64,000 nt of DNA. It comes from Lentibacillus amyloliquefaciens. GTDB taxonomy: Bacteria > Bacillota > Bacilli > Bacillales > Amphibacillaceae. Below are positions 1 to 64,000 of the stretch, one piece after another. Each line of letters begins with the position of its first letter. Position 1 is the first letter of the stretch. The translations under genes were made by a program, and so were the position numbers. The notes below the pieces were generated by a model that saw only the letters and a list, made by a program, of their open reading frames with translations, was not told the DNA's origin and did no database searches. Where the stretch lies: contig NZ_CP013862.1 of assembly GCF_001307805.1 (NCBI RefSeq), positions 1,798,001 to 1,862,000 of the forward strand, read 5' to 3'.

Positions 1-169
1 CATTTTCAAGCATTAAGAATGAATCTGTAACCAACGAACCATGAACAATTTATCCATTAATTTGCCATATTTAAATGTGATAATCATCACATTTTTACAT
101 TATTATGATGAAATAAGTCATAAAAATGATATAATTTTCACAGAAAACTTGATACGGGTGTTGGTGTTT

Positions 170-1231
170 ATGTTACTAAAAGGGGATTACAATAAAATTG
201 AACCGGCTTCAGGCGCTATTATCATGGCATGCGGTATTTTCCTGATTGGAGCTGTGGAGGCATTTCCGACACTCGATGTCGAATATGGCAAATACCTGGC
301 ATTTTTTCTGCTGATCGCATGGGTGATTATTTACAAAGATTTGTCGATACAGTTCTTTCACAGGGATTTCCTTGTTCCATTCATTCAAAATCCGGTCAAC
401 TCGTTTGTCATCGGAACATGGATTGCCGGTGTATCTGTTCTCTGTAATGTATTCCTGAGATACTTTCCGGAAATTTTATTGCTGACACAGGCAATGGCCA
501 TTTTCAATACATTCTTATGGCTTTTCTTTCTGGTTAATTGCTTTTATAATTTCAAACAGTTATTATTTGATTACACAGACTTTCCTGTTCACGGTGCCAT
601 ATTGCTCTCAACAGTTGGGACGCAATCCATCGTTATTTTATTGAATAATGTCTTTTTCCAGCTTCCCGTATACTTTGCTGAAGCCATGATCGTACTTGGC
701 CTCGTTTTTTATCTTGCCGGCACTATATTGCTTTTTAACAGATATATCAGACACCATAACTGGACGCTTGCAGATGATTGGGCCAACACGAATTGCATTA
801 TCCACGGAGCCTTGTCCATTACCGGCCTGGCCATTGTCACAACAAATACATTCACACCTGGATTCGTCACGTATTTTTGGTTTTTGGTGTTTATCTTATT
901 AATTATTGTTGAAGCAATTGAAGTGCTCCGTGTCGTTAATCGGATCAAACAATATGGCTGGAACAAGGCGTTTTTTACGTATGATGTCACCCAATGGTCC
1001 CGAAATTTTACATTCGGCATGTTCTATACATTTACATTGGTAATGCAGGCAAATCCCTTTTATCCGATTGCTGAAGGGCTTTATAATTTTCAGCGGACGT
1101 TTTTGGACTATTGGGCATGGGTTGTGCTTGCGGCTATTCTGTGGGAAATAGCCATCTTCATCAAGGCAAGACTAACCGAATTATACAATGAAAAATTGAT
1201 CCTCACTAATACAAATCAAAAGGAAGGATGA
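170..1231 (+). CDS. Polytopic membrane protein, TDT (TehA/SLAC1)-like transporter
   Basis: Predicted inner-membrane protein of about 353 residues with roughly nine or ten hydrophobic segments spread over its whole length, no signal peptide and short charged loops. The N-terminal stretch KIEPASGAIIMACGIFL resembles the first helix of tellurite-resistance/dicarboxylate (TDT) channels; this family call is from memory of the pattern and is not secure. The frame is open from 41, but the first 43 codons are AT-rich and not transporter-like, so I prefer the ATG at 170; neither start has a good ribosome site. The carbonic anhydrase gene starts 6 bp after its stop, so the two are probably co-transcribed. 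That would fit an anion or bicarbonate/CO2-related role, which is inference. Confidence 0.55.
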   Translation: MLLKGDYNKIEPASGAIIMACGIFLIGAVEAFPTLDVEYGKYLAFFLLIAWVIIYKDLSIQFFHRDFLVPFIQNPVNSFVIGTWIAGVSVLCNVFLRYFPEILLLTQAMAIFNTFLWLFFLVNCFYNFKQLLFDYTDFPVHGAILLSTVGTQSIVILLNNVFFQLPVYFAEAMIVLGLVFYLAGTILLFNRYIRHHNWTLADDWANTNCIIHGALSITGLAIVTTNTFTPGFVTYFWFLVFILLIIVEAIEVLRVVNRIKQYGWNKAFFTYDVTQWSRNFTFGMFYTFTLVMQANPFYPIAEGLYNFQRTFLDYWAWVVLAAILWEIAIFIKARLTELYNEKLILTNTNQKEG

Positions 1232-1237
1232 CCGTAA

Positions 1238-1789
1238 ATGCTTCTCGAAGACATACTTGAATACAATAAGCAATTTGTGAACGACAAAAAATACGAACCG
1301 CTGAAGACCGATAACATACCCAATAAACGCACTGTTATTTTCACATGTATGGATACACGATTAACCGAACTGCTGCCAAAAGCCCTGGACATAAAAAATG
1401 GCGATGTTAAAATGGTTAAAAATGCCGGTGCGATTCTTCGTGACCCATTCGACAGCGTCATGAAAAGCATTCTAGTGGCCATTCACGAATTAAAGGCAGA
1501 ACAGGTTATGGTAATTGGACACCATGATTGCGGCATGTCCCATACAGATCCGGAAGCATTCAAGCAGGGCCTGCTGGAAAAAGGGATTTCAGAGGAAACA
1601 CTTAACACACTCACACGCAGCGGAATCGATCTTGAAAGTGAATTCAGCGGGTTCGATTCTGTAGAAGACTCCGTTGAAGAAAGTGTTTCTGTTGTTCGCA
1701 ATCACTCTCTATTGCCATCGTATGTGAATGTTCACGGTCTGGTCATCGACCCTGCGACAGGTAAATTGGACTTGGTGACAAAGGAATAA
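1238..1789 (+). CDS. Beta-class carbonic anhydrase
   Basis: Cytoplasmic zinc enzyme interconverting CO2 and bicarbonate. The 183-residue protein carries the beta-class zinc ligands: Cys and the Asp/Arg dyad in CMDTRL (about residues 37-42) and HHDCGM (about residues 92-97). The length matches the short bacterial YvdA-type branch. The start is fixed by AAGGAAGG overlapping the stop of the upstream transporter gene, so translation of the two is probably linked. It ends in a strong hairpin shared with the convergent opu operon. Confidence 0.93.
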   Translation: MLLEDILEYNKQFVNDKKYEPLKTDNIPNKRTVIFTCMDTRLTELLPKALDIKNGDVKMVKNAGAILRDPFDSVMKSILVAIHELKAEQVMVIGHHDCGMSHTDPEAFKQGLLEKGISEETLNTLTRSGIDLESEFSGFDSVEDSVEESVSVVRNHSLLPSYVNVHGLVIDPATGKLDLVTKE

Positions 1790-1823
1790 GAAAAGCCGGC
1801 TTATAATTACCGGCTTTTCTTGT
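1789..1823. terminator. Bidirectional intrinsic terminator
   Basis: Perfect 11-bp stem AGAAAAGCCGG / CCGGCTTTTCT with a 10-nt loop, between the convergent carbonic anhydrase and opuAA genes. T-runs flank both arms, so it can stop transcription from either side. Confidence 0.85.
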
Positions 1824-1824
1824 A

Positions 1825-3033
1825 TCACGTATGATATTCTTCGCTCTCTTCCACGTCCTCAGCTGCCAATCCGGACAGTACATGAACACGTAAAATGAAT
1901 CCGATTAATTTTTCCTCTTCATTGACAACTGCCAATGGAAAACTTGACCCAAGTGTTTTCGGAATTAAATCATTGATATATTCATCCCGATTTACAATGG
2001 TGATATCCGTCAGCATCATATCTTCAAGTGTTTTTTTCTCCTTCAGACCCTGTACGGCATCATCAATGGTGACAATCCCTTTGACGTGCCGGCTGCGGTC
2101 AACAACAAACACACTGGATATCCCATTTTCCTCCATCTCTTTTCGGGCAACATTTAAACCATCTTTCATGAAAACGAGAGCATTCGGTTTGATCATGATA
2201 TTTTCTGCCTGAAACACTTTGGACCGGTCGATATCTTTGATGAAATCAAAGATATAATTATTAGCCGGTTTTTCTATGATTTCTTCGGGTGTCCCGATCT
2301 GATTGACTTTGCCGTCTTTCATGACAGCAACCCGGTCACCAAGTTTGAATGCTTCATTAACATCATGTGTAATAAAAATAATCGTCTTTTGCAATCTTTC
2401 TTGGATATCGAGAAGCTCAAGCTGCATTTCTCGGCGAATAAGCGGATCCAGTGCACTGAACGGCTCATCCATCAACAGAATATCCGGATCATTGGCCAGC
2501 GCACGTGCTAACCCGACGCGCTGCTGCATCCCGCCTGAAAGCTCATCAGGATATTTATCTTCATATCCTTTCAGGCCGACAATATCGATATTTTTCTGAG
2601 CAATTTCATGGCGTTCCTGTTTGGACTTATTGCGGACTTCCAGGCCATATTCGACGTTAGCCATAATTGTGCGGTGATTGAATAGTCCAAAATGCTGGAA
2701 TACCATCGCGACTTTTTCCTGGCGAATTTTTTTGAGATCAGCTTTACTGGACGTGACAATATCTTCACCATCGATGTAGATTGCACCGTCAGTTGGTTTG
2801 TTCAACAGATTAAAACAGCGGATAAGGGTGGATTTCCCGCTTCCGGATAGTCCCATAATGACAAATGTTTCGCCCTTGTTTATTTCCATCGATGCATCAT
2901 AGACACCGACTGTATGACCTGTTTGTGCCAATATTTCATCCTTGCTCATGCCGTCTTTAATTTTTGAGATAACGGATTTAGGCCGCGGCCCGAAAATTTT
3001 CGACACATGATCGACTTTTATTTTTGCCTCCAT
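1825..3033 (-). CDS. opuAA: Glycine betaine/proline ABC transporter, ATP-binding subunit
   Basis: Energises uptake of compatible solutes. The 402-residue protein has Walker A GLSGSGKST (about residues 61-69), a Q-loop, signature LSGGMQQRVGLARAL, Walker B ILLMDEPFSALD and H-loop THD. A C-terminal pair of CBS domains (about residues 270-395) in this family senses ionic strength and gates transport. It is last in the operon opuAC-opuAB-opuAA, the reverse of the order in B. subtilis opuA. Its ATG overlaps the opuAB stop by one base (TAATG), and AGGAGG lies just upstream. Family assignment is certain; exact substrate range is inferred. Confidence 0.95.
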   Translation of the reverse strand: MEAKIKVDHVSKIFGPRPKSVISKIKDGMSKDEILAQTGHTVGVYDASMEINKGETFVIMGLSGSGKSTLIRCFNLLNKPTDGAIYIDGEDIVTSSKADLKKIRQEKVAMVFQHFGLFNHRTIMANVEYGLEVRNKSKQERHEIAQKNIDIVGLKGYEDKYPDELSGGMQQRVGLARALANDPDILLMDEPFSALDPLIRREMQLELLDIQERLQKTIIFITHDVNEAFKLGDRVAVMKDGKVNQIGTPEEIIEKPANNYIFDFIKDIDRSKVFQAENIMIKPNALVFMKDGLNVARKEMEENGISSVFVVDRSRHVKGIVTIDDAVQGLKEKKTLEDMMLTDITIVNRDEYINDLIPKTLGSSFPLAVVNEEEKLIGFILRVHVLSGLAAEDVEESEEYHT

Positions 3034-3899
3034 TAGCTTATCCTCCTATGCTTCTGGAACTTGTTCGCCACACCGCCGGTAATGCGGTCAATGATAATGG
3101 CAAGGAATACGATGCTGATTCCCGCTTCAAACCCTAAAGCAATATCGATCTGGTTAATTGATACAAGCACTTGCTCACCAAGACCCTGAGCACCGACCAT
3201 TGATGCGATGACCACCATAGCCAACGCCATCATTGTCGTCTGATTCACACCTGCCATAATTGTCGGAAGCGCCTGAGGGAGCTGTATTTTAAAAAGCATC
3301 TGCATATTGGACGAGCCAAACGATTGTGCTGATTCAATGACTTCCTTATCCACACCGCGAATAGCCAGCTCAGTCAGCCTGATGACTGGAGGAATAGCAT
3401 AAATCAGTGTGGCAAAAATTGCGGAAACATTTCCTAAGCCAAAGAAGAAAATAGCCGGAATTAAATAAACGAAACTCGGCATCGTCTGCATCGCATCAAG
3501 TATTGGCCGCATAACCGTTGAAAATCCTTTGCTGAATGCCATCCAGACACCAAGCGGTATCCCTAACGCCAGTGAAATGATTACTGCAGTCATCACAATG
3601 GCAATGGTCGTCATCAAATCTTCCCACAAGCCGAATGTGCCAACCAGAAAAATAAAAACACCATAAAGAATACCGGCTGTTATAGATTTAAAATACCATC
3701 CCAAGAGGACGATAATCAGGATAAACAGCCACCATGGCAGAAAGAGCAAAAAACCTTCAATACCATTGATAATTTCAGAAGAAAATAGATAGATAAAATC
3801 AAAAAAACTCTCGAGTGATTGATCCAAAAAGTTAACAATCGTTTCGACATAATCACCAAGTTTAAACCTTATATCAGGAAAAATGTCCATTAGCAACAC
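3033..3899 (-). CDS. opuAB: Glycine betaine/proline ABC transporter, permease subunit
   Basis: Membrane subunit of the OpuA-type osmoprotectant importer, 288 residues. The hydrophobic core has about six or seven segments, and the conserved cytoplasmic coupling loop (ESAQSFGSSNMQMLFKIQLP, about residues 188-207) contacts the ATPase. An N-terminal extension of about 50 residues before the first helix is usual for OpuAB/ProW proteins. GAGGTG precedes the ATG. It is separated from opuAC by a stem-loop and joined to opuAA by a one-base overlap, so the two downstream genes are translationally coupled. Confidence 0.94.
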   Translation of the reverse strand: MLLMDIFPDIRFKLGDYVETIVNFLDQSLESFFDFIYLFSSEIINGIEGFLLFLPWWLFILIIVLLGWYFKSITAGILYGVFIFLVGTFGLWEDLMTTIAIVMTAVIISLALGIPLGVWMAFSKGFSTVMRPILDAMQTMPSFVYLIPAIFFFGLGNVSAIFATLIYAIPPVIRLTELAIRGVDKEVIESAQSFGSSNMQMLFKIQLPQALPTIMAGVNQTTMMALAMVVIASMVGAQGLGEQVLVSINQIDIALGFEAGISIVFLAIIIDRITGGVANKFQKHRRIS

Positions 3900-3917
3900 C
3901 TCTTTTATAGTAAATTA

Positions 3918-3951
3918 GAAAAGCAGCCAACCGGCAGGCCAGCTGCTTTTC
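3918..3951 (-). terminator. Intercistronic stem-loop between opuAC and opuAB
   Basis: Perfect 10-bp stem GAAAAGCAGC / GCTGCTTTTC with a 14-nt loop, starting 4 bp after the opuAC stop codon. The T-run after it is weak. It is well placed to stop part of the transcription or to protect the opuAC message, giving more binding protein than membrane subunits; that effect is inferred. Confidence 0.7.
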
Positions 3952-3954
3952 GAC

Positions 3955-4989
3955 TTATTCCAATGATTGCTTCACTGTTTCGGCGATATCGTCCGGAACC
4001 CAACTGGTCCATACATCTTCATTTTCCTTCATCCACCATTCAGCCGCTTCTTCAGCCGATGCATCTTCATTCTCATTCATGTAATCAAGCGCTTGTTCCG
4101 TCAAAGCACTGTTTGTTTCATAGTTGCTCAAAAAATCTACAACATCCGGTGCTGCATCGGGGATGTCTTTATGAACACCGACTACAACATCATTTGGAGG
4201 GAGTTCTGTGCCTTTCGTTTCTTCATACACTTCCGGATCATATTCCGGTTCTTCCAGTAATGTCAAGTCGTACTTAGCCGTCACTGCAGTCGGTGACCAA
4301 TAGTAGCCTACCCATGCTTCACCAGCATCATATGCATCAGCAAGAGATGCCACAATCGCCGCATCCGAACCGGGCTTAAAGTTGACAAACGAATCATTCA
4401 ATCCATACGTTTCCATCTTCTGCGTAATCGCTTTTTCAACTGCCCAGCCGCTTGGTGCGTTAATTAGACGTCCTTTGCCTGGCTCCGCTTCGTCTTCAAA
4501 TAGTTCCGGATAGTTTTTCAAATCCTCAACTGTCTCAAGATCCGGTGCCATTGGTTCAATCCCGCGCTCCTCGTCTCCTTCAATCACATATGTCGGAACA
4601 TAAATGCCTTGTTCGTTGTCATCAAAGTTAGTGGAGACCTTTTCGAAGTCGCCTGCTTCAATCGCTTCATTATATACTTCTTTGATGTTATCAGTCCAAA
4701 GTTCCATATAAATATCAATATCGCCTTCACGCAACCCTTGAACAGTGGCTGCTGTGGAACCTGGAGTAACTTCTGTATCGATGCCATAACCCTCTTCAAT
4801 AATTTTTTGTGCAATCGAGTTATGGACCCTAATACTATTCCAGCCTGCGTCAGCGAATACCAAAGTATCAACATTTGATGCTGAAGCGCCATTTTCTGAA
4901 CCTGATTCATTATTACCTGAGTCTGATCCGCCACAAGCAGCAAGCACTGCTAATATAATGGCAGAAAACAAGATTAATATTTTTTTCAT
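3955..4989 (-). CDS. opuAC: Glycine betaine-binding lipoprotein
   Basis: Extracellular, membrane-anchored solute-binding protein that delivers glycine betaine or proline betaine to OpuAB/OpuAA. It is 344 residues with a short positive N-terminus, a hydrophobic segment and lipobox LAAC (Cys at about residue 19), followed by a Ser/Gly/Asn-rich linker. The mature part is an OpuAC-type binding domain with many Trp residues (WNSIRVHNS, WTDNIKEVY, VGYYWSP), as expected for an aromatic cage around a quaternary ammonium. It is acidic, as extracellular proteins of halophiles usually are. AAGGGG lies just before the ATG. It is first in the operon, behind a readable promoter at 5134-5162. Confidence 0.94.
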   Translation of the reverse strand: MKKILILFSAIILAVLAACGGSDSGNNESGSENGASASNVDTLVFADAGWNSIRVHNSIAQKIIEEGYGIDTEVTPGSTAATVQGLREGDIDIYMELWTDNIKEVYNEAIEAGDFEKVSTNFDDNEQGIYVPTYVIEGDEERGIEPMAPDLETVEDLKNYPELFEDEAEPGKGRLINAPSGWAVEKAITQKMETYGLNDSFVNFKPGSDAAIVASLADAYDAGEAWVGYYWSPTAVTAKYDLTLLEEPEYDPEVYEETKGTELPPNDVVVGVHKDIPDAAPDVVDFLSNYETNSALTEQALDYMNENEDASAEEAAEWWMKENEDVWTSWVPDDIAETVKQSLE

Positions 4990-5133
4990 TTGATTACCCC
5001 TTTTTGAATTTTATGTTCAGTTACAGTTGAATTAATGATTAAGTCTCGATATGACTTAGAAGGCTTTGCTGAAGGATATAAGACAGCATGGATAATGAGT
5101 ATGAAGCAATCATGCGAGTTGAAAGCACCTTTC

Positions 5134-5162
5134 ATCATAATAAACTAACCAGTTTATATCAA
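5134..5162 (-). promoter_or_regulatory. opuAC promoter with operator-like palindrome in its spacer
   Basis: On the minus strand, -35 TTGATA (5162-5157), a 17-bp spacer and -10 TATGAT (5139-5134). The 18-bp inverted repeat ATAAACTGGTTAGTTTAT (two 7-bp arms, 5140-5157) fills the spacer exactly and touches the last base of the -35. The leader to the opuAC ATG is about 138 nt. A repressor bound here would exclude RNA polymerase; OpcR/GbsR-type MarR-like proteins control such operons in other Bacilli, but which protein binds here is not known. Confidence 0.7.
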
Positions 5163-5285
5163 ATGGCATAATCACGCATATAATGCGATAAATCCAATTA
5201 AACCGGCAATTTTGTCAAATATATCGGCCAAAATATACATATTGAACATAATACTTCATATATCGACAAACTTTGCAATAATTAA

Positions 5286-5320
5286 TAAAAAAACTGCCTC
5301 CTTAAGATTAGAGACAGCTT
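5286..5320 (-). terminator. Terminator of murG
   Basis: Minus-strand stem CTGTCTC / GAGGCAG with one G-U pair, followed by a run of seven T. It lies 22 bp after the murG stop. Confidence 0.8.
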
Positions 5321-5341
5321 CTTATTCGTCATAATTTTTAT

Positions 5342-6421
5342 TCAGGTTTCTGCCCCGCCGGCAGTCTTAATAATTTCAATCACCCGTTCACGCGCTTTTT
5401 CACTTTTGTAGTTTTTCATGTAATCAATCATGACCGGTGCCTGATCCTTTAGCTTCATCAATTCCTGTTTCAGCGCGTCAGGGGTTAATGCTTCCTCTTC
5501 CAGCACACGGGCGTAATCTTTTTCTTTAAAAGAGTTTGCATTAATGATCTGATCGCCTCTGCTTGCGGCCCTCGAAAGCGGAATCAGCAGCATCGGTTTA
5601 TGAAGCGCCAGAAATTCAAAAATCGCATTGGCCCCCGCACGCGAAAGCACAAAATCAGACGCTGCAAACAAATCTTTCAATTCTTCATTGACATATTCAA
5701 ATTGGGCATAGCCGCTTCGATTTATAGAAGAATCTGTTTTGCCCGTGCCGCAAATATGGGCAATATGAAATTCGGGCAAAAGCTGATCAATACTTTCGCG
5801 TACCGTCTGATTAATTTTCTCGGCTCCACCACTGCCGCCCATTACAAGCAGGACAGGTTTTTCCTTTGTAACACCGCACATTTCAAGGCCTTTATCTTTA
5901 TCCCCTCTGAAAAGTTCATCCCGGATGACTGCACCGACATACTCAGCTTTCTTTTCAGGCAGGTAATCAATTGTTTCCGGGAACGTTGCCAGCACTTTTT
6001 CAGCAAACGGTATCGCTATTTTATTGGCAAGCCCCGGTGTAAAGTCAGATTCATGGATAACCGCCGGTACGCCGCGTAATTTCGCCGCCATTATGACCGG
6101 AACCGACACAAAACCGCCTTTAGAAAAAATAACGGCCGGTTTCCGTTTGCCAATGATTCGCCACGCCTGCATCGTTCCTTTCAGCACTTTAAACGGATCT
6201 TTAAAGTTCTCTTTAGACATGTAGCGGCGCAATTTACCGGTTGAAATCGGATGATATGTCACATCGTCCAATGATTCGATTAATTTGCGTTCTATTCCAT
6301 TTTGAGACCCGATATAATCAACTTCCCATCCCTCTTTCTGAAAAACAGGGATAAGAGCAAGGTTAACAATCACATGACCGGCCGTTCCACCGCCCGTAAA
6401 CAGGATTCTTTTTTCACTCAT
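5342..6421 (-). CDS. murG: UDP-N-acetylglucosamine--undecaprenyl-PP-MurNAc-pentapeptide GlcNAc transferase
   Basis: Converts lipid I to lipid II at the inner face of the membrane in peptidoglycan synthesis. The 359-residue GT-B protein has an N-terminal acceptor domain with GGGTAGH (about residues 9-15) and [13 protein letters not shown], and a C-terminal donor domain with [12 protein letters not shown] and [23 protein letters not shown]. The frame is open upstream to 6478, but the ATG at 6421 has AAGGAGTG at the right distance and begins the conserved [11 protein letters not shown]. The gene stands alone, outside a division/cell wall cluster, so it may be a second, dispersed murG copy of the kind some Bacilli carry (inference). 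Confidence 0.92.
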
Positions 6422-6481
6422 CAACGATGCACTCCTTCTATCACAACACACTGGGGGAAACGTTTTTTTATCCCGCATGTA

Positions 6482-6552
6482 ACTGGCAGTAACCCCCCCA
6501 CCTCAAATGTTCGCGTATACGATGAAGATTAGGTGGGGGATCAACTGCCAGT
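6482..6552. repeat. Large inverted repeat upstream of murG
   Basis: ACTGGCAGT-AA-CCCCCCCACCT is answered 27 bp later by AGGTGGGGG-ATCA-ACTGCCAGT, giving two co-axial stems of about 9 bp each. It lies between the murG start and its likely promoter region. Confidence 0.75.
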
Positions 6553-6576
6553 AAATGTCCGATTCGTTCATCTAAC

Positions 6577-6613
6577 AATCAGTGGGAGGGGAAGAAAGAA
6601 CCCCCCACTGATT
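6577..6613. repeat. Second GC-rich inverted repeat upstream of murG
   Basis: AATCAGTGGGAGGGG is answered after 9 bp by CCCCCCACTGATT. It shares the G/C run and a following TGAAGATT with the neighbouring repeat at 6482-6552, suggesting two members of one repeat type. The rest of 6614-6865 shows no gene. Confidence 0.7.
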
Positions 6614-6865
6614 GAAGATTCACTTTATCCTAAAGCTGCCAATTTTTCAACAATCTGATTTAAATCTTCATGCCACTGACGTAAAAAAATATAATGATTC
6701 TTAAATAACTTCCTCTATCCTAAGTGAAATAGACTTAAAAGGAAAGCGAAATATGTCCGAATTTACATCACACTGGCTATAATCCTTAATATTATAACGA
6801 TTGAAATCTTGATTCTCAATCCCCATATCCGGGGCCGTACGAGTTGGTTTCACGCGATTAGCATG

Positions 6866-6894
6866 AAAAAAACCGCCCAAGTGAGCGGTTTTTT
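6866..6894 (-). terminator. Terminator of nupC
   Basis: Stem AAAACCGC / GCGGTTTT with A- and T-runs on both sides, 36 bp after the nupC stop; it can act in both directions. Confidence 0.85.
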
Positions 6895-6929
6895 GCTTTA
6901 TGACATTCTTTCTCTTTCAATGTGCATTC

Positions 6930-8120
6930 TTATAGGAACAAACCAGCGATTGTGGCAGACAAGATAGACGCCAATGTTGCACCAATTAATAATTTCATGC
7001 CAAATCCTGAAACTTTCACTGCTTTCTCACTGTTAATACCTTGTACGGTTCCCGCGATAATACCAATCGATGAGAAGTTAGCAAAGCTTGTAAGGAATAC
7101 AGAAACGATACCAATCGTTTTTTGAGACATGGAACCAAGCATTTGTTCAAATTCCAGCATCGCCACAAATTCGTTGGTGACGATTTTTGTCCCCATGACA
7201 CCGCCTGCTTCAATGACTTCTCCAGGTGAGATACCCATCAAAATTCCAATCGGTGCAATAATATAGCCAAGAATTTCCTGTAACGTCACACCTGCAAAGA
7301 CCAATTGAATTACCCAGTTAACCAATTCCAGTGAAGCAATGAAAGCAATCAGCATTGCAGCTACAATAAGTGCAATTTTTCCGCCATCAAGCGCACCGTT
7401 ACTCATCGCTTCAAAGATACTTTTGTCATTTGAAACATCTTTCACATCAACTTCGTCTTCCTCTTTTGGCACGTTAACCGGTGCGATCACAGATGCCATG
7501 ATTAATGCACTGAACATATTTAAAGGCAATGCGGCCAATACATATTCCGGCGGCAAAATTTGCAGGTACGCGCCAACGATCGACGCAGATACAGACCCCA
7601 TAGCAGAGGCGCTTACGATATAAAGCCTGTTATTGTTCAAATGATGGAATTGAGATTTAATGGCCAGCAGCGCTTCAGACTGGCCGAAAAAGATACTGTT
7701 GACTGCATTAAACGATTCAACCTTTGGCAACCCGGTTATTTTTGATAACAACCCGCCCAGATATTTAATAATTGGCGGCAGAATCTTCAAATAGGTCAGT
7801 ACGGAAAGAAGTGTCGCAAAAAAGATAATTAATAACAGCACATTAAAGAAGAATACACTTCCGCCTTCTTCAATCTGAATACCGCCAACAACAAAGCTGA
7901 TACCTTCAGTACCAAATTCGATTAATTTATTAAACCCGGCTGAGATGCCTTTAATAACGGCTCCGCCTATTTCCGTGTTAAACATGAACCATGTTATGAC
8001 AAGCTGGGCAAGCAGCATAATACCAATGCCCTGATAATTTATATTTTTCTTGTCGTTTGACATGATAAACGCTATGCCTATTACGATTATAATTGCCAAA
8101 ATACCTAAAAGAATATCCAC
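6930..8120 (-). CDS. nupC: Nucleoside:cation symporter, CNT family
   Basis: Inner-membrane importer of nucleosides driven by H+ or Na+. The 396-residue protein has the CNT layout: N-terminal helices, the conserved ESFNAVNSIFFGQSEALLAI segment (about residues 134-153) that lines the nucleoside site, SASAMGSVSASIVGAY, and a C-terminal gate region with TNEFVAM and SFANFSSIGI. The length equals that of typical bacterial NupC. It is monocistronic: a terminator follows, and a promoter with an operator-like palindrome lies about 75 bp upstream. Confidence 0.93.
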   Translation of the reverse strand: MDILLGILAIIIVIGIAFIMSNDKKNINYQGIGIMLLAQLVITWFMFNTEIGGAVIKGISAGFNKLIEFGTEGISFVVGGIQIEEGGSVFFFNVLLLIIFFATLLSVLTYLKILPPIIKYLGGLLSKITGLPKVESFNAVNSIFFGQSEALLAIKSQFHHLNNNRLYIVSASAMGSVSASIVGAYLQILPPEYVLAALPLNMFSALIMASVIAPVNVPKEEDEVDVKDVSNDKSIFEAMSNGALDGGKIALIVAAMLIAFIASLELVNWVIQLVFAGVTLQEILGYIIAPIGILMGISPGEVIEAGGVMGTKIVTNEFVAMLEFEQMLGSMSQKTIGIVSVFLTSFANFSSIGIIAGTVQGINSEKAVKVSGFGMKLLIGATLASILSATIAGLFL

Positions 8121-8196
8121 TGATGAGGCCTCCCTTGAGATGTTAAAATGAACGGAAAGCGTATAACCGCTTACAATATCACCTTTACCACTGATG

Positions 8197-8225
8197 ATTT
8201 TAGCACGTTGTCAGACGTCTGGCAA
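8197..8225 (-). promoter_or_regulatory. nupC promoter with palindromic operator candidate
   Basis: Minus strand: -35 TTGCCA (8225-8220), 17-bp spacer, -10 TAAAAT (8202-8197). The 18-bp near-perfect palindrome TTGCCAGACGTCTGACAA (8225-8208) covers the -35 and half the spacer. The shape is like sites of GntR-family repressors; it is not a PurR box. The binding protein is unknown. Confidence 0.7.
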
Positions 8226-8462
8226 TACAAAAATTCAATATACAGCTATATTAGTTATACCCTGTAAAGCCGATTATTAACATAACCTGGACCTCTCTCT
8301 TTTCAAGCAAAAATGATATTCCGATGTCAAAACAGATACCAAATTCAACGTTTGGCACATGCAGTTTTGTCATTATGACTATCATTTTCTCCGCAAAACT
8401 AATTTTTCATAGGATGCGTTTTTCAGCAGACATGATATACTACATTCAAGGGAGGTGAAAAG

Positions 8463-8929
8463 ATGATTGAAGAAATGCAAATTGTGTTGACTGAAATTCA
8501 GAAACTAAATAGCCGATTTGACACAATGCAGGATGACATGAATGAAAAATTTAAAAGCGTCGACAAAAGATTCAATGACATGGACGCGAATTCAGTGCTA
8601 TAGACGAAAAATTTGATACAATCGATGAACGATTCAAAACTATTGACGAGCGATTCAATAGCATAGACAGACAATTCAAGACAATCGATGAGCGATTCGA
8701 TAACATAAACGGACAGTTCGAGACCATCAACGGTCGACTCCATGCTATGGATGAAGTGATTAACGACATGAATGGCAGACTCATAAATGTAGAAGACCAG
8801 CTTCGAATCGTCAGAGTTCAGACTGCTAAGAACTATGAATTTCAGACAAAAATGGAGGGCACATTAAACGAAAAAGTAGTAGAGATGGAGTCCGACATTA
8901 AACTGCTAAAAAAAGCAGTCACCAGCTGA
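8463..8929 (+). pseudogene. Heptad-repeat coiled-coil protein, frameshifted
   Basis: A gene with an excellent ribosome site (GGGAGGTG) starts at 8463 and encodes a soluble, nearly pure coiled coil built from 7-residue units of the type FDTIDER, repeated about ten times. The first frame ends at a TAG at 8601-8603. The same heptad pattern then continues one frame over to 8929, ending in KLLKKAVTS. The phase is restored exactly if one base is added near 8587 (GACGCGAATTC), so this is most simply a 1-bp deletion. The second half has no ribosome site of its own. Function unknown; such proteins are usually short cytoplasmic oligomers. Confidence 0.75.
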
Positions 8930-8984
8930 CAATCCTGCCCAAAAACCAGACCATTCAACACAATTCTCAGGTAGATTTTCCATA

Positions 8985-9023
8985 CAAAAAACCCCCGCCA
9001 TGACTTCTCATCAGAGCGAGGGT
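8985..9023 (-). terminator. Terminator of odhAB
   Basis: Minus-strand stem ACCCTCGC / GCGGGGGT (one U-G pair), 17-nt loop, then TTTTT. It ends 15 bp after the odhB stop. Confidence 0.85.
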
Positions 9024-9037
9024 CTCATTCATCTCAA

Positions 9038-10345
9038 TTAGCCTTCCAGCAATAAATCGTATGGGTCTTCAAGCAATTCTTTAATCCGCACAAGGAACTG
9101 AACGGCTTCTTTTCCATCAACAATCCGGTGATCGTATGATACAGCCAGATACATCATTGGACGAACTTCAATTGAATCATCCGGCATAACCACCGGGCGT
9201 TTTTGGATGTTATGCATGCCGAGTATCCCTACTTGAGGTGCGTTCAAAATAGGTGTTGACAGCATGGATCCAAAGGTTCCACCATTTGTAATGGTAAAGG
9301 TTCCGCCTTGCAAATCGTTCAGTGATAATTCCTTATTGACTGCTTTCTTGCCTAAATCACCGATCTCTTTTTCAACACCGGCGAAGTCCAGTTTGTCTGC
9401 ATCACGCACAACCGGTACGACAAGACCTTCTTCAGTTGAAACGGCAATCCCGATATCATAGAATTTTTTCTGTACAATTTCTTTGCCTTGAATTTCAGCA
9501 TTCAGAAGCGGGAAGTCTTTTAACGCACCGATAACCGCTTTAGTAAAGAAGGACATGAAGCCTAGTTTGACATCATGCTTTTCTTTGAAATCCTCTTTCC
9601 GTTTATTTCGCAGTTCCATAATTGCTGACATATCCACTTCGTTAAATGTCGTCAGCATAGCTGCTTCCTGCTGTACGTTAACAAGATGGTTGGCAATGGT
9701 CTGACGGCGGCGGGACATTTTAATCCGTTCAACAGGCTTGTCAAACTCTGTTTTGTCTGATTGTTCCTGTTTCTTCGGCTCTTCTTTTTTAGCCGGTTTC
9801 GATTCTTTCTGCTCGCTTCCGCCTTTAGTTGCAGAATCAACATCTTCCGGACGGATGCGGCCTAATGGATCACGCGCTTGGACGTCATTTAGGTCAACAC
9901 CAAGTTCCCGGGCACGTTTGCGGGCTGCAGGTGATGCAATGACATCCTGGCTGCTGTCGGAAGAATCATCCTGCTTGTCTTCTTTTTCTTCTTTCGCCGG
10001 GGCTGTTGCTTCCTCTTTCTCCGAGGACTCACTTTTCGTTTCTTTCGCTTCAGTATCTTTGGATTCAGCAGAAGCTTCTTTTTCTTCAGATCCACTTCCG
10101 CCTGCCTCAGCATTTTCATCCAGTTTGGCAATGACATCGCCGACTTCCACGTCATCACCTTCCCCGCTGATAATTTCAGTGATGACACCGGCATAATCCG
10201 TGTTCACTTCAACGTTGACTTTATCGGTTTCCAGTTCTAAAACCGCATCGCCTTTTTCAACTTTATCGCCTTCTTTGACGAGCCATTCGGAAATGGTTCC
10301 TTCTGTAATCGATTCTGCCAGCTCCGGAATTTTAATTTCATTCAC
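9038..10345 (-). CDS. odhB: 2-oxoglutarate dehydrogenase E2, dihydrolipoamide succinyltransferase
   Basis: Core subunit of the 2-oxoglutarate dehydrogenase complex of the TCA cycle; transfers succinyl from lipoate to CoA. Domains in order: lipoyl domain with the lipoylated lysine in [10 protein letters not shown] (about residue 42); a long Glu/Lys/Ser-rich linker (about 75-125); E1/E3-binding domain [16 protein letters not shown] (about 131-146); catalytic domain ending in [15 protein letters not shown] with the active His and Asp. The start is the GTG at 10345: it sits 8 nt after AGGAGG, lies inside the last codons of odhA (8-bp overlap) and begins [12 protein letters not shown]. The apparent longer frame to 10456 is only odhA shadow. 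Length 435 residues is normal. Confidence 0.94.
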
Positions 10346-13196
10346 TGGTATCTCCTCCTTCTGACGGATTAATTGCTTGGTCAATAATCTGCCGCTGCTC
10401 ACTTTTATCCACATTCGGCTCGCCGACAGCTGGTGATGCCCGGTGCGGGCGGCCAATGTATCTTAGCGTCTGTTCTCCTGTTAACATTTCTCTCAAGTAA
10501 TCATCAACAAAATCCCAGCTGCCCATGTTTTGCGGTTCTTCCTGGACCCAAACGATTTCTTCAAGGTTCGGCAGTTCTTTCAATTCTTTTTCCAACTGCT
10601 TTTTCGGGAATGGATAAATTTGTTCAAGTCTTAATGCGCGAAGCCAGTCAAAACTATCTTCTGAATCGATAATAGCTTCTTCAATGTCAACCATTACCTT
10701 TCCGCTCCCGATTAATAATCGTTTTGCGTTTTTCTTGCTCACTTTCAAATTAGGCTGAGGCCTCACCGGTTCAAATCTGCCTTCTGAGAATTCTTCCGGA
10801 CTTGAAGCAACCCGCTGGTTACGCAGCAAGCTTTTCGGCGACATAAGAATTAAAGGCCGTGCTTCTTCTTTGCCGCGCATGGCTGCCTGCCGGCGAAGCA
10901 AATGGAAATATTGGGCCGATGATGTGACATTGGCAACAATCCAGTTATTCTCTGCAGCAAGCTGTAAAAAACGCTCGAGACGTGCGCTTGAGTGTTCCGG
11001 CCCCTGTCCTTCGTAACCGTGCGGCAGGAGCATAACCATGTTCGACTTATCGCCCCATTTAGCACGTGCTGCTGAGATGAACTGGTCAAAAATCACTTGT
11101 GCGGCATTCGAAAAATCTCCAAATTGAGCTTCCCAGATCACAAGCGTGTTTGGCGCCTGTACACTATAACCATATTCAAACCCTAAGACACCTGCTTCAG
11201 AAAGCGGACTGTTGCGAATATCGAACGATACATCGACACCTTCAAGACCATGCAACGGGCAATACGTTTCACCTGTCTCGGCATCGTGCAACACCAGATG
11301 CCGATGGGCAAATGTACCGCGCTCTGTATCCTGACCTGTTATACGGATTGGAATGCCATCATTCAGAATGGACGCATATGTTAATGCCTCACCGGCACCC
11401 CAGTCAGCTTTATTTCCTTCTTCCAGCACATCATCGCGCCGGCTCAGTATCCGTTTCAGCTTCCGGAAAGTCGTAAATCCTTCCGGCCGTGATTGCAGAT
11501 CTTTGTTTAATTTTTTCAAGGTCTCCAGCGGTACAGCTGTTTCAAACCGGCCGAGGCCGTTCGTCAGAGCTTGCGGCATGCTTTTGATACCATTGCCGTT
11601 TGAATCATTCTCTTCCATGTTATCAAAAATCTCACGCAGATGTGATTCTGCCTGCTTTTTGATATCATCCAGCTCATTCTCTTCAATAACCCCTTCTTTT
11701 TGCAGCTTTTCGGCAAAAACGTTCGCTGCTGTCGGATGATTATCAATATCCTGATATAAAGCAGGCTGTGTTGCCCGCGGTTCATCCATTTCGTTATGTC
11801 CATAACGGCGGTAGCCCACCAGGTCAATCAGAAAATCTTTATGGAATGTTTGACGATATTCATATGCCATTTTCATTGCGACAACACATGCAACCGGATC
11901 ATCAGCATTCACATGCACAATCGGCACTTCAAATCCTTTTGCCAAATCACTTGCATACCGGGTTGACCTGCTATCAAACTGGGTGGTTGTATACCCAAGC
12001 AGGTTATTCGCAATGATATGGAGCGTCCCGCCGGTCTTATATCCGGGAAGATCTTTAAAGTTCATCGTCTCAGCGACAACACCTTCACCAATAAACGATG
12101 CGTCACCATGAATCAATAATGGCAGTGCTTTACTGAAATTCTGTTCAGGATAACCTTTTTGAAACCGATTGTCCTGACCTGCACGTGCAAACCCCTCTGC
12201 AACCGGATTGACGAATTCAAGATGTGAAGGGTTATTGGCTAGTGTAATGCGTGTTGAAGTCCCGTCATCTTCGTGTACATCCTTGGTTGCGCCAAAGTGG
12301 TATTTAACATCGCCTGTCCAGCCGGAATTAATGCCGCTGGAACCTTCAGAAGGGATTAATTCCTTATCCGGCGAATGGTGAAACTCGGAAAATATTTTGT
12401 CGAATGGTTTACCCAGAATATGCGCCAGTACACTCAGACGCCCACGGTGGGCCATCCCCATCATGATATGCTCTATCTTATCTTCAATGGAATTTTCAAC
12501 AACCCGATCAAGCATCAGGATCATGGATTCAAGCCCTTCAATTGAAAAACGTTTCTGTCCGACAAACGTTTTTTGCAGAAATTCTTCAAATCCTTCAACC
12601 TGCGCAAGCCGCTCGAGCAATTTCCGTTTATTTTCGACAGAACTCGCTTCGTGATATCTGCCGGATTCGATATAATTCAATAGCCAATCCCGTTCATCAT
12701 CATCATTAACATGATCATATTCAAATGTAATGGTGCCTGAATATAACTTCTTTAATTCGCGGACAACTTCAAAACCGTCGTCTACGCCTGCCGGTGCCTT
12801 CTCCCAAAGCCATATAGCCGGTATATCTCTTAAATCCTGTTCGCTTAAGTTATATATTTCCGGATTGACAAGATTCGTCTCACGCTCATCACGCCCTACA
12901 GGATAAATATCCGCTTCAAGATGTCCAAAACGACGAATAGCCTCAACAAGCCGCATTGCTGAGGTTAATTTTTTTACATTGCCTATAGATGATCCTGATT
13001 GAGCCGGTTCATCTGCGGCAGGTTGTGTTGACCGAACCCAGTCTGGTGCTCCATGCTCTTCAAAAAGTTCTTTTAAAGAAGGATCAACGGCTTCACGGTC
13101 TTCCTTATAAAGTTCATATTGCTCCTCAATATACCCCATGTTAGGCCCATGAAAACTGTTCCAGAATCTTTGATTAGATTCTTCATTTTGTGCCAC
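10338..13196 (-). CDS. odhA: 2-oxoglutarate dehydrogenase E1 (thiamine diphosphate-dependent)
   Basis: Decarboxylates 2-oxoglutarate and succinylates the lipoyl group of OdhB. The 952-residue protein has the E1o layout: short N-terminal region with [17 protein letters not shown], the [14 protein letters not shown] segment (about residue 246), [16 protein letters not shown] for TPP/Mg binding, and a transketolase-type second half with [11 protein letters not shown] and [16 protein letters not shown]. The start is a GTG at 13196, 8 nt after GGAGGT. It overlaps odhB by 8 bp and ends in the odhB ribosome site. The 5' leader contains a nested stem structure, described separately. Confidence 0.95.
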
Positions 13197-13230
13197 GTCT
13201 TAATACCTCCATTAAGTAGTCAGCTATACC

Positions 13231-13288
13231 CCGTTATAATAAGAGGTAATTTAAAATGTTACCTCTTTACCGAATTCCCATATAACGG
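13231..13288 (-). promoter_or_regulatory. Nested stem-loop in the odhAB leader
   Basis: Outer stem CCGTTATA / TATAACGG (13231-13238 with 13281-13288) encloses a 9-bp inner stem AAGAGGTAA / TTACCTCTT (13241-13249 with 13259-13267). It lies in the transcribed leader, between the promoter at 13309-13338 and the odhA ribosome site, so it may act on the message. Confidence 0.6.
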
Positions 13289-13308
13289 TTTTTTTACACT
13301 CTGTTGAT

Positions 13309-13338
13309 ATTATAGAACTTTAGCTCTCGCTTCATCAA
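13309..13338 (-). promoter_or_regulatory. odhAB promoter
   Basis: Minus strand: -35 TTGATG (13338-13333), 18-bp spacer, perfect -10 TATAAT (13314-13309), giving a leader of about 105 nt. Confidence 0.6.
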
Positions 13339-13569
13339 CTAATATACTCTATTTTGACAATCCAGACAACAGGGATAATACTATTTAAAAGCTAAAACTT
13401 TTTATGCCGAAAAATTGCTTGCCGAAAGATGGCATGTCGAACACTGTCAGACAAGCATGGCGGAAATAATCAGCTAACAGTTCACATTACAAGAATTATT
13501 CGGTATAATAAGGTTACGATAAAAATCAAGGAATAAATGATATACATAATAGCTTGAGGAGGAAATGTG

Positions 13570-13671
13570 ATGAAACTGGCACTGATATTAGGTGTAGCTG
13601 TAACGTTTACGGTTTCTTGCTTTACATCCGGCTATGATGCCAAAGCCGGCGTACCCAAAAAAGATCAATAA
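13570..13671 (+). CDS. Small secreted or membrane peptide, 33 residues
   Basis: A short gene preceded by GAGGAGG at good spacing and followed by a strong terminator, which makes it likely to be real. The product begins MKLALILGVAVTFTVSCF, a short positive N-terminus with a hydrophobic stretch ending in a cysteine, and continues with a small polar tail ending KKDQ. That looks like a tiny lipoprotein or an uncleaved membrane peptide. I do not recognise a family. It stands between the odhAB promoter region and trmL. Confidence 0.6.
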   Translation: MKLALILGVAVTFTVSCFTSGYDAKAGVPKKDQ

Positions 13672-13705
13672 CAGATGTGGGCATAATCAACACATACCAG
13701 CAAAC

Positions 13706-13736
13706 AAAGCCGTCGTAAGCAGTATACGACGGCTTT
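13706..13736 (+). terminator. Terminator of the 33-residue peptide gene
   Basis: Perfect 12-bp stem AAAGCCGTCGTA / TACGACGGCTTT with a 7-nt loop followed by ATTTATAAA. Confidence 0.85.
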
Positions 13737-13833
13737 ATTTATAAAAAAATCGGCTGATTCGCCAATATTTTTTACGTCTGACTTCCGGCTTCTAATCTCT
13801 CCGTAAGAGAGGAGGCAACCGGGTTATTCTTGT

Positions 13834-14307
13834 CTATTTCATTCCCGGGAATCCCTGTTGCCTCAATGCTTCATACACAATAATCGCTGCAGTGTTTGCC
13901 AAATTCAGCGAACGCACCTTATCACCCATATGCACACGCAGACATTGATTTTCTTTACCTTTCAAAAAATCATCAGGAAAGCCGCTGCCTTCACGGCCAA
14001 ATACAAATAATAAATCCTTCTTTCCAGCCGTAAAATCATAATCCGTATAATAGTTCGATCCCGTGTTTTCAATATAATAAAACAACCCATCCGGATATGA
14101 TTCATACAGGGCTTCGATCGAATCATATTCCCGGACATCGACATACGGCCAGTAATCAAGTCCTGCCCGCCGAACCATTTTATCATCCGTGGAAAAACCG
14201 AGCGGACGAATCAGGTGCAATGTTGCATTTGCAGAAAGACATGTTCTGGCTATGTTACCTGTATTTGCAGGAATTTCCGGCTGATACAAAACAACGTGTA
14301 AACCCAC
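13834..14307 (-). CDS. trmL: tRNA (cytidine(34)-2'-O)-methyltransferase
   Basis: Methylates the 2'-OH of the wobble nucleotide of leucine tRNAs using S-adenosylmethionine. The 157-residue SPOUT protein has the family motifs: N-terminal LYQPEIPANTGNIARTC, central LVFGREGSGFPDDF, and the knot segment RSLNLANTAAIIVYEALRQ near the C-terminus. It is last of a minus-strand cluster queG-ogt-amidase-trmL. B. subtilis has the same grouping (yhbA, yhbB, cspR), which supports the call. Confidence 0.93.
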   Translation of the reverse strand: MGLHVVLYQPEIPANTGNIARTCLSANATLHLIRPLGFSTDDKMVRRAGLDYWPYVDVREYDSIEALYESYPDGLFYYIENTGSNYYTDYDFTAGKKDLLFVFGREGSGFPDDFLKGKENQCLRVHMGDKVRSLNLANTAAIIVYEALRQQGFPGMK

Positions 14308-14446
14308 TGTTCCATTCTCCTCTATCTGATCAGCATTTACTGTTTTCTTAAAGCTATTTATTATTTTACCGACAGCTTCGTTAAACGTTTACCAACAATA
14401 CCCGTCGAAAACAGCCTTAATGTTTAACAACTTCACTATTATACCA

Positions 14447-15295
14447 CTACTCCCCTATTCGGAAAAACTTATACTGTATTTCAGGTGTCCATGCTGTTGA
14501 ATCCTCGTATGACCAATACCTGTTGCGGCTGTTGTCGGTATGGGCGTTGACAAGCGGCATCCCATCAGCATCTTTGTCGACAACGATCGTATTATGGTCC
14601 CACCTGCCGTCACCTTCAAAATCGTAGCAAATAATATCACCCGGGATGAGTTTACGGGCAGATTCTATCTCTTTACCCTTTAAGCCTGCAGCAGACCCGC
14701 TTAAATACCAACGCAATGAATGCGCCACTGCCCAGCTGTAGCTCCAATTTTCTTGATTGTACCACCATCCGCTCCCCCGATCCGGCATCCCTCGCATTGG
14801 TGCACCACCAGCTTTCATACATTGTGAAACATAATTGGTGCAATCCACATCGAATGTCCGGTATTCGGGATTATAACTGTTCCACCACCGTTCCGCATAC
14901 TGAACCACTGAACGTCTGTCATAAGAAAATCGCTCATGATTCAAATCACGCGATGTTTCTGTATCTATTGCAGGCTTTGTGTCTTCTGTTTGAGATCGTT
15001 TTTCTGTGATTGTGTGCTCTGACATCACGCCATTTTCCATCCTGAATTGATATGGGATAACTTGTTCTTCTCTAATAAATCGATTGTGCTGCCGGATTAA
15101 AAATGCGAAATGCAACAAATAGTGACAAACCATGTACCCCGAATATCGAAGCACTTCGTAAAGATAGCCTTGCCCGCTGACCCGGACAATTTCAGCCTCC
15201 CGGGACCGGTATAATTTTTTCTTCCGCTGCCACCAATTATTATCCTGATGGTCTTCACGAAAATAATTCAGCCAGCTTTCTTTTATTTTTTCCAT
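14447..15295 (-). CDS. Amidase-domain protein, YhbB-like
   Basis: The C-terminal half (about residues 115-280) matches the putative amidase/NlpC-like domain found in Bacillus Yhb[27 protein letters not shown] with the candidate catalytic cysteine, then WDHNTIVV with the candidate histidine and LVNAHTDN. The N-terminal 110 residues are basic and Trp/Tyr-rich with no signal peptide, so the location is uncertain. The family is thought to cleave peptide or amide bonds in the envelope; substrate unknown. It lies between ogt and trmL in the conserved queG cluster. Confidence 0.8.
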
Positions 15296-15357
15296 AAAAA
15301 ATCCCCTCCATCATAAGTATATGGAGAGAGTAGTTGTCCAAATCTTAATTGAATACA

Positions 15358-15864
15358 TTACTTTGCTTCATGGGCCAAAAGAAATTCTTTTTTATCCAGA
15401 CCGCCGCCATAACCAACCATTTTGCCGTTTGCACCAATGACACGATGACACGGTACAACAATCGAAAATGGGTTCTTATTGACCGCGCCGCCAATAGCCC
15501 TTACAGCTTTCGGTTTACCAATTTCCCGGGCAATCTCTTTATAACTTCTCGTTTGGCCATAAGGTATCTTCTCATACAATGCCTGCCATACTTTTTGCTG
15601 GAATGGTGTCCCATAAAAATCGAAATCAAACGAAAAGCTTGTTCTTTCACCCTGAAAATAATCTTCCAGTTCAGCTATGATATGCTTTACTTTTTCGGGT
15701 TTGTGGATAAAAACAGGACTGCTGATAAACCGTTTTGCCCATTTATACATTTTAGCTTCAATCTCAGCAAATGATCCATATTCCATTCGTACCGCTTTTG
15801 TTCCATCACTAATCATTGTAATCGATCCTACAGGTGACGTCGTTTCCCCATAGTACAATTCCAT
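15358..15864 (-). CDS. ogt: Methylated-DNA--protein-cysteine methyltransferase
   Basis: Suicide repair protein that removes alkyl groups from O6 of guanine. The 168-residue protein has the acceptor cysteine in VPCHRVIGANG (about residue 133), the DNA-binding helix region FQQKVWQALYEKIPYGQTRSY and the GGLDKKEFLLAHE C-terminus. I chose the ATG at 15864, preceded by GAGGGG; a TTG six codons earlier overlaps the queG stop but has no better site. It lies 18 bp downstream of queG, so is probably co-transcribed. Confidence 0.9.
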   Translation of the reverse strand: MELYYGETTSPVGSITMISDGTKAVRMEYGSFAEIEAKMYKWAKRFISSPVFIHKPEKVKHIIAELEDYFQGERTSFSFDFDFYGTPFQQKVWQALYEKIPYGQTRSYKEIAREIGKPKAVRAIGGAVNKNPFSIVVPCHRVIGANGKMVGYGGGLDKKEFLLAHEAK

Positions 15865-15882
15865 TAATACCCCTCTTTTCAA

Positions 15883-17025
15883 TCAGGCAGAAGATGTTTT
15901 TTGAAATTCGAGTCCTTTATCCATTTCAGCCAGCACTTGGTCATCTTCTTCGTGTTCCTTTGCATCCTTAATAGCTGAATATGCCTCATCTGTACCGATT
16001 TTGCCAAGTGACCAGGCTGCTGTCCCACGAATAACGGGTCTTGGATCATGATTCATGACCCTTATTATCTCGTCAACCGCTGTCTCATCTTTATAATGGG
16101 CAAGTGCGATTAATGCATTGCGCTGCAGCGGTTTTTTCCCGCGCCAGGACCCCGCAATATGGCCAAATGTCTCTTTAAATTCTCTGTTGGATAGACTAAG
16201 CATCGGTTTCAGTTTCGGTTTTGCAACTTCAGGCTCGGGTTCAAATTCAGGATGATTATGAAAATCGACACGTTTATTATACGGACAAACCGCCTGGCAC
16301 GTATCAAAGCCATAAATGAAATTACCGATTTTCGAACGGAATTCATCGGGCATGAAGTCCTTCGTCTGGGTTAAAAATGCCAGACAACGCTGGGCATTAA
16401 GCTGGCCGCCCTGAACGAGCGCACCGGTAGGACAAGCGTCCAGACATTTCGTACAAGTTCCGCAACCATCCTCAAGCGGTGTATCCGACTCGAACGAGAG
16501 ATTGGTAATCAGTTCCCCGAGGTAGACGTATGATCCAAACTCGGGCGTGATGATTGCCGTATTTTTGCCGCTGAACCCGATGCCGGCACGCTCAGCCACA
16601 GCCCGGTCGGACAATTCGCCTGTATCGACCATCACTTTCGTTGCGGCTTCAGGAATTTTTTCTTTGATGAATTGTGAGAGTTTATCTAACTTTTCACGAA
16701 GAACATCATGATAATCGGTCCCCCAGGAAGCACGGCAAAATACACCCCGGCGCTCTTCTTTCGTGCTTTTTGGTCCATTTTTAATACGGGAAGGGTAGGC
16801 CAGGGCGATAGAAATAATCGATTTAGCTTCCGGCATCAGCCGTTCAGGCTCCGTCCGCTCTTCTACCGATCCTTTTTCAAATCCTGACTGGAACCCGAGC
16901 TCCTGCTGGCGCTTTAGCCGGTCCTTCAAACTTTCAAATACATCTGCAGAAGCAAACCCGATTTTATCAATACCGATTTCCTTGCTGTAATCAATGATTT
17001 CCTGTCTCAGCTGATTTGTATTCAT
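15883..17025 (-). CDS. queG: Epoxyqueuosine reductase
   Basis: Last step of queuosine synthesis in tRNA, reducing epoxyqueuosine with cobalamin and two [4Fe-4S] clusters. The 380-residue protein has two ferredoxin-like motifs: CGTCTKCLDACPTGAL (about residues 188-203) and CQAVCPYNK (about 240-248). The conserved VDTGELSDRAVAERAGIGF precedes them. The C-terminal 70 residues (ALAHYKDETAVDEIIRVMNHDPRPVIRGTAAWSLGKIG) form HEAT-like repeats, as in the longer family members. GGAGGC precedes the ATG. First of the queG-ogt-amidase-trmL cluster. Confidence 0.93.
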   Translation of the reverse strand: MNTNQLRQEIIDYSKEIGIDKIGFASADVFESLKDRLKRQQELGFQSGFEKGSVEERTEPERLMPEAKSIISIALAYPSRIKNGPKSTKEERRGVFCRASWGTDYHDVLREKLDKLSQFIKEKIPEAATKVMVDTGELSDRAVAERAGIGFSGKNTAIITPEFGSYVYLGELITNLSFESDTPLEDGCGTCTKCLDACPTGALVQGGQLNAQRCLAFLTQTKDFMPDEFRSKIGNFIYGFDTCQAVCPYNKRVDFHNHPEFEPEPEVAKPKLKPMLSLSNREFKETFGHIAGSWRGKKPLQRNALIALAHYKDETAVDEIIRVMNHDPRPVIRGTAAWSLGKIGTDEAYSAIKDAKEHEEDDQVLAEMDKGLEFQKTSSA

Positions 17026-17046
17026 CCGGGCTGCCTCCTTTCGTGT

Positions 17047-18750
17047 TTACTTTTGATCTACTTTTGCCGTGCGCATTCTGTTCAGCACTGCAGCAATCTC
17101 ATACCTTCTTGGACGGGCAATATCTCCTGGGTGCTGATCCTTAAATGCTGTAAAAGAAGCAAGTCCTTTCCCGTCCATTTGCTGTTCGATAACGTCAAGC
17201 AACGTATGCAATGACTTATTTCCAAGCGTGTTCACCCTGTCTAAATGCTGGATGATTTCAGCAATCATTCGGGTCTGGGAAGCATCCACAAGCTGCTCTG
17301 TATCAGCAAACGTTATATCGGTCTGTCCCATCAGGATTGTTGTTAAGCCTTTAGCCTGTGTTTTGGACTTTTTGCCCTTCCTTGTTTGTATAGAAGCCTG
17401 CTGAAAATACCGTTCACTGATATTTCCAAATGCTTCATTTTGGATGGATTCCCGATCAATCGGATGCTCCGAAACAATTCTCCTGGCTTCTTTTGTTACA
17501 TTAAACGGTTCATATGCTTCCATCATAATGACAGCATCAGCAACATCAAAATAGTCGCCGGAACCGCCCATAACCAAAATCGTTGAGACACCAAGCTGAT
17601 CACGCATTTGTTTTATTTTATCGATAAAGGGCGTGATCGGTTCTTTATCCTGATGGACGAGCTGCTGCATACGGTGGTCACGAATCATAAAATTCGTGGC
17701 ACTTGTATCCTCATCAATCAGAAGTGATGTCGCGCCAGCCTCCAATGCTTCCATGACATTTGTCGCCTGAGACGTGCTGCCGCTGGCGTTTTCCGTGGAA
17801 AAATTGGCTGTGTCCTGTTTATGCGGCAAGTTATTAATAAACGGCGAAATATTGACACTGGTAACTTTGCGTCCATCTTCGGCGCGGATTTTGACCGCAT
17901 CCTGATCTGTCAGCACATACTCCCGGCCGTCACCATTTGTATGCGAATAAACACCCCGTTCAATCGCCTCAAGAAGCGTGCTTTTTCCATGATAGCCCCC
18001 ACCGGCTATGAGCGTAATGCCCTTTTTGATCGCCATCCCTTTAACAGGCTCAGTTCGATACGGGATTTTGACTTCCACTTCATCTTCCGGCGGGCTTTGA
18101 AACGGAACGGCTTGTTTCATTGGCCTGTTGCTGACGCCACTCTCTCGTGGCAGCACTGAACCATTGGCCACAAAAGCAATCCAGTTATTTTCATGCATTT
18201 CCGCTCTAATTGCTTCCTGCTGATCCGCCAATTGAACTGCTTTTTCAATCTCATTATCTGTTATGGCGAAAATGGAATTTCTGAGGATTGCCGGGATTGC
18301 ATCGGCAAATAACTTTTCAGCTTCCCTGCCGTTTATTTTACGCCCATTTGCCGGAAGTCCCACCGAAATACACACCGTAATCGCATTTACATCAGCTTTC
18401 ACTGCGCTGCGCTCGAGAACTTCCTGGCCCGGCCGGTCGAATTGAATACTGCCACTCTTTCCGGATCCTTTTATGGAAAAATTACCATTTACAATCGCAC
18501 TTCCTACCTTACGGGCAAGCAGATCTTCTGTCGCGACTCTGCGGTGGTATGTCTCAAGCCAGCTATTTTTTACATTCCGTTTCTTTGCAGGCACCATTAC
18601 CCGTATTTTAGAAGGCGCTGCGAACGGATCGCCCTGGACATAATCGATATATAAATCAAAATCAGAAAATTTGTAGTGACCTTGGACACTTTTATAAGCC
18701 TTGTATCCTTTTCCATCAATTTGCTTTAATGTCTGCATCAATTGTTTCAT
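17047..18750 (-). CDS. Predicted ATPase of the ABC class
   Basis: A 567-residue cytoplasmic protein of the family annotated as ABC-ATPase domain proteins. It has a P-loop in AGGGYHGKSTLLEAI (about residues 249-263), SLLIDEDTSATNFMIRD as Walker B with the following region, and VSTILVMGGSGDYFDVADAVI. It has no membrane segments and no partner permease nearby, so it is not a transporter subunit. Its cellular job is unknown to me. The gene ends 21 bp before the queG start, so it may lie upstream in the same transcript. Confidence 0.85.
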   Translation of the reverse strand: MKQLMQTLKQIDGKGYKAYKSVQGHYKFSDFDLYIDYVQGDPFAAPSKIRVMVPAKKRNVKNSWLETYHRRVATEDLLARKVGSAIVNGNFSIKGSGKSGSIQFDRPGQEVLERSAVKADVNAITVCISVGLPANGRKINGREAEKLFADAIPAILRNSIFAITDNEIEKAVQLADQQEAIRAEMHENNWIAFVANGSVLPRESGVSNRPMKQAVPFQSPPEDEVEVKIPYRTEPVKGMAIKKGITLIAGGGYHGKSTLLEAIERGVYSHTNGDGREYVLTDQDAVKIRAEDGRKVTSVNISPFINNLPHKQDTANFSTENASGSTSQATNVMEALEAGATSLLIDEDTSATNFMIRDHRMQQLVHQDKEPITPFIDKIKQMRDQLGVSTILVMGGSGDYFDVADAVIMMEAYEPFNVTKEARRIVSEHPIDRESIQNEAFGNISERYFQQASIQTRKGKKSKTQAKGLTTILMGQTDITFADTEQLVDASQTRMIAEIIQHLDRVNTLGNKSLHTLLDVIEQQMDGKGLASFTAFKDQHPGDIARPRRYEIAAVLNRMRTAKVDQK

Positions 18751-18833
18751 AAAAACCCCTCAATATTCATCATTATTACACGTTCAGAATACATTTTCGG
18801 TCAGTTACAATCAAGTATCGCACGCTTTGTACG

Positions 18834-18876
18834 AAAAAACGCAATGCTTCGAAAAAAATAGCGAAACACTGCGTTG
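18834..18876 (-). terminator. Terminator of tRNA-Gly
   Basis: Minus-strand 14-bp stem AACGCAGTGTTTCG / CGAAGCATTGCGTT with two G-U pairs, then TTTTT; it starts 12 bp after the tRNA 3' end. Confidence 0.85.
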
Positions 18877-18887
18877 TAACATATGTA

Positions 18888-18961
18888 TGGAGCGGGTGAT
18901 GGGAATCGAACCCACGACATCAGCTTGGAAGGCTGAGGTTTTACCACTAAACTACACCCGC
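18888..18961 (-). tRNA. tRNA-Gly(TCC)
   Basis: Seventy-four nucleotides including an encoded CCA. Acceptor stem GCGGGTG / CACCCGC, D-arm GTTTAGTGGTAAAAC, anticodon loop CTTCCAA with anticodon TCC, and T-arm with GTTCGATTC. It stands alone with its own terminator. Confidence 0.96.
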
Positions 18962-19145
18962 ACCTGCAAAATATGTAGGATGCTGTTATTTTTTAGAACA
19001 TTTTATATTATATCAATTCAATATGACGGAATCAACCACTTGAAGAAAAAATTTCAGCACGAATCTTTTATAATCGATGCAAATACTATACTAAAAAAGC
19101 ATCCCAAGAAATAGATGGATACTCATTCCAAAAGAATAATTCATG

Positions 19146-19835
19146 TTACAACGCACAATTCTCAACGCTGCATTGTTCACAAGCCAACATTTTTCTAAAG
19201 TAACTCATGTCTTTTATTAAGAAATATTTGTTCTCATTTACGACAATTTCCTGTTCTTTCCATTTATTGACGATCCGGCTGACCGTTTCTCTGGAAACCG
19301 CAATATGCTTGCTGATATCCTGAATCATAATCGGCTCGGTAATACGTACACCTTCCGGGGTGACAATACCGTGCATATTTGAATAGCGTATAAATATGGA
19401 AGCTACTGCACCTTCTGAACCAAAAGCGATGTAATCCCGGATTTTTGCCTTGCTTGCTTCCAATGATTCAGCCAGCCAGCGTGTGAAATGCAAGCTTAAG
19501 CGCCCGTCTTGTGCCAAAGTTTTTTCTATAGCCTTGCGTTTAACTGCATATATGACACTGTCCTGCACGGCTTTTGCCGAATTCGAATAGTTTTGTGCCC
19601 CGAACACACCAATCTCACCAAATCCGTCTTCCTCCCGACGCGTGAAAATGGTTAAATCTTTGCCGGACTCAATTTGTTTGTAAATTCGCACTTGTCCTTT
19701 ATGTATAAAATACAAATAATCTGCAGGTGCGCCGCTTTTGAAAATGGCAGTATTTTTAGGGATATGCAGCTCTTTTGAATTGACGATTAATTTCTCACGT
19801 TCCTCCGTGCTCAGGCGCTCCAGTATTGGCTCCAT
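19146..19835 (-). CDS. fnr: Fnr-type anaerobic regulator (Crp family, iron-sulphur)
   Basis: Oxygen-responsive transcription factor. The 229-residue protein has a cyclic-nucleotide-like sensor domain (about residues 15-120, FGEIGVFGAQNYSNSAKAV), a long dimer helix and a winged helix with recognition segment ISKHIAVSRETVSRIVNKW (about 173-191). The C-terminus CEQCSVENC gives Cys-X2-Cys-X4-Cys, the [4Fe-4S] ligand set of Bacillus Fnr, which lies at the C-terminus rather than the N-terminus as in E. coli. The ATG at 19835 is preceded by AAAGGGGG; the frame upstream to 19868 lacks a site. Its promoter carries a perfect Fnr box, so it probably activates itself. Confidence 0.8.
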   Translation of the reverse strand: MEPILERLSTEEREKLIVNSKELHIPKNTAIFKSGAPADYLYFIHKGQVRIYKQIESGKDLTIFTRREEDGFGEIGVFGAQNYSNSAKAVQDSVIYAVKRKAIEKTLAQDGRLSLHFTRWLAESLEASKAKIRDYIAFGSEGAVASIFIRYSNMHGIVTPEGVRITEPIMIQDISKHIAVSRETVSRIVNKWKEQEIVVNENKYFLIKDMSYFRKMLACEQCSVENCAL

Positions 19836-19868
19836 ATTATTTCCCCCTTTAACTATTTTATATATCAC

Positions 19869-19911
19869 ATTATAAAAGGATTCAAACTACGTTTCTGTGA
19901 TATCTGTCACT
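19869..19911 (-). promoter_or_regulatory. fnr promoter with Fnr box
   Basis: TGTGATATCTGTCACT (19896-19911) fits the Bacillus Fnr consensus TGTGA-N6-TCACT. On the minus strand a perfect -10 TATAAT lies at 19874-19869. With a start near 19862 the box is centred at about -41.5, the usual activator position, and no good -35 is present. Confidence 0.8.
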
Positions 19912-19967
19912 TTTTATTATGTCTTTACATACGGCTGAGAGAAATATAGAATAACTCTTTAAGAGGT

Positions 19968-20144
19968 TGTTCAAAAAGTCTGGTAAAAAGGACGCATCGG
20001 TGTTTCTAGTGGGCTTGTTTCTCCACTCCTTGGAAAAGAAGAACACTAATGCCCGTATGCGATGCGGATTCAGGGAAGCATTCCTTGTGCTCGAAACTAC
20101 GCCGCCTCGAACTTCTCGGTCCTTTTTAACCTCTTTTTTGAACA
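19968..20144. mobile_element. MITE-like element in the dat leader
   Basis: A 177-bp segment bounded by imperfect inverted repeats of about 26 bp: TGTTCAAAAA-N6-TAAAAAGGAC at the left and its complement at the right. It is richer in G+C than its flanks and keeps an open frame without start signals. It sits directly upstream of the dat ribosome site, between divergent fnr and dat. No transposase is present, so it would be non-autonomous. I see no clear target duplication. Confidence 0.6.
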
Positions 20145-20167
20145 CTTACTTGAAGGAGGCGATTAAA

Positions 20168-21031
20168 ATGTCAGTTTACCCAATTATACTCTCACAAACC
20201 CATTTTACCCAGCAGGAAGACTTGACATATCCATTTGAAGAACGCGGACTGCAATTCGGCGATGGTGTCTATGAAGTAATTCGCATTTATGACGGCACGT
20301 ATTATCTGCTTGCCGAACACGTTGATCGGCTGTTCCGATCGGCTGAAGCGATAAAAATTGTGCTGCCATTTTCCAAAAAAGAAATTACCGACCTCTTGCT
20401 TAACCTGTTAGATAAAAACGGTATGGATTCTGATGGCATTGTCTACATGCAGGCAACACGCGGCTCAGCACCGCGCACCCATGCTTTCCCATCAGAAACA
20501 GAGGCAAATGTCTATGCCTACATTCGTGATATGCCGTGCAAAACAGATGACCTAAGTAAAGGTGTTTCAACTATCACAGAACGGGATACCCGCTGGGAAA
20601 ACTGTTATATTAAAAGTTTAAACCTGCTCCCGAATGTGCTCGCAAAACAGGCAGCACAGGAAAGCAACAGCTATGAGGCAATCTTTCATCGTGACGGCAT
20701 TGTGACTGAATGCAGTTCTTCCAACATATTTCTTATTAAAAACGGTAACATATATACGCATCCAGCAACAAAGCGTATCCTTCACGGATGTGTCCGGATG
20801 CGCATCGAACAATTTGCAGCGAATTTGCAGATACCATTTATTGAAGAAGCTTTTTCAACTGCTGATATGGCAATGGCCGACGAATTATTCCTGTCAAGTA
20901 CAACTTCTGAAGTGATGCCGATTATTGAAGTTGATAATAAAACAATCGCAAACGGAAAGCCAGGCAGCATCACCAGAAAGATTCAGAAAGCATATGTTCA
21001 AGACGCTGCCCTCAGTAAAGTCAGAACATAG
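20168..21031 (+). CDS. dat: D-amino acid aminotransferase
   Basis: PLP enzyme making D-glutamate and other D-amino acids for the cell wall. The 287-residue class IV aminotransferase has the catalytic lysine in YIKSLNLLPNVLAKQ, the phosphate-binding region VTECSSSNIFLIKNG, and SSTTSEVMPI near the C-terminus. The N-terminal FEERGLQFGDGVYEVIRIYDG is typical of Bacillus Dat. GAAGGAGG precedes the ATG at 20168; the frame extends upstream to 19967 only because the MITE-like element is open. An Fnr box lies about 260 bp upstream in the shared intergenic region. Confidence 0.9.
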   Translation: MSVYPIILSQTHFTQQEDLTYPFEERGLQFGDGVYEVIRIYDGTYYLLAEHVDRLFRSAEAIKIVLPFSKKEITDLLLNLLDKNGMDSDGIVYMQATRGSAPRTHAFPSETEANVYAYIRDMPCKTDDLSKGVSTITERDTRWENCYIKSLNLLPNVLAKQAAQESNSYEAIFHRDGIVTECSSSNIFLIKNGNIYTHPATKRILHGCVRMRIEQFAANLQIPFIEEAFSTADMAMADELFLSSTTSEVMPIIEVDNKTIANGKPGSITRKIQKAYVQDAALSKVRT

Positions 21032-21091
21032 TCTGTTGTCGAACCAAAACGCTGTTCTTTACGAAACTTGCTATTGCAAGGAGGAGCCTTT

Positions 21092-23095
21092 ATGACAAAT
21101 CAATCCAAACGTGCATTGACTGCAGAGGACTTGCAGCAAATCAATGTATACAGCGACCCGCAATTTGCACCGGACGGGAGCGCATACGCATTTGTATCGA
21201 CCAAAGCGAATGACGACGATGATTATACGTCCCAGCTGTTTGTTCAATCATTAAAGAATAAAGATGCAAGGCAATGGACTTTTGACAAAGCCAAAAACAG
21301 CCATCCGCGCTTTTCGCCCGATGGCAAAAAACTCATTTTTCAATCCAACCGAAGCGGTACACCGCAATTATGGCTCTTGCAAACTGACGGCGGTGAAGCC
21401 AGACAACTGACATCATTTAAACATGGTGCGTTAAACCCGGCATTCTCCAAAGATGGCAGCAGTATCATCTTCAGTGCACCGCTGGAAAAAAATGATGACG
21501 CAACAGACCAGCATGAACAATCCAGCGACGAGCGTCAGAAGGAACAAAATGAAAAAAGCAAGCAGCCGCTTGTCATCAATCAATTAAACTATAAATCTGA
21601 CGCAAGCGGCCTCCTCGATCACAAACACATGCAAATTGTGCTATATAATATGGGAAATGACACATTTGAACAGCTGACATCAGCAGAAACCGATCATAAT
21701 TTTGAAGATATCTCACCGGACGGAAATTATATTTTATTCAGCGCCAACCTCCATGAAGATAGAGATTATGAGCTGACCAGTGATTTGCATTTATTAAATG
21801 TAGCGACAAAAGACATAACCACTTTAACGAATGGAAAAGGCCAATACGGTAATGCACGGTTTTCGCCGGATGGTGCCAAAATAGCCTGTTTCGGCCATGA
21901 ATTCGCCTTTCAGGGAGCAACATTAAATGACTTATATGTGTTTGATGCAGCATCAGGCAAGAGTTCCTGCCTCAGCAAATTATGGGACTTCCAGCTGGGA
22001 GATGTCATGATTGGTGATACAAGACTTGGCCAATCCGAAAACGGTCCTGTATGGAGTAAGGATGGACAACATTTATATTTCCTGGGGACAGACAGCGGCG
22101 CAACCGGATTATATCAGGCTGACCTGAATGGCAAACTGAATGAACTCTACAACGACAATAATCATGTTTTTGGCTTTTCGCTTCACGATGGTGTATTTAT
22201 CCTTGGTATCAGCACACCATCAGATCCGGGAAACTTTTATCAAATGACAGAGAGCCAGCTGCTACAGTTAACAGATGCCAACAGAGAATTTTTGAAAAAC
22301 GTACAGCTTAGTGAACCGGAAGCCCTGACATTCACAGCCGATGATAACTGGAAAATTCATGGATGGCTGCTTCGTCCATACGGGTTTGATGAAAACAAAA
22401 AATACCCATTAATCTTGGAAGTTCACGGCGGACCCCACGCCATGTACGGCCGGACATTCTTCTATGAGCTGCAGCTGCTCGCCGCCAAAGGCTATGTTGT
22501 TTTATACACCAACCCGCGCGGAAGTCACGGGTATGGCCAGACGTTTGTTGATGCCTGCCGGGAAGATTATGGCGGACAAGACTATTCCGATTTAATGAGC
22601 GCAGTTGACTATGTGCTTGACACACATGACTTTATCTACCGGAACCGCCTGGGTGTCACCGGCGGCAGTTATGGCGGTTTCATGACCAACTGGATAATTG
22701 GTCACACTGACCGGTTTAAAGCAGCGGTCACCCAGCGATGCATCAGCAACTGGCTCAGTTTTTACGGTGTCAGCGATATCGGCTACTTCTTCACAAAATG
22801 GGAACTAGGTAAAAACCTGCTTGAAGACCCGGCAAAACTGTGGGAATTCTCACCATTGAAGTATGCTGAAAATATTGATACACCTCTACTGATTGTACAC
22901 GGCGAAAAAGATCTCCGCTGCCCGATTGAACAAAGTGAACAGTTGTTTGTAACATTAAAGCATATGAAAAAGGATGTTGAATTTGTCCGTTTCCCTGATG
23001 CCAACCATGAATTGAGCCGAAGCGGCAAACCTGAAATGCGCATTTCACGTTTGAATCACATCACACGCTGGTTTGATGAACATCTCAGAATATAA
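21092..23095 (+). CDS. S9 family peptidase (acylaminoacyl/prolyl oligopeptidase type)
   Basis: Cytoplasmic serine peptidase for short peptides, 667 residues, without a signal peptide. The N-terminal 400 residues form a WD40/PD40-like propeller with repeated FSPDG motifs that filters substrate size. The C-terminal alpha/beta hydrolase domain has nucleophile Ser in GGSYGGFMTNW (about residue 527), Asp in GEKDLRCP and His in DANHELSRSG. GGAGGAGCC precedes the ATG at 21092, so the longer frame from 21068 is not needed. It follows dat by 60 bp and may share its transcript. Similar to B. subtilis YuxL. Confidence 0.9.
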   Translation: MTNQSKRALTAEDLQQINVYSDPQFAPDGSAYAFVSTKANDDDDYTSQLFVQSLKNKDARQWTFDKAKNSHPRFSPDGKKLIFQSNRSGTPQLWLLQTDGGEARQLTSFKHGALNPAFSKDGSSIIFSAPLEKNDDATDQHEQSSDERQKEQNEKSKQPLVINQLNYKSDASGLLDHKHMQIVLYNMGNDTFEQLTSAETDHNFEDISPDGNYILFSANLHEDRDYELTSDLHLLNVATKDITTLTNGKGQYGNARFSPDGAKIACFGHEFAFQGATLNDLYVFDAASGKSSCLSKLWDFQLGDVMIGDTRLGQSENGPVWSKDGQHLYFLGTDSGATGLYQADLNGKLNELYNDNNHVFGFSLHDGVFILGISTPSDPGNFYQMTESQLLQLTDANREFLKNVQLSEPEALTFTADDNWKIHGWLLRPYGFDENKKYPLILEVHGGPHAMYGRTFFYELQLLAAKGYVVLYTNPRGSHGYGQTFVDACREDYGGQDYSDLMSAVDYVLDTHDFIYRNRLGVTGGSYGGFMTNWIIGHTDRFKAAVTQRCISNWLSFYGVSDIGYFFTKWELGKNLLEDPAKLWEFSPLKYAENIDTPLLIVHGEKDLRCPIEQSEQLFVTLKHMKKDVEFVRFPDANHELSRSGKPEMRISRLNHITRWFDEHLRI

Positions 23096-23265
23096 AAACA
23101 GGCGCCTCTCACATTGATAAGTAGTTCATTTACGGTGGAGATAATTCAAAATATCAGAATGATTTTCTTATGAAATAGCAACGCTTTTAAACTGTCATTA
23201 ACAGGTTAATTCACAAGACAATTGTGCATTAAAAACATTGCTTCTAAGAGGCTTTTGGCATAAAA

Positions 23266-23309
23266 ATAAAACAGCTCAGCTAATATGTTAGTGGGCTGTT
23301 TCTTTTTTT
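23266..23309 (+). terminator. Terminator after the S9 peptidase
   Basis: Stem AAACAGC / GCTGTTT extended by CTAA / TTAG inside, followed by CTTTTTTT. The rest of 23096-23440 holds no gene that I can see. Confidence 0.8.
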
Positions 23310-23440
23310 AAAAATTCTTCAACAATAGCACCCGATTAAAATATATTGATAACCATATGTATAAAGCGCCCAATACCTCAGAGTTCAATGAGGTATTGGA
23401 CATAGATTTACATGAAATTATTTTGCATAAATCACTTTAT

Positions 23441-23653
23441 CTAATACGAATCCCCATCTATATCCGGCTTTTTTACTTTTTTCAATGCTTGACTATACTT
23501 GTTTAATAAAACATCCAAGCTCTGCGAAATAGATAAAAACTTCGGATCGTTTGGGTCACTTTCATATGCTTTATACATTTCCTGCCTTGTTTCTTCTATC
23601 TTTCTTTTTAATTCTTTTATGCTACACAAACTTTCGTACTTCCTCTCCACCAA
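23441..23653 (-). CDS. Spo0E-family aspartyl-phosphate phosphatase
   Basis: Small cytoplasmic protein of about 70 residues in the Spo0E/YnzD/YisI family, which removes phosphate from Spo0A~P and so delays sporulation. It is two predicted helices with the family signature SQSLDVLLNKYSQAL (about residues 43-57), where the Ser-Gln-x-Leu-Asp block forms the active face. The start could be TTG at 23653 or the next codon, GTG; neither has a strong ribosome site. Flanked by long gene-poor stretches; 23654-24136 shows no supportable gene. Confidence 0.85.
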   Translation of the reverse strand: MVERKYESLCSIKELKRKIEETRQEMYKAYESDPNDPKFLSISQSLDVLLNKYSQALKKVKKPDIDGDSY

Positions 23654-24136
23654 TGTTGAATCTAATCCGTGAAGTGGAGATTTAAAACTGATTCAAAACT
23701 ACATTGTACCTTTTTTGAACATAAATAAAATCATTCTACTTCATAAGACACTAACTTTACTGCTAGCATGTAACTATCGTGAAGTAATTTTTTCACATTC
23801 GTGATACACATATTCGGTTTCAATTACAGCTACTCTTCCACCCTAGATACAATTCTTCATCATCTCTTGCATTAAATAAATTTTTTCGACTATCATCAAT
23901 AAACTTGGATGTCTAATTCTTTATATTTAGAAACAGTACATCCGCCTCCCCTCATATTATTATTTTGTCTCGTAGTTCCCTGATCCAAGAATTTTTGTAA
24001 AAGCACTCATGATGCCGTTTTTTAGTTAGTCAATTTCGAATTCAACTAAGAGATAACTTAGTACTTGATACCCATCTCCTTAATATATAAACATGCAGAA
24101 TTAATTTTAAGTGGATATAATAGAAATAACCTACCC

Positions 24137-24688
24137 CTATAACTTTGTGAACTTTTCTCTCTTACTCATAAAATCAGCAAGTAAATAAATACCAAACTGA
24201 ATGGGAAAAGAATAGATATAATGCCAGTTCAACGGTTCGTAAAGTCCTACCCAATTCAATAACGGAAGACCCAAAAAAGAAGTAATCGCTCCCAGTATCA
24301 GACCCTTTATGATTGGATTATGATGGGGTTTTACGTACAATAGTACAATCACCAACGTAGGAATAACTAACAAGTCCCAAGGGAGGTAGGTGTTAATTGA
24401 TGGAAATACTTCATACTTGTAATTCCAAAGACCAAAAAACAAACCTATTAAGTCGAGACATGTTACAAGCAAAGCTGTAAAAAAACCAACATATAGCAAG
24501 CGATTTCTGCTTTCATTTTTAGTAAGCTTATACAATGTCCATAAACAGCAAATTATAATTAATATGCCCAACCACCATCTCCATGTAAACAAAATGTGGT
24601 CCAACCATATTTGAAATTTTTCACTATAGGCATGTCTGAAAAGCGATGAGTTTTTTTCAATCACCGATTGTGAACTCACAAAAATCAC
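24137..24688 (-). CDS. CBO0543-family membrane protein
   Basis: Hydrophobic 183-residue protein with about five membrane segments and a Trp-rich pattern (FTWRWWLGILI, LFFGLWNYKYEVFPSINTYLPWDLL, GLYEPLNWHYIYSFPIQFGIYLLADF) typical of the CBO0543 family of Firmicutes. No enzymatic motif is visible and the function of the family is not known to me. Monocistronic in appearance, with AGGAG-like bases upstream of the ATG. Confidence 0.7.
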   Translation of the reverse strand: MIFVSSQSVIEKNSSLFRHAYSEKFQIWLDHILFTWRWWLGILIIICCLWTLYKLTKNESRNRLLYVGFFTALLVTCLDLIGLFFGLWNYKYEVFPSINTYLPWDLLVIPTLVIVLLYVKPHHNPIIKGLILGAITSFLGLPLLNWVGLYEPLNWHYIYSFPIQFGIYLLADFMSKREKFTKL

Positions 24689-24795
24689 TCTCCTTTATAT
24701 ATTAACTTTGATTATAATTCCCAACTGAGTAAGATTTATTAGAACATAACTGGTTTGAACAAACTCAAAGATAACAAAGTGTAGTCCGATATAAA

Positions 24796-24824
24796 AAAAG
24801 CTAATCTGGATCAGATTAGCTTTT
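24796..24824. terminator. Bidirectional hairpin
   Basis: Perfect 13-bp stem AAAAGCTAATCTG / CAGATTAGCTTTT with a 3-nt loop. Confidence 0.8.
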
Positions 24825-24855
24825 ACTCCACAATATGGTCCTACAGTGGCAAATT

Positions 24856-24886
24856 GGGCGCTCTTCTTTATTCCGGAATTGCGCCC
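24856..24886. repeat. Dispersed GGGCGC hairpin repeat, copy at 24.9 kb
   Basis: GGGCGC ... TTATTCCGGAATT ... GCGCCC with GATT after it. This is the leftmost copy in the window and lies 82 bp beyond the sda stop. Confidence 0.85.
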
Positions 24887-24967
24887 GATTCTGGAAAACT
24901 GTTATGCCACAAATACTGTTGCTGAATTGTTGTAAAACAACGATATTAATGTAGATATATTTTATAT

Positions 24968-25117
24968 TTATTTAATCGATGTTAAGTTAAAATTATCTAA
25001 ACATAACTTTCTTTGTTCTATTTCTTGCTTTAAAAGATGAACAAAATCAGGATTTAAATTTGATTCGAGGGCTTTAATATATGCTCTAACTAATAATTCA
25101 TCTGATAGTGCTTCCAT
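24968..25117 (-). CDS. sda: Sda, sporulation histidine kinase inhibitor
   Basis: A 49-residue helical-hairpin protein. In Bacillus, Sda binds KinA/KinB and blocks phosphorelay entry when DNA replication is disturbed. The conserved N-terminus is clear: MEALSDELLVRAYIKALESN, then LNPDFVHLLKQEIEQRKL. The open frame extends upstream to 25258, but that part is IS3 sequence; the native ATG is 25117. There is no ribosome site upstream: the IS3 left end begins only 11 bp before the start codon. The gene has therefore probably been cut from its own promoter and ribosome site, and may be silent or driven from the insertion sequence. Confidence 0.88.
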   Translation of the reverse strand: MEALSDELLVRAYIKALESNLNPDFVHLLKQEIEQRKLCLDNFNLTSIK

Positions 25118-25181
25118 TTGTACTATAATGTATCCGTAGGTTTGGACACTAAAAATGAAAAAATAAGATAATACTAATGCT

Positions 25182-25502
25182 ATGAGTAAAAAACGAAAAA
25201 GATATAGTGCAGCAGAAAAGGCAAAGGTTGTTTTAGAAATATTAAGGGAAGAAAACACCCTTAATGAAATCGCTCAAAAATATGAAGTAAGTCCACAACT
25301 CATCAGTAGATGGAAGACAGAGTTTTTGAACAATATGCCTGTGGTGTTTGATAAAAAGTCCACGGAAATGGAACAGCTGAAGCAGGAACACGAGGCAGAA
25401 AAGGAGGAATTGATCAATCAGATTGGCCAGCTAACCGTAGATATGAATTGGCTCAAAAAAAAACAACAACAGGTCTCGGATTGGAGGAGAAAAAATCATT
25501 AA
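25182..25502 (+). CDS. IS3-family transposase OrfA
   Basis: 106-residue DNA-binding half of the transposase. Helix-turn-helix at residues 8-50 (AAEKAKVVLEILREENTLNE, then IAQKYEVSPQLISRWKTEFL), followed by a coiled coil (about 60-95). It overlaps OrfB by 55 bp. The A-run at about 25457-25466 in the overlap is a typical slippery site for the -1 frameshift that makes the OrfAB fusion in this family. Confidence 0.92.
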   Translation: MSKKRKRYSAAEKAKVVLEILREENTLNEIAQKYEVSPQLISRWKTEFLNNMPVVFDKKSTEMEQLKQEHEAEKEELINQIGQLTVDMNWLKKKQQQVSDWRRKNH

Positions 25503-26326
25503 TAGACTTTGACAGTAAGGAATTAACAGTTAAGCATCAGTGTAAACTATTGAATCTGTCCAGGTCAACTGCTTACTATGAAATCAAGGTATATCAGCCA
25601 AGCCAGGAGGAAATTGACATCAAAAATGCCATTGATCGTATACACTTTGATGAACCTGCATACGGCTGTCGCCGAATCCAAGGTGAGCTGGAAGACTTAG
25701 GTTTTACCAATATAGGAATCAAGCGAACACGTCGTTATATGCGGGAGATGGGTATCATCGCCTTTTATCCGGGTCCGAATCTGAGCAAACGGGATTTAGA
25801 GGCACGAACGTATCCCTACCTGCTTCGGGGTGTAGGCATTACCTATCGAAATCAGGTTTGGGGGATCGACATTACGTACTGCGGCACACCAACAGGTTTC
25901 ATGTACCTTGTAGTGATTATTGACTGGTTTTCAAGATTCGTTGTGGGGTGGTCTTTAAGCAATACGATGCAGACTGATTTTATTATTCGTACGGTGAAGG
26001 AGGCTATTCAAAAGTACGGGATGCCCGAGATCATTAACAGCGATCAAGGGAGTCAATTCACATCAAAGGATTATACTGAATGCATCAAAAGCTATGAATC
26101 CATAAAAATCAGCATGGATGGGCGAGGACGCGCTAAGGATAATGCCAGAACAGAGCGATTTTTCAGAAGCTATAAATGGGAAAGGCTTTATTTATTATAT
26201 CCAGAGACGGTGCTGGAATTAAAGCAAATGACGAGACTTTACATGCATCATTACAACTGGAAACGCAGACATCAAGCTCTAGGAGATAAGACACCGGCCA
26301 GTATCTATTTGGGAAGGAACGCTTAA
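25448..26326 (+). CDS. IS3-family transposase OrfB
   Basis: 292-residue catalytic half with an rve integrase core. DDE residues: Asp in VWGIDITYC, Asp in INSDQGSQFTS and Glu in NARTERFFRSYKWE. The HTH_21 region YGCRRIQGELEDLGF precedes the core. It appears intact and is probably made as a frameshift fusion with OrfA. Confidence 0.92.
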   Translation: MAQKKTTTGLGLEEKKSLIDFDSKELTVKHQCKLLNLSRSTAYYEIKVYQPSQEEIDIKNAIDRIHFDEPAYGCRRIQGELEDLGFTNIGIKRTRRYMREMGIIAFYPGPNLSKRDLEARTYPYLLRGVGITYRNQVWGIDITYCGTPTGFMYLVVIIDWFSRFVVGWSLSNTMQTDFIIRTVKEAIQKYGMPEIINSDQGSQFTSKDYTECIKSYESIKISMDGRGRAKDNARTERFFRSYKWERLYLLYPETVLELKQMTRLYMHHYNWKRRHQALGDKTPASIYLGRNA

Positions 26327-26605
26327 CCACAGCGAAGCTGCTTGCCCTTGACCGCTGTGCCACTCCTTAGTGATCGCTGAAAGGGGTCGGGGCCCCATCA
26401 GCGGAACTTAGGAAGTGATTGTCCATGGTACGCTCGCTGTGCGGATAGGAGCCCTAAAGGCTTAATTTTTCCCATCCGCCATAGGAACAGTACCATGGAC
26501 ACAAACGAGGTCAAGGGTGATGGAACCCAGGAAATCCTCTAAAACGGGAGAAAACCCGTCTAATGCGGCCGGGTGGAATTAGACTTTTTATAAAGGAGGC
26601 TTTAT
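26327..26605 (+). ncRNA. Structured non-coding tail of the IS3 element (candidate RNA)
   Basis: Between the OrfB stop and the right end there are about 280 nt without a gene but with several clear stems in order: CACAGCG / CGCTGTG; CGCTGA / TCAGCG enclosing GGGG / CCCC; an 11-bp stem GTCCATGGTAC / GTACCATGGAC enclosing GCGGAT / ATCCGC and AGCC / GGCT; and ACGGG / CCCGT. Nested complementarity of this density is unlikely by chance. Whether it is transcribed as an RNA, and what it would do, is not shown. Confidence 0.5.
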
Positions 26606-26644
26606 CTTAAATAATCTATTTTTGTGTCTTGACAAGTGGGCACA

Positions 26645-26806
26645 TTACATTCCACCATTCTCTTTTATATTTTTTGTCTCTAATTGTTCTTGGGCTAACC
26701 ACTTTAAAAAAGTCAATTCTTCATCTGTTAAGTTGCGATTGACTTTTTCTTTAAAATCCTTTATTAAATTGGCATAAATATTTTCAAGACAATCACTCTG
26801 ACTCAT
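26645..26806 (-). CDS. Small hypothetical protein, 53 residues
   Basis: A short gene with an excellent ribosome site (GGGAGGAT) 7 nt before its ATG. The product begins MSQSDCLENIYANLIKDFKE and has the segment LTDEELTFLKWLAQEQLE; it is helical, charged and soluble. I do not recognise the family. Both sides are occupied by insertion sequences: the IS3 right end touches its stop codon, and the IS4 element sits directly upstream of its ribosome site, whose bases are the IS4 target duplication. It probably keeps its ribosome site but has lost its promoter. Confidence 0.6.
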   Translation of the reverse strand: MSQSDCLENIYANLIKDFKEKVNRNLTDEELTFLKWLAQEQLETKNIKENGGM

Positions 26807-26822
26807 ATTTTTTATCCTCCCT

Positions 26823-28215
26823 CACTAGCGTTGCATTAATATAAATTGAATATTCTGTAATCAATTTAGCTCTATTTTTCGCCAAAAAGACAAACCTTAA
26901 TGAAAAAGTGGCATTGTCCATTTGGTAAATTTATACATTTATTCCGGGAGAGACAGCGACAACACTTATAATTATGGTATGCCGCTAATGCGACGAAGCC
27001 AGTGACGGCAGTTCTTCCACAGTTTCGCTTTTAATAAACGGCTAATCTGCAATATGGTTTTCCTGGACTCTGTTTCTAGTTGAATGAGCACATGCAGGCA
27101 ATAAACAATCAGCGCTAAAAAGATTTGGTTCATCACAGCTGTTTCACTATGGCCATAAAAATGTTTGATTTTAACGTGCTGTTTCAGCCATTTGAAAAAT
27201 AATTCAATCGTCCAGCGTGAACGATACATGTCACTGATTTCACTGGCTTTTAGATCAAACCGATTTGTGATGAGACGCAGTCGATTGCCTTTTGTATCAT
27301 CGACTTCAATTAAGCGAAATAGATTATCCATGCGCTTTGTTGGACCACCGACAGCTACCATTTGATCCGTAACGATCGTGGAACCCTGTTCCACCTCAAA
27401 GGACTTGATCGTCCGTGTAATCGAGTTTTTCTTCAACCGGGAGACGAAGAAATAACCGTCGTCCGTCATGCGGTCAAAACGCTCATAATCTATGTAACCA
27501 CGATCAAATACGTAGGTTGCTTCCTTGTCGTCCACCAAAACTTCTAATTGGCTACGATCGTGTTCGTTGGCCGTCGTGATGTTGGCGTACTCCGGATAAG
27601 AAGAACCATTTTCCATGAACATTAACCGCAAGTGCAGTTTGACGCCGCCTTTCGTTTTACGGAAGGTAGCCCATGGATGATTCGTCAGGTTGAGTGGTAT
27701 CGTGCTCGAATCAATGATTTTTACCGGCATAACTGTTCGACCCGGTTGAGAATGGCGTATCTGATCAACTAATTGATAAAAGATGACTGCCAACAAATTG
27801 GGATCCACAGTACGGTGTTTTCGCGACAATTGGGAAACGCTAATTGAACCCAGCCCCAATTCCTGTTGAACCTCGTCATCAAAAAGTGTATCACTCATCG
27901 CATGTAAGCTTTCCACCTCTTCCAGGTGGGACAATAATAACAGTTTGATGTAGGAATAAGTCGTAAACTTTTTCGTGTAGCGATCTTGCCCGGTCTGCGT
28001 AATTTGTTCTGTAAGTTTTTCAATATTAATGGGTGCAACCCATTTACCAAATGATGATAATAGTGTATGATTGTCCATATTCTGAGTTCCTTTATATTGG
28101 ATTTGGACAACAACCACCAATTCCATTATAAAGGATTTTTTTATACCCGGAAACCTATATTTTGGATAATTAACAAGATTATCAATTTTCTTTTATTATT
28201 TATGCAACGCTAGTG
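26823..28215 (-). mobile_element. IS4-family insertion sequence with 9-bp target duplication
   Basis: 1393 bp. Ends CACTAGCGTTGCAT at the left and its complement at the right, with similar A/T-rich bases inside. The flanking direct repeat ATCCTCCCT (26814-26822 and 28216-28224) defines the target site exactly. One transposase gene. Confidence 0.92.
26972..28078 (-). CDS. IS4-family transposase
   Basis: 368 residues from the ATG at 28078 (MDNHTLLSSFGKW). It has an N-terminal DUF4372-like region and the DDE core: Asp in IIDSSTIPLNL, Asp in YVFDRGYIDYERF, and the YRSRWTIELFFKWLKQHVKI (Y-x2-R-x3-E-x6-K) signature with the Glu. The gene appears intact, so the element may be active. The frame is open 16 codons further upstream without a ribosome site. 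Confidence 0.9.
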   Translation of the reverse strand: MDNHTLLSSFGKWVAPINIEKLTEQITQTGQDRYTKKFTTYSYIKLLLLSHLEEVESLHAMSDTLFDDEVQQELGLGSISVSQLSRKHRTVDPNLLAVIFYQLVDQIRHSQPGRTVMPVKIIDSSTIPLNLTNHPWATFRKTKGGVKLHLRLMFMENGSSYPEYANITTANEHDRSQLEVLVDDKEATYVFDRGYIDYERFDRMTDDGYFFVSRLKKNSITRTIKSFEVEQGSTIVTDQMVAVGGPTKRMDNLFRLIEVDDTKGNRLRLITNRFDLKASEISDMYRSRWTIELFFKWLKQHVKIKHFYGHSETAVMNQIFLALIVYCLHVLIQLETESRKTILQISRLLKAKLWKNCRHWLRRISGIP

Positions 28216-28282
28216 ATCCTCCCTATAAGAAATCCCACAAAATGAATTTTTCCTATTTAATTAAATGCCCTTATATGTAATA

Positions 28283-28312
28283 TGGCGTAATCTTTATTAG
28301 ATTTCCGCGCCC
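28283..28312. repeat. Dispersed hairpin repeat, copy at 28.3 kb
   Basis: GGCGTAATC ... TTTATTAGATT ... CGCGCCC followed by AATTGTTG. It ends 13 bp after the stop of the minus-strand VOC gene. Confidence 0.75.
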
Positions 28313-28324
28313 AATTGTTGACTG

Positions 28325-28720
28325 TTAGGGTGCTACGAGCTCCACTTTCATTCTGTCCGGATCTTCAAAGTAAACGGCGTAATGGTCATCTCCCCCAGCG
28401 AATGGATGCTGCTTTTCATAAAGAATAGTAACTCCTTTATCTTTTAATTTCTCCGTCATATCATCAACGTGTTGACGCGATTCCGCATGAAACGCTAAAT
28501 GATTTAGACCCACGCAACATCTATGATATGGAACGTCTAAAAACCGTTCTTCAGTTTGAACAAAAACGATGTATGTATCTCCTATTTTCCAACTTTGCCC
28601 GCTTTCCCATTTCTGAAACGGGCTGTATCCTAATTCTTCAAGATACCAACGCCAAAAATCAATTGACCTTTTTAAATCAGTGACATAAATCTCAACATGG
28701 TGAAGTAATCCCTTTGACAA
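28325..28720 (-). CDS. VOC (glyoxalase/dioxygenase fold) protein
   Basis: A 131-residue metal-binding protein of the vicinal oxygen chelate superfamily. The N-terminal LLHHVEIYVTDLKRSIDFW and central VGLNHLAFHAESRQHVDDM supply two His ligands; the C-terminal YAVYFEDPDRMKVELVAP supplies the Glu. This matches small single-module VOC proteins such as lactoylglutathione-lyase-like or fosfomycin-resistance-like enzymes, but the substrate cannot be told. Monocistronic and followed at 13 bp by a hairpin repeat. Confidence 0.85.
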   Translation of the reverse strand: MSKGLLHHVEIYVTDLKRSIDFWRWYLEELGYSPFQKWESGQSWKIGDTYIVFVQTEERFLDVPYHRCCVGLNHLAFHAESRQHVDDMTEKLKDKGVTILYEKQHPFAGGDDHYAVYFEDPDRMKVELVAP

Positions 28721-28812
28721 GGAATGGCCCCCTTTATTCCTTCGAGCTATTTTTACTTAATACCAATTATTCCAAATTCCAGGAATTAACTCAATCCTTT
28801 AATCTATAAAAA

Positions 28813-28841
28813 AGGCACTTACCTTATTCGCGATAAGCGCC
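28813..28841. repeat. Dispersed hairpin repeat, copy at 28.8 kb
   Basis: GGCACTTACCTTATTCGCGA-TAAGCGCCC followed by GTTTGCGG, the best-conserved right flank of the family. It lies 79 bp beyond the stop of the PadR-linked membrane gene. Confidence 0.75.
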
Positions 28842-28919
28842 CGTTTGCGGTATTGTCTAATCAAGGCTTAGATAACGTGTGATGCTAGTTCTATTCTGTA
28901 AGAACATATTATTGAATAG

Positions 28920-29366
28920 TTAATTTGCTGCCACTAAAAATATTGCAAAGAAAAGTGCATAAGATCCCATTAAACTAAGCGATATTTTAGCTAACTTAGT
29001 TTTAATCGAAAGTGCAGGTATAATTCCAACCTTAAGCATATTCGCTATTAAAACAACAATTGCTAAGAAAAAAGACAGCATTGCTATAAGTAACGAAACT
29101 TGCTCTAACATAACATTAACCCCCCTTAATGATGTCAATTTCAAAATGACAAAAACATTTATTAAACTAATTAGCAATAATACTTGGCTCATACGAAATC
29201 CCAAAACTTTCTTTTCATTTAACTCCATTATCCAAGCATCTGCTATGCCTAATAATAAGTCGAAAACTACTTTGAATGACCAATCTGTCTGTTTTAAGAC
29301 TTCAATCATTTCATTGCTATATCGCCTTCTCCAACTTTTAGGATACATATAGATAAACCACTTCAT
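28920..29366 (-). CDS. Membrane protein paired with PadR regulator
   Basis: 148 residues: a soluble N-terminus (KWFIYMYPKSWRRRYSNEMI, typical of proteins encoded beside PadR regulators) and about three or four membrane segments in the last 90 residues. Its start overlaps the padR stop by 4 bp, so the two are translated together. Such pairs usually form an envelope-stress or drug-response unit; the specific role here is unknown. Confidence 0.7.
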   Translation of the reverse strand: MKWFIYMYPKSWRRRYSNEMIEVLKQTDWSFKVVFDLLLGIADAWIMELNEKKVLGFRMSQVLLLISLINVFVILKLTSLRGVNVMLEQVSLLIAMLSFFLAIVVLIANMLKVGIIPALSIKTKLAKISLSLMGSYALFFAIFLVAAN

Positions 29367-29668
29367 ACTAAACCAAGCCTTTTTAAACCAAGTGTAGTTA
29401 CTTTTTGAATTTCTTTAATTTGGTTACTCAAATATACCTGCCCTTCCTCTGTTAGCTTGTAAGGCTTTTTACGGTCTTGTGTTTCAAGAGCACTTATATA
29501 TCCTGCCTTCTGTAAACGTGAAATTGCTCCATATAAAGTTCCTGGACCTAATTTAATATCATAATTTTTTTCAATGTCCTCCATAATGGCATAGCCATGA
29601 CGATTTTCTTCTGCAAGGCTTATCAAAATTAACAATGAAGGTTCTGTGAATTTGTTTTTTCCAACCAC
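29363..29668 (-). CDS. PadR-family transcriptional regulator
   Basis: A 101-residue winged-helix repressor of the short (subfamily 2) type. The segments SLLILISLAEENRHGYAIMED, LGPGTLYGAISRLQKAGYIS and KKPYKLTEEGQVYL follow the PadR pattern, with a short C-terminal dimer helix. The GTG start at 29668 has AAAGGAG 7 nt upstream. It lies behind a readable promoter with an inverted repeat near the start point, as expected for autorepression. Confidence 0.88.
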   Translation of the reverse strand: MVGKNKFTEPSLLILISLAEENRHGYAIMEDIEKNYDIKLGPGTLYGAISRLQKAGYISALETQDRKKPYKLTEEGQVYLSNQIKEIQKVTTLGLKRLGLV

Positions 29669-29689
29669 GTTGCCACTCCTTTATGATTG

Positions 29690-29747
29690 TTACGTTTGAT
29701 GATGTATCGTATAACGTAATAATAAGATATACTTGAAAAAAAGTCAA
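29690..29747 (-). promoter_or_regulatory. padR promoter and operator candidate
   Basis: Minus strand: -35 TTGACT (29747-29742), 17-bp spacer, -10 TATTAT (29724-29719). Overlapping and downstream of the -10 is the inverted repeat TTACGTT-N16-AACGTAA (29690-29719), a likely PadR operator. Confidence 0.65.
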
Positions 29748-29783
29748 TAAAAAAAGCCATAATAATATGGCCAAGTTAAGAAA

Positions 29784-29810
29784 GAACGCACTTGTTCCAG
29801 AAGTGCGCCC
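29784..29810. repeat. Dispersed hairpin repeat, copy at 29.8 kb
   Basis: GAACGCACTTGTTCCAGAAGTGCGCCC: arms GCACTT / AAGTGC around TGTTCCAG, followed by TTATATA as in the copies at 48.8 and 59.2 kb. Confidence 0.65.
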
Positions 29811-29876
29811 TTATATACAGTATGATTTTCTACCGTATTCAACGTATGTAACGATACAAAAATGGCGGTTTTTTTA

Positions 29877-30050
29877 ACTTTATGGAAACATTATCTACAG
29901 TCATTTTTTTTAGTATTTAACGTACACAAAGATAGGACTTTACGTGGAGTGGTGGGTATGATAGGCTCGGATGCCTTATGAAACAACAGCTTCAGCCTTT
30001 CAAGACAAATCATGCCCACAGAGGCTCCGCGTCAAGTCCTTAACCACTTA
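29877..30050. repeat. Inverted-repeat region shared with 41.4 kb
   Basis: The segment from CTTTATGGAA to TGGGTATGA (about 29877-29970) recurs in inverted orientation at about 41343-41432. In this copy it also pairs with sequence to about 30046: AGGACTTTACGTGGAG against CTCCGCGTCAAGTCCT and TGGGTATGA against TCATGCCCA. It looks like the end of an insertion sequence or a structured remnant. Apart from this and a small hairpin repeat, 29669-30333 has no gene. Confidence 0.55.
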
Positions 30051-30282
30051 ACTTCACACACATGTACACAAAGATAAAAGGCGCATTCCATCAGTCATTT
30101 ATTGTTGATACTGTATATAAGGGCCAGTTAATGGCATAGCACGTTCCATGGGGTTTGCACTTACAAAACCTTTTTCAGATTCTTCTCAGTTTTCTCCTCC
30201 CATTTGTTTCAATGAAGCCTCAACCATGGGTGTCATAACGGCCCCTGGTTCATCGCTGCCGCTGTTCGTATGTCCAAAAATT

Positions 30283-30312
30283 AACCGATGGCCATAACAG
30301 CCATCGGTTTTT
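30283..30312 (-). terminator. Terminator after the AhpD-like gene
   Basis: Perfect stem AACCGATGGC / GCCATCGGTT with T-runs on both sides, 22 bp after the stop. Confidence 0.85.
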
Positions 30313-30333
30313 AATGTCATATTTATCGTGCGA

Positions 30334-31267
30334 TTACTCCTCACTGAAGCTTTCGATCATATTGACCATATGTGCGTACGAACCGCCGGCAAGCAATGCG
30401 GAAGCAACCAATACTGCTTCAGCCAATTCTTCGTTGGTTGCACCCTGCTTGTCAGCATTTTTCGTATGAACATCAATGCAATATGGACAAAGTGTCGCAT
30501 GGCCAACGGCTACTGCTACGATTTCCTTGAACTTTTTGCTTAATTTTCCTTCTTGCATGGCGGCCTGATTGAATCCGGAATAACCCTGAAAACCGTCTTT
30601 TGCATGTTTGCCTAATTGGTTAAGGTTTTTCAAATTTGAACGCTCATACAACGTATCACCTGCTTCGTCAGAAAGGGCATTATGCATGTTTGTGCTGTGT
30701 GTTATAGCACCGCCGGCCTCAACGGCAGAGGTAACCATAACAGCTTCCACCAGCTCACCGAGTTCTGCCCCTTCTTTTTTGGCGTTCTTGGTATGGGTAT
30801 CAATGCAATACGGACATTGCGTGACATGAGCAACTGAAACCGCAATGATTTCTTTTTCCTTTTTGGATAGTGCACCTTCTTTGAACACGCCTGCATTGTA
30901 ATCCGCAAAAGCCTGTGCCTGATCCGGCACAAGATCCTTCAGCTTGTTTAAATGGTCTTTATGACTTGCCTTATAGGCCCAGAACCAGCAAACATCGGTT
31001 AACCCGCAAAGTAGGTTACTTAAAATGGAAAAAAACATGCCTTCTTATGGCTGTTTTACGCTTGAGGAAAGTGAAGGTTCCGAAAACCCAAATGGTAAAG
31101 GAACTTCATTAATTTTGGTATGTGAAATCCCTTCTTTCCTTAACAATATCGTGCGGATTGTTCCGACACTTGCTCTTCTAGGAACTTTTACGACCTATAT
31201 TCTTACAGCTACTTTGCCCCTGAAGGAGCCTTTGCTGGTTCTGGGCCTTATAAAAACTTCCTGCCAT
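30334..31267 (-). pseudogene. AhpD-like / carboxymuconolactone decarboxylase family protein, interrupted by a MITE
   Basis: The protein has two tandem AhpD-like domains, each with the peroxidatic motif CPYCIDTHTKNA or CPYCIDVHTKNA (Cys-x2-Cys and a following His), a family of thiol hydroperoxidases or decarboxylases. The native start is ATG at 31267 with AAGGAGG 7 nt upstream. It reads MAGSFYK and is then broken by a 272-bp element plus 5-bp target duplication (277 bp). Removing those 277 bp restores one frame of 218 codons. As it stands, the native frame hits a stop inside the element. A longer frame from 31038 begins inside the element (MFFSILSNLLCGL) and lacks a convincing ribosome site. 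Confidence 0.85.
30976..31247. mobile_element. Non-autonomous element (MITE/TIME-like), 272 bp
   Basis: Terminal inverted repeats begin with 17 identical bases GGCCCAGAACCAGCAAA and end with GCAAAGTAG, about 39 bp each. The 5-bp direct repeat TTATA flanks it (30971-30975 and 31248-31252). No transposase. Length, about 38-bp ends and 5-bp duplication resemble Tn3-derived miniature elements; that family link is inferred. It disrupts codon 7 of the AhpD-like gene. Confidence 0.88.
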
Positions 31268-31413
31268 TGTGATGCCTCCTTATGTTGGTTTAAAATAGAG
31301 ATTGATTAAAGTATACCTTTAAAACCTGATTTAACAAAAAAATAAGTTTCGATTAATAGCTTACTTAAGTTTTAACATATACTATTCAACAATCCAGTCC
31401 ATTTCTGCAAAAC

Positions 31414-31446
31414 CGGACGCTGGTTCTTATTCCAGATAGGCGCCCC
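31414..31446. repeat. Dispersed hairpin repeat, copy at 31.4 kb
   Basis: GGACGCTGG ... TTATTCCAGATA ... GGCGCCCC, followed by a second small stem CTTTAGTTGAATAAACTAAAG. It lies downstream of the OYE gene. The rest of 31268-31501 shows no gene. Confidence 0.65.
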
Positions 31447-31501
31447 TTTAGTTGAATAAACTAAAGGCTTATATATTTTTACGGAAATAAGATTAAAATA
31501 A

Positions 31502-31540
31502 GCCGTCTATATCAAGGGCTATCAGGATATAGACGGCTTT
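31502..31540 (-). terminator. Terminator of the OYE gene
   Basis: Perfect 12-bp stem GCCGTCTATATC / GATATAGACGGC, 12-nt loop, 15 bp after the stop. Confidence 0.85.
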
Positions 31541-31554
31541 CAGACGTTTTCGTT

Positions 31555-32664
31555 TTATTCGACGGTGTCCGCATTCAGCTCATGGTCTTTAACATACGCA
31601 ATGGGCAGTAACGTACTTTTAAAATCAAAGGCTTTCAGTTCTTTATCTCGTTTGACTCGGTTAGGCAAGTCAGGGTTTGCAAGCGCACTAGTTCCTAGAG
31701 ATACGAAGTCGGCTTCATTTTGGTGAAGGACGTTGTTTGCGGTTTCCGGGTCTCCAAGCTTACCATTCGCAATAACAGGGAGTTTTCCGTAATCCTTAGC
31801 GGCCTTCGCTAATGTCTTAGTACCTTCACCAAACGCAGGGGCTGTTCCATTACCGTCCGTAACGTGAATGTAATCTAAGGATGCCTCACCAAGTTTAGAG
31901 AAAATGGTCTCAGCCGATGATTCACCCCCCTGCCACTTATGCTTGGAATCGGATACCTTGATTTGTGAGATGCGAATGCCGACAATATAATCCTCGCCGA
32001 CAGCTTGGCGTACATCATTTATAACTTCCAGCATCAACCGAAGGCGATTTCCAAGTGAACCGCCGTATTGATCTTCACGATGGTTGAGGTAGTCAGTTAG
32101 GAACTGATCTAACAAATATCCATTAGCGCCGTGAAGTTCGATGCCGTCAAAACCAGCTTCTTTTGCATGAAGCGCCCCATTCACAAAGGCCCTTTTAACA
32201 TCATCAATATTTTGTTTTGTCATTGATTCGGGCGTTGGAAAGGGGCCGGAGCCGCCATAGAATTCCAATTGTTCTCCTTTTGGTGGAATCTCAGATGGGG
32301 CTATGGTTTCATTCACGTAGGCATTTCCTTGAGATTGACCGCCGGCATGCATAAGCTGGGCAATGAATAAGGTGCTATGATTGTGAACGGCATCAACGAT
32401 AGGTTTCCATGCTTGTACATGTTTGTCATTGGCTAGACCTGGTTGGTTATCATAACCCTGACTGTGACTTTCATCGAAATAAATTCCTTCTGTAATAATG
32501 GTGCCAAAACCACCTTTAGCAAACCGTTCATAGTATTCCTTCATACGGTTATTGGCGAGCCCATCTTCTTCCGCGCTCACACGAGTCATAGGGGAAACAA
32601 TAAAACGGTTCTTAATATTGGTATTTCCGATATTAAAATCTGAGAATAGGTAATCGTATGCCAT
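31555..32664 (-). CDS. NADH:flavin oxidoreductase, Old Yellow Enzyme family
   Basis: FMN enzyme reducing activated C=C bonds of enones, quinones and similar electrophiles with NAD(P)H. The 369-residue TIM barrel has FMN-contact regions NRFIVSPMTRVSAE and LFIAQLMHAGGQS, the substrate-binding GIELHGANGYLLDQFLTDYL (the usual His-x2-Asn pair), and VIANGKLGDPETA with SLGTSALANPDLPNRV at the phosphate site. The ATG at 32664 has AAAGGAAG upstream; ten earlier codons lack a site. It stands among other detoxification genes. Confidence 0.9.
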   Translation of the reverse strand: MAYDYLFSDFNIGNTNIKNRFIVSPMTRVSAEEDGLANNRMKEYYERFAKGGFGTIITEGIYFDESHSQGYDNQPGLANDKHVQAWKPIVDAVHNHSTLFIAQLMHAGGQSQGNAYVNETIAPSEIPPKGEQLEFYGGSGPFPTPESMTKQNIDDVKRAFVNGALHAKEAGFDGIELHGANGYLLDQFLTDYLNHREDQYGGSLGNRLRLMLEVINDVRQAVGEDYIVGIRISQIKVSDSKHKWQGGESSAETIFSKLGEASLDYIHVTDGNGTAPAFGEGTKTLAKAAKDYGKLPVIANGKLGDPETANNVLHQNEADFVSLGTSALANPDLPNRVKRDKELKAFDFKSTLLPIAYVKDHELNADTVE

Positions 32665-32878
32665 GTCTATAACTTCCTTTCTGTGCGATGTCAATCAAAT
32701 TTTAGGTTTTATGTGTATGAATATCAAACCATGCGCTCACAGTTATTATGTTATAGACGTGTTCACCGTTTCAAAAATAACAGGAACATGTTTATGGTGA
32801 GGGTGAACAATGGGTATTTTTGCACAACCCCTCGAAAAATCAAGACTAAAATGAAAAAATATCAGAAGAAATAAGGTT

Positions 32879-32910
32879 CCCCACTTTGTGTATATGAACA
32901 CAAAGTGGGG
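32879..32910. terminator. Strong hairpin in the OYE upstream region
   Basis: Perfect 13-bp stem CCCCACTTTGTGT / ACACAAAGTGGGG, 6-nt loop, no T-run. The rest of 32665-33320 shows no gene; it contains scraps such as CTCGCCCTTTATGGAATAAA (about 32965) that resemble half of the dispersed hairpin repeat. Confidence 0.6.
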
Positions 32911-33327
32911 AGGTAGTTCCAAAAACTGTCTACAGAAACAGTTTTGTGTTGTTCGACAATCTCGCCCTTTATGGAATAAACAATATATTAATTTTTTCCT
33001 TATAGGGGGATCGCCACATGCCCATCAAGCTAAGGTAAATCATTACCCCCCAAAACGATAAAACGCTATTCTTTCTGTAAGGGGGTGAACAGTATTACGG
33101 ACGGGATCAAGTCCCTCGGGCCAGATCGTTCTACCCCGGCTACTTAAATCATTTACTCCATATAAAAAAAGTTCAACCAGAAATGACTGGTTAAACTCAT
33201 AATACGATCGGGCCAGAATGTGAAGTAAAGATCCTTGCCCTAAAGATCAGTTCAATAAAGAAAAAGAGTGCCTCTTTTGAAGAAGAATACGCTTTTTGTT
33301 GGAAAGTAAGCAAATTTTTTTACTTTA

Positions 33328-34928
33328 CTCAACTTTCGGACACCAAATTCGGAACGCAAACCCTGATATGTAAAGGATGATTCGTATTCTTTTATCAGGC
33401 CGCACCTGGATCCTGCAATGGTTTTTGTAAAAAATCCGGCAGCTTATCATAAAAGCGGTCCAGGAATTGTTGAATCTGCTGATCGGTCAGCAGGAATTCA
33501 TCAGCTAACATCGAACCCAATAATTCCAGAATGGTCAAAAGAGCTTCGGCGAAACGAATATCCTCAATTTCGTCGCAGCACACGAAGAACAACTGGCCGA
33601 TGGTTTTAGGATCTTCCTCTTCCCTGGAACTGACAGCGAGCATCATATAGCGCAGGAAAACAATGGTTGTGTGAGCCGTCAGGGCATCATAGCTGCGGCA
33701 CTGAAATTCTTTTGCCAGTTTCAGGTTGGATTTGGCAACCTTGAAAAAGCATTCGATGGCCCAGCGTTTCCCGTAGATCTGAACCACGTCTTCCTCGGAA
33801 TGTTCCAAATTTGTTGTAAGCAGAGCCAACCATTGTTTGGAACGGTTTCGATCACGTACAAAGACAATGCGGGCCTGGATGTCATCATCGTTTTCATCGG
33901 GGCCTATCCCGACAAGGATAGAGGAAAGGATTTTCGCACGACCACGTTTTTTACGCACCTTTTTATAAAGCTGGTTAAGGGTATAGGACTTCCCCTTGTA
34001 GGTGTAGTGGATCTTTGGCGAACGCTTGATCATGCAGACCACATGCAGCGGATAATTCATGACCACTTTTTTAATGATGCCGGGATACGCGAACCAGCTG
34101 TCAAAGAGAAGCGTTTTGGCACCAAGCTTTACAGGATTAATCGCATCCAGCAGCGTAAACATGGTTTCTGTTCCTTTTCGCAATGCTTCCTTCCGACGAC
34201 GATATCCGACTGTTCGTTTATCGATAGCCGGATTGATTTCCTGAAAACGGTTTTTAGCTTTTTTCGAGCTCAACAGGGAAAAGGAAAGCGGCAGGAATGT
34301 GGCACCATCCGACCAGCCCAATGTGAGCATGCGAAAACCTTTGACATAATCGCCGGTGGTATGATCTTTCACGCGGGATAAAAGTTCCACAGCCTTACTG
34401 CGGTTGCGGCCATACGTGGAATCATCCAATACCAGAACGCGCTCCCGGTCACCTGATGTCAACGGAAGGATGTACTTTTCGATAAGATGTTCGCCCACAT
34501 CCACAAGAAGCTTGCGCCAGTTATAGGTCGTCCGTTTCAAGAGATCATACACAGCGTCTTTGTGCAACGATTTGGATGGACGTCCGGATTCAAGTGTTCG
34601 ATACAAGTTTTTACCTTGCAGCACAAGTGAAAAAATGAATTGAACAATCAGTAACGCAGAGACGCCTTTTTCTTTGTGAATGTTGGCCTGATGCAGAAAA
34701 GTACCAATCTTGGCCTGTTTAAAAAAACGGGTCACCCGGGAATTCAGCTTTTCATTTTGATCAGAATTTGGTAAAGTAGCCATAGAAAACATCCTTTCTT
34801 TGGTTTTGGTTTGGTTACCTATATTTTACCAAAGAAAAGGGTGTTTTTTTATACTTTTTGATAGAAAAAGGACGATAAGTGCTGACTTGGCAAGCGTTTA
34901 TCCTCGGTATTCAACTCCGAAAGTTGAG
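33328..34928 (-). mobile_element. IS4-family insertion sequence with 7-bp target duplication
   Basis: 1601 bp with inverted ends CTCAACTTTCGGA and flanking direct repeats TACTTTA (33321-33327 and 34929-34935). Its right end lies only 66 bp before the SDR start, so it replaces whatever lay further upstream of that gene. Confidence 0.9.
33395..34783 (-). CDS. IS4-family transposase
   Basis: 462 residues from the ATG at 34783, which has AAAGG 9 nt upstream; another ATG three codons earlier is too close to the site. DDE core: Asp in [16 protein letters not shown], Asp in [12 protein letters not shown] and Glu in [20 protein letters not shown]. It is a distinct branch from the IS4 element at 26.8 kb. 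The gene is intact. Confidence 0.9.
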
Positions 34929-34994
34929 TACTTTATTTGTATTGGAGAACATAAACATTCTATAGAAGAACATTGTTTCTATAGGAGGTCTAAC

Positions 34995-35966
34995 ATGGAT
35001 CAAAAAGATCAAACGCGCCAAATAAAGCAAATGCAACAGATGTTTCAAGAGTACATGAAAACGCAACCTTATCCGATGTACCCCAATTATGGGAAAATCA
35101 CACGATACGAAGAAATCCCAATTAATGTACCTGAACAACGCCAGCTTCGCCATCCAGGAGTAGAAGGCTTGATGGTACCCCTTCCAATTATTGAAAACCC
35201 CAACTACAAAGGAAGTGGGAAGTTAACAGGAAAAGTTGCTCTCATTACAGGCGGGGATAGTGGTATCGGTGCAGCCGTAGCCATTGCCTTCGCAAAAGAA
35301 GGCGCTGACGTTGCCATTGCCTACTTAGATGAACACGAGGATGCAAACAGAACAAAAGCGAGAATTGAAGAACTAGGGCAACGCTGTTTATTGATGCCAG
35401 GTGACTTGCGAGACAAAAAACAGTGTATCGCCATTGTAGAACAAACAGTAAATACGTTCGGGCGTCTCGATATTCTCTGTAACCATGTTGGTATTCAATT
35501 CCAGCAACTAAGCCTACTTGATATTACAGACGAGCAATTCGATGACACCTTCAAAGTGAACATATACTCTCATTTTTATACAACGAGAGCAGCGCTTCCT
35601 CATTTAGGGCCAGGCAGCTCCATCATTGGCACCTCTTCCGTCGTGACGTATGTAGGTGAGCAACAAATGATTGATTATACAGCCACAAAAGGTGCAATAG
35701 TTGGTTGGACACGTGCTTTGGCTAAAAATGTCGTAAAACAGGGGATACGAGTCAATGCCGTCGCTCCCGGCCGAATTTGGACGCCACTTATTCCAGCAAG
35801 TTTCTCATCAGATCAAGTCGCAGTATATGGAGCATTTAATCCAATGGAACGCGTTGCCCATCCATTTGAACTTGCACCAACCTTTGTCTATCTAGCATCT
35901 GATGATTCAAGTTTTGTTACTGGTCAGGTCCTTCATGTTGACGGTGGAGAATCCACACATTCCTAA
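34995..35966 (+). CDS. Short-chain dehydrogenase/reductase, YhxC/YhdF-like
   Basis: Classical SDR of 323 residues with an extra N-terminal arm of about 70 residues (Gln/Met/Pro-rich) that is typical of the Bacillus general-stress SDRs. Rossmann motif [12 protein letters not shown] (about residues 83-94), substrate/NAD motif NHVGIQ, catalytic Ser in IGTSSVV, Tyr-x3-Lys in [12 protein letters not shown], and PGRIWTPL. Likely NAD(P)H-dependent aldehyde or alcohol oxidoreductase; substrate unknown. TAGGAGG precedes the ATG at 34995; the longer frame from 34800 is IS4 end sequence. A small gene follows 18 bp later. Confidence 0.9.
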
Positions 35967-35984
35967 AGTCAGGAGGCTATAATC

Positions 35985-36149
35985 TTGAGATATGAATTTA
36001 ATCCAGAGGTAAGGCTATTACTAGTGAACCATTCGGATGAAAAAGTAAAGATGGTATATATGGAGGATTCTTGGTTAATGCCCAAAATTGGGCTTAGACC
36101 ACCTTATTATTGCTATCCAATTTACAAACTTAATTATCCAATAATCTAA
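35985..36149 (+). CDS. Small hypothetical protein, 54 residues
   Basis: Starts with TTG placed 8 nt after a perfect AGGAGG, 18 bp after the SDR stop, so it is probably the second gene of that transcript. The product begins MRYEFNPEVRLLLVNHSDEK and ends in a Tyr/Pro-rich tail (RPPYYCYPIYKLNYPII). I do not recognise a family. The composition of the tail is like small spore-coat proteins, but that is a guess. It ends before a hairpin at 36165-36197. Confidence 0.6.
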   Translation: MRYEFNPEVRLLLVNHSDEKVKMVYMEDSWLMPKIGLRPPYYCYPIYKLNYPII

Positions 36150-36164
36150 ATAATTTACAGGCAA

Positions 36165-36197
36165 AAAGACTTCTATACACCGTATGGAAGTCTCTTT
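36165..36197 (+). terminator. Terminator between SDR unit and convergent ADH gene
   Basis: Stem AGACTTC-ATAC / GTAT-GAAGTCT followed by CTTT; usable in both directions. Confidence 0.75.
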
Positions 36198-36225
36198 CAT
36201 TAATTTTTATATCGGAAAGGAAAAT

Positions 36226-37362
36226 TTACGGTTTTAAAACGACTTTTATACAATCGTCCTCACGATTATTAAAAATTTGATAACCATGACTGGCTTCTTC
36301 AAGGGACATTTTATGGGTGATGATCTCTCTTGGGTCAAACTCGTTATTCGTTATTTTTTCAAATAGTTCAGGCATAAAATGAATGACGGGTGCTTGGCCC
36401 ATTTTGAGATTGATATTTCTAATCCAAAATGCACCTAATGGAAACACATTATAGTTGCCTCCGTAAACACCTGTTAATTGGACCGTTCCATATTTTCGGA
36501 CAGCCTTTGTAGAAATTTGAATAGGTCCAAGGGTTCCACCCTGTAGCTTTAACTTCTGTTCGAGAAATTCCAAAGGTGATTTTTTTCCATCCATACCGAC
36601 ACAATCGATGACGACGTCTGCACCGCCATGAGTAATTTCTTTTAAATGTTCGCCCATATCGGGGTATTTTGTGAACTCAAATACCTCAACATTGTTCATC
36701 TTTTTCGCATGATTGGCCCGGTAATCCAAGTAGTCCACCGCTATCACACGTTTTGCGCCTTTCATCCAGGCAAATTTTTGTGCCATTAATCCAACGGGTC
36801 CACATCCAAGCACAATAACAGTATCACCTGATTTTACTCCTGCATTTACTACACTCCAATAAGCAGTTGGGAGAACATCGGACAAAAAGAGAAGTGATTC
36901 ATCTTCTAGTTCGCATGATTCCGGTAACACAAAGGGGGTAAAGTTTCCAAAAGGAACTTTTAAATATTCAGCCTGACCACCTGGGTGGTTACCGAACTTC
37001 TCAGTATAACCAAAGTATCCGCCAGAATCATAGTGAGGGTTTGAGTTATCGCATTGGCTTTCCATTTCATGCTGGCAATAAAAGCAATGTCCGCATGAAA
37101 CATTAAAGGGAACGACAACACGGTCTCCTTTTTTTACTTTTGTGACTTCAGGTCCAACTTCTTCTACAGTACCCATTGGTTCGTGGCCAATAATATATCC
37201 TGGGGGTAATGGCATGTTACCTTGATATAAATGCAAATCAGATCCGCAAATAGCAGTAGAAGTAATCTTAACTATAATATCGTCTTTTTTTTCTAATTTT
37301 GCATCCTCTACTTGGTTAACCTGTACATGCTTTGGTCCTTGGTAAGTTACAGCTTTCATCAT
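36226..37362 (-). CDS. Zinc-dependent alcohol dehydrogenase (formaldehyde dehydrogenase-like MDR)
   Basis: Medium-chain dehydrogenase of 378 residues. Catalytic zinc ligands in ICGSDLH and GHEPMG; structural zinc cysteines in CGHCFYCQHEMESQC (about residues 92-106); Rossmann motif VLGCGPVGLMAQKFAWMKGA (about 182-201). The long insert between the zinc lobe and the Rossmann fold (PHYDSGGYFGYTEKFGNHPG) places it with the glutathione-independent formaldehyde dehydrogenase / threonine dehydrogenase-like branch. Substrate inferred as an aldehyde or alcohol. AGGAGG lies 8 nt before the first of two adjacent ATGs. Confidence 0.9.
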   Translation of the reverse strand: MMKAVTYQGPKHVQVNQVEDAKLEKKDDIIVKITSTAICGSDLHLYQGNMPLPPGYIIGHEPMGTVEEVGPEVTKVKKGDRVVVPFNVSCGHCFYCQHEMESQCDNSNPHYDSGGYFGYTEKFGNHPGGQAEYLKVPFGNFTPFVLPESCELEDESLLFLSDVLPTAYWSVVNAGVKSGDTVIVLGCGPVGLMAQKFAWMKGAKRVIAVDYLDYRANHAKKMNNVEVFEFTKYPDMGEHLKEITHGGADVVIDCVGMDGKKSPLEFLEQKLKLQGGTLGPIQISTKAVRKYGTVQLTGVYGGNYNVFPLGAFWIRNINLKMGQAPVIHFMPELFEKITNNEFDPREIITHKMSLEEASHGYQIFNNREDDCIKVVLKP

Positions 37363-37572
37363 TGTTTGGCCCTCCTAATTCCTTAACATTTTCTGTTCCA
37401 CTCTTAACTATGTTCAGCTAAGAAAGTAAATAATATACCTGGAAAATGATCAAACTTTTTTATAAAAATTGTATAGTAATTTACAAAGAATGAATTCGTT
37501 TTGATCTTTTAAAGCTACAGCTGATCGGTTTTACCGTTCAGTCCATTTTTATTTCATTAGGGTCTAATAGGA

Positions 37573-37833
37573 ATGGATATCATTTTTGAAGAACAATTAT
37601 CCGGGGCTATACAACAACGACCAGAGCTGCAAAAAATGTTGGAAGGTCTTCAGGAAGAGGATACCATTTATGTTACAGACCTTACCCGAATTACACGAAG
37701 TACGAGAGACTTATTTGAATTGGTCGATGACATCAAGCAAAAGAAAGCAAATCTAAAGTCTTTGAAAGATACCTGGTTAGATTTATCTGAAGACAATCCA
37801 TATAGTGAGTTTTTAATGACGGTCATGGAGTGA
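37573..37833 (+). pseudogene. Serine recombinase (resolvase/invertase) fragment
   Basis: 86 residues matching the middle of the catalytic domain of Tn3-type resolvases: RPELQKMLEGLQEEDTIYVT, then DLTRITRSTRDLFELVDDIK and WLDLSEDNPYSEFLMTVME. The N-terminal part with the catalytic serine and the C-terminal helix-turn-helix are both missing, and no ribosome site precedes it. It lies about 200 bp from a Tn3-like miniature element. Confidence 0.85.
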
Positions 37834-38040
37834 AAAAATTTGTAAGATCACAAACGTATCAAGGTCAGCTTTGTACAGAAAACTGTCTGAAGAGAGGTAC
37901 AAGAAGCCAACCACACCAATAAGTAAATATTTCCCAGATCGACCCCTCAATCTACGAATCGTTTCCGTACCCCGAAAAGAGGCGCCCCTTTTCATGAAGA
38001 CTTGATTTCAAGATAATATTAAAAACGACCTTCCGCTATG

Positions 38041-38292
38041 GGGGTGCTCCGAGATACGTACAAAAATAGGACATAGTGTGGAAAAACCTTTAGGTAGCCG
38101 TGTTTACTCGGAAAACCATACAACACAAGGTCAATTGTGTTGTATTAAACAGGATCTAAAGAGGACAATTAACTTTTCGCAACACAATTTAATCTTTAAG
38201 TCCATTTTTTCATGCAACACAATTGGTGTCGGAGAGATATGGATTTATTTTATTGCTATGTCCTAAAATTACAGGTATCTCGGAGTAACCCC
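38041..38292. mobile_element. Tn3-type miniature element, 252 bp
   Basis: Inverted ends of about 38 bp beginning GGGG, matching over most positions (left GGGGTGCTCCGAGATAC, right GGGGTTACTCCGAGATAC, both ending TAGGACATAG). Flanking 5-bp direct repeat CTATG (38036-38040 and 38293-38297). Both are hallmarks of Tn3-family transposition. Inside there are four copies of CAACACAA, two as the palindrome ATACAACACAA / TTGTGTTGTAT. No gene. Confidence 0.88.
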
Positions 38293-38321
38293 CTATGGTC
38301 CCATTACACAAAGACTTGTAA

Positions 38322-38756
38322 TCAAGATATATTAAGCGTTGCCCGACGAAGTATCTCCCCGTATAAGATCATAAGAGCACCTATAACTGCACATACTGCG
38401 GTAATGATAATTGCCCATCGGACGCCCAAGGTGCTCATCAAGATTCCAAAGACCATTGGAGCCAATGCCGCCCCCATAAAAAAACCCATTTGCAACCAAC
38501 CTAAAATCTTTACCGGACTAACGGATAGAAGCCGAATAGCTGCAGCAACTAACAAACCATTCCAGCCAAAAAGACCAATAACTGTGACAAACGAACCTAG
38601 CAAAAAGAGACTAGGTACATGGAATGAAATCAAGACAAGCCCGAGCATTCCCAAAAGCATCATTCCAATGACGAAAAGAACGTTGATGTCTGGACGTTGG
38701 TCAGCAATGAATCCTGCCACAATCCTGATCAATGCCGCAAGGCCACTTATAGCCAA
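38322..38756 (-). pseudogene. MFS transporter fragment
   Basis: About 145 residues with four membrane helices (IRIVAGFIADQRPDINVLFVIG, LLLGSF-type helix, GFFMGAALAPMVFGILMS, WAIIITAVCAVIGALMILYG) resembling the C-terminal half of a major facilitator. A stop in frame lies just upstream (about 38795), and the sequence there changes to IS21 remnant, so the 5' part of the gene is lost. No ribosome site. Confidence 0.7.
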
Positions 38757-38960
38757 AGGGGATAGTAGTACCTGCCCAGTCCAGTTCTACTGTTAACCGG
38801 CTTTCTATCTCAGGGCCTAAAAATGATATTGTCTGTAGAATTGACGATAGCTATTCTGCTTGTCGTCATTTCTTCGACAATTCAAGCCATATTCTGTTCC
38901 ACAAAAGTGTCGGGTCTAGACCTGGTTTGTCTAATTCTTTAAAAATGTACTCGTTATACG
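38757..38960 (-). pseudogene. IS21-family IstA remnant
   Basis: Three short frames on the minus strand give, in order, EWFYPYNEYIFKELDKPGLD with TLLWN, then NSYRQFYRQYHF, then SRLTVELDWAGTTIP. This order matches the region before the catalytic Asp of IstA transposases (xKPGLTLTLLW ... VDWAGxT). Two frameshifts and a stop break it. Fused directly to the MFS fragment. Confidence 0.6.
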
Positions 38961-39153
38961 GATAAAACCATTCCTGAGAATTCTATCTGTCATGTCCCCT
39001 TGAAGCAATCTGTTCTTCACCGTCTCGAAAACAGCGAATGTAAAAATACAGAGGCAGCCTAACATCAGACAATCTCTACCAGGAAAATCGGAGGGGGTGT
39101 TTTACGTTTCAAGTAAATTTCAAGTCTATAGACTTTCACTAACATAAAAAAAC

Positions 39154-39772
39154 TTCGGGTCTTCACCAAATAAAGTGGTTTAAGCACATGAAATGAAAGA
39201 AAAGCAGATTCTCCTTTATGGTAAAAGTAACCAACCAAACCAATGAAAGGAGAATCTGCTTGTATCATCAGTTTATCATTGAAATGATTGATCTTCCAGA
39301 TTTTAAGCTGAGGCAAATGGTCAAACGTTCTTATGGCTGGGTAGCTCTTTTAGAACCTACTCCGCGCTGTTTTCTTTGTCCCATTTGCGGGCGTAAAAGT
39401 ATTGCTCACAAGCGCCAAAAGAAAAGAACCCTTCGCCATCGAGTCATTCCTCATTTTGGTTTCATTCATGTCGAAGTGCCTGTTTATCATCAACAGTGCA
39501 CGACATGCCTTCACGTGTGGAGTGTACAGTGGCAAGGGGTTCCTCAACACGGAAAAGTAACGGATTTATTTAAGAAAGCCGTGGTCACTCTGTGTCACGA
39601 GTCCGCCCTCCAATCGGTTGCTAATACGCTCAGAGTGCCTTACACCACGGTGGAACGCTGGTATTACCAATGGGCTGAGGAGGAAGTGGAAAACCTCCAT
39701 ACCATGCGAACGGATCCCACGGTCGTGTGTTTCGGAGGGGGGATGAGTTTCACTGTGGTAACGGGTGAATAA
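39154..39772 (+). pseudogene. ISL3-family transposase, truncated
   Basis: Left-end-like sequence GGGTCTTCACCAAATAAAGT is followed by a gene starting at TTG 39260 (AAAGGAG 7 nt upstream). It encodes about 170 residues: the zinc-finger region CFLCPICGRKS ... CTTCLHVW and helix-turn-helix RVPYTTVERWYYQW of ISL3 transposases. The whole DDE domain is missing: the frame leaves the family after the VERWYYQW region and stops at 39772. It cannot be active. Confidence 0.82.
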
Positions 39773-39775
39773 ACA

Positions 39776-39812
39776 AAAAGGAAGCTGTCTCACTGAAGAC
39801 AACTTCCTTTTA
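39776..39812 (-). terminator. Terminator of the monooxygenase gene
   Basis: Stem AAAAGGAAG-TGTC / GACA-CTTCCTTTT, immediately after the stop of the minus-strand gene. Confidence 0.85.
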
Positions 39813-39815
39813 TTA

Positions 39816-40100
39816 CTAGATTTTTTTGTACTTAGAGACGACTCTTGACTCAATCAAGTCTTCGGTATTCTCACGATAAGTTTTATAGTGGTCTGTAACG
39901 ATATGTTCTTGTACGGCTTCCTCATCTTCCCACACCTCATAGATAAGCAGGGTATCGTCTTCCATTGATTGATGAAGGTCATATTGAATGCAGCCTTTTT
40001 CTTCCCTTGAAGCTATCTTTACTTTCTTGAGTTCCTGGATCAATGTTTGTGTTTGATCTTGCTTCGGCTTGAAAACGGCTGTTACGACTATGTTTGTCAT
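39816..40100 (-). CDS. Antibiotic biosynthesis monooxygenase-domain protein (quinol monooxygenase-like)
   Basis: 94 residues, a single dimeric alpha/beta-barrel ABM domain: IVVTAVFKPKQDQTQTLIQE, CIQYDLHQSMEDDTLLIYEV, VWEDEEAVQEHIVTDHYKTY. This fits YgiN-like quinol monooxygenases, small cofactor-free enzymes acting on quinols or related compounds. GGAGCGA precedes the ATG. Probably part of the electrophile/quinone detoxification set around it. Confidence 0.85.
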   Translation of the reverse strand: MTNIVVTAVFKPKQDQTQTLIQELKKVKIASREEKGCIQYDLHQSMEDDTLLIYEVWEDEEAVQEHIVTDHYKTYRENTEDLIESRVVSKYKKI

Positions 40101-40288
40101 CCTGTATCGCTCCTTATTATTTTTATCAACCTTACCATATGAAGTTTAGTTTTCGTATAAATGCGAACTATGCATTCAACTATAATGTGAGCAAATGATT
40201 TTCGATTTCTTCTATATAGATGGTATAACATACATGTGGTCAGATGAAGACTACATCAAAATGGATCCAATTGAAGGAGGCAAAACCA

Positions 40289-40957
40289 ATGAGTAACAAA
40301 CGAGTACTAATGGTTGTAACCAATCACACCAAGATTACAGACGATCACAAAACAGGCCTATGGCTGGAAGAATATGCGGTGCCTTATAACGCCTTCAAAG
40401 AACAAGGCTACGATGTAAAAGTAACAAGCATCCAAGGTGGCGAAGTTCCACTGGATCCAAACAGTATTCCCGAAGAGGATGTAGCAGAGTGGGCTGAAGC
40501 TCAGGAGCAACTGAAAGATACAGCAAAGCTTTCTAAAGATGATGCAGAAGGTTTTGACGGCATTTTCCTTCCGGGTGGACATGGAACCATGTTCGACTTT
40601 CCGGAAAATGAAACACTTCAATATGTGCTGAAAAAGCATGCAGAGGAAGGCAATGTCATTGGCTCTGTTTGCCACGGACCAAGTGGCCTTGTGAATGCAA
40701 CGTACGAAGACGGTACGCCAATTGTTAAAGGCAAAACTGTCGCTGGCTTCACAGATTCTGAAGAAATCGGCATGGGCTTAGATGTTCATATGCCATTCAT
40801 GCTTGAGACTGAGCTTCGCAACAAAGGAGCGAACTTCTCTAAAGGGGAAGACTGGACAGCTCATGCGGTTCGCGATGGTAACTTGGTTACAGGTCAAAAC
40901 CCGATGTCCAGTGAAAGTGCAGCTGAAAAAATGGTTGAAGCACTGAATGAAAAATAA
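40289..40957 (+). CDS. DJ-1/PfpI family protein (Hsp31/glyoxalase III-like)
   Basis: 222 residues of the class I glutamine amidotransferase-like fold. Nucleophile elbow Cys in VIGSVCHGPSGLV (about residue 131), with Glu in the N-terminal WLEEYAVPY and LPGGHGTMFDFPENE as the oxyanion/His region. This set fits the Hsp31-type glutathione-independent glyoxalase/deglycase group, which detoxifies methylglyoxal. AAGGAGG precedes the ATG at 40289; 15 earlier codons have no site. A terminator follows. Confidence 0.88.
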   Translation: MSNKRVLMVVTNHTKITDDHKTGLWLEEYAVPYNAFKEQGYDVKVTSIQGGEVPLDPNSIPEEDVAEWAEAQEQLKDTAKLSKDDAEGFDGIFLPGGHGTMFDFPENETLQYVLKKHAEEGNVIGSVCHGPSGLVNATYEDGTPIVKGKTVAGFTDSEEIGMGLDVHMPFMLETELRNKGANFSKGEDWTAHAVRDGNLVTGQNPMSSESAAEKMVEALNEK

Positions 40958-40969
40958 TAGATTTTCTGA

Positions 40970-40998
40970 AAAGTCTCCTCTTAAAAGAGGGGACTTTC
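40970..40998 (+). terminator. Terminator of the DJ-1/PfpI gene
   Basis: Stem AAAGTCTCCTCTT / AAGAGGGGACTTT (one G-U pair) followed by CTTTATG. Confidence 0.8.
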
Positions 40999-41065
40999 TT
41001 TATGAAAGAATAGCCGTCATTAAGAACTAATGAAATGGAACTATATTTTATTAGTTGTTCTTTAT

Positions 41066-41342
41066 CACTAGTGTTGCATAAATAACATCAGAAAATTCAA
41101 TTTATTTATTTTTACTTCGCAGGGCCAAAAAAGGAAAACCTGAACGAAAGGTGGCTCTGTCCATTTGGTAATTTTATACACTTAGACAAGAGGGACAACG
41201 ACCGCTTACTTTTCTAAGGGACTGCGCGGCCTTTTAATCGCCTTACCCATTGGTAGGCCGGTTTCCATACCATACGCTTTAACCAGCGACTGATCTGCAG
41301 CACTTTTCTTTTGCTTCCGGTTTCCAACTGAATCAAGACGCG
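41066..41342 (-). mobile_element. Remnant of an IS4-family element
   Basis: Begins CACTAGTGTTGCATAAATAA, nearly the end of the IS4 element at 26823, and continues with matching segments (GTCCATTTGGTAA, then sequence equivalent to the transposase C-terminus). Only the 3' end of the element is left; at about 41342 it joins unrelated repeat sequence. Confidence 0.75.
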
Positions 41343-41432
41343 GAGTCATACCCACCTCTCCACGTAAGGTCCTATCGTTGAAAACTATAATTTCGTACTG
41401 TAGATAATGCTTCCATAAAGATATTAAACTGG
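41343..41432. repeat. Second copy of the 29.9-kb repeat
   Basis: Reverse complement matches 29877-29970: CTTTATGGAAGCATTATCTA ... ATAGGACCTTACGTGGAG ... GGTGGGTATGA. Together with the adjoining IS4 remnant it marks a rearranged junction. Confidence 0.6.
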
Positions 41433-41487
41433 TATTTTTGATTTCTTTAAGAACGTTAAATACGACGGAAAACCATAATGTAGATAA

Positions 41488-41516
41488 GGGCGCTTTAACG
41501 GAATAAAGTGGCGCCC
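41488..41516. repeat. Dispersed hairpin repeat, inverted copy at 41.5 kb
   Basis: GGGCGC-TTTAA-CGGAATAAAGTG-GCGCCC. Orientation opposite to nearly all other copies. It lies near the broken NIPSNAP gene. Confidence 0.8.
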
Positions 41517-41588
41517 TCTTTTTGCTGTGCTGAGTAGTTTTCCAACTGGGAATATATGTATTATTCTGCCTTTTCGGGGGGTGTGCAA

Positions 41589-41762
41589 AAATAACCAAAT
41601 AGCAAAAATCTCTACAGTGTCATCATTATTGGCTTTCATCCAACGACCGACTAGGCGTGAACCGTATTTTAACTGAGTAGGTAAGTTTGTTTTATTGAAA
41701 TGAGTATTAAAGGTTTCAACAAACTCGCTTTTTACAATATAAAATTTTCTCCTATAAAACAT
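41589..41762 (-). pseudogene. NIPSNAP-domain protein, truncated
   Basis: An ATG with AAAGGAGAGG upstream opens a frame whose first 58 residues match NIPSNAP proteins (MFYRRKFYIVKSEFVETFNT ... GRWMKANNDDTVEIFAIW). After IFAIW the similarity stops and the frame runs on into non-coding repeat sequence to 41424. The second half of the domain has been replaced by the rearranged 41.3-41.6 kb segment, so the product is not expected to fold. Confidence 0.7.
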
Positions 41763-41786
41763 TCAAGTCCCTCTCCTTTGCTATTT

Positions 41787-41813
41787 CTTATTCCGTTTTT
41801 GCGCCCGTTTGCT
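41787..41813. repeat. Dispersed hairpin repeat, half copy at 41.8 kb
   Basis: TTATTCCGTTTTTGCGCCCG followed by TTTGC. The left GGGCGC arm is missing. CTTAATACCAATTATTCCAA just after it also occurs near 28.76 kb. Confidence 0.7.
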
Positions 41814-41866
41814 TAATACCAATTATTCCAAAACAAGTAATCCAGTTCAATTATTTTCACCAAAAT

Positions 41867-41902
41867 AAAGGCACCTACCTTTAATTCAAGATAGGTGCCT
41901 AT
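41867..41902 (-). terminator. Hairpin after the hmp unit
   Basis: Perfect 9-bp stem AGGCACCTA / TAGGTGCCT with an A-rich left flank, about 40 bp beyond the 55-residue gene. Confidence 0.75.
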
Positions 41903-41939
41903 TCAAAAACTTCTTTTAGTTGGTATTAAGGAATAATAT

Positions 41940-42107
41940 TTAACTATTTTTTTGTCTTTCTTCCAGCATCTTTTTTAATTCATCTTGCCCCTTCCGAACG
42001 ATCTCAATCTCTTGCTCCAATGTCTGTAATTTATCTGTTAAAGGGTTTAATGCCTCTTGAAGCATTTCTTGCAAGCGTTGTGTTTTTTCATTTTCTTGTA
42101 TTTTCAT
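41940..42107 (-). CDS. Small coiled-coil protein, 55 residues
   Basis: Begins 44 bp after the hmp stop on the same strand, with GAGGAAAT upstream of the ATG. The product begins MKIQENEKTQRLQEMLQEAL and is almost entirely a charged coiled coil (LTDKLQTLEQEIEIVRKGQD). Probably the second gene of the hmp transcript. Family and function not recognised. Confidence 0.6.
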   Translation of the reverse strand: MKIQENEKTQRLQEMLQEALNPLTDKLQTLEQEIEIVRKGQDELKKMLEERQKNS

Positions 42108-42151
42108 AATTATATTTCCTCTCCTCCTTCAAATAGGCTACGTATTCTTCT

Positions 42152-43396
42152 CTAACGTGACGTTGTTACGGATGGCTTTTCAGATTTCTGTTCCTCAAGA
42201 ATACTGACGGGACTAAATACTTCATAATGCATTTGTTTTTCTGGTACGCTCCAATCTTTGAGAGCCTTATTAACAGCCTTCATAAAAGGTACTGGACCGC
42301 AAAAATAAAAGTCAGCCTGGTTGCTTGGTAAGATAGATTTCAACCAATCCAAAGTGATAAATCCTTCTTTATCAAAGTTTTGCATATCTCTATCTCTTGC
42401 AGTGGGACTATCATAGCAAACATAGGAGTTTACGTTTTGATATTCGGAAGCTAATTGCTCAACATGTTCTTTCATCGCATGGACTGAGCTGTTTTGCGTT
42501 GCATGGATATAAGTCACAGATTGCCCTGTTTCAGCTAGTGTATTTAACATACTCATGAGAGGAGTTAGCCCAATGCCCCCACTAATCAAAACAACTGGCA
42601 GATCTTCGTTACTAATTGAAAAATCACCGGCCGGGACAGCAAAAGGCAACGTATCCCCTTCCTGTACATGATGATGCAAATAGTTTGAGACAATCCCATC
42701 AGGTACCTTTTCATTGCCTTCTTCCCGTTTGACACTAATTCGGTAATAGTCTTTGCCCGGTGCATCAGATAAACTGTAATGTCTCATATGAGTGTACGTT
42801 TCACCTTCGATATCTGCTTTTAACGTCAAATACTGTCCAGGTTCATACGAGGAAATCGGCTGTTGATCCTCTGGTTTTAAATAAAACGATGTTACAAGGT
42901 CAGTCTCTTTAACCTTCTTTACAACACAAAAGTCACGAAATCCACGCCAACCACCAGATTTTTGTTCCTTCCCCTCATATAGATCATGCTCAATATTTAT
43001 AAATGCATCAGCAATAGTGTTATAAGCCTCGCCCCATGCGTCAATTACTTCATCTCTAGCTTTATCTCCAAGAACATCTTTTACGGCCTGAAGAAGGGCT
43101 TCACCGACAATAGGATATTGGTCTGGTTTGACGCCTAGGGCAACGTGCTTTTCAGCTACCCGCATGATCAGCGGTTCAATATTCTTTAAATGGTCTAGGT
43201 TTTCACCGGCCGCATAAACAGCGTACGTCAATGCTTCCTGTTGCAACCCCCTTTGCTGGTTGGTTTGATTAAACATATTGTATAACTCTGGAGCACTTGA
43301 AAAAAGCAAGTTATAAAAGCGCGTCCCTATTTCACGGCTATGATCTTTTAATACAGGTGCTGTCGACTTAACAATGCTGAGTTTAGTTGAATTCAT
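42152..43396 (-). CDS. hmp: Flavohemoglobin, nitric oxide dioxygenase
   Basis: Converts NO and O2 to nitrate using NAD(P)H. The 414-residue protein has a globin domain (1-138) with the proximal His in MRVAEKHVALGVKPDQYPIV and an FNR-like reductase: FAD-binding RHYSLSDAPGKDYYRISVKR (about 206-225), NAD-binding ISGGIGLTPLMSML (about 269-282) and the C-terminal YFCGPVPFMKAVNKAL with VFSP. AAAGGAG precedes the ATG. An Fnr-like box lies about 115 bp upstream; in B. subtilis hmp is controlled by NsrR and ResDE. Confidence 0.95.
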   Translation of the reverse strand: MNSTKLSIVKSTAPVLKDHSREIGTRFYNLLFSSAPELYNMFNQTNQQRGLQQEALTYAVYAAGENLDHLKNIEPLIMRVAEKHVALGVKPDQYPIVGEALLQAVKDVLGDKARDEVIDAWGEAYNTIADAFINIEHDLYEGKEQKSGGWRGFRDFCVVKKVKETDLVTSFYLKPEDQQPISSYEPGQYLTLKADIEGETYTHMRHYSLSDAPGKDYYRISVKREEGNEKVPDGIVSNYLHHHVQEGDTLPFAVPAGDFSISNEDLPVVLISGGIGLTPLMSMLNTLAETGQSVTYIHATQNSSVHAMKEHVEQLASEYQNVNSYVCYDSPTARDRDMQNFDKEGFITLDWLKSILPSNQADFYFCGPVPFMKAVNKALKDWSVPEKQMHYEVFSPVSILEEQKSEKPSVTTSR

Positions 43397-43509
43397 TTTA
43401 TGATCTCCTTTCAGCCTAAAAAGTTTTAGTCTTATAATCCCCTATAGAGCCAAGACTTTAAGTTTTTTTCATCTACTTTTTACCTTACTAAAAGAAGATC
43501 TTCTAACTC

Positions 43510-43525
43510 TGTGATATGAATCACG
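43510..43525 (-). promoter_or_regulatory. Fnr-like box upstream of hmp
   Basis: TGTGATATGAATCACG: TGTGA-N6-TCACG, one base from the consensus seen at fnr. No convincing -10 is placed around it, so its use is uncertain. The rest of 43397-43869 holds no gene. Confidence 0.5.
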
Positions 43526-43869
43526 ATATATCAATTTAAATTGACAGTTATGTGGCATTCATAGCGCATTTGCTGAATAATTCATAGAATTGGGTTTCCA
43601 TATACCAACCTAAAAGTATGCAATCTTTCTTTCGGATTTGTGCTTTTTTGTTAAACATAGTGGTTAGTTGTCGAGGCCAACGCTATATTATTAATCTTGG
43701 AACAACGAAAGAACCAAACTGGCGCTAAATAATCTCTGATTTAGCTGATGAATTTCACTGATATGGTAGATGTCAAGCTTTTATGTATTCATTACGCAAT
43801 TAAAAACAGACACTTGCCGGCTTGCATGCGCATATGTATATCAGTATATATGCAAAGGAAGTGAACCAC

Positions 43870-44121
43870 ATGTCGAATGATCAGCTGCAAATGCTGCTAA
43901 CACAAACGCCAGAGGAAGGGTTTGAATTAGCTGTTAAGCTTGCGCAAAAAGGGGTGGAGATTACACAGCCTTCTGAAGAGATTAGGCAAATGTTGCGTCC
44001 GGTATATTCCAGAAATGCGGATAGCTTAATAGCAGTATCTCAAGTTGTCGCAATCCATTTTCAAACAGTAGCTGCCGCAAATAACTATTGGAGGATGCAG
44101 ACACCACAATACTGGTACTGA
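43870..44121 (+). CDS. Hypothetical protein, 83 residues
   Basis: ATG at 43870 follows GGAAGTG; the frame is open 16 codons upstream without a site. The product begins MSNDQLQMLLTQTPEEGFEL and ends NNYWRMQTPQYWY; mostly helical with no signal peptide or membrane segment. The aromatic C-terminus is reminiscent of spore-associated small proteins, but I do not recognise the family. Confidence 0.55.
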   Translation: MSNDQLQMLLTQTPEEGFELAVKLAQKGVEITQPSEEIRQMLRPVYSRNADSLIAVSQVVAIHFQTVAAANNYWRMQTPQYWY

Positions 44122-44143
44122 TAACACTTAACTAATGAGATCA

Positions 44144-44169
44144 GGCGCAATTTATAGGAAAGTTGCGCC
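44144..44169. repeat. Dispersed hairpin repeat, variant at 44.2 kb
   Basis: GGCGCAA-TTTATAGGAAAG-TTGCGCC, followed about 25 bp later by TTATTCCG. It lies between the convergent 83-residue gene and the ylxY-like gene. Confidence 0.6.
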
Positions 44170-44297
44170 CCTTGCATGAATTGTTATTCCGTAAACTGAT
44201 CCATTTCCGCAATACAGGACGCCAATCTTTATTCATGAATGACTTCCGATGGTTGGACGATAATTTGTCTTAGGTTTTCCTAATAGAGATATAGACA

Positions 44298-45296
44298 TTA
44301 CAATCCATGTTTAATTATTCCCGGAACACTTGGTACATCAATGCGTTCTTCATCCATCAGTTCACTGACAGAACCCACTTGATACCCTTTCTTTTTAATT
44401 CCTGATAGCATTGTCTTTAGTCCCTTTGCCACCGGTTTTGTTGGGTGCATCAGGATCATTGTGCCGTTCTTCACTTTTGACACAACCCGCCTGACCATTT
44501 CTGAGGCTATAGGCTTCCTCCAATCCACTGTGTCAACTGTCCAAAGGATTGTTTCCATACCAAGCTGATCGGCAATTTCAACTGTTGTTTTATTATAACT
44601 TCCACTTGGCGGGGCAAACCATTCAGGCTTTATGCCAAGTGTTCTTTTAATGATATTATTCGTTTTTTTCAATTCCCTTATTGTCTCTGATTTTGACCGT
44701 TGATTTAAATCAGGGTGGCTAAAGGCATGATTCCCGATTTCGTGGCCAGCCTGCTTAATTGTTTTTGCAAAATCGGGATTTTTTTTAACCCAGCTGCCAT
44801 CAAAAAAGAATGTGGCCTTCACCCCGCTATTCTTCAGAACCTTGAGAATCTCTGGGATATATTCATTGCCCCATGCAACATTAATTAAAAGGGCGACCAT
44901 TGGCTTTTGTGGATTTCCCCGGTAAATAGGTGCGGAATCAAGATCTTCAAGGTGGACATCTGGCGGTATTTGTTTATAAACAAGTTGATTTACGTCAAAA
45001 TGACCATCCTGTTCCATGATGTTATAACTGGTTTTCACATCCACAGCCAACCCATTATACCCTGGAATCGCTACCCATATGTTATCAATACGTGCATCAA
45101 TTGCCGGAATTTTATGTTCCTTATTGTACGCTTTAATTTTCTTGTAAAGGGCATTATTTTTAATTTCCTTTGCAGTTACAGGTGATCCCATAGCCCACTG
45201 TTCGGAAAACATGTTCAAAGGATTAAAAAATGTTCCAAGCAACGAAAGCATTATGGCAAAGGATACCAGGGATTTTAAAATGCCTTTTTTCTTCAC
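44298..45296 (-). CDS. YlxY-like sporulation polysaccharide deacetylase homologue
   Basis: 332 residues: signal-anchor (about 8-30), a 100-residue N-terminal region, then a NodB fold. The pattern RIDNIWVAIPGYNGLAVDVK, PMVALLINVAWGNEY, HEIGNHAFSHPDLNQ and MILMHPTKPVAKGL closely follows B. subtilis YlxY. The usual catalytic Asp pair of the TFDDG motif is replaced by INVAWG, while the His-x3-His zinc motif is kept, so deacetylase activity is doubtful. The GTG start lies 12 bp after the Rieske oxidoreductase stop, with AGGGGTGAG overlapping, so the two are coupled. Confidence 0.82.
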   Translation of the reverse strand: MKKKGILKSLVSFAIMLSLLGTFFNPLNMFSEQWAMGSPVTAKEIKNNALYKKIKAYNKEHKIPAIDARIDNIWVAIPGYNGLAVDVKTSYNIMEQDGHFDVNQLVYKQIPPDVHLEDLDSAPIYRGNPQKPMVALLINVAWGNEYIPEILKVLKNSGVKATFFFDGSWVKKNPDFAKTIKQAGHEIGNHAFSHPDLNQRSKSETIRELKKTNNIIKRTLGIKPEWFAPPSGSYNKTTVEIADQLGMETILWTVDTVDWRKPIASEMVRRVVSKVKNGTMILMHPTKPVAKGLKTMLSGIKKKGYQVGSVSELMDEERIDVPSVPGIIKHGL

Positions 45297-45308
45297 CTTT
45301 TCTCACCC

Positions 45309-46886
45309 CTAATAACCGGATTCCTCAGATGTCAGGTTTTCCAGCATTTGATAATCATGGCGTTTTAATGGCTTTTCCGCTGGACCCTCAATTACCTCAC
45401 CAGTATAGGTGAAACGCGAGCCGTGGCAAGGACAATCCCAAGTGCGCTCACCACTGTTCCACTCAACCTCACAACCAACATGTGTACAAGTTGTGTCAAC
45501 GATGTGCACCGTACCCCCTTGATCCTTATACGCTCCCTTCCTTTGTCCTTTAATACTTATAACGGCAGCCTCGTCATTAGCTAAATCCCCAACTGTTCTA
45601 TTAGGAATTTCAAGTTTTCCTTTAATTAAATGGCTAACAACGTCTGCATTGTCCACGAAAAAGTTTTTCAGACTTGGATTCACAGAAAATCGTGATGGTG
45701 CAAATAATTTATGGTAAGCATTTGTTTTGCCTAAAATGCTTGATTGAAATAACAAAGCGGCAACTGTTCCATTTGTCATCCCCCATTTACGGAATCCTGT
45801 TGCAATCATAATATTCGGCTGATCAGAAGTTATCGGTCCAATAAAAGGTACCTTATCCTGTGTAACAAGATCTTGTGCAGACCACCGATACGGTATTTTG
45901 TCCACATCAAAAACATTTCGACTGAAACGTTCTAAAGCCTTGTAATGCTCCATTGTATCCATACCCTGCCCTGTTTGATGGCTTTCCCCAACAACCAAAA
46001 CCATATCTTCCCCATTTATTCTTACAGAGCGAAGGGAACGTACAGGGTCATCTGCACTAACATATATACCACCTGGGTAGTCTTCTTTTGTCTTAACTGC
46101 GAGAATATAGGAACGATCAGCATGCATTCGTGCCGAATATAATCCCATTCCCTCATAAAATGGAAAATGGGAGCAAGCTATGACATGATTTCCCGTTGCG
46201 CTTGCTCCATCGCGGGTAAGGACTTTTGGATGTTTTCCAGTCTTTACATTTACACAAGGTGTGTTTTCGAAAATTTTCCCGCCTTTATCCACAATCTCTT
46301 GAACCAGGTGAGCTAAATACTTAAGAGGATGAAATTGTGCTTGATTTTTCATGACCAAGCCCTTTTTTATATCAATATTGAAAGGAATACTGTCCACCAT
46401 TTCGCCGTCAATTCCAAGCTTTTCATAAGCCTTTGTCTCATTCTCAAGTTTATTGGCGTATTTTTCTGTAGTGGCATATAGGTATGCATCCTGTTGGCTT
46501 AGCTCACAATCGATTTTCTCCTCTTTTACTGTATCTTTAATAAAATTCAGTGCCTTCATGTTTGCTTCGTAGTATAATCTTGCTTTGCTTTTACCGATAT
46601 TTCGAATGAATTCATCATAAATCAAACCATGCTGTGCTGTAACCTTGGCAGTAGTATGACCGGTGGTGCCGTTTAACAATTTATTTGCTTCTAATAATGC
46701 AACTTTAAAACCTTCATTTGTTAAAAGATAAGCTGTGGTGATACCGGTAATACCACCACCAACAATCACAACGTCCACTTGTAAATCCTCTTTCAATTGA
46801 GGGAAATCCATTTCATCAACAGAATCCCTCCAATATGATTTTGTTGATTCCGGTAACTGCCCGTCTGTGTGACCTTTATCAGGCAT
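45309..46886 (-). CDS. FAD-dependent oxidoreductase with C-terminal Rieske domain, YhfW-like
   Basis: 525 residues. N-terminal DAO fold with the dinucleotide motif VVIVGGGITGITTAYLLTNE (about residues 37-56) and a C-terminal Rieske [2Fe-2S] domain: CTHVGCEVEWNS and CPCHGSRFTYTG supply the Cys-x-His and Cys-x2-His pairs. This arrangement is that of B. subtilis YhfW; the substrate is unknown. ATG at 46886 with GGAGGT upstream; the longer frame to 46931 has no site. First of a two-gene unit with the YlxY-like gene. Confidence 0.88.
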   Translation of the reverse strand: MPDKGHTDGQLPESTKSYWRDSVDEMDFPQLKEDLQVDVVIVGGGITGITTAYLLTNEGFKVALLEANKLLNGTTGHTTAKVTAQHGLIYDEFIRNIGKSKARLYYEANMKALNFIKDTVKEEKIDCELSQQDAYLYATTEKYANKLENETKAYEKLGIDGEMVDSIPFNIDIKKGLVMKNQAQFHPLKYLAHLVQEIVDKGGKIFENTPCVNVKTGKHPKVLTRDGASATGNHVIACSHFPFYEGMGLYSARMHADRSYILAVKTKEDYPGGIYVSADDPVRSLRSVRINGEDMVLVVGESHQTGQGMDTMEHYKALERFSRNVFDVDKIPYRWSAQDLVTQDKVPFIGPITSDQPNIMIATGFRKWGMTNGTVAALLFQSSILGKTNAYHKLFAPSRFSVNPSLKNFFVDNADVVSHLIKGKLEIPNRTVGDLANDEAAVISIKGQRKGAYKDQGGTVHIVDTTCTHVGCEVEWNSGERTWDCPCHGSRFTYTGEVIEGPAEKPLKRHDYQMLENLTSEESGY

Positions 46887-47017
46887 TCTAATACCTCCGT
46901 ATTTAATGTTATTCCATATTAGAATGTCCATGCAGAAGTATATTATGCTAGTGGTTCGTCATAATAAAGAAGAAAACGTGCATAATAACATAAGACATTT
47001 TAAACTGGAGGTCCGGC

Positions 47018-48031
47018 ATGATGAAGAACATTCCTTTATCGTCTACAGAATTAGGAAATCTATGGCAAGCATATCAGGAAAAATCAATGGCATTACATGT
47101 TTTAGAACGTTTTATTAAAAATTCCAACGATGAACAAATCCAAGCTATTTTGCAATCCGCCCAAGATATTGAGACGAAAAATACAAACGCTATTAAAGCA
47201 GTTTTTCAGAATGAGGGGGTTGCAATTCCTGTAGCCTTTACGGAAAAAGATGTTGACAATAACGCTCCCCGTTTATTTGATGACAATTTTCATTTAATGT
47301 TTGTACGACTGTACGGCAAGATTTTGATCGGCCTTTACGCCTTGCACTCAGGGATGTCTTATCGTGAGGATATCTACAACTTATATCACGATTTTACATC
47401 AGATAGTCAAAGAATTTATAACGAAGCCACACAATGTCTATTAAAGAAAGGTGTTTTAGTACGTCCCCCCAGCGTACCTATGCCGAAAGAGGTTGAGTTT
47501 GTTAAAGATACAAGTTATACAGGCGGCTTGAATCCCTTTGGGAAAAAACGTGTACTGAATACAGTTGAAATTGGTCTAGTTTACCAAGCATTAGAAGCAA
47601 ACATTACGGGGACGCAATTGATGGCAGGCTTTGCACAGGTTGCTGAAAACCCTGATGTTAAACAATATTTTCAACGCGGAAAGGAACTTGCGGAAAAGCA
47701 AGTGTCCATCATGAGTGACTTTTTAGTAAAAAGCGATTTACAGGCGCCTTCCACCTGGACAGGGATTGTATCTGACTCAACTGTTTCACCGTTTTCCGAT
47801 AAATTAATGATGTATATGACCAATTTATTATCGATGTTTGGTATGGGAAATAATTCAGTTGGGGCAGCGTTTAGCTTTCGAAGTGACCTGCTTTTACAAA
47901 TGGGGAAAATCCTGGCAAATACATTCGACTTTGCCAAGGACGGAGGGAAAATTATCATCAAACACGGTTGGATGGAAGAGCCGCCCCAAGCAGCAGACAG
48001 AACAAAATTGTCAAGGGGACAGAACAAATAA
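47018..48031 (+). CDS. DUF3231 family protein
   Basis: 337 residues made of two similar halves (about 1-165 and 170-335), each starting with the LSSTELGNLWQAYQ / LNTVEIGLVYQALE type of helix and built as a ferritin-like four-helix bundle. DUF3231 proteins are found in spore-forming Bacilli and some are spore-coat-associated; no catalytic role is established to my knowledge. TGGAGG precedes the first of two ATGs. Divergent from the Rieske gene; a short gap separates it from the next membrane protein. Confidence 0.85.
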   Translation: MMKNIPLSSTELGNLWQAYQEKSMALHVLERFIKNSNDEQIQAILQSAQDIETKNTNAIKAVFQNEGVAIPVAFTEKDVDNNAPRLFDDNFHLMFVRLYGKILIGLYALHSGMSYREDIYNLYHDFTSDSQRIYNEATQCLLKKGVLVRPPSVPMPKEVEFVKDTSYTGGLNPFGKKRVLNTVEIGLVYQALEANITGTQLMAGFAQVAENPDVKQYFQRGKELAEKQVSIMSDFLVKSDLQAPSTWTGIVSDSTVSPFSDKLMMYMTNLLSMFGMGNNSVGAAFSFRSDLLLQMGKILANTFDFAKDGGKIIIKHGWMEEPPQAADRTKLSRGQNK

Positions 48032-48114
48032 GGATTGGCATGCAAGTTAAGCGTTGACCGATCTATCATTGCACAGGGGAATCCATAAAATAACATCTAT
48101 AACGGACGGATTAC

Positions 48115-48579
48115 ATGAATCAAAATCATAAATATGAAATGCTTTTTTGGAGTATTGCCTTGCCGGGCTTTGGGCAATTATTAAACGGGAAGTATATTAA
48201 GGGAATTATATTTGTTTTGTTAGAGTTTTTAATCAATGTGTTGGGAAGCTTTAATGAAATAATTATTTTAAGTTTTCAAGGAAACGTAGAAATGGCCATT
48301 GAGCAGACGAACTATCAATGGCTTATGTTTTATCCTTGTTTATACTTTTTTGCAATGTGGGATGCTTTTAAAGATGCAGGTGGAGGAAAAGAACCGTATT
48401 CATTTTTACCGTTTGCATTTTCAGCATACTTTGTGACTGTGGGGACAATCTATTCATCAAACCTAACCCTATTTAATGTATTATTGGGACCTGTCTGGCT
48501 TCCAATATTGAGTGTACTCCCAGGATTGTTTGTAGGATTTTTATTAAAAAGGATACTTACAAAAAAGTTAATCTCATGA
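48115..48579 (+). CDS. Hypothetical membrane protein, 154 residues
   Basis: Four to five hydrophobic segments with the N-terminal pattern WSIALPGFGQLLNGKYIKGI, which is like small TM2-type integral membrane proteins (Gly-rich turn between helices). No ribosome site is strong (GGACGGA). Same strand as the DUF3231 gene, 83 bp downstream. Function unknown. Confidence 0.65.
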   Translation: MNQNHKYEMLFWSIALPGFGQLLNGKYIKGIIFVLLEFLINVLGSFNEIIILSFQGNVEMAIEQTNYQWLMFYPCLYFFAMWDAFKDAGGGKEPYSFLPFAFSAYFVTVGTIYSSNLTLFNVLLGPVWLPILSVLPGLFVGFLLKRILTKKLIS

Positions 48580-48764
48580 TTAGCTTTTTTCTCCACGAAA
48601 ATGTTTGTTCCCAATAAATTTATTTTTTTTTAATGTCCTCAAAGCGCATTCTTCTATTAAAAATACGACTCTTTCAAGAGTAGAACTTTAATCCAATTAT
48701 CGCAAAAGATTGGCGACAATAAAGTTGTGCTTTTCTTCCACAATCTGGCCCTTATATATGGAAA

Positions 48765-48795
48765 GGGCGCCAACACTTATTCCGGAATGGCGCCC
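48765..48795. repeat. Dispersed hairpin repeat, copy at 48.8 kb
   Basis: GGGCGC-CAACAC-TTATTCCGGAATG-GCGCCC; it ends 20 bp after the stop of serine hydrolase copy 1. A GGCCCTTATATATGGAAAGG half-palindrome adjoins it on the left. Confidence 0.85.
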
Positions 48796-48814
48796 TATAA
48801 TTAAAGATCGCTTT

Positions 48815-50245
48815 TTACTTTTCTTCCTCCACCTTTGGAATTTGTCTGAATGCAAATTCAACCCGATGAATATTCTTGTTCTCATCTCTCACAAAACGAA
48901 TGGTAGTATCCAGTTCCCTCATGGTAAATAAAAACTGGTCATCCCCAATTGGCTTCAGCACTGCATCAGTCAATCCAGCGGTTGCTAAATGTAGGCTTCC
49001 ATCTTCTACATAAAATTCATTTTTCATACCGTCACCTGATATGAACGTTCCTTCAAATTCCTTTAAACTTTCAAGTGTTAAGTCAACAACCTCAACATTC
49101 AAGTGTGATTCATCGATGGGTTTGCCCAAGTAACCGGCAAACGCACCAAAAAGCAGTTTTGAAGACGGGGCTCCTGCTAAGTTTGCAAGCGATATTCCTG
49201 TCAGTCCGAGTTCGGGAAGAATATTCATCTGAGCCGTTACCCCTTTAATATCCCCACCATGCTGAATGAGCTTGTATCCAAAGAAATCTGGAGTGATCAT
49301 TAAACCGTAACCGTAGTAAGTCCCATGTGCACATTGGATGTACGGTGTTGTCATTGATGCCACACTTTCAGGCGACAGGACTCGTACATGACCAACTTCT
49401 CCGGCATTTCGAATCATATTTGCAAATTTGAGCATATCATTCACTGTCGACTTTAAGAATCCTGCCGCACGCATTGCTGGCGCATCCCAAGGATTATTAG
49501 ATCTAAATATAATGTCTTCACCATCTTTCTTTCGCATGTCATATAAGACGGCTATATTTTCATATCCCTTCAAGTCTTCATAGTGAAAAACACTATGCTG
49601 CATACCGGCAGGTTCTAAAATATTTTCTTGCACATATTGTTCATACGGTTGACCGCTGATCCGTTCGATTATGGCACCTAAAAGGGCATAGGCGTCATTT
49701 GAATAACTGAATTCGGTTCCTGGTGCCCCAAGTGGTGTGAATTCTGATTTTGCAATAGCATTCATTAACTCCGAATGTGTATCAATCGCCTGGATCGCAT
49801 CCAATGGATTCTCTTGCTGTTGATCTTCTTCCAATTTTGGATCCTTTTCCATACTTTTCCTTATTGCGCCCATTAATGTGGCTAGTGGGGGCAAGCCTGA
49901 TGAGTGTGTCAAAAAGTGGTGAATCGTCATTTGTTTTGTTTGCTCCTCATTCGGCGTCTTCAATTCCGGCAAATATTCGATAACAGGGTCATTTACATTC
50001 AGCTTTCCCTTTTCTTGTAATTGAAGGATGGCAACAGCTGTAAAGGCCTTCGTTATTGAACCGACTCCAAAAACGGTATTTGGTGATAACGGAAGCTTTG
50101 CTTCAATGTTGCGGAATCCAAACCCTTTCTCATAACTCAATTCACCATCTTTGGCTAATCCAATTGCAAAACCAGGTACTTTGTATTTTTTCAAAATCTC
50201 ATCACAATATCGTTCGAAATCATGGATCCCTGTTTCTTGTTTCAT
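48815..50245 (-). CDS. Beta-lactamase-like serine hydrolase, copy 1
   Basis: 476 residues of the class C beta-lactamase / D-aminopeptidase / EstB fold. Ser-x2-Lys in VGSITKAF (about residue 64), Tyr-x-Asn in FSYSNDAYALLG, and HGGDIKG as the third motif, followed by a C-terminal lipocalin-like domain (about 370-470). No signal peptide, so a cytoplasmic esterase or peptidase is more likely than antibiotic resistance. A second copy at 57575 differs at about 30 residues, most in the N-terminal third. GAGAAGG precedes the ATG. Confidence 0.88.
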   Translation of the reverse strand: MKQETGIHDFERYCDEILKKYKVPGFAIGLAKDGELSYEKGFGFRNIEAKLPLSPNTVFGVGSITKAFTAVAILQLQEKGKLNVNDPVIEYLPELKTPNEEQTKQMTIHHFLTHSSGLPPLATLMGAIRKSMEKDPKLEEDQQQENPLDAIQAIDTHSELMNAIAKSEFTPLGAPGTEFSYSNDAYALLGAIIERISGQPYEQYVQENILEPAGMQHSVFHYEDLKGYENIAVLYDMRKKDGEDIIFRSNNPWDAPAMRAAGFLKSTVNDMLKFANMIRNAGEVGHVRVLSPESVASMTTPYIQCAHGTYYGYGLMITPDFFGYKLIQHGGDIKGVTAQMNILPELGLTGISLANLAGAPSSKLLFGAFAGYLGKPIDESHLNVEVVDLTLESLKEFEGTFISGDGMKNEFYVEDGSLHLATAGLTDAVLKPIGDDQFLFTMRELDTTIRFVRDENKNIHRVEFAFRQIPKVEEEK

Positions 50246-50396
50246 AAAGTATACCCTTCTCTCTTTATTGTCTTCAGATTCATTTTAAACGTTAGAGGTC
50301 GCTTCTCCATCGTACATCAGAATGGGAATTTCTACGACTTCAGACCGATATTTTGATGAAGAACCTTTATTCCATTAAATAGTCCAATCAAGAAAA

Positions 50397-50419
50397 CGGT
50401 TATTAGATTACCGCGCCCT
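50397..50419. repeat. Dispersed hairpin repeat, partial copy at 50.4 kb
   Basis: CGGTTATTAGATTACCGCGC then CCTTTAATTGAAGAT; the right half is identical to the copy at 57.5 kb (CGCGCCCTTTAATTGAAGAT). Confidence 0.65.
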
Positions 50420-50460
50420 TTAATTGAAGATTCCAAACCAGTAAACATCTTTCAACCCAA

Positions 50461-51036
50461 TTAGTAGTGATGGTTTTCTTCGGCAGCTATTGCGTCTGCT
50501 TTCGTTTCATGAACGGTTCCAAATGGATGGTTAGGCGGAGCATATATCGAATAAAGTTTTAATGGAATGTTACCTGTATTTGTTAGATTATGCCATGCTC
50601 CAGCAGGTATTACGATTGCGGAATCATCATAAACATTCCTTTGGAAGTTTAAATTATCTTTACTATTTCCCATCTGAGTAATACCCTGACCCTGTTCAAT
50701 ACGTAAGAATTGATCAACATCAGGATGCATTTCTATTCCAATATCTTCTCCGGGATTCAGACTCATTAATGTAACCTGCAAATGATTTCCTGTCCATATG
50801 GCTGTACGAAATGTATTATTTTGCTTAGCAGCTTGGTTTATATTCACGACAAATGGTTCTCTTCCATGATCTTTTAGTACGGTACCTGCATAGCTTTGAG
50901 TGTTTGTATGTGGCCAAAAGTAATTTGCATAACCGGATTCATTTGACATACACCGGCAATCAGGAATCTTGTAACAGTCACACATTGGTGGATTAGCATA
51001 ATAAGGATACGCGTAAGGATATGGATAACGATACAT
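50461..51036 (-). CDS. Cupin-domain protein with Tyr/Pro-rich N-terminus
   Basis: 191 residues. The first 20 residues are Tyr/Pro-rich (MYRYPYPYAYPYYANPP) with cysteines after them (CDCYKIPDCRC), as in spore-coat or crust proteins. The rest is a single cupin barrel with motif 1 GEDIGIEMHPDVDQFLRIEQ and motif 2 IPAGAWHNLTNTG, giving likely metal-binding His/Glu. Probably spore-associated; activity unknown. No strong ribosome site other than GAGAGGA. Confidence 0.82.
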   Translation of the reverse strand: MYRYPYPYAYPYYANPPMCDCYKIPDCRCMSNESGYANYFWPHTNTQSYAGTVLKDHGREPFVVNINQAAKQNNTFRTAIWTGNHLQVTLMSLNPGEDIGIEMHPDVDQFLRIEQGQGITQMGNSKDNLNFQRNVYDDSAIVIPAGAWHNLTNTGNIPLKLYSIYAPPNHPFGTVHETKADAIAAEENHHY

Positions 51037-51158
51037 ATTTTTTCATTCCTCTCATGGCATATAGTTTATAAAATCATCATATGTCACATGCTTTGGAATG
51101 TTATTGCTGGACTACCTAATCAAGGTGTTTGTTCTTATCCGTTGACCATCCATAATAT

Positions 51159-51199
51159 GGCCCGATTCAGGCACAATGCTTCTTCAACAACTGCGCCCG
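51159..51199. repeat. Dispersed hairpin repeat, copy at 51.2 kb
   Basis: GGCCCGATTCAGGCAC ... TTCAACAACTGCGCCCGATT; nearly the same sequence returns at 53192-53230 as the left edge of a duplicated unit. Confidence 0.7.
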
Positions 51200-51221
51200 A
51201 TTGTGGTATACACTTAATTAT

Positions 51222-51575
51222 TTACCAAGAAAAAATTCTGGCTAATATAAAAAATAAGGACCATAAAATTATGCCAACAAAAGCAAAAAGAATAAAAATT
51301 TTAACAGCGTCAAATACAGATGTAATCGTAAACCAACCACTTAATAAAAGGATAGGATAAATTGTTATAAGCATTATTATAAAATGGACACCGCTTCGTT
51401 TAATCAAACTCCAATGCTCTATGTTATAAATAATGGATGCAGCGCCGACAAAAAAAGCGATCAGGCTTGCAACAAATGTACCTTTAGCATCCGAGTACTT
51501 TCCTTGAAAATAAAGTAATAAAGCAATACCGCTCATAATGATGAATGGTATTCCACCTCTTAAAAGAGCATTCAT
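51222..51575 (-). CDS. DUF-type membrane protein, copy 1 of duplicated unit
   Basis: 117 residues with four hydrophobic segments (PFIIMSGIALLLYFQG, FVASLIAFFVGAASIIY, FIIMLITIYPILLLSGWFTI, IFILFAFVGIILWSLFFIL). I chose the ATG at 51575; codons upstream are open but no start has a good ribosome site. The gene and its flanks are repeated almost identically at 53254-53607. Function not known; the general look is of small Bacillus DUF3021-like membrane proteins. Confidence 0.65.
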   Translation of the reverse strand: MNALLRGGIPFIIMSGIALLLYFQGKYSDAKGTFVASLIAFFVGAASIIYNIEHWSLIKRSGVHFIIMLITIYPILLLSGWFTITSVFDAVKIFILFAFVGIILWSLFFILARIFSW

Positions 51576-51645
51576 AACCAAAATCTCTAACCTTCTTTCA
51601 AAAAATATATTCTTATTCAAGAAAATGGTCCAATAATGCCACTTT

Positions 51646-51680
51646 AGGCACCGTTCTTTATTCCGTTTTCGCGCCCGTTT
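51646..51680. repeat. Dispersed hairpin repeat, copy at 51.7 kb
   Basis: GGCACCGTTC-TTTATTCCGTTTTC-GCGCCC followed by GTTTGAGGAAGATC, the best match to the family consensus. Confidence 0.85.
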
Positions 51681-51780
51681 GAGGAAGATCATGGCAGATG
51701 GGCATGAGCGCTTTATCTATTATCAAATAAAAAATAAAGAGAGGCTGCATGATTAACAGCCCCCCTATACGATCGACGAA

Positions 51781-52293
51781 TTATTTTTCTAAAAGCTTTA
51801 GAGATTCGCGATTGAATGCAGGAAGATCATCAGGTGTTCTGCTTGTTACAAGGTTTCCATCTACGATTACTTCTTCATCTTTTACAGTTGCTCCTGCATT
51901 TTCCAAGTCTTTTCTTACGGAAACAAAGCTTGTTAGCTCTCTACCTTTTAGTTGGTCTGTATTAACGAGAAACTGTGGACCATGGCAAATTGAAAATATG
52001 GGTTTATTATCTTGGAAAAATGTTTTCGCAAACTCACTATTCTTCGGATTAATACGTAGTAAGTCAGGAGAAAACCCGCCAGGTACGAGTAATGCATCAT
52101 AATCGTTTGCATTTACTTCATCTATGCCTCTATCTGCTTGTATTTCGTCCCCATTTTTGCCATTGATGGTTTTTTTTGCTTCATTACTGATAATATCTAC
52201 CGTATGCCCAGCTTCTTTGTAAGCTTTCACAGGATCAGTTAATTCAATTTCTTCTACCATGTCTGTTACAAGGACTGCAATGTGTCGACTCAT
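51781..52293 (-). CDS. PfpI-type general stress protein, YfkM-like
   Basis: 170 residues of the DJ-1/PfpI superfamily. Nucleophile Cys in ISICHGPQFLVN (about residue 104), Glu in DMVEEIELTDP and LLVPGGFSPDLLR; this is the pattern of Bacillus YfkM, a SigB-dependent stress protein of the protease/deglycase group. GGGAGGAAG precedes the ATG. Only distantly related to the larger DJ-1 protein at 40289. Confidence 0.9.
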   Translation of the reverse strand: MSRHIAVLVTDMVEEIELTDPVKAYKEAGHTVDIISNEAKKTINGKNGDEIQADRGIDEVNANDYDALLVPGGFSPDLLRINPKNSEFAKTFFQDNKPIFSICHGPQFLVNTDQLKGRELTSFVSVRKDLENAGATVKDEEVIVDGNLVTSRTPDDLPAFNRESLKLLEK

Positions 52294-52470
52294 ATAGCAC
52301 TTCCTCCCTTTATCATTCTCGAATATATTCTAGCAGACTGCCCATAACTTTATTAAGCAGTATGCTCATGAACCGTATTATACACGAACCAAATAACGAT
52401 GCTCTAACTGACAGGCACTTGTTCCCTTCTACCTTATCGTGTTACATAAACGTGCACTACAATGGCATTT

Positions 52471-52501
52471 GGGCGCTGGTCTTTATTCCCCAACTGCGCC
52501 C
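52471..52501. repeat. Dispersed hairpin repeat, copy at 52.5 kb
   Basis: GGGCGCTGGTCTTTATTCCC-CAACTGCGCCC followed by GATTG; 26 bp after the stop of the zinc-ribbon gene. Confidence 0.85.
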
Positions 52502-52526
52502 GATTGTTTAACTATGAAAAGATAAA

Positions 52527-52838
52527 TTAAGCCAAATTGGATTTTTTTGGTTTTATAAAATAAGGTATAAATAATGAAATAAGAATCCCTAAAAATAACA
52601 TCAGAACTATACAAACAATTAAGTTTATAGTAAATGAGAATGATAATAGATTATTTAGCACTAACCCTAATAATAGCATTGGTATAATAATGGATAACGA
52701 AATATATCTATGTGTATGTGAAGATATATTGTGGTTAGTTCCACATTCACTACATATTATTACCTTATCTGGAAACCATAGTGATGTATAGACTCTGTTC
52801 CACTCAAGATGGCGGTTACAAAATTTACATTTTGGCAT
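52527..52838 (-). CDS. Zinc-ribbon membrane protein, 103 residues
   Basis: N-terminal zinc ribbon with two Cys-x2-Cys knuckles (CKFCNRHLEW and CSECGTNHNISSH) and two membrane segments in the C-terminal half (SIIIPMLLLGLVLNNLLSFS and LIVCIVLMLFLGILISLFIP). ATG at 52838 with GGAGGT 10 nt upstream. Function unknown. Confidence 0.65.
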   Translation of the reverse strand: MPKCKFCNRHLEWNRVYTSLWFPDKVIICSECGTNHNISSHTHRYISLSIIIPMLLLGLVLNNLLSFSFTINLIVCIVLMLFLGILISLFIPYFIKPKKSNLA

Positions 52839-52920
52839 TTTCACACTAACCTCCACGTAGCAATTTCAAGAAATAATATTAAATCTCTTCAACAAGTTAA
52901 GCAGCCTTTTAGAATGATAC

Positions 52921-52940
52921 ACTATTCTATTAGCGCGCCC
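52921..52940. repeat. Dispersed hairpin repeat, partial copy at 52.9 kb
   Basis: ACTATTCTATTAGCGCGCCC followed by GTTCG; right half only, 20 bp after the 59-residue gene. Confidence 0.6.
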
Positions 52941-52959
52941 GTTCGTATTAAAAAAATGA

Positions 52960-53139
52960 TCAGTTTTCAATCGATTTGTCTTCTTTAGATGTTGGCAAAT
53001 TAAAAAACCAATTAAAAAATGTGGCAGCGAGTGAGAGACCTATTATTTCCAATATATCCTGATCATAAAAAGAAAGTGTGAGATTCAGTATCAATGAAAA
53101 AACTAACAATGATAAGAAAAATAAAATATGTTTTAACAT
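52960..53139 (-). CDS. Small membrane protein, 59 residues
   Basis: GAGGTGAATAA precedes the ATG. The product begins MLKHILFFLSLLVFSLILNL and has a second hydrophobic stretch (IIGLSLAATFFNWFFNL) with a charged C-terminus. Two-helix membrane peptide of unknown function. It forms its own single-gene unit between hairpin repeats. Confidence 0.6.
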   Translation of the reverse strand: MLKHILFFLSLLVFSLILNLTLSFYDQDILEIIGLSLAATFFNWFFNLPTSKEDKSIEN

Positions 53140-53191
53140 TTATTCACCTCATTCAATCTAAGAAGAGTGCATTCTCCTCTGTTGAACAATA

Positions 53192-53230
53192 TGCCCGATT
53201 CAGGCACAGTGATGTTCAACAACTGCGCCC
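53192..53230. repeat. Dispersed hairpin repeat, copy at 53.2 kb
   Basis: GCCCGATTCAGGCACAGTGA ... CAACTGCGCCCGTTTGTGG; left edge of the second copy of the duplicated unit. Confidence 0.7.
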
Positions 53231-53253
53231 GTTTGTGGTATACACTTAATTAT

Positions 53254-53607
53254 TTACCAAGAAAAAATTCTGGCTAATATAAAAAATAAGGACCATAAAA
53301 TTATGCCAACAAAAGCAAAAAGAATAAAAATTTTAACAGCGTCAAATACAGATGTAATCGTAAACCAACCACTTAATAAAAGGATAGGATAAATTGTTAT
53401 AAGCATTATTATAAAATGGACACCGCTTCGTTTAATCAAACTCCAATGCTCTATGTTATAAATAATGGATGCAGCGCCGACAAAAAAAGCGATCAGGCTT
53501 GCAACAAATGTACCTTTAGCATCCGAGTACTTTCCTTGAAAATAAAGTAATAAAGCAATACCGCTCATAATGATGAATGGTATTCCACCTCTTAAAAGAG
53601 CATTCAT
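53254..53607 (-). CDS. DUF-type membrane protein, copy 2 of duplicated unit
   Basis: Identical in translation over its 117 residues to the gene at 51222-51575. The DNA identity runs from the flanking hairpin on the left (about 53192) to the one on the right (about 53700). A recent duplication of one gene together with its hairpin borders. Confidence 0.7.
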   Translation of the reverse strand: MNALLRGGIPFIIMSGIALLLYFQGKYSDAKGTFVASLIAFFVGAASIIYNIEHWSLIKRSGVHFIIMLITIYPILLLSGWFTITSVFDAVKIFILFAFVGIILWSLFFILARIFSW

Positions 53608-53678
53608 AACCAAAATCTCTAACCTTCTTTCAAAAAATATATTCTTATTCAAGAAAATGGTCCAATAATGCCACTTTA

Positions 53679-53708
53679 GGCACCGTTCTTTATTCCGTGT
53701 TCGCGCCC
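53679..53708. repeat. Dispersed hairpin repeat, copy at 53.7 kb
   Basis: GGCACCGTTC-TTTATTCCGTGTTC-GCGCCC followed by GATGATTG. Matches the 51646-51680 copy except at the right flank, where the duplication ends. Confidence 0.8.
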
Positions 53709-53760
53709 GATGATTGAATACTCATGTTAATAAATTATTCCCGTCAGATAATGATGGCTT

Positions 53761-54126
53761 TTACATCCATTTTGCATCATTTTCCACTACATCCTTAAAT
53801 CGATGTCTGGCTATTTCACGGATTAATTTAAATGGTAAAGGCTGGTTCAATTGTAACTGTATCGCACTTTTAGTTGTCGAGAAAGGTTTTAGTTCTTTGT
53901 TAAACGTATTAATTGTGGCAGGAGTAGGATAAAAATTTATATGATTCTTAAATGCTCCAACAGTGAACAAAACCCTACGATAAGTAAATGCGGGAACACC
54001 CCATTTTAGTCCCTTTTCTGCCTCTGGAACTACCTCAGAAAGACATGTTAGCAAAGCATTTAATGTTCGCTGGGTCTCCAATGGGAATTGAGATACATAT
54101 TCATCAATATTTTGTGGTTTCCTGTT
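53761..54126 (-). pseudogene. DUF1801 (YdhG/iron-chaperone-like) protein without a clear start
   Basis: The frame encodes KPQNIDEYVSQFP, then PEAEKGLKWGVPAFTYRR and NFYPTPATINTFNKELKPFS, matching DUF1801 proteins over nearly full length. The N-terminal helix lies upstream of the only usual start codon in frame, a TTG at 54081, so that start would remove conserved residues. The frame opens right after the stop of the upstream gene with no ATG, GTG or TTG before the conserved part. Either an unusual start (ATT) is used or the 5' end was lost in a rearrangement. Confidence 0.6.
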
Positions 54127-54143
54127 TATAATTTCATTCGTTA

Positions 54144-55007
54144 TTATTTACCGTTGAAAAGGGATTCGACTTTAGAAACCTTGTCGCCATTTAGTGTATA
54201 TGTTACGCCATACGTTTGGCCTTCACCGTCATGATTAAAAGCAACGTCAAGGTCGTGAATAATTTGCTTCATATATTCGTATGCTTGGCGCATTTCTTCG
54301 GGCGTTTCTCTCCATTGGTCTGAACGTTCGACGTCTTCCATTGCTTGTCCTTGTCTTCCAAGGTGTGATGTCCTAGAAAACTGCTTGTGGTTGATAAGTG
54401 CTTTCATATGACCAATATTCCTAAAATCATTTTGCAACGATTCGGTTTCACCTGTTATATTGATATTTGCGTCATTCCAGGATTCATAGAATTCCTGCAC
54501 CTTCAAATAATAGTTGAAACCTTCGTCATAACCTGTTTGTTTCCATCTTGAATAATCCGTTAGTTTCGAAAAACTTTCGGATTGTTCCGCAAAGAATTTG
54601 GAAAGTCTTTCCTTAACGTTTTTGATGGATTCTTTATATTTCTTTTTATATTCGTCTATGTTTACTGGCGACATACCTTCCACTTTTGCGATTTTTTCAC
54701 CTTCGTCGTTGAACGTTACTTCGACTTCTGTTTCGTGACCGTCTTCATATACCATTTTCTTTGTTGCTTCTTCTTCTACCTCGTCAACAAGTTTAAGCAA
54801 TGCGGGTTTCGTTGATTTTTTCGTTTCCTTTTGCGATTTCTTTTCCGTTTCTTTTTCAACCTTTTCAACCTTCGGGGCACCTTTCATTTCTTTTTGCGTT
54901 TCCCCACCGCTATCTTGTCCGTTTCCTCCTGCAAATACTTGGGCGAATCCGAACATTGAAGCAGCTAAAACGACGACCGAAGCCCCTGCAACAAATTTCT
55001 TCTTCAT
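54144..55007 (-). CDS. Secreted hypothetical protein, 287 residues
   Basis: ATG at 55007 with AAGGGGAC upstream; the first 78 codons of the longer frame are not coding. Signal peptide MKKKFVAGASVVVLAASMFG with cleavage near AQVFAGG, then a Lys/Glu-rich linker (about 35-65), a region with VEVTFNDEGEKIAKVEGMSP, and a mostly helical remainder ending TYTLNGDKVSKVESLFNGK. The two FNDEGEKI / LNGDKVSKVE stretches look like short beta repeats. Exported, probably cell-surface; family not recognised. Confidence 0.65.
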   Translation of the reverse strand: MKKKFVAGASVVVLAASMFGFAQVFAGGNGQDSGGETQKEMKGAPKVEKVEKETEKKSQKETKKSTKPALLKLVDEVEEEATKKMVYEDGHETEVEVTFNDEGEKIAKVEGMSPVNIDEYKKKYKESIKNVKERLSKFFAEQSESFSKLTDYSRWKQTGYDEGFNYYLKVQEFYESWNDANINITGETESLQNDFRNIGHMKALINHKQFSRTSHLGRQGQAMEDVERSDQWRETPEEMRQAYEYMKQIIHDLDVAFNHDGEGQTYGVTYTLNGDKVSKVESLFNGK

Positions 55008-55293
55008 GTAATTGTCCCCTTTTTTATGTATCTTGTAATATAAATGTAACAAGCAGAAGAGTTTGAGTAAATTGTTTCCAGTAATATAATTAAAATATTG
55101 TTCCTTTTCATACTTCTCCCCCCCTTTCCCAGTAAAAAGAGGCCAACTCATATTAATGAGAAGACCTCTAAGTAACTGAACCAAATTAATGTGTCGTTTT
55201 CTGATTTTTGTCAACCATCTTTCTGTATAACACAAAAACACTCATACCACAGAGAAGTAAAATTATTAAAAAGCTACGATCTCCTAAATTATT

Positions 55294-55320
55294 GGCGCGA
55301 GTCTTATTCGGTTCTCGCGC
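55294..55320. repeat. Dispersed hairpin repeat, copy at 55.3 kb
   Basis: GGCGCGAGTC-TTATTCGGTTC-TCGCGC followed by ACATTTG. It lies in the 500-bp stretch 55008-55508, which has no gene but also holds stems at about 55139-55176 (AGAGG / CCTCT with CTCAT / ATGAG) and 55365-55390 (GAGTTGT / ACAACTC). Confidence 0.75.
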
Positions 55321-55508
55321 ACATTTGTTTAAATTCCACTAAACCGTTTCCACATCAGAATAGGAGTTGTTTGAGGGACAACTCTTCTTTCAATTTTCAT
55401 TTCCGTACCTTAAATTTTATATCTCACAAACGCTTCATATTATCAATATTCATTTTTTCTTCGCTTCAGACTATTAATTCCGTGCAACCAGACATATAGC
55501 CTTTAAGG

Positions 55509-56561
55509 TTATTCAACCTTTATCTCTTCTTTATCCTTACTTAACACAATCACATTATAACGATCGTCGCGAATCGTTTGTGTCTCTTCGTTCGATTGAA
55601 TAAACAAGTCAATCTCCGAGTGAATTTTCTTAGCAATTTGTGAAGCTTTAGGATTATCCGATTCAAGGGAGGTTTTAATCTTAAGTTGTAACGGATACGG
55701 ATGAAATGAGTATGCATAACCAGTAACATGCAGATCTTTAGCTTCCATTAACGCTCTTCCAATATGACCGATAGCACCAGTTTCCTGCCAGCGCTTTTCC
55801 TGTTCGCGTGCGATTTTCTGTACTTGCCTTACATCCAGCTTATACTCATCCCCATAGGCCTTAGCCTCTTCCTTCATTATCTTTTTTAATTGTTTTAGAC
55901 GTTTCTCCGATTCAGGTACAATGACGTTCATATAAATCCCTTCTTTATTGTTAATACGAACCGATACTGGAAACATTAGTTCATACCCTTGTGCCTTTAA
56001 GCGCTCTGTTAACGAAGTCTTTAACGCTTTGCTGTTTTGCATATCCTGCTCTATCTCTTCTTTGCTTCGTTCAGTTTGGATCTCTTCCTCTTCTTCATAA
56101 GGAACCACTTTTACGTCATAACTGGTGAATCCAGCTTTCTCCAGCTGAGAGTTTATCTGATCGGTAACGCTTTTGTTTTTTCCAGATAATCCAATTAAAT
56201 GGACCTTCGCTTCTTTCTCTTCCACCTGTACTTGAAGATCTCCAATTTTCATTCCATTTTCTTCTACAACAAGGTTAATTACATCCAAAATGCTTTCCAT
56301 CTGATCCATCCGTTGTTCCTCTTCTTTTATAAACTGACTTATATACGGAATCTTTGCAACAACACTTTCTATATTTGGTATAAATGCAGTGCCACCGAGC
56401 AATAGTATAACTATCACTGCAGCTGTCAATCCACCATAGAAACGTTTCCGAGACTTCTTTTTTTGGGGAGGGCTGTCAATCTCATTCAACACATTTTGTT
56501 GATTCTTCTTTGTAAAACGCATATGATCTACCCTTTCTGGATAGGTCCATTTATTTTTCAA
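55509..56561 (-). CDS. Putative anti-sigma factor, DUF4030-like
   Basis: 350 residues with one membrane span (about 43-63, YGGLTAAVIVILLLGGTAFI) and a large outer domain rich in charged residues (about 90-345), the usual design of an ECF anti-sigma factor: a cytoplasmic N-terminus for sigma binding and an extracellular sensor. It overlaps the sigma gene by 11 bp, which is the main reason for the call. The outer domain resembles DUF4030. Trigger unknown. Confidence 0.75.
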   Translation of the reverse strand: MKNKWTYPERVDHMRFTKKNQQNVLNEIDSPPQKKKSRKRFYGGLTAAVIVILLLGGTAFIPNIESVVAKIPYISQFIKEEEQRMDQMESILDVINLVVEENGMKIGDLQVQVEEKEAKVHLIGLSGKNKSVTDQINSQLEKAGFTSYDVKVVPYEEEEEIQTERSKEEIEQDMQNSKALKTSLTERLKAQGYELMFPVSVRINNKEGIYMNVIVPESEKRLKQLKKIMKEEAKAYGDEYKLDVRQVQKIAREQEKRWQETGAIGHIGRALMEAKDLHVTGYAYSFHPYPLQLKIKTSLESDNPKASQIAKKIHSEIDLFIQSNEETQTIRDDRYNVIVLSKDKEEIKVE

Positions 56562-57096
56562 GAACCATCCCTCCTTCTAAATGATTTTTCAAGGCTTTCC
56601 TGGCGCGATATAGTCTGCTTTTTACAGTGTTAGGATTAACTTCTAAAACATTTGCTGCTTCATCCACAGTTAAATCTTCATAATAATAAAAGATAAGTAC
56701 CTCACGTAACTTCACTGAAAGTTTTAACACCTGTTTAAAAAGCAAATCTCTTTCCTCTTTCTTCACGACCTGAGAATCGACAGCATCTATATTTTGGTCA
56801 CTTTCTTTAACTAGTGATTTAGAAATTAAATTGCGAAATGACCAACTTTTAACATAATCTTTGCAGCAATTCACTGTAATTCTGTATAGCCAGGACTTAT
56901 AGGATGAGCGATTCTCAAACGAATCGAGGGATTGGTAACATCGAATAAACACTTCTTGTGAAATATCTTCGGCAAGTTGTCGTTCCTTAACATATGTAAA
57001 TGCCACACGGAGGACCATATCACCATAACTTTCCATTAGTTCCACTAAAAGCTCTCGGTTGGATTTATCTCCTTGATGTTCTCTTTTATCACACAT
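56551..57096 (-). CDS. ECF-type RNA polymerase sigma factor
   Basis: 181 residues. Region 2: AFTYVKERQLAEDISQEVFI, then RCYQSLDSFENRSSYKSWLY; region 4: LPLREVLIFYYYEDLT-like segment VKLREVLIFYYYEDLTVDEA and VNPNTVKSRLYRARKALK. No region 3, as in the ECF group. Starts at ATG 57096 behind AAAGGGGG. A matching ECF promoter (GGAAC-N17-CGTC) lies 30-56 bp upstream, so the sigma/anti-sigma operon is probably autoregulated. Confidence 0.92.
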   Translation of the reverse strand: MCDKREHQGDKSNRELLVELMESYGDMVLRVAFTYVKERQLAEDISQEVFIRCYQSLDSFENRSSYKSWLYRITVNCCKDYVKSWSFRNLISKSLVKESDQNIDAVDSQVVKKEERDLLFKQVLKLSVKLREVLIFYYYEDLTVDEAANVLEVNPNTVKSRLYRARKALKNHLEGGMVLEK

Positions 57097-57126
57097 ATCA
57101 TCCCCCTTTTTTTCTTCATTTAGTTA

Positions 57127-57152
57127 GACGAAATCCGTGGCATTACAGTTCC
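57127..57152 (-). promoter_or_regulatory. ECF-type autoregulatory promoter
   Basis: Minus strand: GGAAC (57152-57148), 17-bp spacer, CGTC (57130-57127), the classical extracytoplasmic-sigma promoter form, about 30 bp before the sigma start codon. Confidence 0.7.
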
Positions 57153-57292
57153 CGAAATTAATCAATTTCTAAGGTCAAAAAAAAGACGCTTCATCTGTTT
57201 AATAGCGCCCAGCACAACAATATTCAAATTCAAGTCTTCCTCCATTCTCGCCCCGTTTGCGGAAATGAAAGTGTAACTTATGAGTCTTACAA

Positions 57293-57490
57293 TCAATTAA
57301 CAAATATCGAAATCAATAAACTGATCGCAAAGAGGACAAATGCAATCTGTATGATTATGTACATTGTAAATTCAAAGGTTAAAAGTTTTCTTTGCTTTTT
57401 AGTCTTTTCCAAATGTCGTAAAAAGAAACCAGCACTAATAATAAGTATCACGTAAGAAATTGTACGTAATACTTCTACCAAAATGACCAA
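57293..57490 (-). CDS. Small membrane protein, 65 residues
   Basis: Best start is the TTG at 57490, 9 nt after AAGGAG. Two membrane helices (VILVEVLRTISYVILIISAG and FTMYIIIQIAFVLFAISLLI) joined by a basic loop HLEKTKKQRK. Function unknown. A hairpin-repeat scrap (CTCGCCCCGTTTGCGG, about 57248) lies downstream. Confidence 0.6.
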   Translation of the reverse strand: MVILVEVLRTISYVILIISAGFFLRHLEKTKKQRKLLTFEFTMYIIIQIAFVLFAISLLISIFVN

Positions 57491-57526
57491 GGATATCAAC
57501 TCCTTCTGACCCTTATACGCGATATT

Positions 57527-57554
57527 GGCGCGATTCTTATTAGGTAATCGCGCC
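57527..57554. repeat. Dispersed hairpin repeat, copy at 57.5 kb
   Basis: GGCGCGATTC-TTATTAG-GTAATCGCGCC followed by CTTTAATTGAAGATCG; 21 bp after the stop of serine hydrolase copy 2. Confidence 0.85.
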
Positions 57555-57574
57555 CTTTAATTGAAGATCGCTTT

Positions 57575-59005
57575 TTACTTTTCTTCCTCCACCTTTGGAA
57601 TTTGTCTGAATGCAAATTCAACCCGATGAATATTCTTGTTCTCATCTCTCACAAAACGAATAGTAGTATCCAGTTCCCTCATGGTAAATAAAAACTGGTC
57701 ATCCCCAATTGGTTTCAGCACTGCATCAGGCAATCCAGCGGTTGCTAAATGCAGGCATCCATCTTCTACATAAAATTCATTTTTCATACCGTCACCTGAT
57801 ATAAACGTTCCCTCAAATTCCTTTAAACTTTCAAGTGCTAAATCAACAACCTCAACATTTAAGTGTGATTTATCGATGGGTTTGCCCAAGTAACCGGCAA
57901 ACGCACCAAAAAGCAGTTTTGAAGACGGGGCTCCTGCTAAGTTTGCAAGCGATATTCCCGTCAGTCCGAGTTCGGGAAGAATATTCATCTGAGCCGTTAC
58001 CCCTTTAATATCCCCACCATGCTGAATGAGCTTGTATCCAAAGAAATCTGGAGTGATCATTAAACCGTAACCGTAATAAGTTCCATGTGCACATTGGATG
58101 TACGGTGTTGTCATTGACGCCACACTTTCAGGCGACAGGACTCGTACATGACCAACTTCTCCGGCATTTCGAATCATATTTGCAAATTTGAACATATCAT
58201 TCACTGTCGACTTTAAGAATCCTGCCGCACGCATTGATGGCGCATCCCAAGGATTATTAGATCTAAATATAATGTCTTCACTATCTTTCTTTCGCATGTC
58301 ATATAAGACGGCTATATTTTCATATCCCTTCAAGTCTTCATAGTGAAAAACACTATGCTGCATACCGGCAGGCTCTAAAATATTTTCTTGCACATATTGT
58401 TCATACGGTATACCGCTGATGCGTTCGATTATGGCACCTAAAAGGGCATAGGCGTCATTTGAATAACTGAATTCGGTTCCTGGTGCCCCAAGCGGTGTGA
58501 ATTCTGCTTTTGCAATGGCATCCATTAACTCTGAATGTGTATCAATCGTCTGGATTGCATCCAATGGATTCTCCTGCTGTTGATCTTCTGCCAATTTTTG
58601 ATCCTTTTCCATACTTTTCTTCATTGCGCCCATTAAAGTGGCTAATGGGGGCAGGCCCGATGAGTGTGTCAAAAAATGATGGATCGTCATTTGTTTTGTT
58701 TGCGCTTCATTCAGCATCTTCATTTCTGGTAAATATTTGGTGACACGATCTTTTACAGACAGTTTTCCCTTCTCTTGTAACTGAAGAATAGCAACAGCTG
58801 TAAAGGCCTTCGTTATTGAACCCACTCCAAAAACGGTATCTGGTGATAATTGAAGTTTTGCTTCAATGTCACGAAAACCAAATTCTTTCTCATAACACAG
58901 TTCACCATCTTTGGCTAATCCTATCGCAAAACCGGGTACCTTGTATTTTTTCAAAGTCTCATCACAATATCGTTCAAAATCATGGATCCCTGTTTCTTGT
59001 TTCAT
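57575..59005 (-). CDS. Beta-lactamase-like serine hydrolase, copy 2
   Basis: 476 residues, same length and motifs as the gene at 48815 (SITK, YSNDAY, HGGDIKG). About 30 substitutions separate them, of which some 22 are in the first 170 residues; the rest of the protein is nearly identical. The downstream flank (AGATCGCTTTTTACTTTTCT) and the upstream flank are also shared, so the duplicated segment included the intergenic hairpin borders. Both copies keep all catalytic residues. Confidence 0.88.
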   Translation of the reverse strand: MKQETGIHDFERYCDETLKKYKVPGFAIGLAKDGELCYEKEFGFRDIEAKLQLSPDTVFGVGSITKAFTAVAILQLQEKGKLSVKDRVTKYLPEMKMLNEAQTKQMTIHHFLTHSSGLPPLATLMGAMKKSMEKDQKLAEDQQQENPLDAIQTIDTHSELMDAIAKAEFTPLGAPGTEFSYSNDAYALLGAIIERISGIPYEQYVQENILEPAGMQHSVFHYEDLKGYENIAVLYDMRKKDSEDIIFRSNNPWDAPSMRAAGFLKSTVNDMFKFANMIRNAGEVGHVRVLSPESVASMTTPYIQCAHGTYYGYGLMITPDFFGYKLIQHGGDIKGVTAQMNILPELGLTGISLANLAGAPSSKLLFGAFAGYLGKPIDKSHLNVEVVDLALESLKEFEGTFISGDGMKNEFYVEDGCLHLATAGLPDAVLKPIGDDQFLFTMRELDTTIRFVRDENKNIHRVEFAFRQIPKVEEEK

Positions 59006-59163
59006 AAAGTAAACCCTTCTCTCTTTTTATTGTCTTCAGGTTTATTTTAATCATTTTAGGTTGCTTCTACATCGTTTTTTAGAATGGGGTTTTCTACTAC
59101 CTTAGACTGATATTTTGGTGAAGATTGTTGTCATTATCCATCAAATGGCCCTTATACATAAGA

Positions 59164-59192
59164 AGGGCGCTAACTTTTATTCTATTGTCGCG
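59164..59192. repeat. Dispersed hairpin repeat, copy at 59.2 kb
   Basis: AGGGCGCTAACTTTTATTCT-ATTGTCGCG, with GGCCCTTATACATAAGAAGG on its left as in the 48.8-kb copy. It lies beyond the broken alpha/beta hydrolase gene. Confidence 0.65.
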
Positions 59193-59287
59193 TTCTTTTC
59201 TGGAATAAACCTAAGTTTTTGTTAATAAACAATTGGAAACAAATCAGCAGAACCTTTCTAAACTTTGAATAATGAGATCAGGTCTGT

Positions 59288-59731
59288 CTATATGTATTTC
59301 ACCATTTGCTCTAACGATATCTTTGAGTACATAACTGGTAAATCAAGGTTATACAGTTGTTGAAAATTATGTGATGTGGAATCAATCAACATGACTCCTT
59401 TTAATTTTTGAGGATACATCTTAGCATACTACTGTGCACATAAGCCACAAAAGGAATGACCAATTAACACGAATTTATCATTTATATGTAATTTTTCTAT
59501 TAGTCCATCAAGCTCTTTAGCAATGTGCTCTACAGTCCTAGGGTTGTCTGAAAATCCACTTTTCCCATAACCAAATCTATGGTACATGACAACTGTAAAA
59601 TCCTTTTTAATTTGTTGAACAAACGTATGCCAGTTATAAAATGACCCACCTATTCCTAATTCAATGACTAAGGTCGTTTCCCCTTTCTCCAAGAATTTTA
59701 TATTCAAGCCCTGCTTCTTCCATACAATCAC
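59288..59731 (-). pseudogene. Alpha/beta hydrolase, interrupted and truncated
   Basis: The first 100 codons encode a standard hydrolase N-terminus: TTLVIELGIGGSFYNWHTFV (oxyanion region), MYHRFGYGKSGFSD and the nucleophile elbow VLIGHSFCGLCAQ. An in-frame TAG then follows (59429-59431), after which the same frame continues sensibly with MYPQKLKGVMLIDSTSHNF to a TAG at 59288-59290. The lid and the catalytic Asp/His part are missing. Start GTG at 59731 with an overlapping AGGAG. Confidence 0.75.
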
Positions 59732-59788
59732 TCCTAATGGTTTACGTGTGTTTATTTAAACAATATAAAAGCAAATCGTTTATACACC

Positions 59789-59816
59789 CCTTAATTCCGT
59801 TTTAGCGCCTGTTTGC
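59789..59816. repeat. Dispersed hairpin repeat, half copy at 59.8 kb
   Basis: CTTAATTCCGTTTTAGCGCC then TGTTTGCGGAAGATC; 44 bp after the stop of the MmyB-like regulator gene. Confidence 0.75.
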
Positions 59817-59859
59817 GGAAGATCAAGAATGAATAACAAACGCTTCGCTAACTTTGGAT

Positions 59860-60645
59860 TTACGAAATAGGAACATACATACACCAATAAAGATCTTCAT
59901 TTCCATCCACATGGGTAGCGGAATGAATGCGAAAATGTTTAGTTTGGCCTTGCTCATCATTTATCGAAATGAAACTTATCTTCTTCTGCTCGATGTGATG
60001 CTGTTCCCATAATTCTCGGAACAATTTGCTTTGCTGTTTCAGATCTACTAGTAGCTGATTTAGAATTGGGTCTTCGGGAAAGCGGTCATAAATGCCCCGA
60101 AAGACTGCAACCGAATAGGTTGAAAACTCATCCCAATTTTGAATACGATCCCGAATACTTCCCTCCAAAAATAGGAGTTGTAGTAAATACCGTTCTTCGG
60201 AAGGACACGAGGAAAACGGAAAAAGCATTGATTCAGCCTCACGATTCCAAAATATAACCTTGGAACGTTGATCCGTAATGAAGGATGGGAATGGTAAATT
60301 GTCAACTGTTGTTTGCAATGAATCATTATATTGTTCTTCAACCGGCAGTGATAATGTTTCATTATACGCTAAATTGAAAAGGTGTTCTTTCTCGTCAGGA
60401 CTAAGCTGTAACGCCTGGCTGATATTCAATAAAACTTCCTGTGAAGGTTGAATGTCTTTTCCCTGTTCTAACCATGTATAATACGTCACACTAACATGAC
60501 TAAGATAAGCAACCTCTTCCCGGCGCAACCCCGGCGTTCTTCGTCGCCCCGAAGTCATGTGAATGCCAGCTTCTTCAGGTTGAACTCGCTCTCGTCTGGA
60601 CTTTAAAAATTGACCAAACACCTTGGAATGTACACTTTTCTGCAT
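59860..60645 (-). CDS. XRE/MmyB-type transcriptional regulator
   Basis: 261 residues. N-terminal helix-turn-helix (about 8-75, FGQFLKSRRERVQPEEAGIH, LRREEVAYLSHVSVTYYTWLEQG) followed by an MmyB-like ligand-binding domain (about 105-255, FPSFITDQRSKVIFWNREAE). Such regulators are commonly divergent from an oxidoreductase gene they control; here an aldo-keto reductase lies on the other side of a 218-bp gap with a perfect palindrome. Confidence 0.88.
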   Translation of the reverse strand: MQKSVHSKVFGQFLKSRRERVQPEEAGIHMTSGRRRTPGLRREEVAYLSHVSVTYYTWLEQGKDIQPSQEVLLNISQALQLSPDEKEHLFNLAYNETLSLPVEEQYNDSLQTTVDNLPFPSFITDQRSKVIFWNREAESMLFPFSSCPSEERYLLQLLFLEGSIRDRIQNWDEFSTYSVAVFRGIYDRFPEDPILNQLLVDLKQQSKLFRELWEQHHIEQKKISFISINDEQGQTKHFRIHSATHVDGNEDLYWCMYVPIS

Positions 60646-60799
60646 AAGACTTGATTCATTCCTTTCTTCATCGCATTACCAGTATAGTTTTCATTTTGCT
60701 TAAGATTAAATGATTTGTCCAACTTAACTGGTTGATACAGGTGTTTTATTATGGTCAACTTTTACATCCTGTTACTACCATTACTAGTATAAACATGCA

Positions 60800-60832
60800 G
60801 TGGTTGTAACCACGTTTATTCGTTAAGATAAA
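60800..60832 (+). promoter_or_regulatory. Aldo-keto reductase promoter with palindromic operator
   Basis: Palindrome GTGGTTGTAACCAC (60800-60813) overlaps the -35 TTGTAA (60804-60809); a -10 GATAAA follows after 17 bp (60827-60832). Likely site for the divergent MmyB-like regulator. Confidence 0.65.
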
Positions 60833-60863
60833 AGCATATCACAAATTAAAGGAGGACATTCTA

Positions 60864-61829
<966 letters not shown>

Positions 61830-61854
61830 TTGACTAATTTATTGTTTGAAATGC

Positions 61855-61899
61855 AAAAAGGCTTGGGCTATTCTTCAGAAATGTAGTCCAAGCTTTTTT
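61855..61899 (+). terminator. Terminator of the aldo/keto reductase
   Basis: AAAAAGGCTTGG-CTA ... TAG-CCAAGCTTTTTT, a long stem with T-run, 26 bp after the stop. Confidence 0.85.
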
Positions 61900-61975
61900 G
61901 TATAGTTTTCCCAAGAAGATTGACACCATGCTTATCCACAATCTAGTTCCAAGTGATGAACATGTTATTCCGCGA

Positions 61976-63917
61976 GTCGAGTAGAAGAGAATCTCTCTAC
62001 CTTTACGGTAGATTGATTTCTCCCCCCTCACAGAACCGTGCGTGCACTATTAATGCACACGGCTCCTCCTAGTTATCATTCACAAAATGTAGCTAATTTC
62101 CTTTCTTAAATCGTATATATTAACCTTAACTCTCCCATAAGGTAGCGGATATTTGGTAAGAAAGAGTCTGAATTTATCCCAAGTAAAAGATTTTCTTTGA
62201 CTTCTTCTGTTGAGCCACTTAAATAATAAGTACCCGATTTTGTCTCTGAATTCATTAATACTTTGACTATTATCTGTAATGCCATAATAGTTGTAATAAC
62301 CTATAAGAGAGCGTCTGAATCTATCCATAATGACATGAATGTTCTTGTTCCTATTAGCCTTCAACCATTCTTTAGATTCTTTGAGCTTGCCTTGGAATTT
62401 CTTCCCGCTAGTTTTCCGTTTCACTCGGAATTTCCCTTTTTGACTTTTCCCACAGTAATGTGTAAAGCCCAGAAAATCGAAGGTTGCCGGTTTCCTATTT
62501 CCCTTTCGTTTTGCATCTTTCTCTGCAAATTTTCCGAAAGGAATAATTTTAGTTTTATCCTCGGCTATCTCCAAGTTAAATTTCTTTAATCTCCATTTCA
62601 ATGATTGAAAGAATTGTTGAGCTTCGCTCTTAGATTGAAAACAACAGACAAAATCATCTGCGTACCTCACGATGAATGCTTGTCCTTTGCACTGTTTTCT
62701 AACCCTCTTTTCAAACCAAAGATCAAGGACATAGTGAAGGTATATATTGGCTAATACTGGAGAAATCACTCCACCTTGCGGTGTACCATATGATGTTTTG
62801 TATTTCTTGCCTTCTTCCATATATCCACCTTTAAGAAACCTGCCAATAATCCTTAATAAGTTGGGATCAGCTATTCGCAGCTTTAAGAACTCCAACATCC
62901 ATGTGTGGTCAACATTGTCAAAGAATCCTTTAATATCTACATCTACTACATAGTTTATTGACCGCTTTTCAATATAGTGGTTCAATATTTTCAATGCATC
63001 ATGGCAGTTACGATTTGGACGAAATCCAAAAGAGCAGTCTAGGAAATCATTCTCATAGATAGTATTTAGTATTTTCGTAATTCCTCTTTGAACAATTTTG
63101 TCTTCATGTTCCGGTATACCCAGTGGTCTTTTCTTATTTGAATTAAGCTTTGGTATATACATTCTTCTTACTGGAACGGGACGATAACTTTTACTTTTGA
63201 GACTATTTACTAATTCCTCTATGTTTCCTTTTAGACTTTCACCGTATTGCTCTTTCGTCGTGCCGTTAATCCCAGTTGCCTTTCTGTTTGGTGATTCATG
63301 ATGGCACTTGACTAGTGATTGCTCATTTAATAAATGTGCAAGAGATGTAAATTTAATTTTAGGATTAGATTTTGCTAATTCTGCTATCCTTCGTAGTTTT
63401 GTTTCCATTTAATGTAACCTACCTCTGCGTGTAGTAAATGTGTCCCTAGTAAGGTTGATAACTGGTAGCTAGCCTTTCCTCCATCGGCATTACCCGACTT
63501 CATTGGTACTACGCTGCTATCCGACTCCCTGCACGGCATTTGGCTTCCTTGCTTTTTATCGCTTGTACACCATACTCTTCTAAAATAAGAAAAGACCGGC
63601 AGGGTCTCCTGAGTTGCCGCATCAAATCAATGTATGACGTGCCAAGGTCTATGACTCCAGAGAGGTTTTATCCTTCTTGCCTTTAACGTAAGATAAAATG
63701 TAGCTTTCTGCAGCGCTTAAAGCATCAGCCCTCTCGATTTACAAACATTATGGAGCTCAATCCCTTCAGCCAGTTGGCTTTCGGCCCATCACCTAACTGT
63801 CTACGCTTAAAGACTAAAGTTACCTTTAGCCCTCCAAGACTCGCTACGAGTGAATGGCTAGTTCTTACTCGACGGGAATCCCACCCGTTATATGATACGA
63901 CCTATGCTCAGCCGCAC
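61976..63917 (-). mobile_element. Group II intron, complete
   Basis: On the minus strand the intron opens with GTGCGGCTGAG (63917), the usual GUGYG start. It carries a reverse transcriptase gene in its domain IV region and ends with a clear domain V (GAGCCGTGTGCATTAATAGT ... GCACGGTTC, 62010-62065 region) and a domain VI stem (AATCTACCGTAAAGGTAGAGA) before an end near CTACTCGAC (61976). The 3' end is placed to within a few bases. The joined exons read GGGCGCTT next to GCGGAATAAC, that is, the core of the dispersed hairpin repeat. Confidence 0.85.
62080..63408 (-). CDS. ltrA: Group II intron reverse transcriptase/maturase
   Basis: 442 residues. RT domain with GTTKEQYGESLKGNIEELVN, LGIPEHEDKIVQRGITKIL, GFRPNRNCHDALKIL, VVDVDIKGFFDNVDH and the catalytic FIVRYADDFVCC (about residue 245); then the maturase (X) domain FDFLGFTHYCGK to the end (RRSLIGYYNYYGITDNSQSI). 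There is no C-terminal HNH endonuclease, so it should be a short maturase form that uses another way to prime. The frame is complete. AGGTAGG lies before the ATG. Confidence 0.95.
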   Translation of the reverse strand: METKLRRIAELAKSNPKIKFTSLAHLLNEQSLVKCHHESPNRKATGINGTTKEQYGESLKGNIEELVNSLKSKSYRPVPVRRMYIPKLNSNKKRPLGIPEHEDKIVQRGITKILNTIYENDFLDCSFGFRPNRNCHDALKILNHYIEKRSINYVVDVDIKGFFDNVDHTWMLEFLKLRIADPNLLRIIGRFLKGGYMEEGKKYKTSYGTPQGGVISPVLANIYLHYVLDLWFEKRVRKQCKGQAFIVRYADDFVCCFQSKSEAQQFFQSLKWRLKKFNLEIAEDKTKIIPFGKFAEKDAKRKGNRKPATFDFLGFTHYCGKSQKGKFRVKRKTSGKKFQGKLKESKEWLKANRNKNIHVIMDRFRRSLIGYYNYYGITDNSQSINEFRDKIGYLLFKWLNRRSQRKSFTWDKFRLFLTKYPLPYGRVKVNIYDLRKEISYIL

Positions 63918-63936
63918 AAGCGCCCTATAATGGAAT
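63918..63936. repeat. Dispersed hairpin repeat split by the group II intron (5' exon half)
   Basis: Plus strand AAGCGCCCTATAATGGAATA; the other half GTTATTCCGCGA is at 61964-61975. With the intron removed, GTTATTCC and GGAATAAC form an 8-bp inverted repeat around GGGCGC. Confidence 0.75.
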
Positions 63937-63953
63937 AACTGTCAAGCTAGTGA

Positions 63954-63972
63954 TGAAGCTTTTTAAAGGCTT
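63954..63972. terminator. Weak hairpin at the right end of the window
   Basis: GAAGCTTTTTAAAGGCTTC followed by GTTT. No gene is visible from 63937 to the window end. Confidence 0.4.
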
Positions 63973-64000
63973 CGTTTCCCTGGCCAAGCTCCTTGCATTT

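Follow-up and report, generated by a model that had tools for sequence, protein, structure and literature searches.

Integrons are the best-known bacterial device for stockpiling and swapping single genes, and hardly any are known from Bacillota. A second known arrangement is the dif module, whose bounding sites alternate in orientation. According to published reports, IntegronFinder 2.0 detected one complete integron and a few CALIN in Firmicutes (PMC9024848), integrons are biased to one replication strand (PMC8946536), and the dif modules of Acinetobacter are of two kinds, C and D, inversions included (PMC13141974). The system presented here is not described in the accessible portions of these three papers or of PMC8618304, and a literature search whose reach excluded preprints and most subscription papers found no description of such a system.

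The stretch analyzed here, referred to as the window, is 64,000 nt of Lentibacillus amyloliquefaciens (NZ_CP013862.1, assembly GCF_001307805.1, positions 1,798,001-1,862,000, forward strand). It contains a repeat centered on GGGCGC. Very likely, in our view, gene cassettes are recombined at this repeat in a system resembling the integron, in which exchange at GGGCGC would be carried out by a dedicated Xer-like recombinase of 280-283 amino acids.

A covariance model was built on 12 window copies of the repeat, and scanning the window without filters gave 17 matches (E ≤ 0.0005), 12 of them the model's own training copies and none outside 24.8-59.8 kb. An ungapped weight matrix of the 32-base core was then derived from 120 training sites in the arrays of this genome; it was learned on this genome alone and also applied to other genomes. 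At a score of at least 12, where the chance rate is 2.5 per Mb of order-2 Markov sequence, it detected 22 window sites. An earlier note on this DNA had described about twenty copies of a GGGCGC hairpin, all but one in the same orientation, and both the motif and the orientation were right: 21 sites are on the minus strand, and the sole plus-strand copy is near-palindromic (41476..41507, score 19.3). The note had seen no copies in 1-24.8 kb, which is correct save for one weak outlying site with the center GGGTGC (23314..23345, minus strand, score 18.5). The fuller consensus is T.TTC..CAA(A/T)C-GGGCGC-N.TTC.GGAATAAG, its six-base center being common to nearly all copies, and a GCGCC arm lies 3' of the core in about half of the copies, the remaining half having no second hairpin arm. 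Hairpin covariation was observed, some copies having compensating bases. The outer arms of one site belong to different cassettes. In an Rfam search, the window matched group II introns twice and a tRNA once.

All the window features that follow are on the minus strand. The best model match of the genome is a strong site with a full hairpin at 24867..24898 (center 24881-24886, score 42.2). Another site is found 12 bp past the stop of a glyoxalase-like gene (28293..28324), and others at 28823..28854 (score 34.0), 29791..29822 (21.3), 31426..31457 (22.1) and 41787..41818 (40.3); a degenerate copy with the center AAGCAC is doubtful (43626..43657, 12.3). The site at 48776..48807 stands at the 3' end of a gene for a 476-residue protein of the beta-lactamase fold (PF00144, 48815-50245), whose cassette has a 95.6% identical counterpart in genome G001. 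A second copy of this gene (57575-59005) is also followed by a site (57536..57567), and the duplication, 93.2% identical over 1589 bp, has its 3' boundary at GGGCGC and a diffuse 5' boundary. Sites come after a cupin gene (50461-51036; site 50399..50430) and after a DUF3021 gene (51222-51620 in its unit; site 51179..51210). The DUF3021 cassette (51193..51676) has a duplicate at 53225-53708, 98.7% identical over 524 bp, and a further copy at 2674.6 kb, giving three members in total. The DJ-1/PfpI cassette, which spans 51671..52501 from center to center, is also present in G003, G005, G007 and G008, with 97.5-99.8% identity between genomes. Further sites are located at 51657..51688 (score 39.3), 52482..52513 (33.8), 52921..52952 (21.4), 53211..53242 (25.6), 53689..53720 (35.5), 55303..55334 (center GTGCGC, compensated stem GCGCGAG/CTCGCGC), 59176..59207 (center GAACGC, 20.0) and 59791..59822 (center AGGCGC, 30.1). 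Finally, a group II intron (61976..63905, ends set by eye) with a reverse transcriptase at 62080-63408 (RVT_1, TIGR04416) and matches to RF02005 and RF00029 is inserted directly 3' of GGGCGCTT, and splits a site whose left half is at 63906..63937.

The earlier note had named an even scatter of copies over the chromosome as an argument against cassettes; instead, 140 of the 146 model matches fall in about eleven clusters that make up 5.7% of chromosome length, the window being one of them. Alternation of site orientation, as in dif modules, was rejected, 9 of 11 clusters having one direction only; the window is 14 to 1, and one cluster is mixed, 10 to 6. As previously noted, the enclosed genes are mostly single: among 145 units of this genome, 101 hold exactly one sense ORF of at least 60 aa, 21 hold none, and 23 hold two or more. 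The 540 units analyzed fall into 473 families, indicating a large gene pool. The arrays are biased to one replication strand in 28 of 29 regions, a count restricted to regions that have at least three sites and no less than 2.5 kb outside the arrays, smaller regions being left out. The regions behind this and the other counts were chosen for containing matches, and those from other genomes account for just a part of the matches there. One agreeing region is doubtful (G005 155 kb, mixed, 3 plus and 4 minus), the skew is near zero at G001 2890 kb, and G008 3005 kb is the lone disagreement. A defence-island reading was discarded, as no PADLOC family had more than two matches among 124 cassette proteins; the strongest models were Nhi and AbiO, and a single protein may account for both.

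Evidence for exchange came from the units themselves. Near-identical whole units (90-100%) formed 46 pairs, involving 62 of 471 units and 27 families, and 29 of the pairs were interspecies; core DNA at the xerD locus, the one locus compared in five species, is 70-82% identical between species. These recurring units stand beside different neighbors, in other arrays and other species, and the right neighbors differ in 74 of 78 same-family pairs. When pairs with different neighbors were aligned, identity went up at base 0 of GGGCGC on the upstream side and down after base 5 on the downstream side, in a boundary test that favors the inner side because the pairs were picked by within-unit identity. 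A test free of this selection bias used the 1,040 ends of 260 shared stretches: 41% lay no more than 25 bp from a site, versus 4.9% with random shifts. Moreover, a five-unit block of 8,939 bp is 99.9% identical in two species, with a site 0 bp from one end and 21 bp from the other. These data support the reading that the small genes here are interchangeable cassettes in long one-directional arrays. The bolder claim of the earlier note, a cassette array, thus gains support from inter-repeat units that recur as units with their ends inside the repeat at GGGCGC. Its proposal that the hairpin is the recombination site is supported for the repeat and not for the whole hairpin, the exchange being placed at the six-base center of an apparent two-arm core. 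Two of its suggested comparisons did not come out as it had proposed: no clean X-Y versus X-Z-Y pair, as expected for single-cassette insertion between strains at kept hairpins, was found among 540 units, and the single empty locus compared, G000 3009.2 kb against the nine-site region G008 2867-2880 kb, had no site scoring at least 2 within about 1 kb, where one retained hairpin had been proposed.

No integrase had been noticed in the window, and the recombinase gene is indeed located at a different array of the same chromosome (C1:2202766-2203617). The product matches PF00589 (Phage_integrase) with 136.8 bits, and the residues R..K..HxxR..H..Y, the catalytic pattern of tyrosine recombinases, were read by eye; against NF040815 (XerA type), it scored 217.5 bits for a cut-off of 220. 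Within 12 site-bearing Lentibacillus genomes, the gene is intact in four, where it lies within array regions and is 90-94% identical, broken or partial in four, and without a match at 1e-45 in four. All 30 Bacillales loci retrieved by the recombinase protein, at least three of them from genomes already in this analysis, hold the repeat. These loci contain 177 sites, 155 on the strand of the gene, where about 0.24 sites were expected by chance; in 15 loci the gene has a site no more than 300 bp upstream, and weak GGGCCA-type copies are found 3' of it in some. Across 60 genomes, which are not independent, arrays and recombinase co-occurred (11/24 vs. 4/36, p 0.005). Two arrays have phage-type integrases nearby (414.6 and 553.8 kb); BLASTP at 1e-10 matched neither to the array recombinase, and they were set aside. 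Relatives of the recombinase (56-65%) were found on eight plasmids. On two plasmids, diverged relatives come with arrays that follow the same plan and have other centers; GGGCGC-type sites lie near the relatives L161 (60%) and L171 (63%), and the match between center sequence and recombinase clade is not clean. The recombinase had one phage match (35.6%), the window cassettes had 65.6-70.0% matches in 11 plasmid records, and a search for an exact site pattern turned up no viral contig.

It is conceivable, and in our judgment unlikely, that the cassettes are mobilized by the housekeeping XerC and XerD through sites resembling dif, in the manner of the dif modules of Acinetobacter, with the 280-283-aa recombinase as a passenger. 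The core does resemble two inverted arms around six bases, both proteins are encoded in this genome, and of the 24 genomes that have at least four sites, 13 lack the dedicated recombinase at 200 bits. Against this reading stand the sites at every recombinase locus, close upstream of the gene in half of them, the two diverged relatives accompanying arrays of another center, and the single direction within an array, whereas dif modules are of kinds C and D with inversions (PMC13141974). The B. subtilis dif sequence was absent from this genome at up to three mismatches. A mobile terminator-like or REP-like repeat, whose units are shared by ordinary homologous recombination between repeats, is very improbable. 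Many copies can fold, and copies lie close behind stop codons (median 42 bp, 124 units); in the window, nine of the ten short gaps reported in the earlier note were re-measured (52.9 kb excluded) and agreed within 0-5 bases. The clustering and the ends of shared units at the six-base center speak against it, and the terminator reading was rejected because a T run follows the exact second arm in only 11 of 130 copies and because cassettes are exchanged. A true IntI/attC integron in a Gram-positive host, despite sharing arrays of one direction with one gene per cassette, a tyrosine recombinase, hairpin sites, recombinase-less arrays and a replication-strand bias, is extremely unlikely, given that the recombinase scored 98.5 bits with TIGR02249 (integron integrase), below the cut-off of 265 and below the XerC (134.3) and XerD (155.7) of this genome, and that identity switches inside GGGCGC with no exchange at a GTTRRRY box.

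Under the cassette reading, a cassette would extend from one GGGCGC to the next, and contain the right arm (N.TTC.GGAATAAG), often the GCGCC hairpin arm and, some 50 bp further along, a second half-site (GGGCCA), then usually one gene, and finally the next site's left arm (T.TTC..CAA.C). The Xer-like recombinase would bind and cut these sites, using GGGCGC as the strand-exchange overlap between the inverted arms, and would excise, join in and exchange cassettes, presumably through circular intermediates. The hairpin and the replication strand may bear on folding or control; the covariation and the strand bias are indirect hints that the sites might recombine as folded single strands. Collectively, it seems likely that Bacillales have their own cassette-capture system, Xer-derived and apart from the integron, with a two-arm core, a six-base overlap, a compensated hairpin and an accessory half-site, with sub-lineages of changed overlap and hundreds of exchangeable genes, and with an RNA-guided IS110 element and site-settling group II introns as parasites. 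If so, cassette capture evolved at least twice, a fast-moving share of the accessory genes of these soil and salt-lake bacteria would be explained, and the recombinase and its site, a compact pair whose relatives include natural changes of overlap, would be at hand to study how such systems arise.

When compared with known systems, the sites are like REP/BIME or terminator-like repeats in being short, foldable and near stop codons, and differ in their one-directional clusters and in enclosing units exchanged among species. They share with Acinetobacter dif (pdif) modules (in part after PMC13141974) the probable Xer-type chemistry, short two-arm sites, a six-base center and the shuffling of small modules; unlike those modules, the arrays here have one direction, a dedicated recombinase gene, a hairpin and an accessory half-site, and are mainly chromosomal with tens of units. 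In contrast to integrons, the recombinase is Xer-like instead of IntI, exchange falls inside GGGCGC, the hairpin and accessory half-site are at the cassette 5' end, the recombinase gene lies within arrays, often with a site just before it, no attI was found, and there are about eleven clusters per genome. As in integrons, above all sedentary chromosomal ones and the integrase-less CALIN arrays, the cassettes of an array point the same way, mostly carry a single gene and have one recombination site apiece. The sites can form hairpins, a tyrosine recombinase is present, some arrays lack it, and there is a bias to one replication strand like that given in PMC8946536. The system is probably an integron counterpart of separate origin in Bacillota.

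The earlier note had described a family of GGGCGC hairpin repeats at the ends of single-gene units, and this family was present in the window as described. A covariance model built from 12 window copies gave, when the window was scanned without filters, 17 matches at E ≤ 0.0005, training copies included, all at 24.8-59.8 kb. A weight matrix of the ungapped 32-base core found 22 sites scoring at least 12, 21 on the minus strand and one on the plus strand, with a background at this score of 2.5 per Mb in order-2 Markov sequence. On the whole Lentibacillus amyloliquefaciens chromosome (3,858,284 bp; window at 1,798,001-1,862,000), 146 covariance-model matches were obtained at E ≤ 1, and 140 of them fell in 11 clusters (gaps between matches up to 20 kb) with a joint span of about 218 kb, or 5.7% of the chromosome. 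Nine clusters were purely one-way, that of the window ran 14 to 1, and the one at 2,925-2,948 kb was mixed, 10 to 6. The median spacing of consecutive same-strand sites was 624 bp (482 gaps below 6 kb, in regions taken from this genome and six other Lentibacillus genomes). A 22-base site pattern, with up to three mismatches allowed, matched 40 of 200 genomes sampled evenly across the class, and the reversed control matched three.

We propose that these clusters are integron-like gene-cassette arrays with GGGCGC as the exchange point, each unit running from one centre to the next. Comparison of array regions by blastn gave 557 matches, 350 of them 250-3,500 bp long at 70% identity or more, and 260 of these lay in arrays on both sides. 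The ends of shared stretches were within 25 bp of a site in 41% of 1,040 cases, compared with 4.9% after random shifts. Cutting the array regions at sites generated 471 units of 180-4,000 bp (median 666 bp), and 62 had a near-identical whole-length partner (at least 90% identity across at least 90% of the length), making 46 pairs in 27 families, 29 between genomes and 17 inside one genome. Where upstream neighbours differed (40 pairs), identity began at base 0 of GGGCGC; where downstream neighbours differed (41 pairs), it was lost past base 5, and this pattern was unchanged when averaged by family. Unit identity was at least 97% in 20 of the 29 between-genome pairs, while DNA identity at the xerD locus between L. 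amyloliquefaciens and five others was 70-82%. A five-unit block of 8,939 bp was 99.9% identical in this species and another Lentibacillus genome, G007; one of its ends was 0 bp from a site and the other 21 bp. The DJ-1/PfpI unit of the window was also found in four other species; its DUF3021 unit was duplicated with both ends in repeats, and the PF00144 unit, also duplicated, had a boundary that was sharp on the 3' side, at GGGCGC, and diffuse on the 5' side. Under a looser family definition, 540 units gave 473 families, 48 with at least two members, and of 78 pairs from the same family, 74 had different right neighbours. Insertion of a single cassette between one strain and another was not seen among these 540 units. 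Two stretches of about 3 kb were 99.1-99.5% identical between species (L. amyloliquefaciens C1:3020406-3028542; Lentibacillus genome G008 C1:3681757-3687968), and in both of them just one of the two ends fell at a site. Larger transfers may also go by other routes.

The longest sense ORF exceeded the longest antisense ORF in 129 of the 145 L. amyloliquefaciens units, and exactly one sense ORF of at least 60 aa was present in 101. The 124 cassette proteins matched 109 Pfam families, each in at most five proteins, among them hydrolases, glyoxalases, GNAT acetyltransferases, DinB, and DUFs; a few matched defence models.

In 505 unique sites scoring at least 20, each of the six centre bases was kept at 92-98%, and the left (T.TTC..CAA(A/T)C) and right (N.TTC.GGAATAAG) arm consensuses were partial inverted repeats of each other. 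Copies in the more distant genome G242 had perfect inverted arms, TTCCACAATC and GATTGTGGAA, flanking GGGTGC and GGGCCA. A downstream GCGCC arm (at most one mismatch) accompanied 306 of 616 unique sites, most commonly 24-25 bases from the centre start. With the arm at this position, the two stem-adjacent bases paired at 0.50 and 0.45, compared with 0.28 and 0.32 for shuffled partners (sd about 0.024), and because of this excess we conclude that a hairpin is kept by part of the site copies. It may act as a folded single-strand substrate, a transcript structure, or both. A second, degenerate half-site lay about 50 bases downstream of many sites: GGGCCA occurred in 103 of the 616 downstream windows (1.6 after shuffling), and TTGTGGAATAA, with up to two mismatches, in 138 (23.8 after shuffling).

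The proposed cassette mover is a 280-283-aa Xer-like tyrosine recombinase, encoded at 2,202,766-2,203,617 of the L. amyloliquefaciens genome, at the edge of an array; it is one of 11 Phage_integrase matches in this genome, 10 of which are above cut-off. Identity as an integron integrase was rejected, the score being far below the NCBIfam cut-off for that model; the closest NCBIfam model was XerA-type, slightly below its cut-off, and the closest solved structures were XerC-like, XerD, and XerA proteins. In three other Lentibacillus genomes (G001, G002, G003), copies 90-94% identical lay among sites; four carried broken or partial copies (G004, G006, G009, G010), and no match at 1e-45 was found in G005, G007, G008, and G011. 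Sites were found in all 12 Lentibacillus genomes, with or without the recombinase, and arrays lacking its gene may be relics or be served by XerC/XerD.

A protein search of named genomes gave 30 recombinase loci across 16 named genera, some with partial genes and at least three from genomes already in the study. Sites scoring at least 14 were present at all 30, at a chance background of about 0.5 per Mb, and 19 loci had at least three; 155 of the 177 sites were on the strand of the recombinase gene. At 15 loci, the 300 bp upstream of the gene contained a site, and at 13 of those loci a further site followed no more than 6 kb downstream. Between site and start codon, the leader was conserved in many loci and ended, in many genera (loci L140-L161), with a long inverted repeat over the ribosome-binding site, CCATACT...AGTATGG around ATTAATTGATT; translational or repressor control of the recombinase is a possible role of this repeat. 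Among 60 genomes (L. amyloliquefaciens and 59 relatives), 24 had at least four sites, 15 a recombinase match of at least 200 bits, and 11 both (Fisher p 0.005, the genomes not being independent). From these sequence comparisons, we infer that recombinase and site form a pair.

Recombinase relatives of about 65% identity were found on a Sporosarcina psychrophila plasmid, with centres GGGTGC and GGGCAG, and on a plasmid labelled Arthrobacter citreus, with the site TTCAACTAAC-TGATGC-GTTAGTTGAA and, at two places, a companion round TGGCAG 59-72 bp off. The pattern occurred at 22 places (44 strand-wise) over five loci, 13 of them on the Arthrobacter citreus-labelled plasmid, compared with 1.6 strand-wise after shuffling, so the same site plan also exists with a different centre. 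The match between centre and recombinase clade was not clean. GGGCGC-type sites lay near a 60% relative (locus L161) and a 63% relative (locus L171), and the genome of L161 also carries a 90% relative (L157). The L171 stretch, on a Peribacillus simplex plasmid, has just two GGGCGC-type sites and two annotated tyrosine recombinase genes, at 5873-6724 and 8001-8840, 1.3 kb apart, one being the 63% relative.

Sites were also entered by mobile elements. A 1.6-kb IS110-family element, present at L. amyloliquefaciens C1:2921048-2922641 (L057) and C1:1303834-1305428 (L050), with further copies in G005, G007, and G008, occupied a site's left arm in each of the six inspected copies, three with GGGCGC centres and three with GGGCCA. 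The transposase of one copy fitted the IS110 RNA-guided transposase model at 247.7 bits, and an RNA-guided element of this family seems to target the array repeat. A group II intron lay just past the GGGCGC of a site at window positions 61976-63905 and at loci L055, L051, and L043 (ends placed by eye); GGGCGC was at most about 10 bases before the apparent start in four of the five introns inspected by eye. IS110-type elements and group II introns are known to insert in the attC sites of integrons.

Arrays were oriented with the leading strand in 28 of 29 regions, as assigned by GC skew of array-free flanks, and the position of dnaA at 2.71 Mb agrees with this assignment. The sole array against the leading strand, at G008 C1:3012.9-3017.1 kb (L086), includes one copy of the DJ-1/PfpI cassette that is shared so widely. 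The same bias could arise from selection on gene direction. According to PMC8946536, chromosomal integrons have a leading/lagging strand bias of the same sort, and the Lentibacillus arrays are alike to them in this respect.
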